Shown here: positions 1-20,655 of the stretch, piece by piece
Layout: each line of letters begins with the position of its first letter
Numbering within the stretch: the first letter of the stretch is position 1
Source: a virus
Strand: one strand, 5' to 3'
IMG/VR virus record: IMGVR_UViG_3300035698_012026
Span: 1 to 20,655 of that record
Length of the DNA: 20,655 bases
Made by a program: the position numbers and the translations under genes
Notes under the pieces: generated by a model
Seen by the model: only the letters and a program-made list of their open reading frames with translations
Told to the model about the DNA's origin: nothing
Database searches by the model: none

Positions 1-1476
1 CCCCTCGGCCAGAGTCTTTTGTAGGGCTTCTCTTGTGGTGCCCACGATAAGACTTGAAGAAGTGGCGGCCATGGTTCGAATTAGTTCCACAACCCGCGGA
101 TTGGCCATATCGAAGTCAATCTCGAGGTTGAGTTCATCGAGCGCATCTTGGCCGTAGTAAGCGAATGCGGCCCGGAGAGACATGCCAAGTATGCGCTCGA
201 ATTCGGCCACATCTACCGCATCAAGTGCGCCCGGAATATCTGGCGCTTTGGTGTGAATTGACTTGGCGACCGAAGCCTCTTCATTGGTTGGCGCATCGGT
301 TTCTTCATCTGCCTGAACAAATGCGCCCTGTCCATCCGGAAGAGGAGCAAAGCCGGATACGCTCCGATGTTCATCATCAGTATACGCACCAGGCCGACCA
401 GCCATTGACTCAAGTTTGAAGGCCCAGTCCTCGTCAACCGGGTCTTCGAACTCAAAAGTGATGCCATCTTCATATTCGCCCTCCATCTGGAAGTTGAGAT
501 TCTCACGCCGCATGATCAATATGGGTCGAACCACATGCTTCATGAACAAGAACTCTGCGCCCATGATGGTGGCTCTGTTCGAATTCTCTACGATCCCAAG
601 CATCTCTGGTGGGAACCCGAACGCATTCACGATGATGTTGCGCTCGAATGTGCGTAGGTTCGTCAAGTCCAGATCTTTGAAGCTTTGGCCCATCGTATTT
701 ACTTGCAATGGACTGCTGGAATAGAAGTTCCGGCCGGATCTCTGTGGGCCACCGAATCTTGACTCAAAAGATTCGCGCATTCGAGCAACATCCGTCTCGC
801 TTAGCGGATGCTCTTTGGTACCGGAGAGAATAGCGGATGGCAGAGCACCATTCCGGAGAGTAGAAGAGATGTGTTGAGCCGCACTCTCGTCGGCCCGCAA
901 CTCGTCGGACAGAGCAATTCCGACTCCGCCGCCGCGACCGTAGGGGTCGAATGCGTCGACTTGCTTGAACCAGAGCATGTCTTTCTGCTTGATGAACACA
1001 TTCGACCGGCTCTCTGGCGATTGCACTTCGAATTCGCGCCGGAATGGGTTCGAGCAACTTCGAACCCAATGGGGCGGAATGGTGAGCCGGTTGTAGGCTC
1101 GGCCAGCCGAATCTCGCTCAATGATGGCGAATGACTCGCCAACTAGCAAGTAGTGGATGGTCTCCAACTCGGTGCATTGGAATCCGGCCATAGAACTCGG
1201 CCCGCGAGACAAGAACTTGCTCGAAGAATGCTTGGTCATTTCTTGAACTTGACCGTTCGGTAGGGTCATGTTCGCATGCCATTTGGTGCCGGCCACTGCG
1301 AATGCGATCTTCCGCACCACTGCTTGGAGTATTGGCGACTCGCGGTAGGCGAGCATTAGTTCCGCTGCCCCCCGACGTGGTGGGTTATTGCGGAAGCTGC
1401 CAAGTATAGAGACAGTTTGCTCTTTGTCTGGCGACTTGAATGCTTTGATTCGGACCCGCGGGTATGATTGCTTCAT
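1..1476 (-). CDS. Phage portal protein (HK97-like), 3' end cut by window edge
   Basis: The frame is open from ATG at 1476 to the left edge (492 codons, no stop), so the C-terminus is missing. Portal proteins form the dodecameric ring at the capsid vertex through which DNA enters and leaves. Signs of the Phage_portal family are an N-terminal stretch with RESPILQAVVRKIA, DPYGRG at about residues 177-182, AFGFPPEM at 285-292 and ENSNRATIMGAEFLF just after. From about residue 420 there is a tail with IDFDMANPRVVELI, which may belong to a C-terminal extension. The start lies 14 bases after the large terminase stop, behind CTAGGGAATACA, which gives an AGGGAA ribosome site. It is the last visible gene of the leftward packaging operon. 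The family call is firm; the exact subtype is not. Confidence 0.9.
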   Translation of the reverse strand, partial: MKQSYPRVRIKAFKSPDKEQTVSILGSFRNNPPRRGAAELMLAYRESPILQAVVRKIAFAVAGTKWHANMTLPNGQVQEMTKHSSSKFLSRGPSSMAGFQCTELETIHYLLVGESFAIIERDSAGRAYNRLTIPPHWVRSCSNPFRREFEVQSPESRSNVFIKQKDMLWFKQVDAFDPYGRGGGVGIALSDELRADESAAQHISSTLRNGALPSAILSGTKEHPLSETDVARMRESFESRFGGPQRSGRNFYSSSPLQVNTMGQSFKDLDLTNLRTFERNIIVNAFGFPPEMLGIVENSNRATIMGAEFLFMKHVVRPILIMRRENLNFQMEGEYEDGITFEFEDPVDEDWAFKLESMAGRPGAYTDDEHRSVSGFAPLPDGQGAFVQADEETDAPTNEEASVAKSIHTKAPDIPGALDAVDVAEFERILGMSLRAAFAYYGQDALDELNLEIDFDMANPRVVELIRTMAATSSSLIVGTTREALQKTLAEG

Positions 1477-1490
1477 TGTATTCCCTAGCT

Positions 1491-2813
1491 TCACCAGAAC
1501 TTGGCTTCGGCCGCTCCCATCAAGTCGGTGATAGCCCAAATGGCCGCATCCGCCCGGTCTGGCGAATTGGACCCAGAGTAGCCAGATGGTGAGAATTGAA
1601 TCATCTGGTCTTCTAGCTTAGCGAAGTTGCCAACATGAACAACCCGTCCCTGTTCATAAAGAGCGGCCACCGGTTCGGCCCTCTGGACCTTACCGCGAGT
1701 AGCCGTTACTGCCTTATAAGAGATCTGTGGGTCGACAGAACGAATAGTGGACTCCACCATTGCTCCGCCGTAGTTGACCTCTGCTACGACTCTGTCGGCA
1801 ACATACCGTAGATACACAGAGCGTACTCTCTTCGCCCAAGCAAGTGGCCCACCAGACATGGTCGCATCCTCGAGAATGTAGTAAAAGCCATTGGCATCTT
1901 TGCCGGCTACCACAATCCCAATCTCGTCTGCTTTCTCGTCTTTGTCTCCCCCCGCGCCGGATGGGTCGACTCCTACGACGACCCGAACAAGTTCGGCCGG
2001 TGCCGGCCCGCGGATGAACATGTCTGTGTTCCAGAGAGCACCCGGAGTGTCCAATAGTAGAACTCCGTCCAACTCTTGTCGCCCTCTTCTCGTGCCCTCG
2101 TACTTCGTGATCACATTCGCGATGAATGTCTTCGCGAGATTGGCTCTGTTGTCATATGTTGAGCCGCGAGTGACATATGTTGAGGGGTCGTTGACTAAGT
2201 CAATGACCGCTTTTCTCGGGCGCGGTGTGGTCGCAACTATGGCGCGCGGATCTTCACTTATGCGTAGGCCGAACAGCAGATTGGACATGGTCTCTTCGCC
2301 ATGGCGGTACTTCGCCAATTCGTCGAGTACTCCGGTGTCATGCTCCGGCCCGCGCAATTGCTCGGGGTCATCGCCCGAATAGGTGGTCGCGACTGCGCCA
2401 TTTTCCCAAGTCAATCGCCGCTTGGACGGCTCGTATAGTGGCCGGCCGATGAGGTTGCCGGAGTGGTCACGGTCTGTCGGCTGACACACCGCTAGCATTC
2501 CGCTGGGCCCCTCCACCAGGACGTCCCGAGCGTCCGCCGCGGTCTCCGCTACGAGCGCTAAGCGGCCATAGCCGCGGCGGAGTCGGCTGCGCGCCCATTC
2601 GGTCGAAGTTCGAGTCTTGCCGAACCCGCGACCGGCCAATACTAGCCATACGGACCATTGGCCAAGAGGTTCCAACTGTTCGGGTCGCGCTAGGAACCTC
2701 CAGTCGTGAAGTAGCTCACTACACTCTGCGTCTGTTAGTTGGGAAAGCAGACTGGCTACTTCACTCTGGCTCATTCCGGCGAGTGATGATATGTTGAAGC
2801 TTGTCTCGGGCAT
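1491..2813 (-). CDS. terL: Terminase large subunit (ATPase and nuclease)
   Basis: This is the motor that pumps DNA into the prohead and cuts the concatemer. The 440 residues match the usual length. The N-terminal ATPase has Walker A GRGFGKT at 61-67 and Walker B GVLDE with D164 and E165. The C-terminal RNase H-fold nuclease (Terminase_6C type) has GVDPSG with D283, AEVNYGG near 344-350 and SPDRADA with D419 and D422. The start at 2813 is favoured because AGAGG stands six bases upstream. It gives a 53-bp overlap with the small terminase gene. A shorter protein from ATG 2774 is possible but has a poorer ribosome site. Confidence 0.95.
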   Translation of the reverse strand: MPETSFNISSLAGMSQSEVASLLSQLTDAECSELLHDWRFLARPEQLEPLGQWSVWLVLAGRGFGKTRTSTEWARSRLRRGYGRLALVAETAADARDVLVEGPSGMLAVCQPTDRDHSGNLIGRPLYEPSKRRLTWENGAVATTYSGDDPEQLRGPEHDTGVLDELAKYRHGEETMSNLLFGLRISEDPRAIVATTPRPRKAVIDLVNDPSTYVTRGSTYDNRANLAKTFIANVITKYEGTRRGRQELDGVLLLDTPGALWNTDMFIRGPAPAELVRVVVGVDPSGAGGDKDEKADEIGIVVAGKDANGFYYILEDATMSGGPLAWAKRVRSVYLRYVADRVVAEVNYGGAMVESTIRSVDPQISYKAVTATRGKVQRAEPVAALYEQGRVVHVGNFAKLEDQMIQFSPSGYSGSNSPDRADAAIWAITDLMGAAEAKFW

Positions 2814-3378
2814 CGGAGACCTCTGTTTGAATTGGACCGCCGTCTGCTCCGGTTACTTCAGTCTTATCCGCAATGCCCAATAGGCGTCCAACAAGAGGAG
2901 CATTGAAGAAACCGGTTAGCGCGCCTTCTAGCTTTTGCTGGCGAACCGCGTCTTCGACGGCGCGAATTATTTGCATCCACTCCGGACCATTGTGCCCGTT
3001 GCGGTATGCGCGCCAAGTTGCATAAGGACAACCGATAAACAAGTATAGGCCCTCAAGAGTCATAGGTCTGCGCGCGTATTGGATGGCGCGAACCTCCTCA
3101 CCCATGTAGAACTGGACAATTTCTTTCTTCAAAGGGTGACTTTCTACCCATTCGAAATATTCAGTTGCCAGTTGTGCGATGTGAAGTGGTGAATTGAACT
3201 TGTGAGGGCGCCCCCCTCGCGGTGCTGCAGTCCAGAAATGGTCCGCCAGCCGAGAGTCGCCGGCATGAATTTGCTCTGCTTCGGTAAGAGGCTTGCCGAA
3301 GTTAACTCCGAGGACCGTAGTATCCGTAGGGATGGATGCATCAGGGCAGACATCTATTTCGGACGCTTTACTATCCAC
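2761..3378 (-). CDS. terS: Terminase small subunit (P22 gp3-like packaging protein)
   Basis: Small terminases recognise the packaging site and present DNA to the large subunit. The core GRPHKF, YFEWVESHP, RPMTLEGLYLFIG and the tail KLEGALTGFFNAPLVGRLLG with LGIADKTE match the DNA-packaging protein gp3 family as I remember it. The frame is open from ATG 3423 (220 aa), but I prefer GTG at 3378 (205 aa). GAGGAA lies nine to ten bases before that GTG, while the ATG has no recognisable ribosome site. The first 60 residues look unstructured. The stop lies inside the large terminase gene, so translation may be coupled. A 6-bp hairpin (3430-3435 with 3450-3455) separates it from the NusG-like gene. 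Confidence 0.85.
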   Translation of the reverse strand: MDSKASEIDVCPDASIPTDTTVLGVNFGKPLTEAEQIHAGDSRLADHFWTAAPRGGRPHKFNSPLHIAQLATEYFEWVESHPLKKEIVQFYMGEEVRAIQYARRPMTLEGLYLFIGCPYATWRAYRNGHNGPEWMQIIRAVEDAVRQQKLEGALTGFFNAPLVGRLLGIADKTEVTGADGGPIQTEVSDARDKLQHIITRRNEPE

Positions 3379-3461
3379 AACGGGTTTCCTCAAGACATAT
3401 TGACCCAACCGCCATAATGGCATGTGAAGCGAGGCTCGGCTTAGCTACCGCCTCGGATCCC

Positions 3462-4025
3462 TCACGTAGGGCTTTTAGTAACCCTACCATACGGAACAAG
3501 TATATCTCGCTCCGCGCCGAGAATAATCACGCGCACTACCGCGTTTTCTTCTCTCGCCTCCCAGAAAACGATCCGCTCTACTTGGTCCCACGAAGTACCA
3601 TTAAGTCGAACAGACTCGTTCTGCTGGAAGACCAGCCTATCTTTCTTAAGCAACTCGATGTTGCTATGCCTCTTGCTCTGCTCTAATTGGGTCTGGTCTC
3701 TTATGTAACCAGCACCTTTTAGCCACATGGCCTCATCCAATTCGGGATTCGACCTAGAATTCAGAGAGAAGATGTTCTCCCCAAATGTAACGAATCTGGC
3801 GCGCCCCGAAGCGATGTCGGGTAACACCGTGGGGCGCGCCATCCGAATGAACAGATAACCCGGAAACAGCGGGAAATCGACTCTGTCCTTCGTACTGGAA
3901 TGTCTTGACCGAGTAACCAGCTTAGTGTAGTGCGGACAAACAGCCTCTAACCCGAGGGATCGCAACTCAAGTGCTGCCCTTATGGGACTTGTACCGAAGC
4001 CGGTTGTAAGCACATACCATTCCAT
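3462..4025 (-). CDS. NusG/RfaH-like transcription elongation factor
   Basis: NusG-family proteins bind RNA polymerase through an N-terminal NGN domain and alter pausing and termination. The start MEWYVLTTGFGTSP, the Cys-Pro-His-Tyr segment near 30-33 and PLFPGYLFIR at 52-61 are typical of the NGN fold of NusG, RfaH and LoaP. A C-terminal segment (about 128-187) has KOW-like length and position but a weak KOW signature. The gene directly precedes the terminase genes, as expected if it promotes read-through of the late operon. No ribosome site precedes ATG 4025, and the predicted transcription start of the promoter-like element at 4032-4089 falls on that A, so the mRNA may be leaderless. Family assignment is firm; the antitermination role is inferred. 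Confidence 0.85.
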   Translation of the reverse strand: MEWYVLTTGFGTSPIRAALELRSLGLEAVCPHYTKLVTRSRHSSTKDRVDFPLFPGYLFIRMARPTVLPDIASGRARFVTFGENIFSLNSRSNPELDEAMWLKGAGYIRDQTQLEQSKRHSNIELLKKDRLVFQQNESVRLNGTSWDQVERIVFWEAREENAVVRVIILGAERDILVPYGRVTKSPT

Positions 4026-4031
4026 TAATTC

Positions 4032-4089
4032 ATTATGCGTGATACGGGACGCATACGCTCCATAATTCGTCCGCGCACCGCGAATTAAT
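4032..4089 (-). promoter_or_regulatory. Promoter-like element copy D (NusG-like gene)
   Basis: Read leftward: ATTAAT (4089-4084), GGACGA starting at 4072, GAGC, then ATCACGCATAAT ending at 4032. The interval from ATTAAT to GGACGA is 17 and from GGACGA to the last box is 29, exactly as in the copies at 5757, 5963 and 20301. The -10-like CATAAT ends six bases before the ATG at 4025. The upstream end overlaps the last five bases of the nuclease gene. Promoter function is inferred from conservation and position. Confidence 0.65.
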
Positions 4090-4507
4090 TTGGCCTCCCC
4101 CGGTTATCTTCATTCGCCGAGATCAGATCCCACAACAGATTGATGTTGAGTTCCCCCTGAGCAACATTGAATTCATGCGCAGCACAGAGATCTTCATTCT
4201 CGTCAATCCCAATGGCCCAACACCTCACCCGGTCTTCATCAATTGATAGAACTCTTGGAGAGGCAGCCAAGTTGAATGCGTTGCGGGCATATCGCCGTTG
4301 GGACGGTCGCAATGAATCCATGGGCCATCTTCCACGTTTTAGTTCGAACGGCCAGTATCCCCCGGTGGAGTGCCGAAATATGAAGCAATCCGGTTGCCCA
4401 GATGGCACGCCAACTGTCGGTTCGGTCCATATCACCGAGCATTCCGGAAATGCAAGAGTATTCAATAGCAGAGAGCGTAGCACTTTCTCTTTGACTGGGC
4501 GAGGCAT
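4085..4507 (-). CDS. Small PD-(D/E)XK nuclease, VRR-NUC-like
   Basis: The 140-residue protein carries a PD-(D/E)XK core: GVPSGQPDCFIF with D40, then FELKRG with E55 and K57, followed by SQRRYAR with Q70 on the next helix. This is the layout of VRR-NUC and related phage resolvase-like nucleases, which cut branched or damaged DNA. The start at ATG 4507 is supported by AAGGA six bases upstream. It is the first gene of the leftward unit, next to the repeat-rich intergenic region and behind promoter-like element E. A role in processing replication intermediates before packaging would fit; the substrate cannot be read from sequence. The C-terminal 60 residues show no recognised motif. Confidence 0.75.
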   Translation of the reverse strand: MPRPVKEKVLRSLLLNTLAFPECSVIWTEPTVGVPSGQPDCFIFRHSTGGYWPFELKRGRWPMDSLRPSQRRYARNAFNLAASPRVLSIDEDRVRCWAIGIDENEDLCAAHEFNVAQGELNINLLWDLISANEDNRGRPN

Positions 4508-4546
4508 CCGTATTCCTTACTTGAGCAGACCACATTATCCCAGACA

Positions 4547-4603
4547 ATTAGGCGCCATTATGGGCGCATTCGCCAACTATTCGTCCCATGTTAGCCGATT
4601 AAG
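4547..4603 (-). promoter_or_regulatory. Promoter-like element copy E (nuclease gene)
   Basis: Read leftward: CTTAAT (4603-4598), GGACGA starting at 4586 (interval 17, as in other copies), GGCG, then ATGGCGCCTAAT from 4558 to 4547. The second interval is 28 instead of 29. The expected transcription start near 4540 leaves a 33-base leader before ATG 4507. Confidence 0.55.
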
Positions 4604-4673
4604 ACCGGATCAAGCCCATGAATGCGTCCATAAGCAGATGAATGCGCCGCCATCGAGTCGGCACGCACGGCGC

Positions 4674-5013
4674 AACCCACTGAATTCGCTGGACAATCCC
4701 CCGGCCGACTCGACGGCGTCCCATTGACTCGACGACCGGAATTCCATCGAGTCGGGTAAAAGACCATTGAATTCAGTGACTTACCTCTTATTGACTCGAC
4801 GACTCGATGATTATTGACAATTAATGAATTAATGACCCCGGAACGGCCATTATTGGCATTCCCCGGGGGGCGTTGGAACCCAGATCCATCGAGTCGTCGA
4901 GTCAACGGCCCTTAACCCCATGTAATCGCTCAACAATAGCCGACTCGATGACCAATTCCATCGAGTCGGCATCGAGTCGGCTCGGCCGTAACCCACTGAA
5001 TTCGCTGGACAAT
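4674..5013 (+). repeat. 24-bp perfect direct repeat at two sites
   Basis: The 24 bases at 4674-4697, beginning AACCCACTGAATTCGC, recur exactly at 4990-5013. Both copies follow an ATCGAGTCGGC iteron and are followed by a CCCGGCC block, so a module of roughly 65 bp is duplicated 316 bp apart. Confidence 0.85.
4791..4905. repeat. 19-bp perfect inverted repeat around an AT-rich core
   Basis: TTGACTCGACGACTCGATG at 4791-4809 is the exact reverse complement of 4887-4905. The 77 bases between begin with an AT-rich block holding a tandem AATTAATG (4819-4834) and continue into CCCCGG/CCGGGG and GCCA/TGGC stems. Each arm contains two iterons. This is the symmetry centre of the intergenic region. Confidence 0.85.
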
Positions 5014-5094
5014 TCCCGGCCCGGCTCGAGCCGCCATCGAGTCGGTCACGAGCCGCCCTCACGGAATTCGCATTCGCCATGCTTCCGCAGCCCG

Positions 5095-5152
5095 GATAAT
5101 TACACACCTCAGGGCGATTTATAGGGCGAATGCGCCTGGCTCGGGGGAAGAT
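5095..5152 (+). promoter_or_regulatory. Weak promoter-like element copy F (gene at 5234)
   Basis: GGGCGATTTATAGGGC at 5112-5127 resembles the GGACGATTTTTAGCGC of other copies. GATAAT stands 17 bases upstream in register. The last box, GGGGGAAGAT region at 5141-5152, is a poor match. It is the only candidate promoter seen for the gene at 5234. Confidence 0.3.
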
Positions 5153-5207
5153 AGTAAGGCCAACCCTGACCAGACCCCGTACGCGCTCTGGGGTCTTCCC
5201 CGGAGCC
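5138..5207 (+). other. Nested or competing hairpins before the gene at 5234
   Basis: GGCTC plus GGGGAAGA (5138-5151) can pair with TCTTCCCC plus GAGCC (5194-5207), broken by one G-G mismatch. Inside, AGACCCC (5172-5178) pairs with GGGGTCT (5190-5196). The two stems share bases 5194-5196, so they partly exclude each other. There is no U-tract. Confidence 0.45.
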
Positions 5208-5233
5208 GCCACCCAAAACTTGAATAGGCGAGC

Positions 5234-5662
5234 ATGATGCTTAACTCACCGGGTCGTATCACCCTCATTGGCGATGTGCTTACTAAGATGCGCAAGCAGA
5301 TCTGCGATAAATTGAGAATTCGCAATGGCCGACTCTATCTTGGACTTGAGTTCTTCTTAGTATTCCCCGATGGAGAGGGCGGAACCGAGTATGTTACTTC
5401 CAATCTCCACGAAGCTTGTGCCGGCTCAAGTCGCCAAAAGTTTCGGAAGTATTGCATTACGGAAATCAAGCATGGAATAGAGATTGACATCATGCATTCA
5501 CGATCTCTTCTACGGATTGAGGCCTCCGCTTGCGATGTATTCGGGAAAGACCGCATCTTAACTCGCAATCGCACGCTCCTGGCTACTTTCCACTACGAAT
5601 TGACCGATGAAGCGCCATTTTTACTTGAATACGGCAAAAAGCTGGTTCCGCAGACGTCTTAG
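5234..5662 (+). CDS. Hypothetical protein, first rightward gene
   Basis: I do not recognise this 142-residue protein. It has mixed alpha/beta character with a hydrophobic stretch GRLYLGLEFFLVFP near residues 32-45, no transmembrane segment and three cysteines. Two ATGs are adjacent (5234 and 5237), and AGGCGAG just upstream is a weak ribosome site. It is the first gene to the right of the candidate origin and ends one base before a strong GC hairpin, so it appears to be a single-gene unit. That position would suit an early regulator or an origin-binding protein, but no helix-turn-helix is evident. Confidence 0.7.
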   Translation: MMLNSPGRITLIGDVLTKMRKQICDKLRIRNGRLYLGLEFFLVFPDGEGGTEYVTSNLHEACAGSSRQKFRKYCITEIKHGIEIDIMHSRSLLRIEASACDVFGKDRILTRNRTLLATFHYELTDEAPFLLEYGKKLVPQTS

Positions 5663-5663
5663 C

Positions 5664-5694
5664 GCCGACCGCGCCGGGCAACCGCGCGGTCGGC
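5664..5694 (+). terminator. GC hairpin after the gene at 5234, no U-tract
   Basis: GCCGACCGCG (5664-5673) pairs perfectly with CGCGGTCGGC (5685-5694) across an 11-base loop. It starts right after the TAG. No run of T follows, so a canonical intrinsic terminator is not proven. Confidence 0.5.
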
Positions 5695-5718
5695 CCGGTC
5701 CATTGACACCAATGCGTC

Positions 5719-5753
5719 GCCCCCCGGCTCCGCCAAAACCACAGCCGGGGGGC
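5719..5753 (+). terminator. CCCCCCGG-type hairpin, no U-tract
   Basis: GCCCCCCGGCT (5719-5729) pairs perfectly with AGCCGGGGGGC (5743-5753) across a 13-base loop. A second strong hairpin follows that at 5664. Its core recurs at about 6541 and 12703. Confidence 0.5.
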
Positions 5754-5756
5754 TAA

Positions 5757-5814
5757 ATTAATCTAGAGCTACCGGACGATTCCTAGCGCTTTTCTAAAGC
5801 GGATGGCGCATAAT
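5757..5814 (+). promoter_or_regulatory. Promoter-like element copy A (no gene directly downstream)
   Basis: ATTAATCTAGAG (5757-5768), GGACGATTCCTAGCGC from 5774 and ATGGCGCATAAT (5803-5814) match copies B and C with identical spacing. No start codon follows at the usual distance. The segment TTTTTATGGGCG, found five bases after copy C, appears 77 bases after copy A at 5889. Confidence 0.6.
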
Positions 5815-5962
5815 AGCAATTTGTTTTGCTGCCAGCTAGGGATACCCCACAAATAGCAGCATTAAAAGTAGTCAATTGAGCCTCCAAGTTTTTATGGGCG
5901 CGCGTAAGGGCCGAATGGAACCTCGCCCTAAGGCCTGTTATAATGGCGCTCCGGGTATGCAA
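5815..5962 (+). other. Non-coding segment between elements A and B
   Basis: No convincing gene is seen. The segment could be a short transcript driven by element A. It holds a CTGC/GCAG pairing around GGGATACCC, and AGGGC/GCCCT arms near 5907-5930. An extended -10 sequence TGTTATAAT (TATAAT at 5939-5944) suggests a separate sigma70-type start. A 32-codon frame from ATG 5894 to TAG 5992 has no ribosome site. Confidence 0.3.
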
Positions 5963-6020
5963 ATTAATTTCGCGGGCACGGACGATTTTTAGTGCCTTTG
6001 CTTCAAATATGGTGCATACT
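5963..6020 (+). promoter_or_regulatory. Promoter-like element copy B (alanine-rich operon)
   Basis: ATTAAT (5963-5968), GGACGATTTTTAGTGC from 5980 and ATGGTGCATACT (6009-6020) keep the 17 and 29 intervals. The expected start near 6026 falls on ATGGGC, which can pair with GTCCAT at 6037-6042 to form a hairpin at the very 5' end of the transcript. The gene at 6061 follows. Confidence 0.65.
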
Positions 6021-6060
6021 AGTTCTATGGGCAACCCGTCCATCTAAAGAGAGGCCTACC

Positions 6061-6192
6061 ATGCCCGATTCCACCAGCGCCGCCGACGCCGCCGCCATCA
6101 AGCGCGCCGACGCCGCCGCCATCAAGCGCGCCCTCGCCTCCTCCCGTGCCGCCATCGCCGCGGTCTCGGCGGCACGGGAGGCTCTCGAATGA
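6061..6192 (+). CDS. Small alanine-rich protein with tandem octapeptide
   Basis: This 43-residue frame starts at ATG 6061 behind GAGAGG and ends in an ATGA overlap with the next gene. It is about 45 percent alanine. The octapeptide DAAAIKRA is repeated twice in tandem and is encoded by a perfect 24-bp DNA repeat (6085-6108, 6109-6132). The whole protein is predicted helical, slightly basic in the middle. Its last residues SAAREAL resemble the repeat of the next gene. The last quarter of the gene forms a 14-bp perfect hairpin (6140-6153 with 6168-6181). No function is recognised. A coding role is supported by the ribosome site, the ATGA junction and promoter element B upstream. Confidence 0.6.
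   Translation: MPDSTSAADAAAIKRADAAAIKRALASSRAAIAAVSAAREALE
6140..6181 (+). other. 14-bp perfect hairpin inside the gene at 6061
   Basis: CCTCCCGTGCCGCC (6140-6153) is the reverse complement of 6168-6181, with a 14-base loop. It ends seven bases before the ATG at 6189, so it could control translation of that gene or attenuate transcription. Confidence 0.6.
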
Positions 6193-6509
6193 CCGATGAA
6201 CTCGGCTCCATCATCGCCGCCGCCCGAGCCAACTATTGCGCGCGGCGCGCAACCACCGAAGCGGAGGAATCCAAATTCCAAGATGCGCGCGGCGCTCTCG
6301 ACGCCGCCCATGACGCCTACTGCGCCGCTTCCACCAGCACCAGCACCAGCGCCGCGCGCGTAGGCGTAGGTACCGCCCGAGCCAACTATTGCGCGGCGGA
6401 ATCATCAGCGCTGGCCGCGCGGGAGGCTCTCTCCGAGGCATTCGAAGTCTACTGCGCCGCGGACGACTTCGTACTCAATAATATCGACCTCCAAGACATC
6501 CAAGACTAG
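6189..6509 (+). CDS. Alanine-rich protein with Tyr-Cys-Ala repeats
   Basis: This is a 106-residue helical, alanine-rich protein of unknown function. The pattern A-x3-YCAA appears at ARANYCAR, AHDAYCAA, ARANYCAA and AFEVYCAA, each preceded by a DAR-AL type segment. The unit DARGALDAAHDAYCAA also has close relatives in the protein from 6581. A 23-bp DNA repeat (6220-6242 and 6373-6395, in frame, 153 bases apart) encodes two of the YC motifs, so part of the gene arose by internal duplication. A Ser-Thr linker near residues 48-54 separates two halves. Translation is coupled to the gene at 6061 through ATGA. Confidence 0.7.
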   Translation: MTDELGSIIAAARANYCARRATTEAEESKFQDARGALDAAHDAYCAASTSTSTSAARVGVGTARANYCAAESSALAAREALSEAFEVYCAADDFVLNNIDLQDIQD

Positions 6510-6562
6510 GACGATACGTCGTCTTTAACTCTTAATCCTCCCCCCGGTTAGCGCCGGGGGAG
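6510..6562 (+). terminator. Two hairpins between alanine-rich genes
   Basis: GACGA-TACG-TCGTC (6510-6523) is followed by TTTAACTCTT, the closest thing to a U-tract in this window. A second hairpin pairs CCCCCGG (6541-6547) with CCGGGGG (6554-6560) across a six-base loop. The second shares its core with those at 5719 and 12702. Confidence 0.5.
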
Positions 6563-6580
6563 CCATATTGGAGAATAAAA

Positions 6581-6793
6581 ATGGCTGACTGCCCAATAGC
6601 GCATCGCGCCCATGTGGCTTACTGCGTCGCGGCCCTCGGGGATGCCGCCCGCGTCCTCAACACCGCCCATGCTTACTACTCCGCCGCCGACGGAGCGGGA
6701 ACCGTAGTCTTCGAGGATGCCCGCGCCACCCTCATTGAAGCTTACGATGCCTATTGCGCCGCGGTAATCCGCGCTAAAGAGGCCACCAAATGA
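6581..6793 (+). CDS. Alanine-rich Tyr-Cys-Ala repeat protein
   Basis: This 70-residue protein is a paralogue of the one at 6189. Its repeats are AHVAYCVAA, DAARVLNTAHAYYSAA and DARATLIEAYDAYCAA; the last matches DARGALDAAHDAYCAA of the neighbour. Cysteine is replaced by serine in the middle copy. GGAG lies eight bases before the ATG. The gene ends in an ATGA overlap with the next one. It is probably an all-helical protein with Tyr and Cys on one face. Function unknown. Confidence 0.7.
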   Translation: MADCPIAHRAHVAYCVAALGDAARVLNTAHAYYSAADGAGTVVFEDARATLIEAYDAYCAAVIRAKEATK

Positions 6794-7095
6794 CCGATGA
6801 AGAACTGGCCAGCCCGATGTACAAGACGCGCATGTTCGCGCGCCAATTGTCCGATGTGAGCAATGAAGCGAATGCGGCCTATTCACGGGCGGTGATCGCA
6901 GTTCACCATGCTTGGATCGACTTCGACCGCACCGGTAACATGGATCACCGCTTCATTCTAGAGGATGCTCGCGAGGTTGCTTCCGAATGCAAGAAGAACA
7001 AGTCTGAAGCCAACCACAAGATGCTCCAAGCAGTGGCCAATGCTGTCCACGAGCGCGACATCCACTACAAGCCCAAGTACAAAGGGCAAGAGTAA
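6790..7095 (+). CDS. Hypothetical helical protein, distant member of the repeat family
   Basis: 101 residues, start coupled to the previous gene through ATGA. The segments ANAAYSRAV and FILEDAREVASECKK echo VFEDARATLIEAYDAYC of the protein from 6581, so this looks like a diverged paralogue, less alanine-rich and more charged, with a lysine-rich C-terminus. No catalytic motif is seen. Single Cys near residue 65. Function unknown. Confidence 0.75.
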   Translation: MTDEELASPMYKTRMFARQLSDVSNEANAAYSRAVIAVHHAWIDFDRTGNMDHRFILEDAREVASECKKNKSEANHKMLQAVANAVHERDIHYKPKYKGQE

Positions 7096-7152
7096 CTCCG
7101 CCCTAGCGAATATACCCGCATCTCTACTTAAGATCCATCAAGGATATGACCA

Positions 7153-7374
7153 ATGGCCAGCCCGAACCACACCCACCTCATGAATGAGGCGCAGCGCGCC
7201 AAGATCTTACACATCACCTATGGCCGGCATGCCAAGTCGATCGTATTCGACGTGACCACCAACATGGTCACGGTGGAGTTCCACCGATCTGTTCATCGAA
7301 TTGTGGTCAGCTACAACGGCCGGGTAGTGCGCCACAACAAGACCAACACCAACCGTGACCATTCGCATGCGTAA
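7153..7374 (+). CDS. Small basic hypothetical protein
   Basis: 73 residues, behind AAGGA nine to ten bases upstream of ATG 7153. It is rich in histidine (nine) and arginine, with a beta-type core KSIVFDVTTNMVTVEFH and IVVSYNGRVV. The length and hydrophobic pattern would allow a small beta-sheet domain such as the KTSC type, but I cannot assign it. The end overlaps the next gene by a few bases. Confidence 0.7.
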   Translation: MASPNHTHLMNEAQRAKILHITYGRHAKSIVFDVTTNMVTVEFHRSVHRIVVSYNGRVVRHNKTNTNRDHSHA

Positions 7375-7711
7375 GCCGTTTCAGTTGTCTTTGCCTCTTG
7401 GTAACACCAACCCGGAATCGCTATCTTCTTGTTGGATAGTCTTCGGCGGGTACGCTCTCCACGAGTATTCGTGGGGTTCGGGGGGCCAATGCATCTTCTG
7501 CGGAGCCGATTGTAGTGATCAATTGGCCGGCACTCACTGGTTCTACGACGAGTACGATGCTCCCGCTCATCTTAGGAGCCCATACGGCCCAGCTGTTGCA
7601 AGAGAGTGCCGTATATGCGGCCAATCGGAGGCCGACGGCGACCTCGAAGACATCTGCCCCGGCGACACTTCCGTCGTCTATACTGATCAACCCGGAGACA
7701 GCCATGACTGA
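7367..7711 (+). CDS. Hypothetical protein with two Cys-pair zinc-binding sites
   Basis: 114 residues from ATG 7367; GTG 7355 in the same frame would add four residues. Neither start has a clear ribosome site, and both lie inside the end of the previous gene. CIFCGADC near residues 42-49 and CRICG near 82-86 are spaced as two zinc knuckles, with a further Cys near 97. This suggests a small zinc-binding protein of nucleic acid or protein contact type. It overlaps the next gene by eight bases. Confidence 0.65.
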   Translation: MRKPFQLSLPLGNTNPESLSSCWIVFGGYALHEYSWGSGGQCIFCGADCSDQLAGTHWFYDEYDAPAHLRSPYGPAVARECRICGQSEADGDLEDICPGDTSVVYTDQPGDSHD

Positions 7712-8339
7712 AGAGCGGCCGATTACTCAAGAGATGATGATCCAGATCTATGAGGATGCTTACGGGGAGAAGTTGAGCGAAGAGAGCGTCACTATAGTGG
7801 CGCTTTATGATGAATACAAGTTTGACTTGTGTGCGAACCACTGGCGGGTGAAGGCCAGCACTGCGAAGATTGCTCGCATGGAAGCATTGATTGCCCATGA
7901 GAAGAAATCAATGCTTGTTCCCATCAAGTTCGTCCGGGCATTGGGCAATCGCCACTGCGACAGGCAGTATTCCCGAGCGCACTTCTTGGCTCGCGGAGTA
8001 TTCCCGTCCAACAAGCAGATGGAATACATCGCCTATATGGAGACTGGTGCCGTCGAATTGGTTACCAAGATGATCTATTCTCCGCCGCCGGTGCCGGCTC
8101 CAGCCGGTTCGCCAACCGGAGCCGGAGACACACCTCTGGTTGGCTCTACGGACCAGCCTAGCGCGCGCCCACCCGCTCCGCCGGGCATGGTCAAGCGGAC
8201 CGCGTTGGAGCCTCTTCAGGCCCTCATCGCCGAAACCGCATATTGCTCGAACTGCGGCGACGTCCTCGTAGAACCCGAAGACCGGGGGCACTGCCAATGG
8301 TGCGGGGGAGAGTACAGCACCGAACTTACCTACGAATAG
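7704..8339 (+). CDS. Hypothetical protein with C-terminal zinc ribbon
   Basis: 211 residues from ATG 7704, behind GGAGA five to six bases upstream. The frame is open upstream to 7515, but that part lies inside the previous gene and is unsupported. The N-terminal 120 residues are helical and charged; a proline-rich linker (PPPVPAPAG to ARPPAPPG) spans about residues 132-170. The end holds CSNCG and CQWCGG, a four-cysteine zinc ribbon. This fits an adaptor or DNA-binding protein. I do not recognise the N-terminal domain. Confidence 0.75.
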   Translation: MTEERPITQEMMIQIYEDAYGEKLSEESVTIVALYDEYKFDLCANHWRVKASTAKIARMEALIAHEKKSMLVPIKFVRALGNRHCDRQYSRAHFLARGVFPSNKQMEYIAYMETGAVELVTKMIYSPPPVPAPAGSPTGAGDTPLVGSTDQPSARPPAPPGMVKRTALEPLQALIAETAYCSNCGDVLVEPEDRGHCQWCGGEYSTELTYE

Positions 8340-8497
8340 GACGGAATATTCGTCCGCATTGCTCAATTAATACGGGCGAATGCGGTCCACATGGCGCAAT
8401 GTTAGGCCTCGCTCCGCCGTTGTTACCATTCCGCATCTCGTTGGTAACTTCGGCGGAGCGAGCCAGCCCCATCAGTGGGCTATAAACGGAGAACAAA
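8340..8497 (+). promoter_or_regulatory. Structured intergenic leader
   Basis: The 158 bases hold an imperfect palindrome around GAATATTC (8338-8354), CCGCATT/AATGCGG arms (8355-8361 with 8379-8385), and a very long hairpin: CTCGCTCCGCCG (8408-8419) with 8451-8462, and, after a 2x2 internal loop, GTTACCA (8422-8428) with TGGTAAC (8442-8448). A small AGCCC/GGGCT stem follows. The arrangement suggests a terminator followed by a leader for the gene at 8498. Confidence 0.55.
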
Positions 8498-8761
8498 ATG
8501 CTTAGATACTCTCTCTTGCCGGAATCCGCGCGCCCATTTGTTGGAGCCGACGCATTTTCCGAGCATATGGCCCAGTCCCCCGGCCACTTAATTGTCCCCA
8601 TTGCGAATTGTTATGTTGGTGGCTACGTATTGCTTTCATGCATCGTAGTGCCTTCACTAGTCTTGGCGCGAGACAAGGCAGACTATGTCTGCAGAGCGCA
8701 AGCAATTCTCGGGGGTGGCAACATGAACCTCCTCCGGAATACATCCCCCAAAGCCATCTGA
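8498..8761 (+). CDS. Hypothetical small protein, possibly membrane-associated
   Basis: 87 residues from ATG 8498, with ACGGAGAA six bases upstream, a good ribosome site. A hydrophobic stretch GGYVLLSCIVVPSLVLA at about residues 41-57 could be one membrane segment. It ends ten bases before the next ATG, as in an operon. No family is recognised. A chance frame cannot be excluded, but the ribosome site and spacing favour a real gene. Confidence 0.5.
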   Translation: MLRYSLLPESARPFVGADAFSEHMAQSPGHLIVPIANCYVGGYVLLSCIVVPSLVLARDKADYVCRAQAILGGGNMNLLRNTSPKAI

Positions 8762-8771
8762 GGATTCAAAC

Positions 8772-9746
8772 ATGGCCCGAGAGACTCGCAATACTTCACG
8801 TTCCGCGGAGAAGACACAAGATCCCGTGGTTCGTGATGAACTTCCGCCCGAAGACGCCCAATTGGGGGTCGCATCCCCCGAAGAGGACGGCAAGTTGGTC
8901 CTCAAGATGCCGGAGAATGGCCTCGTCGAAGATGGCGATGACGATTTCTTCGGTGGCGATGCTTCCGAAATCGAGTCTGGGTACGGCGATGCGGACTCTG
9001 GCGATGTTGCGCTCCCCCGGTTGACCATTCTCCAAGGTCTCAGCCCGCAAGTCGACCGCAATGCTGCTGAATACATCGATGGTTCCAAGCAAGGAGACAT
9101 CATCAACACCGCGACCGGCCGAATTGTCGATCCGGCAACTGTCGTATTCGCGGCATACGAGCGTCGCTATGTGGAATGGTCGCCGCGTCAGAAGGATAAG
9201 GCATGCCCGTTCTCGGATATGCCGAAGCCGTATGGGGAGGGCCTCATCCAAGACCATGGTACCGATGGCTCAATACTTGATGAATGCCGCCGGTGGGAGG
9301 AAAACGGCTCCTATTGGACCAAGTCCGGCAATGAACTTGTTCCGACCGCGACGTGGTACGGTGTGATGTTGGATACGATGTCGCCGTTCTTCATCGGAAT
9401 GGGCAAGACCCAGTTCACCGCTTCGAAGAAGATCATGTCTGCGGTCCGCGAAGAGAAGTTGCGCCGCGGCGGTACTCTCCGAGTTGCTCCGATCTTCTGG
9501 CGCTCTTGGACGATGTCCGGCACTCTTAAGATCCGCGATGACAACAAGTGGTACGTCTGGGGTGCGAAGCCCGGTGTTCTACTCAAAGATCACCCGGATG
9601 GCAAGTCGATGCTGGGCGTCATCAAAGATCTTCAAGAGTCCATCAAGACCCACACCGTCAAAGTCGACATGAATGAGGCAGATTCCGAATCTGTTCGCGG
9701 TTCCGGCTATGGCGCTGGCTCCGGGGGTGACGACTCCGCGATGTGA
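8772..9746 (+). CDS. Probable ssDNA-binding-like replication protein
   Basis: 324 residues, ATG behind GAGGA. The core from about 82 to 290, with LPRLTILQGLSPQV, GDIINTATG, VVFAAYERRYVEWSPR and WYGVMLDTMSPFFIGMGKTQFTASKKI, resembles phage proteins annotated as ssDNA-binding or recombination-associated. I recall that resemblance and could not test it. The N-terminus is acidic and disordered (DGDDDFFGGD), and the C-terminus is glycine-rich with an acidic tip GGDDSAM, like SSB tails. Position ahead of the replication genes agrees. A hairpin follows the stop. Confidence 0.55.
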   Translation: MARETRNTSRSAEKTQDPVVRDELPPEDAQLGVASPEEDGKLVLKMPENGLVEDGDDDFFGGDASEIESGYGDADSGDVALPRLTILQGLSPQVDRNAAEYIDGSKQGDIINTATGRIVDPATVVFAAYERRYVEWSPRQKDKACPFSDMPKPYGEGLIQDHGTDGSILDECRRWEENGSYWTKSGNELVPTATWYGVMLDTMSPFFIGMGKTQFTASKKIMSAVREEKLRRGGTLRVAPIFWRSWTMSGTLKIRDDNKWYVWGAKPGVLLKDHPDGKSMLGVIKDLQESIKTHTVKVDMNEADSESVRGSGYGAGSGGDDSAM

Positions 9747-9754
9747 ATACTACG

Positions 9755-9778
9755 AACCGGGCAGAACAGTGCCCGGTT
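9755..9778 (+). terminator. 9-bp hairpin between the genes at 8772 and 9803
   Basis: AACCGGGCA (9755-9763) pairs perfectly with TGCCCGGTT (9770-9778) across a six-base loop; CCACTTTC follows. It may be a weak terminator that lowers downstream expression, or an mRNA 3'-end stabiliser. Confidence 0.5.
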
Positions 9779-9802
9779 CCACTTTCAATCATGGGTGCTA
9801 AC

Positions 9803-10540
9803 ATGACTTCAAGTAATGACGACTTCTTTCTTGATGCCGCTGATGAAGATGCATCGAGCAACATAGCGAGTAGCTCCGGTGCGATGTCGGAAGCAGCTCG
9901 ACTTGGCAAGTTCGCCATCGAATTGACCGAAAATATCTCGGTTATCGAAGCACAACTTGCCGCGGAGAAGAAGGCTCTCAATAAGATACTTATCTCTGAC
10001 CTCCCCGCGGTGCTGAAGGAGGCTGGGACAGACCAATGGCGCGACCCGGATACTGGCATTGTCATCGAACTCAAGATGAATGTCGATGCCAAGATGCCAA
10101 AAGACCAAGATAAGCGGGTCGAATTCTTCGAGTCTCTGAAGCCAACTGGCGTATTCGAGATCTTGAAGCAAGAGTTCACCGTTCTCTTCGCGCCGGGTGA
10201 CCAGCGCATCAGTGCGGTGCGCGCGATACTCTTTCCCAATGAACCGAATGATCTCGAGCCGGAAGTTCTTCAGCGAGTTGCCGAACTGTGCGACTCTCTT
10301 GGACTCAACAACATGCCCGGCGAGCAAAAGTTGGGCGTCAATGCTTCAACTTTCAAGTCATGGCTCAAAAAGATCATCGAATCAAATGAACAGTGCTATG
10401 CGGATGGTTCGGATGACCTTTTGGACTTGGATGAAGACGCCCCCGTGATGCGTCCGGCAACCGATATCATTCGGGATGCCGGCATCTGGTTCGGCGAGCA
10501 GGCATTCATCAAGATTCCGCGTAAGAAGTCCGGGGGGTGA
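9803..10540 (+). CDS. Conserved phage-type hypothetical protein
   Basis: 245 residues from ATG 9803; alternatives are ATG 9791 and GTG 9743, the latter running through the hairpin. Residues about 30-75 form a long helix (IELTENISVIEAQLAAEKKALNKI region) likely to be coiled coil, and the middle ends with GVFEILKQEFTVLF. A C-terminal part ends with DIIRDAGIWFGEQAFIKIPRKK. It follows the ssDNA-binding-like gene, so a role in replication or recombination is likely, but I cannot name it. Confidence 0.75.
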   Translation: MTSSNDDFFLDAADEDASSNIASSSGAMSEAARLGKFAIELTENISVIEAQLAAEKKALNKILISDLPAVLKEAGTDQWRDPDTGIVIELKMNVDAKMPKDQDKRVEFFESLKPTGVFEILKQEFTVLFAPGDQRISAVRAILFPNEPNDLEPEVLQRVAELCDSLGLNNMPGEQKLGVNASTFKSWLKKIIESNEQCYADGSDDLLDLDEDAPVMRPATDIIRDAGIWFGEQAFIKIPRKKSGG

Positions 10541-10546
10541 TGCGGC

Positions 10547-10954
10547 ATGGGCATTAAGATCAAAACCGGACACCTATACAGAGATGCCTCTGGATCCGTG
10601 CATGGCCCCATTCATCGGCGCTCTGATGCCAACACATTCCCGGCAATTGAGCATACCATGGCTAGCGTAACGGACCTCGCCGAGTACCCGTTCGGCGCGG
10701 ATTCATCCAAGTGGAGAAGTTGGACGGCTGATGGCCGAGTATTCACATGTCCGAATGTCCCAAGCGGGTCGGACTTGGTTGAAGAGTTCATCACCCCGAC
10801 TCAAGATGGGCCGCTTCCATACAACATCGACCATGCGCGCAAGTTGTTGGAAGCAGATCTGGCCGAACTCAACAAGGCGATAGCGAGTATCGACCTCAAG
10901 ATGGCACAGATATCCCAATTGATCAATGCTATTCACAAGGGAGTGAAGAAATGA
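10547..10954 (+). CDS. Hypothetical protein with C-terminal coiled coil
   Basis: 135 residues, ATG six bases after the previous stop and behind GGGGGG. The N-terminal half has short beta-prone segments (GHLYRDASGSVHGPI, WTADGRVFTCPN). The last 45 residues (LLEADLAELNKAIASIDLKMAQISQLI region) form a clear amphipathic coiled coil. It overlaps the flavoprotein gene by ATGA. Function unknown. Confidence 0.75.
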   Translation: MGIKIKTGHLYRDASGSVHGPIHRRSDANTFPAIEHTMASVTDLAEYPFGADSSKWRSWTADGRVFTCPNVPSGSDLVEEFITPTQDGPLPYNIDHARKLLEADLAELNKAIASIDLKMAQISQLINAIHKGVKK

Positions 10955-11910
10955 AGTCGATCAGCATAGTTGGTTCGGGCATGGCCGGGCTACTTGCCGC
11001 GAATGTACTCAGTGCGCGCAGCCCGCTGGTGCTCGAATCCGCGAAGAGTCTGCCGAACAACCACAATGCGGTGTTGCGGTTCAAGACGGATGTGGTTGGT
11101 ATGGCAACAGCCATCCCATTCCGCAAGGTCAAAGTCATGAAGGGCGTCGCAGACCGAGAAAGCGGCCATGCAATACTTGACGCCGTCCGGTATTCGCAGA
11201 AGACTACTGGTCGAGTTGAGTATCGGTCCATCGCGGGGGACAACTTCTCCGAGCGTTACATCGCCCCCCAAGACTTCATCAGTCGAATGGCCTCCGGAGC
11301 CAACATCGAATACGGGATCGACTTCAGAGCATACCGGCGACGGTCGGGCGAACACTTCATCTCCACCATTCCTCTCCCGATTCTCATGGGAATACTTGAC
11401 TACAAGGACGCAGACATGTCTTTGTACCAGTATACGAGTGGCTGGAACTTGCGAGCCAAGATAAAAGCACCATGCGACTTCTACGCTACCATGTACTTCC
11501 CGAATCAATTCGGGAGCGTCTACCGGGCGAGCATCACCGGCGATGAATTCATCATGGAAGGCGTAGGCAATCGCCGGGATGGTGTCGGGGAGATCATGAA
11601 CATCGCCCGCGATGTTGCCCGCGATTACTTCGGTGTGGCCGGACCCTACTTCTCCGACATCATGCATGAAGTAGAGATCTCCGATTCTACGTACCAAAAG
11701 ATCGGTTACTCGGGTTGGGAGTTGCGGGAGCAGAACAAGAGGTTCATTATGTGGGCTTCCCGCGAACACAACATCCATTCGCTAGGCCGCTTCGCGACAT
11801 GGCGAGCCGGGTTACTTCTGGACGATCTGGTCAGCGACATCCACGCGGTGTCGAGACTTATCGACCACTCGGACGGCCACTACAACTTCATCAAGGACAA
11901 CAAGAGATGA
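10951..11910 (+). CDS. FAD-dependent oxidoreductase-like protein
   Basis: 319 residues starting MKSISIVGSGMAGLLAAN: the beta-alpha-beta dinucleotide site GxGxxG with G8, G10 and G13, and E29 at the end of strand 2, as expected for FAD ribose contact. The C-terminus HSLGRFATWRAGLLLDD (about 277-293) resembles the end of UDP-galactopyranose-mutase and amine-oxidase-like flavoproteins. It is linked by ATGA overlaps to genes on both sides, including the ThyX-like gene. FAD-dependent enzymes of this kind occur in thymidine hypermodification pathways of phages such as M6. That role here is a hypothesis: no kinase, DNA pyrophosphorylase or radical SAM partner is in the window. Confidence 0.7.
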   Translation: MKSISIVGSGMAGLLAANVLSARSPLVLESAKSLPNNHNAVLRFKTDVVGMATAIPFRKVKVMKGVADRESGHAILDAVRYSQKTTGRVEYRSIAGDNFSERYIAPQDFISRMASGANIEYGIDFRAYRRRSGEHFISTIPLPILMGILDYKDADMSLYQYTSGWNLRAKIKAPCDFYATMYFPNQFGSVYRASITGDEFIMEGVGNRRDGVGEIMNIARDVARDYFGVAGPYFSDIMHEVEISDSTYQKIGYSGWELREQNKRFIMWASREHNIHSLGRFATWRAGLLLDDLVSDIHAVSRLIDHSDGHYNFIKDNKR

Positions 11911-12695
11911 CCCCTCAAATCCAATTCAAGACCCCGACGGCCGAATTGATCTCTTCCACTGAGAATTCGAACATCGGTGCGATGGCCATTCTCATCTTCA
12001 CCAAGAGCACTCGACTCAAGATGACTTCGGATGGGTTCGCCGCGATCTATGCACGAGTGGAAGCGGACCCCGAATGGGCAAAAGCCGAGTTGAGTTACAT
12101 GTCTCGCACCATCCGTTCGTCGTGGGAGTTCATCGATTACACATTCCTCATCTCGAATGTGAGCCGTGGCTGCGCCCAACAGATGACGCGTACTCGGCAA
12201 GCCAGCTTCGCCATGCAGAGTCAGCGCGTGACCAACATGAGCGACTCATCGTTCCACATGCCGAGTACTCTCCCGCTCGACCAACTCGACAACTACACCA
12301 GCGCAATTGCCAATTCGGTGGAAGCGTATGGGTCTCTTGTTGACACCAACTATGAGCAAGAGGACGACTATGTGGAAGCAGCCTCTCTCGAGGATGCCCG
12401 CAATGTATTGCCCATCGGCATTCACTGCAACTTGGTGCTGAAGATGAACTTGCGTACTCTCGCAGAGCTCATTGTCGCGCGCTCTTCGGGCCGGGTTCAA
12501 GAGGAATACCGCACAGTTGTTGTCCTGATGCGTGAAGCCATCTTCGCAATTCATCCGTGGGCGCGCGAATTCATCCGGCCGTCCAATGAGATGGCGATCG
12601 ACATGTTGAAAGACCTCCAAGCCTACGACAGCCTCAAGTCAAAAGGCACAGACCGGATCAACATCATGAAGATCATCGATCTCTTGAGCAAGTAA
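11907..12695 (+). CDS. Divergent flavin-dependent thymidylate synthase (ThyX-like)
   Basis: ThyX methylates dUMP to dTMP using FAD and methylene-tetrahydrofolate. The true start is ATG 11907 (262 aa); the longer frame upstream runs inside the flavoprotein gene. The signature region is ISNVSRGCAQQM then RTRQASFAMQSQRV at 95-108: it keeps R-x-R-x7-S but the central His is Thr96 and the usual Tyr after the last Arg is Val. The upstream EH pair is EF (about 74-75). The C-terminal part with MNLRTLAEL and RSSGRVQEEYR matches ThyX. It may have altered chemistry, for example deoxyuridylate hydroxymethylation. It is coupled by ATGA to the flavoprotein. Confidence 0.75.
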   Translation: MTPQIQFKTPTAELISSTENSNIGAMAILIFTKSTRLKMTSDGFAAIYARVEADPEWAKAELSYMSRTIRSSWEFIDYTFLISNVSRGCAQQMTRTRQASFAMQSQRVTNMSDSSFHMPSTLPLDQLDNYTSAIANSVEAYGSLVDTNYEQEDDYVEAASLEDARNVLPIGIHCNLVLKMNLRTLAELIVARSSGRVQEEYRTVVVLMREAIFAIHPWAREFIRPSNEMAIDMLKDLQAYDSLKSKGTDRINIMKIIDLLSK

Positions 12696-12701
12696 AAGAT
12701 C

Positions 12702-12725
12702 TCCCCCCGGTGCAAGCCGGGGGGA
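12702..12725 (+). terminator. CCCCCCGG-type hairpin after the ThyX-like gene
   Basis: TCCCCCCGG (12702-12710) pairs perfectly with CCGGGGGGA (12717-12725) across a six-base loop, six bases after the stop. The core equals those at 5719 and 6541. There is no U-tract. Confidence 0.55.
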
Positions 12726-12758
12726 TTCACTTTGGCGCAACACCGTAGGGACTTAGGG

Positions 12759-13169
12759 ATGGACATACGAATACCAAAAGATCCGAACCCAGCAGCATTC
12801 CAGAGCCGAGTTAACGCATGGCTTACTTGGTGCTTCGGTCTAAGTGGTGGGGGGCCAACTAAGCAGAGAGCATTGCGCTTCACTGAGGAGTCTCTTGAAC
12901 TTGCTCAGTCATGCGGCGTAAGTGAAGCTGAGGTCCACACTCTGGTCAGTAATGTGTTCGGGAGGCCGGTTGGCCAACAGCACCAAGAGGTTGGTGGTAC
13001 TCTGGTCACTCTGGCTGCGCTATGCCATTCAATTGACTTGGGAATGACCGCTTGCGGCGAAGTAGAACTTACTCGCCGCTTCGAATATGGCCTCGCAATA
13101 CGCTCAAAAGCCGCGTCAGAACGCGAAGATTCATGCCTACCGGGCGGCATTTACATAGGGGACGAGTAA
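12759..13169 (+). CDS. MazG-like nucleotide pyrophosphohydrolase
   Basis: These all-helical enzymes hydrolyse (d)NTPs to monophosphates. I choose ATG 12759 (136 aa) because AGGGA stands seven bases upstream; a TTG at 12732 would be nearly adjacent to the hairpin. The segment RALRFTEESLELAQSCG holds the EExxE metal motif (E43, E44, E47). GRPVGQQHQEVGGTLVTLAALC gives the second helix, with E77 in ExxG instead of the usual ExxD. The GRPVG-x4-EVGG pattern is familiar from a family of small phage MazG-like proteins. It begins the second part of the nucleotide and replication operon. Confidence 0.75.
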   Translation: MDIRIPKDPNPAAFQSRVNAWLTWCFGLSGGGPTKQRALRFTEESLELAQSCGVSEAEVHTLVSNVFGRPVGQQHQEVGGTLVTLAALCHSIDLGMTACGEVELTRRFEYGLAIRSKAASEREDSCLPGGIYIGDE

Positions 13170-13170
13170 C

Positions 13171-13629
13171 ATGATCATCGTGTGCGACATTGATGGAACT
13201 CTTGCCAACGTTCAACATCGAGTTCATCGGATCGCCGAGTCTTGGGACGCATTCCATAGCGACTTGCTTGGTGATGGAGTGTACGGTCCGACTCTTGCCG
13301 CACTCAATTCATTCAGCTTGGCTGGCTTCACCATTGTCTTCTTGACCGGTCGGCCGCGCAACTATGAAGCCGAGACCATCAAGTGGCTCAGCGACAATTG
13401 TGGCTTCGATCTTGATGACGACTTCGAGGCGTTACTTATGCGCGGGTCCGAAGACTACCGCCCCGATGTTGAAGTCAAGAGCGAATTGTTGAGTGCTTGG
13501 CTTCATGGCTTCCAAGATGAAGATCCAGACATGGACAGCATCTTGATACTCGACGACCGGGACAAAGTTGTGACCGGTTGGCGGGACCTCGGCTATACTT
13601 GTTGGCAAGTCCGTCAGGGCGATTACTAA
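13171..13629 (+). CDS. HAD phosphatase, PNKP-type 3'-phosphatase domain
   Basis: 152 residues matching the phosphatase half of T4 polynucleotide kinase. Motif I is CDIDGTL with D6 and D8, motif II FLTGRP near T59, the lysine motif VKSELL (K103), and motif IV ILDDRDKVV (D128, D129). The end GYTCWQVRQGDY copies the end of that domain. It would remove 3'-phosphates from DNA or RNA ends, or act on nucleotides. No kinase domain is fused or seen next to it. The start lies two bases after the MazG-like stop, with GGGGACGAG upstream. Confidence 0.85.
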   Translation: MIIVCDIDGTLANVQHRVHRIAESWDAFHSDLLGDGVYGPTLAALNSFSLAGFTIVFLTGRPRNYEAETIKWLSDNCGFDLDDDFEALLMRGSEDYRPDVEVKSELLSAWLHGFQDEDPDMDSILILDDRDKVVTGWRDLGYTCWQVRQGDY

Positions 13630-13641
13630 GGAGCGGCCACT

Positions 13642-14004
13642 ATGACTTCAGCATGGCATGAAGACGTCCGAAGAGGCATGGAAGAGAAGGAGAAGAGCAT
13701 GGGCAATCCCGATGAACGCACACCGGATGAAGTACTCTCAGACCTCGCGAGCCTCTTTGCGCAGAGGAATGCGACATATGGCGCGGACTACAAGTTGTTC
13801 GGGCCGCGTATGAGAGCATTGTTCCCCAATGGGTTGGAATTGAGCACGGAAGATGACTTCCAGCGCTTCGGTATGTTGGTATTCATCGTCTCGAAGCTTG
13901 GCCGTTACTGCAACTCTTTCGAGTCCGGGGGGCATGCAGACTCTCTTGACGACCTCGCGGTGTACTCGGCGATGTTGAGTACCGTCGACCGGGGGATGCT
14001 ATGA
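13642..14004 (+). CDS. DUF6378-like phage protein
   Basis: 120 residues behind AAGGAG. The core VLSDLASLFAQRNATYGADYKLFGPRMRALFP, then KLGRYCNSF and HADSLDDLAVYSAML, matches a small helical phage family that I recall as DUF6378. Its layout (a Tyr-Gly loop and an HADS-x2-D-x2-VY motif) is reminiscent of dUTPase or MazG-like all-alpha NTP enzymes, so a nucleotide-related role is plausible but unproven. It ends in an ATGA overlap with the exonuclease gene. Confidence 0.65.
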   Translation: MTSAWHEDVRRGMEEKEKSMGNPDERTPDEVLSDLASLFAQRNATYGADYKLFGPRMRALFPNGLELSTEDDFQRFGMLVFIVSKLGRYCNSFESGGHADSLDDLAVYSAMLSTVDRGML

Positions 14005-14555
14005 TCATATTCGACACAGAGACAACCGACTTGGTCAAGTCGGTTGACTTGCCTCTGAAAGTATTGCCTCGTGTTATCGAGCTATACGCGATCAGAGTCA
14101 ACAACGATACTTTCGCGATAGAAGAAGAGTTTGACCACTTGTTCTATCCCGACCAGAAGGTCTCCGACCTTATTACCAAGATTACTTCCATAACCAATGA
14201 CATGTTGCGCGGCAAGCCCAAGTTCTCGACTCTTGTTGAAGCATTCAATGCGATGACAGACGGCGATGACTACGGCGTGGGGCACAATGTGTGCTTCGAC
14301 AGAGACATGTTGCTTATCGAGAACCGCTTTATTCGGGCTTCGGGGGCATCCAATACTCAGATCCGGATCCCCCCGAAGTTGATCTGCACGGTTGAGCAGA
14401 CCGAACACTTGTGCGGGCGTCGTCTTAACTTGCGGGACTTGCACCAGCACTTGTTCGGCAAGTCATTCGATGCTGCTCACCGCGCGCGGGCCGACGTTAT
14501 GGCAACTTACAGATGTACTGTTGAGTTGATCGAGCGCGGAATCATCAAGCTATAG
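14001..14555 (+). CDS. DEDDh 3'-5' exonuclease (DnaQ-like proofreader)
   Basis: 184 residues. Exo I is MIIFDTETTDL with D5 and E7, Exo II VGHNVCFDRDML with D100, and Exo III AHRARADVMATY with H160 and D165, so all four acidic residues and the general-base His are present. Such domains remove mismatched 3' ends. The nearby family C polymerase lacks its own metal-binding PHP motif, so this protein probably supplies proofreading. It has only the catalytic domain; no clamp-binding or polymerase-binding tail is apparent. Confidence 0.85.
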   Translation: MIIFDTETTDLVKSVDLPLKVLPRVIELYAIRVNNDTFAIEEEFDHLFYPDQKVSDLITKITSITNDMLRGKPKFSTLVEAFNAMTDGDDYGVGHNVCFDRDMLLIENRFIRASGASNTQIRIPPKLICTVEQTEHLCGRRLNLRDLHQHLFGKSFDAAHRARADVMATYRCTVELIERGIIKL

Positions 14556-14566
14556 TCGGGTAAAAC

Positions 14567-15211
14567 ATGATTAACGATCAAGAGACAACACAACCCATCG
14601 GAACCGACAGTAACGTCTGGACGAATTCAAAAGGATGGATCTCTGCACTTAACCCGAGGACCGAAGACATCGGGATTGGCGACATCGTGTCTGGGCTTAG
14701 TTGTATTCCCCGGTGGTCTGGGCAACTGTTCGGTGGTCCAAGCCCGGTATGGTGGACTGTTGGGCACCATACTCTGAAGTTGCTTGAGACGGCTGTCCGG
14801 AATGGAGAACCGCTGCCACTTCTACGCGAGATCTTCATGCATGATGCTGCGGAGGCCTACGTCGGCGACATGACCCGTGGTATCAAGAAGAACTTGCCCA
14901 AGTACATTGAGATCGAATTGGGTTTTGCTCGGGCAATATCCTCGAAGTTCGGCACTCCTTCTGTTATGAGTGATGAATGCAGAGAGTACGATGAGTATGG
15001 CTTCTCAATAGAAGCTACCGAATTCATGCCGGCTGGCACATTCTCCAACATCCTCATCCCGCGGCGCATGGTCAACTCGGCGCGGTCATGCAAAGCCATG
15101 GCACGAGACATCCCGAACCCATACAGAGTCTATGAAGAACTGATGGAATACTACCATCGCCTCTTCGTATTGGGCGACAGTTACCCAATGGCCTCCGAAA
15201 GACAAGTATAG
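14567..15211 (+). CDS. YfbR-like HD-domain nucleotide phosphohydrolase
   Basis: 214 residues with the YfbR pattern: DIVSGLSCIPRWSGQ, then VGHHTLKL (H67, H68), FMHDAAEAYVGDM (H92, D93, E96) and IKKNLP. YfbR removes phosphate from dNMPs; phage relatives include the dATP triphosphohydrolase DatZ of 2-aminoadenine phages. Which nucleotide this one attacks cannot be read here. The gene lies eleven bases after the exonuclease stop with only GGGTAA as ribosome site. A 53-base gap follows, with a GGGC/GCCC mini hairpin. Confidence 0.8.
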   Translation: MINDQETTQPIGTDSNVWTNSKGWISALNPRTEDIGIGDIVSGLSCIPRWSGQLFGGPSPVWWTVGHHTLKLLETAVRNGEPLPLLREIFMHDAAEAYVGDMTRGIKKNLPKYIEIELGFARAISSKFGTPSVMSDECREYDEYGFSIEATEFMPAGTFSNILIPRRMVNSARSCKAMARDIPNPYRVYEELMEYYHRLFVLGDSYPMASERQV

Positions 15212-15264
15212 CGCGTCGCATAAGTGGGCATGTCGCCCTAAAAACAAGCATGGAGGACTTCTAG

Positions 15265-18003
15265 ATGAGGAATAGAACGGGTTTCGGATTCGGGTATTCA
15301 TACGGGTTCATTCCCGATGTCCTCGAACGGGTCGAAACGGACTATGCTTTGATCTCAGACCGCGCTTCTACTTTCGGTTTTCATCCTTGGAAGCTTGAAT
15401 GCGAGAGAATTGGCAAGAGACCCATCTATGGCGTAGAATTGGCAGTAACCGATTCCATCAATGCGCCCAAGCCGTCCAAGTGCTACGTCACTCTTGTGCC
15501 CCGAACCGATGTATCTATCCTCAATAGGGCATTCTCTAGGGCCACAAGCCAGTTCAAGTACGAGCCACTACTTACGTACCATGACTTGAATGCCATGGGC
15601 GATGACGTCAACATATTACTCGGCCGCAACATACAAGCAGAACACCTCCGAGAGAGAGAGTACTGGCTGGCCGATACTCCGTCAACCCCCCTCCATATGC
15701 GCACACTTGCTGCAGACCGGGGGTGGCAATTGTTTGCGTCTAGCGACAACAACTTCCCCGCTGAAGAAGATCGCCATCCGTACTTATTAACCATGGGGCG
15801 GAGCGGCCAAACCCAGACTTGGCCGCAACACATCATGTCCGATGCGGAGATGCGCGCGGGGGGCGTTCCGGAGTCTTCATTTCAGGGCCGAGACCGGCTC
15901 GCCGCGCAATCTTCCGGCGCGCTCTTGCCGTCACACACATTCGCTCCGAAGGACGTCCTTAGCGTCGAGGAATGGTGCCGCCAAGGCGCAGTCGCTCTGG
16001 ATGTGGACCTCTCCGACCCCGCGTACGCGAGCCGTCTGGAGCGAGAGCTAAGCGTGATCAATCAGAAGGGCTATCAGGGCTATTTTCAGATCATCGCGGA
16101 CCTCTGCCAGTTCGCCCGCGGCAAGATGTTTGTGGGACCGGGCCGTGGCTCCGCTTGTGGCTCTCTCGTATGTTACTTGATGAACATTACATCTGTTGAC
16201 CCGCTTATTCACGATCTTCTATTCGAGCGCTTCTTGGACATCGGCCGAACCGACCTTCCGGACATCGACATTGACTTCAGCGATGAGCGGCGTTACATGG
16301 TCTTCGACTACCTGAAAGAGAAGTACGGTGCGGATCATGTGTGTAAGTTGGGAACGGTCGCATTCTATAGGTCACGTTCACTTGTAAAAGACATCGTTCA
16401 CTTGTTGGGTGTCCCGCCGTTTCGGTTCGAGTCTGTAATTGCAGAGAACGAACAGATCGCGAACAAGACAAGCCTAAGCGATACTATGCGTAGATCGAAT
16501 GCGGGACAGCAACTCCTCTGCGAAGAGCCGGGTCTTGAAGTACTTGGCCGAATTGACGGTCACCCCCGGCACATGTCTACTCATGCTTCGGGCATCGTGG
16601 TCACCGAGTTGCCAGTATCGGACCATCTAGCTGTCGATTCGCGGTCCGAAACGGCCATGATCGATAGAACAGATTCCGAACGTCAGAACATCTTGAAGAT
16701 CGACGTGCTCGGTCTTCGGCAGATGTCTGTGTTGGAGGACTGCATTGACATGATCGGTCGCCCCCGGTCGTGGCTCGAGAAAGTACCGCTCGACGATCAA
16801 GCAGCATTCGATGTGTTGAATGCCGGCAAGTTCAGCGGAGTCTTCCAATTCAATGGTGGCTCTCTGCAATCTCTTGCTAAGGGATTCCATATCGATGAAT
16901 TCGAGGACCTCGTTGCTATCACCTCACTCGCTCGGCCCGGTCCAATGGGCTCTGGCGGTGCTGCCCACTGGGTGCGAATTCGCCGGGGGGATGAAAAGGT
17001 CCACTATCGCCACCCCGTGTTCGAGCCAATACTCAAGACCACTCGTGGGATCGTGATCTACCAAGAACAAGTCATGATGGCTGGTCTGAAAATCGGAGAT
17101 ATGGACTGGGCAACTGTCACCAAGCTTCGAAAAGTGGTCCAGTACTTCACCGGCCCGGCAGAGATGAACAAGTTCAGAGAACAGTTCATGATTGGCGCCA
17201 TTGCTAAGGGCGTTACAGAGAAAGATTCGAGCGAATTCTGGGATGAGTTGCTCGCATACGGATCCTATGCTTTCAATAGGTCCCATGCCGTGGCATACTC
17301 AATGATCTCTTATTGGTGTTGCTATCTCAAGGCCCACCATCCGGTCGAATACGCCGCGGCAATGCTCAATCACGAGATTAAGCCGGAGCGGCAACTCATA
17401 ATGCTCCGAGAGATGCGCGATGAGGGGATCGAATACACACCGGTCGATCTCGAACACTCACGTATGAAGTGGCAAGTTGCTAATGGTCGCCTAGTGGGGC
17501 CAATTACCATGGCTAAGGGACTTGGCCGCAAGACAGCACAAGCCTACGTCAATGCAAGAGATGCTGGCCTTGACCTCCCTAAGCGTGCTCTGGCACTACT
17601 CAATAGTCCGACTACGCCTATTGATAGCTTGAGTCCCATCGAAGATGCCATATCCCGCAACCATCCTTCACTAGCGAATATCAACATATTCTCAATTCCT
17701 ACTCCAATTGGCCAATTGGGAGAGAAGAAGATCGAGGGCGCGCTAGTTGCGGGGCTGATGACTGTGGCTAAGTCACGACCCGATACTAAGTGGGGCGGGA
17801 CCAAGATGACCGGTCTTATATCAGATGACACCGGTGAGGTTCGCTTCTTCATCAATAGCAAGAAATTCGATGCTATTGGTAAGAAGATGCTCGATGCGGG
17901 ACGTGTTGGCGAGACATTGTGGGCTGTAAAAGGCACACTTGCTGATGGCGGCGGCATGATATTCGTCGAAATGGTAAGAGCACTTGGGAGCATTAAGAAA
18001 TGA
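15265..18003 (+). CDS. Family C DNA polymerase (DnaE-like alpha subunit)
   Basis: 912 residues against about 1160 in E. coli DnaE. The active site is clear: VGPGRGSACGSLV at 290-302, LPDIDIDF with D335 and D337, and ILKIDVLGL with D480. MAKGLGRKTA near the C-terminus is the helix-hairpin-helix, and GALVAGLMTVAKSRPDTKWG begins the OB fold. The protein ends after the OB fold, without a tau-binding domain. The N-terminal PHP region is shortened and lacks the HxH motif (GYSYGF is found instead), so it should have no PHP nuclease. GGAGG precedes the ATG. Confidence 0.95.
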   Translation: MRNRTGFGFGYSYGFIPDVLERVETDYALISDRASTFGFHPWKLECERIGKRPIYGVELAVTDSINAPKPSKCYVTLVPRTDVSILNRAFSRATSQFKYEPLLTYHDLNAMGDDVNILLGRNIQAEHLREREYWLADTPSTPLHMRTLAADRGWQLFASSDNNFPAEEDRHPYLLTMGRSGQTQTWPQHIMSDAEMRAGGVPESSFQGRDRLAAQSSGALLPSHTFAPKDVLSVEEWCRQGAVALDVDLSDPAYASRLERELSVINQKGYQGYFQIIADLCQFARGKMFVGPGRGSACGSLVCYLMNITSVDPLIHDLLFERFLDIGRTDLPDIDIDFSDERRYMVFDYLKEKYGADHVCKLGTVAFYRSRSLVKDIVHLLGVPPFRFESVIAENEQIANKTSLSDTMRRSNAGQQLLCEEPGLEVLGRIDGHPRHMSTHASGIVVTELPVSDHLAVDSRSETAMIDRTDSERQNILKIDVLGLRQMSVLEDCIDMIGRPRSWLEKVPLDDQAAFDVLNAGKFSGVFQFNGGSLQSLAKGFHIDEFEDLVAITSLARPGPMGSGGAAHWVRIRRGDEKVHYRHPVFEPILKTTRGIVIYQEQVMMAGLKIGDMDWATVTKLRKVVQYFTGPAEMNKFREQFMIGAIAKGVTEKDSSEFWDELLAYGSYAFNRSHAVAYSMISYWCCYLKAHHPVEYAAAMLNHEIKPERQLIMLREMRDEGIEYTPVDLEHSRMKWQVANGRLVGPITMAKGLGRKTAQAYVNARDAGLDLPKRALALLNSPTTPIDSLSPIEDAISRNHPSLANINIFSIPTPIGQLGEKKIEGALVAGLMTVAKSRPDTKWGGTKMTGLISDDTGEVRFFINSKKFDAIGKKMLDAGRVGETLWAVKGTLADGGGMIFVEMVRALGSIKK

Positions 18004-20153
18004 GTGCTTCGCCTCTTGAGAACGTGAGTGCCATTAAGTCGTATCTAGACCGAATTGGCGCTCAGTTCACCAGCATCTTCCGAGCAGTTGTATCGGCTAA
18101 GGTGTCGGGCTATGAAAAAGATGTGGCTGTTATACGTTTTACTAGGGATGGAACAGTACGCGCTGAGGGCGGATACCCCCCGACGCCTCAAGAGGCTGAG
18201 GCTATTCAAGTTGCTATGGCCGGCATGGACTTGCCGAAGCCACTCCGGTTGGCGGGGGAGGACAAGTCTAATCTTCCCGAGGCTGTTGTCAATGCAAGAG
18301 GTGAGGACGTCTTTACTTTCCGTTCTAGAACCAATCAGATAATAATGTACCAAGTCAGAGTTGATTTGGACAACGGAGACAAGAAATATGTCCCATGGAC
18401 TTATTGGTCTGATGGTGTATGGCGAAGAGCCGAGCCGGATGGTGCTCTTCCCATATACGGAATGGAACTTGCAGTAGATGCATCGCGCATCTTCATACAT
18501 GAGGGCGCCAAAGCCGCAAAAGCCGCACAAGAGATATCTCGGGATACTGGTCACCCGTGGAGCGAATTCATGTCAACTGGTGTGCACGTCGGTTGGATTG
18601 GTGGAGTTCACCAAGTTGCGCGCGGAGATTGGGATCAACTTCGGCGCGCTTCTCCGGATGATGTGATAATAGTGCCAGATAATGACGCTCCGGGCGCTCG
18701 AGTTGTTCCGAACATATCTCGTCACTTCACTTGCCGGACGTCTGTTGTTATATGGGATGGTGATTGGCCCAGCCGGTTCGATCTTGCCGATGCAATGCCC
18801 AAGAAGTTCTACAAGAATGGGCTTTGGATTGGCCCGAATATGCAAGATCTACTTCACCCCGCGGAATGGTGTACGGATCAATTCCCGAATCCCGAGGGGC
18901 GCGGTCGTCCTATAGTTGTCCCGAGAGATGCCTTCTTGGATAGATGGCATAGAATTGAGCGCACTAAGTCTTTCTGCCCAAAAGACAACCCAATTCGAGT
19001 ATTGGATAGGGAGAACTTCAATGCCTATATGAAGCCCTACTCTCATGTCTCTGATGTTGCTGGGCTATTCATGGGTGTTGTCTCAACCCCGATAGAACAG
19101 CAGACCTTCTCCCCCGACACCAATAAGAGCATAATTCGAGTCGGCAACCGAATTCATCTCAATCAATACACAGACATGCGAGTTAAGCCCGCTGCCGGCG
19201 ACACCAAGATCTTCCATGAGTTCATTGAATACTTGGTTCCCGGACAAGTTGACCGCGATAACTTCATGCGATGGATACGAACACTCTATGCCTGCCCGGC
19301 TATTCGAATGGGATATGGCATCTTGGCTCTCAGCGAACAACAGGGCGTGGGCAAGTCAACTATTGGCACCATACTTTCCCACATGATAGGCAAAGAGCAA
19401 GTATCTTTTCCGGGAGATGCTATGATCCAATCGGACTTCAATGGTTGGATAGTGAATAAGCGCTTGATCGTTGTGAACGAGATCTATGCCGGCCAGAACT
19501 GGCGCACATACAACAGCCTAAAGTCCATGGTAACCGACCCAGAAATTGATGCTAATGTGAAGCATCAAGCTACATACCAGACCGCCAATTGGGCGCACTT
19601 CTACTGCTGTTCCAATTCGATGGAAGCAATGCGGATCGAAGACAGTGATAGGCGTTGGTTCGTGCCCAAGATAACCGAACTATTGTGGCCGAAACCCAAG
19701 TATGACCAATTGTATGCTTGGATGGCGGACGGAGGACTTAACGCTATCGCTAACGAGTTCGTGAATAGTTCGGATTACGAAGCAGCCGGGGGGCGCGCTC
19801 CGGGTTCAATAGCCAAGAGCGAACTTGTTGAGAACAGTCGGCCCCCCGAGCATGAATTCGTGGTCTCTCTTATGGATAAGCTTCGGTCTGGGCAAGCTAT
19901 GGACATCTCGGATGCTTGGGTGTTCATCAAAGATATAGCGCGGTCTCCGTATTTGACTACGCAACGTGTGTCGCACATGGCCAAGACCGCCGGATTTGGA
20001 GTATCCAAGCAGAAGAGAGTGCTCGGCCGTAGAAGGAGGCTACTATTCGTGACTCCCGAAGAGATGGAGTTGGCCATGGATGGTGACAATGACTTGCTGG
20101 CTAGTAGTATAGTGTCACCCGAATCAGTGTGGGCAGACAGTACTCCCATGTAA
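18000..20153 (+). CDS. Toprim / SF3-type primase-helicase
   Basis: 717 residues, coupled to the polymerase by ATGA. A Toprim domain spans about 150-250: RIFIHEGAKAAKAA with E168, and DVIIVPDNDAPG with D227 and D229. A D5/DUF5906-type helicase follows: Walker A SEQQGVGKSTIG at 445-456, Walker B LIVVNEIYAG at 489-498, then CCSNSMEAMRIEDSDRRWFV at about 536-554, the sensor and arginine-finger region. No zinc-binding or AEP catalytic primase domain is obvious in the first 150 residues. It likely unwinds the fork and may prime. It is the last gene of the operon. Confidence 0.85.
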   Translation: MSASPLENVSAIKSYLDRIGAQFTSIFRAVVSAKVSGYEKDVAVIRFTRDGTVRAEGGYPPTPQEAEAIQVAMAGMDLPKPLRLAGEDKSNLPEAVVNARGEDVFTFRSRTNQIIMYQVRVDLDNGDKKYVPWTYWSDGVWRRAEPDGALPIYGMELAVDASRIFIHEGAKAAKAAQEISRDTGHPWSEFMSTGVHVGWIGGVHQVARGDWDQLRRASPDDVIIVPDNDAPGARVVPNISRHFTCRTSVVIWDGDWPSRFDLADAMPKKFYKNGLWIGPNMQDLLHPAEWCTDQFPNPEGRGRPIVVPRDAFLDRWHRIERTKSFCPKDNPIRVLDRENFNAYMKPYSHVSDVAGLFMGVVSTPIEQQTFSPDTNKSIIRVGNRIHLNQYTDMRVKPAAGDTKIFHEFIEYLVPGQVDRDNFMRWIRTLYACPAIRMGYGILALSEQQGVGKSTIGTILSHMIGKEQVSFPGDAMIQSDFNGWIVNKRLIVVNEIYAGQNWRTYNSLKSMVTDPEIDANVKHQATYQTANWAHFYCCSNSMEAMRIEDSDRRWFVPKITELLWPKPKYDQLYAWMADGGLNAIANEFVNSSDYEAAGGRAPGSIAKSELVENSRPPEHEFVVSLMDKLRSGQAMDISDAWVFIKDIARSPYLTTQRVSHMAKTAGFGVSKQKRVLGRRRRLLFVTPEEMELAMDGDNDLLASSIVSPESVWADSTPM

Positions 20154-20156
20154 GTT

Positions 20157-20196
20157 GCTCCGCCCGCCCGCGCAATTGGCGATCTGCGGGCGGAGC
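20157..20196 (+). terminator. 11-bp hairpin at the end of the replication operon
   Basis: GCTCCGCCCGC (20157-20167) pairs perfectly with GCGGGCGGAGC (20186-20196) across an 18-base loop. It starts four bases after the primase-helicase stop. CTATATGG follows, so there is no U-tract. Confidence 0.6.
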
Positions 20197-20300
20197 CTAT
20201 ATGGCCCATGGAGAGCCTCTTGCATTGGCTCTTCGGCGATCTCCGGACGCGGGCCTAGGTTCCCGGTTGCGCCAATTAGAGAGCCGCCCGTGACCACTAG

Positions 20301-20358
20301 ATTAATCTAGAGTTCCCGGACGATTTTTAGCGCAATCCGCCGGCACATGGCGCATGCT
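20301..20358 (+). promoter_or_regulatory. Promoter-like element copy C (right-end alanine-rich gene)
   Basis: ATTAATCTAGAG (20301-20312) equals that of copy A; GGACGATTTTTAGCGC follows from 20318 and ATGGCGCATGCT from 20347 to 20358, with the standard 17 and 29 intervals. The expected start falls on the A of ATGGGC at 20365, whose six bases pair with GCCCAT at 20377-20382. Confidence 0.7.
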
Positions 20359-20400
20359 CTTTTTATGGGCGCTCCCGCCCATCCAACTTTGGGGTCTGCC

Positions 20401-20655
20401 ATGTCTCTCTCGTCTCCCGCCGCCGTCGCCGCTCGCTCCGCCCGCTCCGCCCGGTTCGTCGCCGCCGTCCTTGGGTGCTCTTTGGCCGCGGCCGAAGTTC
20501 GCGCCGCCGTCGCCGCCGTGGCCGCGGCCGAAGTTGTGGCTGCGGCCAATTCCGCCCGCGCTCGCCGCGCCGCCGGGGTGGCCGAAGTTCGCGCCGCCGC
20601 TCTGGCCGTGGCCTCTCCCGAAGTTCGCGCCGCCGCCGCCCGCCGCGCCGCCGCC
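20401..20655 (+). CDS. Alanine/arginine-rich repeat protein, cut by right edge
   Basis: The frame is open to the window end (85 codons visible). It is more than 40 percent alanine, with many arginines. The DNA motif GAAGTTCGCGCCGCCG, encoding EVRAA, occurs at 20494, 20584 and 20620, with a variant at 20530. The intervals are 36, 54 and 36 bases, all multiples of 18 bases (six residues). This suggests a long helix grown by slippage. GGGG precedes ATG 20401; the frame also stays open upstream to ATG 20365, the predicted transcript start. Promoter element C and low complexity link it to the 6061 cassette. Function unknown. Confidence 0.55.
   Translation, partial: MSLSSPAAVAARSARSARFVAAVLGCSLAAAEVRAAVAAVAAAEVVAAANSARARRAAGVAEVRAAALAVASPEVRAAAARRAAA

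Follow-up and report, generated by a model that had tools for sequence, protein, structure and literature searches.

A repeated promoter-like element in an uncultured phage and its core in distant relatives

Genes and copies of the element in the window

The window, by which we mean the whole stretch of DNA analysed, is a 20,655-bp linear phage record of IMG/VR from environmental DNA and is probably a fragment of a larger genome. Its leftward genes encode the large and small terminase subunits, a NusG-like protein and a protein weakly matching Holliday junction resolvases. The rightward genes comprise small Ala-rich ORFs, Pam3 gp34- and gp33-like genes, ThyX, an exonuclease, an HD-type hydrolase, a DnaE-type polymerase and a primase/helicase; gene names without a family match were read from the sequence. 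The nearest terminases, less than 50% identical, come from phages of a wide range of bacterial groups, and a search of bacterial genome contigs found none encoding a relative of the primase of this clade. The features considered here are the following.

3462-4025, minus strand: NusG-like gene (PF02357, E 1.2e-7; phrog_6386, transcription antiterminator), directly after copy A
4032-4089, minus strand: copy A; ATTAAT 4089-4084, GGACGA 4072-4067, -35-like GAGCGTATGC 4060-4051, -10 CATAAT 4037-4032
4085-4507, minus strand: Holliday-junction-resolvase-like gene (weak match to phrog_5702, E 0.0054), after copy B
4547-4603, minus strand: copy B; CTTAAT 4603-4598, GGACGA 4586-4581, AATAGTT and then TGGCGAATGC 4575-4566, -10 CCTAAT 4552-4547
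5095-5152, plus strand: weak sixth copy; GATAAT 5095-5100, GGGCGA 5112-5117, GGGCGAATGC 5124-5133, -10-like GAAGAT 5147-5152
5757-5814, plus strand: copy C; ATTAAT, GGACGA 5774-5779, GCGCTT at 5786, -10 CATAAT 5809-5814
5963-6020, plus strand: copy D; ATTAAT, GGACGA 5980-5985, GTGCCTTTGC 5992-6001, -10 CATACT 6015-6020
8374-8402, plus strand: core-only seventh site; GGGCGAATGC 8374-8383, ATGGCG and then -10-like CAATGT 8397-8402
15265-20153, plus strand: DnaE-type DNA polymerase and primase/helicase genes, the queries used for finding relatives
20301-20358, plus strand: copy E; ATTAAT, GGACGA 20318-20323, GCGCAATCCG at 20330, -10 CATGCT 20353-20358

Copies A to E had been described in the first-pass annotation, and our re-check of the sequence bore out all their coordinates and strands. 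The boxes said to be shared by all five (ATTAAT, GGACGA, GNGC) hold in general, but the copy at 4603 has CTTAAT and GGCG. The 28-base interval reported for one copy, where the others have 29, is indeed a one-base shift: copy B is one base short before the TGC, between GGACGA and the -35-like box, which explains the difference. The last box reads CATAAT in A and C, CATACT in D, CATGCT in E and CCTAAT in B. The sixth copy, noted as weak, is better than was stated, as it keeps the exact spacings of 17 and 12. The copy said to have no gene directly after it is the one at 5757 (copy C), which has no long gene directly downstream; the copy at 4089-4032 directly precedes the NusG-like gene.

The pair TTAAT-N11-GGACGA occurs five times in these 20.7 kb, whereas 300 windows simulated with a first-order Markov model had 0.01 on average and 1 at most. 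Five occurrences are reached by none of the remaining word pairs. All five carry a CATAAT-like box at fixed spacing. This outer part of the element, ATTAAT-N11-GGACGA near -64 and -47, was found in the window phage only: TTAAT-N11-GGACG was absent from all nine relatives searched, and an exact-pattern search for the full element returned nothing in IMG/VR. A position weight matrix built from the window copies, the check proposed at first pass, gave no further site in the loci scanned. A looser pattern produced 22 single matches in unrelated contigs, which we accordingly took as chance. The four-copy repeat GGCGGAT-N4-ATCCGCC of relative G005 was likewise set aside, being a hairpin located in small-gene leaders and not the window element.

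A core at the operon starts of distant relatives

Searches with DnaE and the primase yielded five relatives, G001 (L032), G002 (L033), G004 (L035), G005 (L036) and G012 (L137), as well as two shorter pieces. The DnaE proteins of the five are 54-57% identical to that of the window. Their intergenic DNA holds a recurrent element (21 sites in the five genomes) with the consensus AAATA-N4-RTGCTTCTGC-N13-[CG]ATAA. When the sites are aligned on RTGC, A or T occupies positions -9 to -5 relative to the box RTGCTTCTGC, whose GC and second TGC are invariant in 21 of 21 sites. The [C/G]ATA begins 23 nt after the R, corresponding to a 17-bp spacer between the -35 and -10 positions, and this -10 often lacks the final T (GATAAG, CATACA).

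The core proved reproducible within this group. G012 served as an independent test: scored with a matrix of the four remaining genomes, it has five sites with 25-36 bits, compared with 9.4 for the reversed sequence, and when each genome was left out in turn all 21 sites were top-ranked in their own genome. The core was absent from the primase relatives L003-L009 and from nearly all of about 100 more distant DnaE loci. One of these distant loci, L104, has a single strong core match of 23.8 bits. No paper describing the box of this clade turned up when the literature was searched by text for its sequence.

The sites of the relatives are intergenic, on the sense strand and directly upstream of genes, with distances to the script-assigned start codon of 30-85 nt for most of them and 153-242 nt for four. 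A site precedes dnaE in five relatives, terS in two, and in three (G001, G005, G012) the HTH-like gene that itself precedes the resolvase gene; the resolvase-like gene of the window has homologues in the same three genomes. The NusG-like gene has a site in G005 as in the window, the first divergent gene has one upstream in two pairs, and in G001 and G002 a site follows the primase gene, as copy E does here. Elsewhere in the window, copy B stands before the resolvase-like gene, 5124, C and D lie at the first rightward genes, with the weak sixth copy upstream of the ORF 5234-5662, and the operon containing the Pam3 gp34-like gene begins at 8374. Upstream of the window dnaE we detected no strong site. 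The promoter function proposed at first pass gains support from the relatives, where the sites lie directly upstream of genes in the sense direction and, in several of these phages, at matching operon starts. The repeated signal appears to mark the starts of most window operons on both strands.

This placement bears on the idea that the copies are repeats for DNA replication, packaging or recombination. The intergenic region 4600-5060, rich in ATCGAGTCGG repeats, could be an origin, and the weak sixth copy adjoins it, as do B and C; but the orientation of the copies tracks the downstream gene, and in the relatives the sites precede dnaE, terminase and other operon starts. We regard a role of this kind as extremely improbable. 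Use at operon starts would also suit recognition by a T7-like, single-subunit RNA polymerase of the phage, as would the contiguous conserved stretch of about 20 bp in the relatives (the A/T tract with RTGCTTCTGC). However, the conserved blocks span 58 bp and include a CATAAT box near the start, and the single-subunit polymerase family PF00940 had no match in the relatives, in a search whose control was silent too. Such a polymerase seems very improbable here.

How far do the window copies share this core? To answer this question the 21-site matrix, built from the intergenic sites of the relatives without any window sequence, was scored over 41,234 window positions. Copy A ranked first (18.3 bits) and copy D second (17.0 bits), followed by site 8374 on the plus strand (11.3 bits) and, in fourth place, the weak sixth copy (5124, plus strand; 8.5 bits). 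Copies C and B took ranks 20 and 25, and copy E, whose core is weak, rank 216. Random Markov windows occasionally score at least 17 (5 of 300), so that what gives this result its weight is that the two top matches, A and D, fall in register on positions chosen in advance. Copy B matches the core only after its one-base shift, and it retains AATAGTT as the relatives do (AAATAGTT in G012). The GNGC of the window lies exactly 23 nt before CATAAT, the distance between box and -10 in the relatives, and can be read as a worn piece of the 10-bp box RTGCTTCTGC. Judged from their sequence, the window copies belong to the core promoter family of the relatives, and the element is bipartite: the core, from -44 to -7, is common to the clade, and the module at -64 and -47 is peculiar to the window phage. 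Copies C and E have worn cores and the most similar outer modules.

Predicted transcription starts

For the prediction of starts the hexamer was taken as -12 to -7, which puts +1 at 7 nt beyond it. Several of the starts so predicted coincide with meaningful features, as detailed below, and this favours the earlier assignment of CATAAT as the -10 box. For copy A, the predicted +1 is 4025, where the NusG-like gene has the A of its ATG. This gene begins 7 nt after CATAAT and has no Shine-Dalgarno sequence upstream; on this basis a leaderless NusG-like mRNA is predicted. Copy B would start at 4540 and copy C at 5821. From the predicted start of B it is 33 nt to the resolvase-like gene, which is preceded by an AAGGA ribosome-binding site.

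Three other predicted starts coincide with the first base of a stem: 6027 for copy D (a small hairpin, ATGGGC-AACCC-GTCCAT), 20365 for copy E (a 7-bp hairpin, ATGGGCG-CTCC-CGCCCAT) and 8409 for site 8374 (an 11-bp perfect stem). The last coincidence is expected at 0.2% of random positions, while the chances for D and E, 0.13 and 0.06, are not small. We considered D and E as leaderless starts and rejected this reading; the ATG of D opens a frame of 6 codons only, and a hairpin at +1 is therefore the better reading for D. In four relatives, TCGTCTCC stands exactly 41 nt after the start of the box at the site near the gp34 operon, whereas UTR lengths elsewhere vary. Such a fixed distance would fit a fixed transcription start.

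Another reading is that the conserved sequence acts in RNA, as a 5' leader hairpin or an antitermination site for the NusG-like protein, and is not a promoter. Several sites of the relatives fold well (z about -4 at G001 270 and G002 8209), and NusG-like proteins are encoded by the window and by G005. On the other hand, folding is not common to the sites (mean z -1.1 in the relatives and -0.4 in the window), in contrast to the invariant columns of the sequence alignment, the ATG of copy A comes only 7 nt after CATAAT, and no NusG-like protein was found in G001, G004 or G012, records that may be fragments, despite their sites. A search of Rfam found no family in the window. Downstream of copy C, the RNA folded no better than its shuffles. 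Because folding is not common to the sites, we consider an RNA-level element improbable. The gene content of the relatives likewise speaks for the NusG-like protein not being the common factor.

Candidate reader of the promoters and known parallels

Compared with a sigma70 promoter, the copies are similar in having a CATAAT-like -10 (CATAAT, CCTAAT, CATAAT, CATACT, CATGCT) at 17 bp. They differ in lacking a TTGACA-like -35, in place of which A to E have GAGCGT, TGGCGA, GCGCTT, GTGCCT and GCGCAA; the relatives have a strongly conserved TGC-N3-TGC instead, and the window adds its upstream boxes. A sigma70 consensus scan of 3400-9000 detected none of the copies there. The early view that this is not a plain sigma70 promoter is strengthened, as the departure from TTGACA is common to six phages.

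Three candidates had been named at first pass for the reader of the element: a phage activator, a phage-modified polymerase and an alternative sigma factor. The activator is now favoured. A phage-encoded sigma factor is disfavoured because a search of relatives, with positive controls, detected neither sigma region 2 nor region 4; region 4 was also absent from the window, itself a fragment.

An alternative sigma factor of the host is a different matter. Here the sites RTGCTTCTGC-N13-SATAA would be host promoters copied by the phages, and the core would need no phage activator. The two blocks stand at a sigma-like 17-bp spacing, the relatives have no detected sigma factor of their own, and in the -10 variants GATAAG and CATACA the final T is missing, a trait shared by promoters of some alternative sigma factors. 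Sigma region 4, however, normally reads less than 10 bp, and the invariant 10 bp at -35 (TGC-N3-TGC) exceed this. Moreover, the full five-copy pattern had no exact match in 84,980 genomes, although that pattern included the outer boxes. We hold host alternative sigma promoters to be unlikely.

The interpretation that we find rather probable is that the copies are promoters of the multi-subunit host RNA polymerase, with a phage-type specificity box and an activator. A host sigma factor would read the CATAAT-like -10 hexamer, 17 bp from the 10-bp box, and RTGCTTCTGC, in its ancestral form at -35 to -26, would replace the TTGACA contact; a phage-encoded activator most likely binds this box. The alpha subunits of the polymerase may use the A/T tract that lies at about -44 to -38 and reads AAATA or AATAGTT. 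The outer module (ATTAAT at -64, GGACGA at -47), added in the window phage, is probably the site of a second or altered activator and may be what permits copies C and E to have worn -35 boxes. Together the set of elements would start the operons of both strands. In this scheme we infer the start 7 nt past the hexamer, the binding of an activator and the use of host sigma. One candidate for the factor, a small HTH-like gene, is present in G001, G005 and G012; it was not found in the window, a fragment.

The middle promoters of phage T4, which depend on MotA and AsiA, have a box wwwTGCTTtA that replaces the -35 at 12 +/- 1 bp before a retained host -10 (PMC2988021). The relatives similarly have a TGCTT-containing phage box in place of the -35 and keep the host -10, but the distance from the matching point is 15 bp here as against 12 +/- 1 bp. 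The C-terminal domain of MotA (PF09158) had no match in six records, in a search with a silent control. The promoters of the clade can be said to work like T4 middle promoters at most by analogy.

The closest described parallel is provided by the unexplained intergenic motifs of PB1-like phages. The work on phage JG024 described such motifs as conserved between genes and of unclear function, and suggested that a phage sigma factor might recognise them (PMC3008698). The PB1-like Pseudomonas phages (Pbunavirus) are distant relatives by their DnaE and gp34-like homologues. In one of them, DL60, a TATAGT/CATAAT box follows RTGCTTTACTY at a distance of about 16 nt, and most of these sites precede a gene by 60-85 nt. 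One such site is 79 nt before the gene at 35804, which by its position corresponds to the gene matched by the gp34-like protein in the DL60 GenBank record. The layout is related, with a TGCTT box ahead of a -10-like box before genes. In contrast, the box is TGCTTTACTY where the clade has TGCTTCTGC, its -10 starts about 27 nt after the R compared with 23 nt in the clade, and no ATTAAT/GGACGA module was seen.

The promoter set is real and phage-specific, and it looks functional. Its inner half, as far as these comparisons extend, is common to a small group of uncultured phages and unlike the standard promoter of bacteria, and for this reason the phages probably encode a protein that redirects the host RNA polymerase. 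More tentatively, the clade could encode a new family of promoter-specificity factors that replaces the -35 recognition of host sigma at most operons, and the lineage of the window may have shifted or supplemented it by the second upstream module ATTAAT-N11-GGACGA, a rewiring in progress; we see this as possible, though somewhat doubtful.

Promoters of uncultivated phages are rarely defined, since there is no host in which transcripts can be mapped. Here comparison alone yielded a shared core, predicted starts and a lineage-specific addition in six phages, and linked the core to an unexplained motif of the cultivated PB1-like phages, where the idea is testable. If it is true, a phage factor that diverts the host RNA polymerase is still to be discovered, perhaps in PB1-like phages too.

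Repeats and NusG-like genes near the resolvase module

Ahead of the resolvase module, the window and two related phage contigs, G001 and G005, have an intergenic stretch packed with dispersed short repeats, whose sequence differs from phage to phage.
Window 4600-5060: repeats ATCGAGTCGG
G001 17290-17830: TNGGTACGA-like repeats
G005 44300-44700: repeats GGAGATAATCTGCGACGGATAAA
The window region is rich in GANTC (11 in 500 bp). The repeat-rich region is a candidate replication origin or switch region.

Two of the phages have NusG-like proteins, encoded between resolvase-like and terminase genes; tblastn against named phages did not find this protein.
Window 3462-4025, minus strand: NusG-like gene
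G005 42746-43273, minus strand: NusG-like gene

Small ORFs in the window, and motifs in distant phages

Small Ala-rich, low-complexity ORFs come after the full element copies D and E, and those starting at 6189 and 6581 have paralogous products (45% identical).
Window, plus strand: 6061-6192
Window, plus strand: 6189-6509
Window, plus strand: 6581-6793
Window, plus strand: 20401-20655

Pseudomonas phage DL60 (NC_028745; locus L145) has RTGCTTTACTY followed by a TATAGT-like box (plus strand, e.g., 4120, 9596, 11708, 25935, 35725), with ATCGAAACGCGAAAC right behind the box in several copies. The more distant DnaE phage of locus L104 has only one strong core-like match, GAAGCTTCTGCGCCACAGCCAGAGCAGACTA (6831, minus strand, 23.8 bits).

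Sequence downstream of the promoter-like sites

In four relatives TCGTCTCC lies exactly 41 nt past a promoter-like site, and a long hairpin comes next.
G001 16157, minus strand (locus L052)
G004 4103, plus strand (locus L054)
G005 2814, plus strand (locus L056)
G012 43288, minus strand (locus L143)
The window carries a long hairpin of its own, TCGCTCCGCCG...CGGCGGAGCGA (8409-8461, plus strand), at the equivalent position ahead of the gp34 operon; its first base is the predicted +1.

TCGTCTCC is the reverse complement of GGAGACGA, a frequent ribosome-binding site of these phages, which occurs in 6-14 copies per genome against 0.3-1.5 expected, the majority immediately 5′ of start codons. The TCGTCTCC region is possibly a small RNA or leader pairing with phage ribosome-binding sites.
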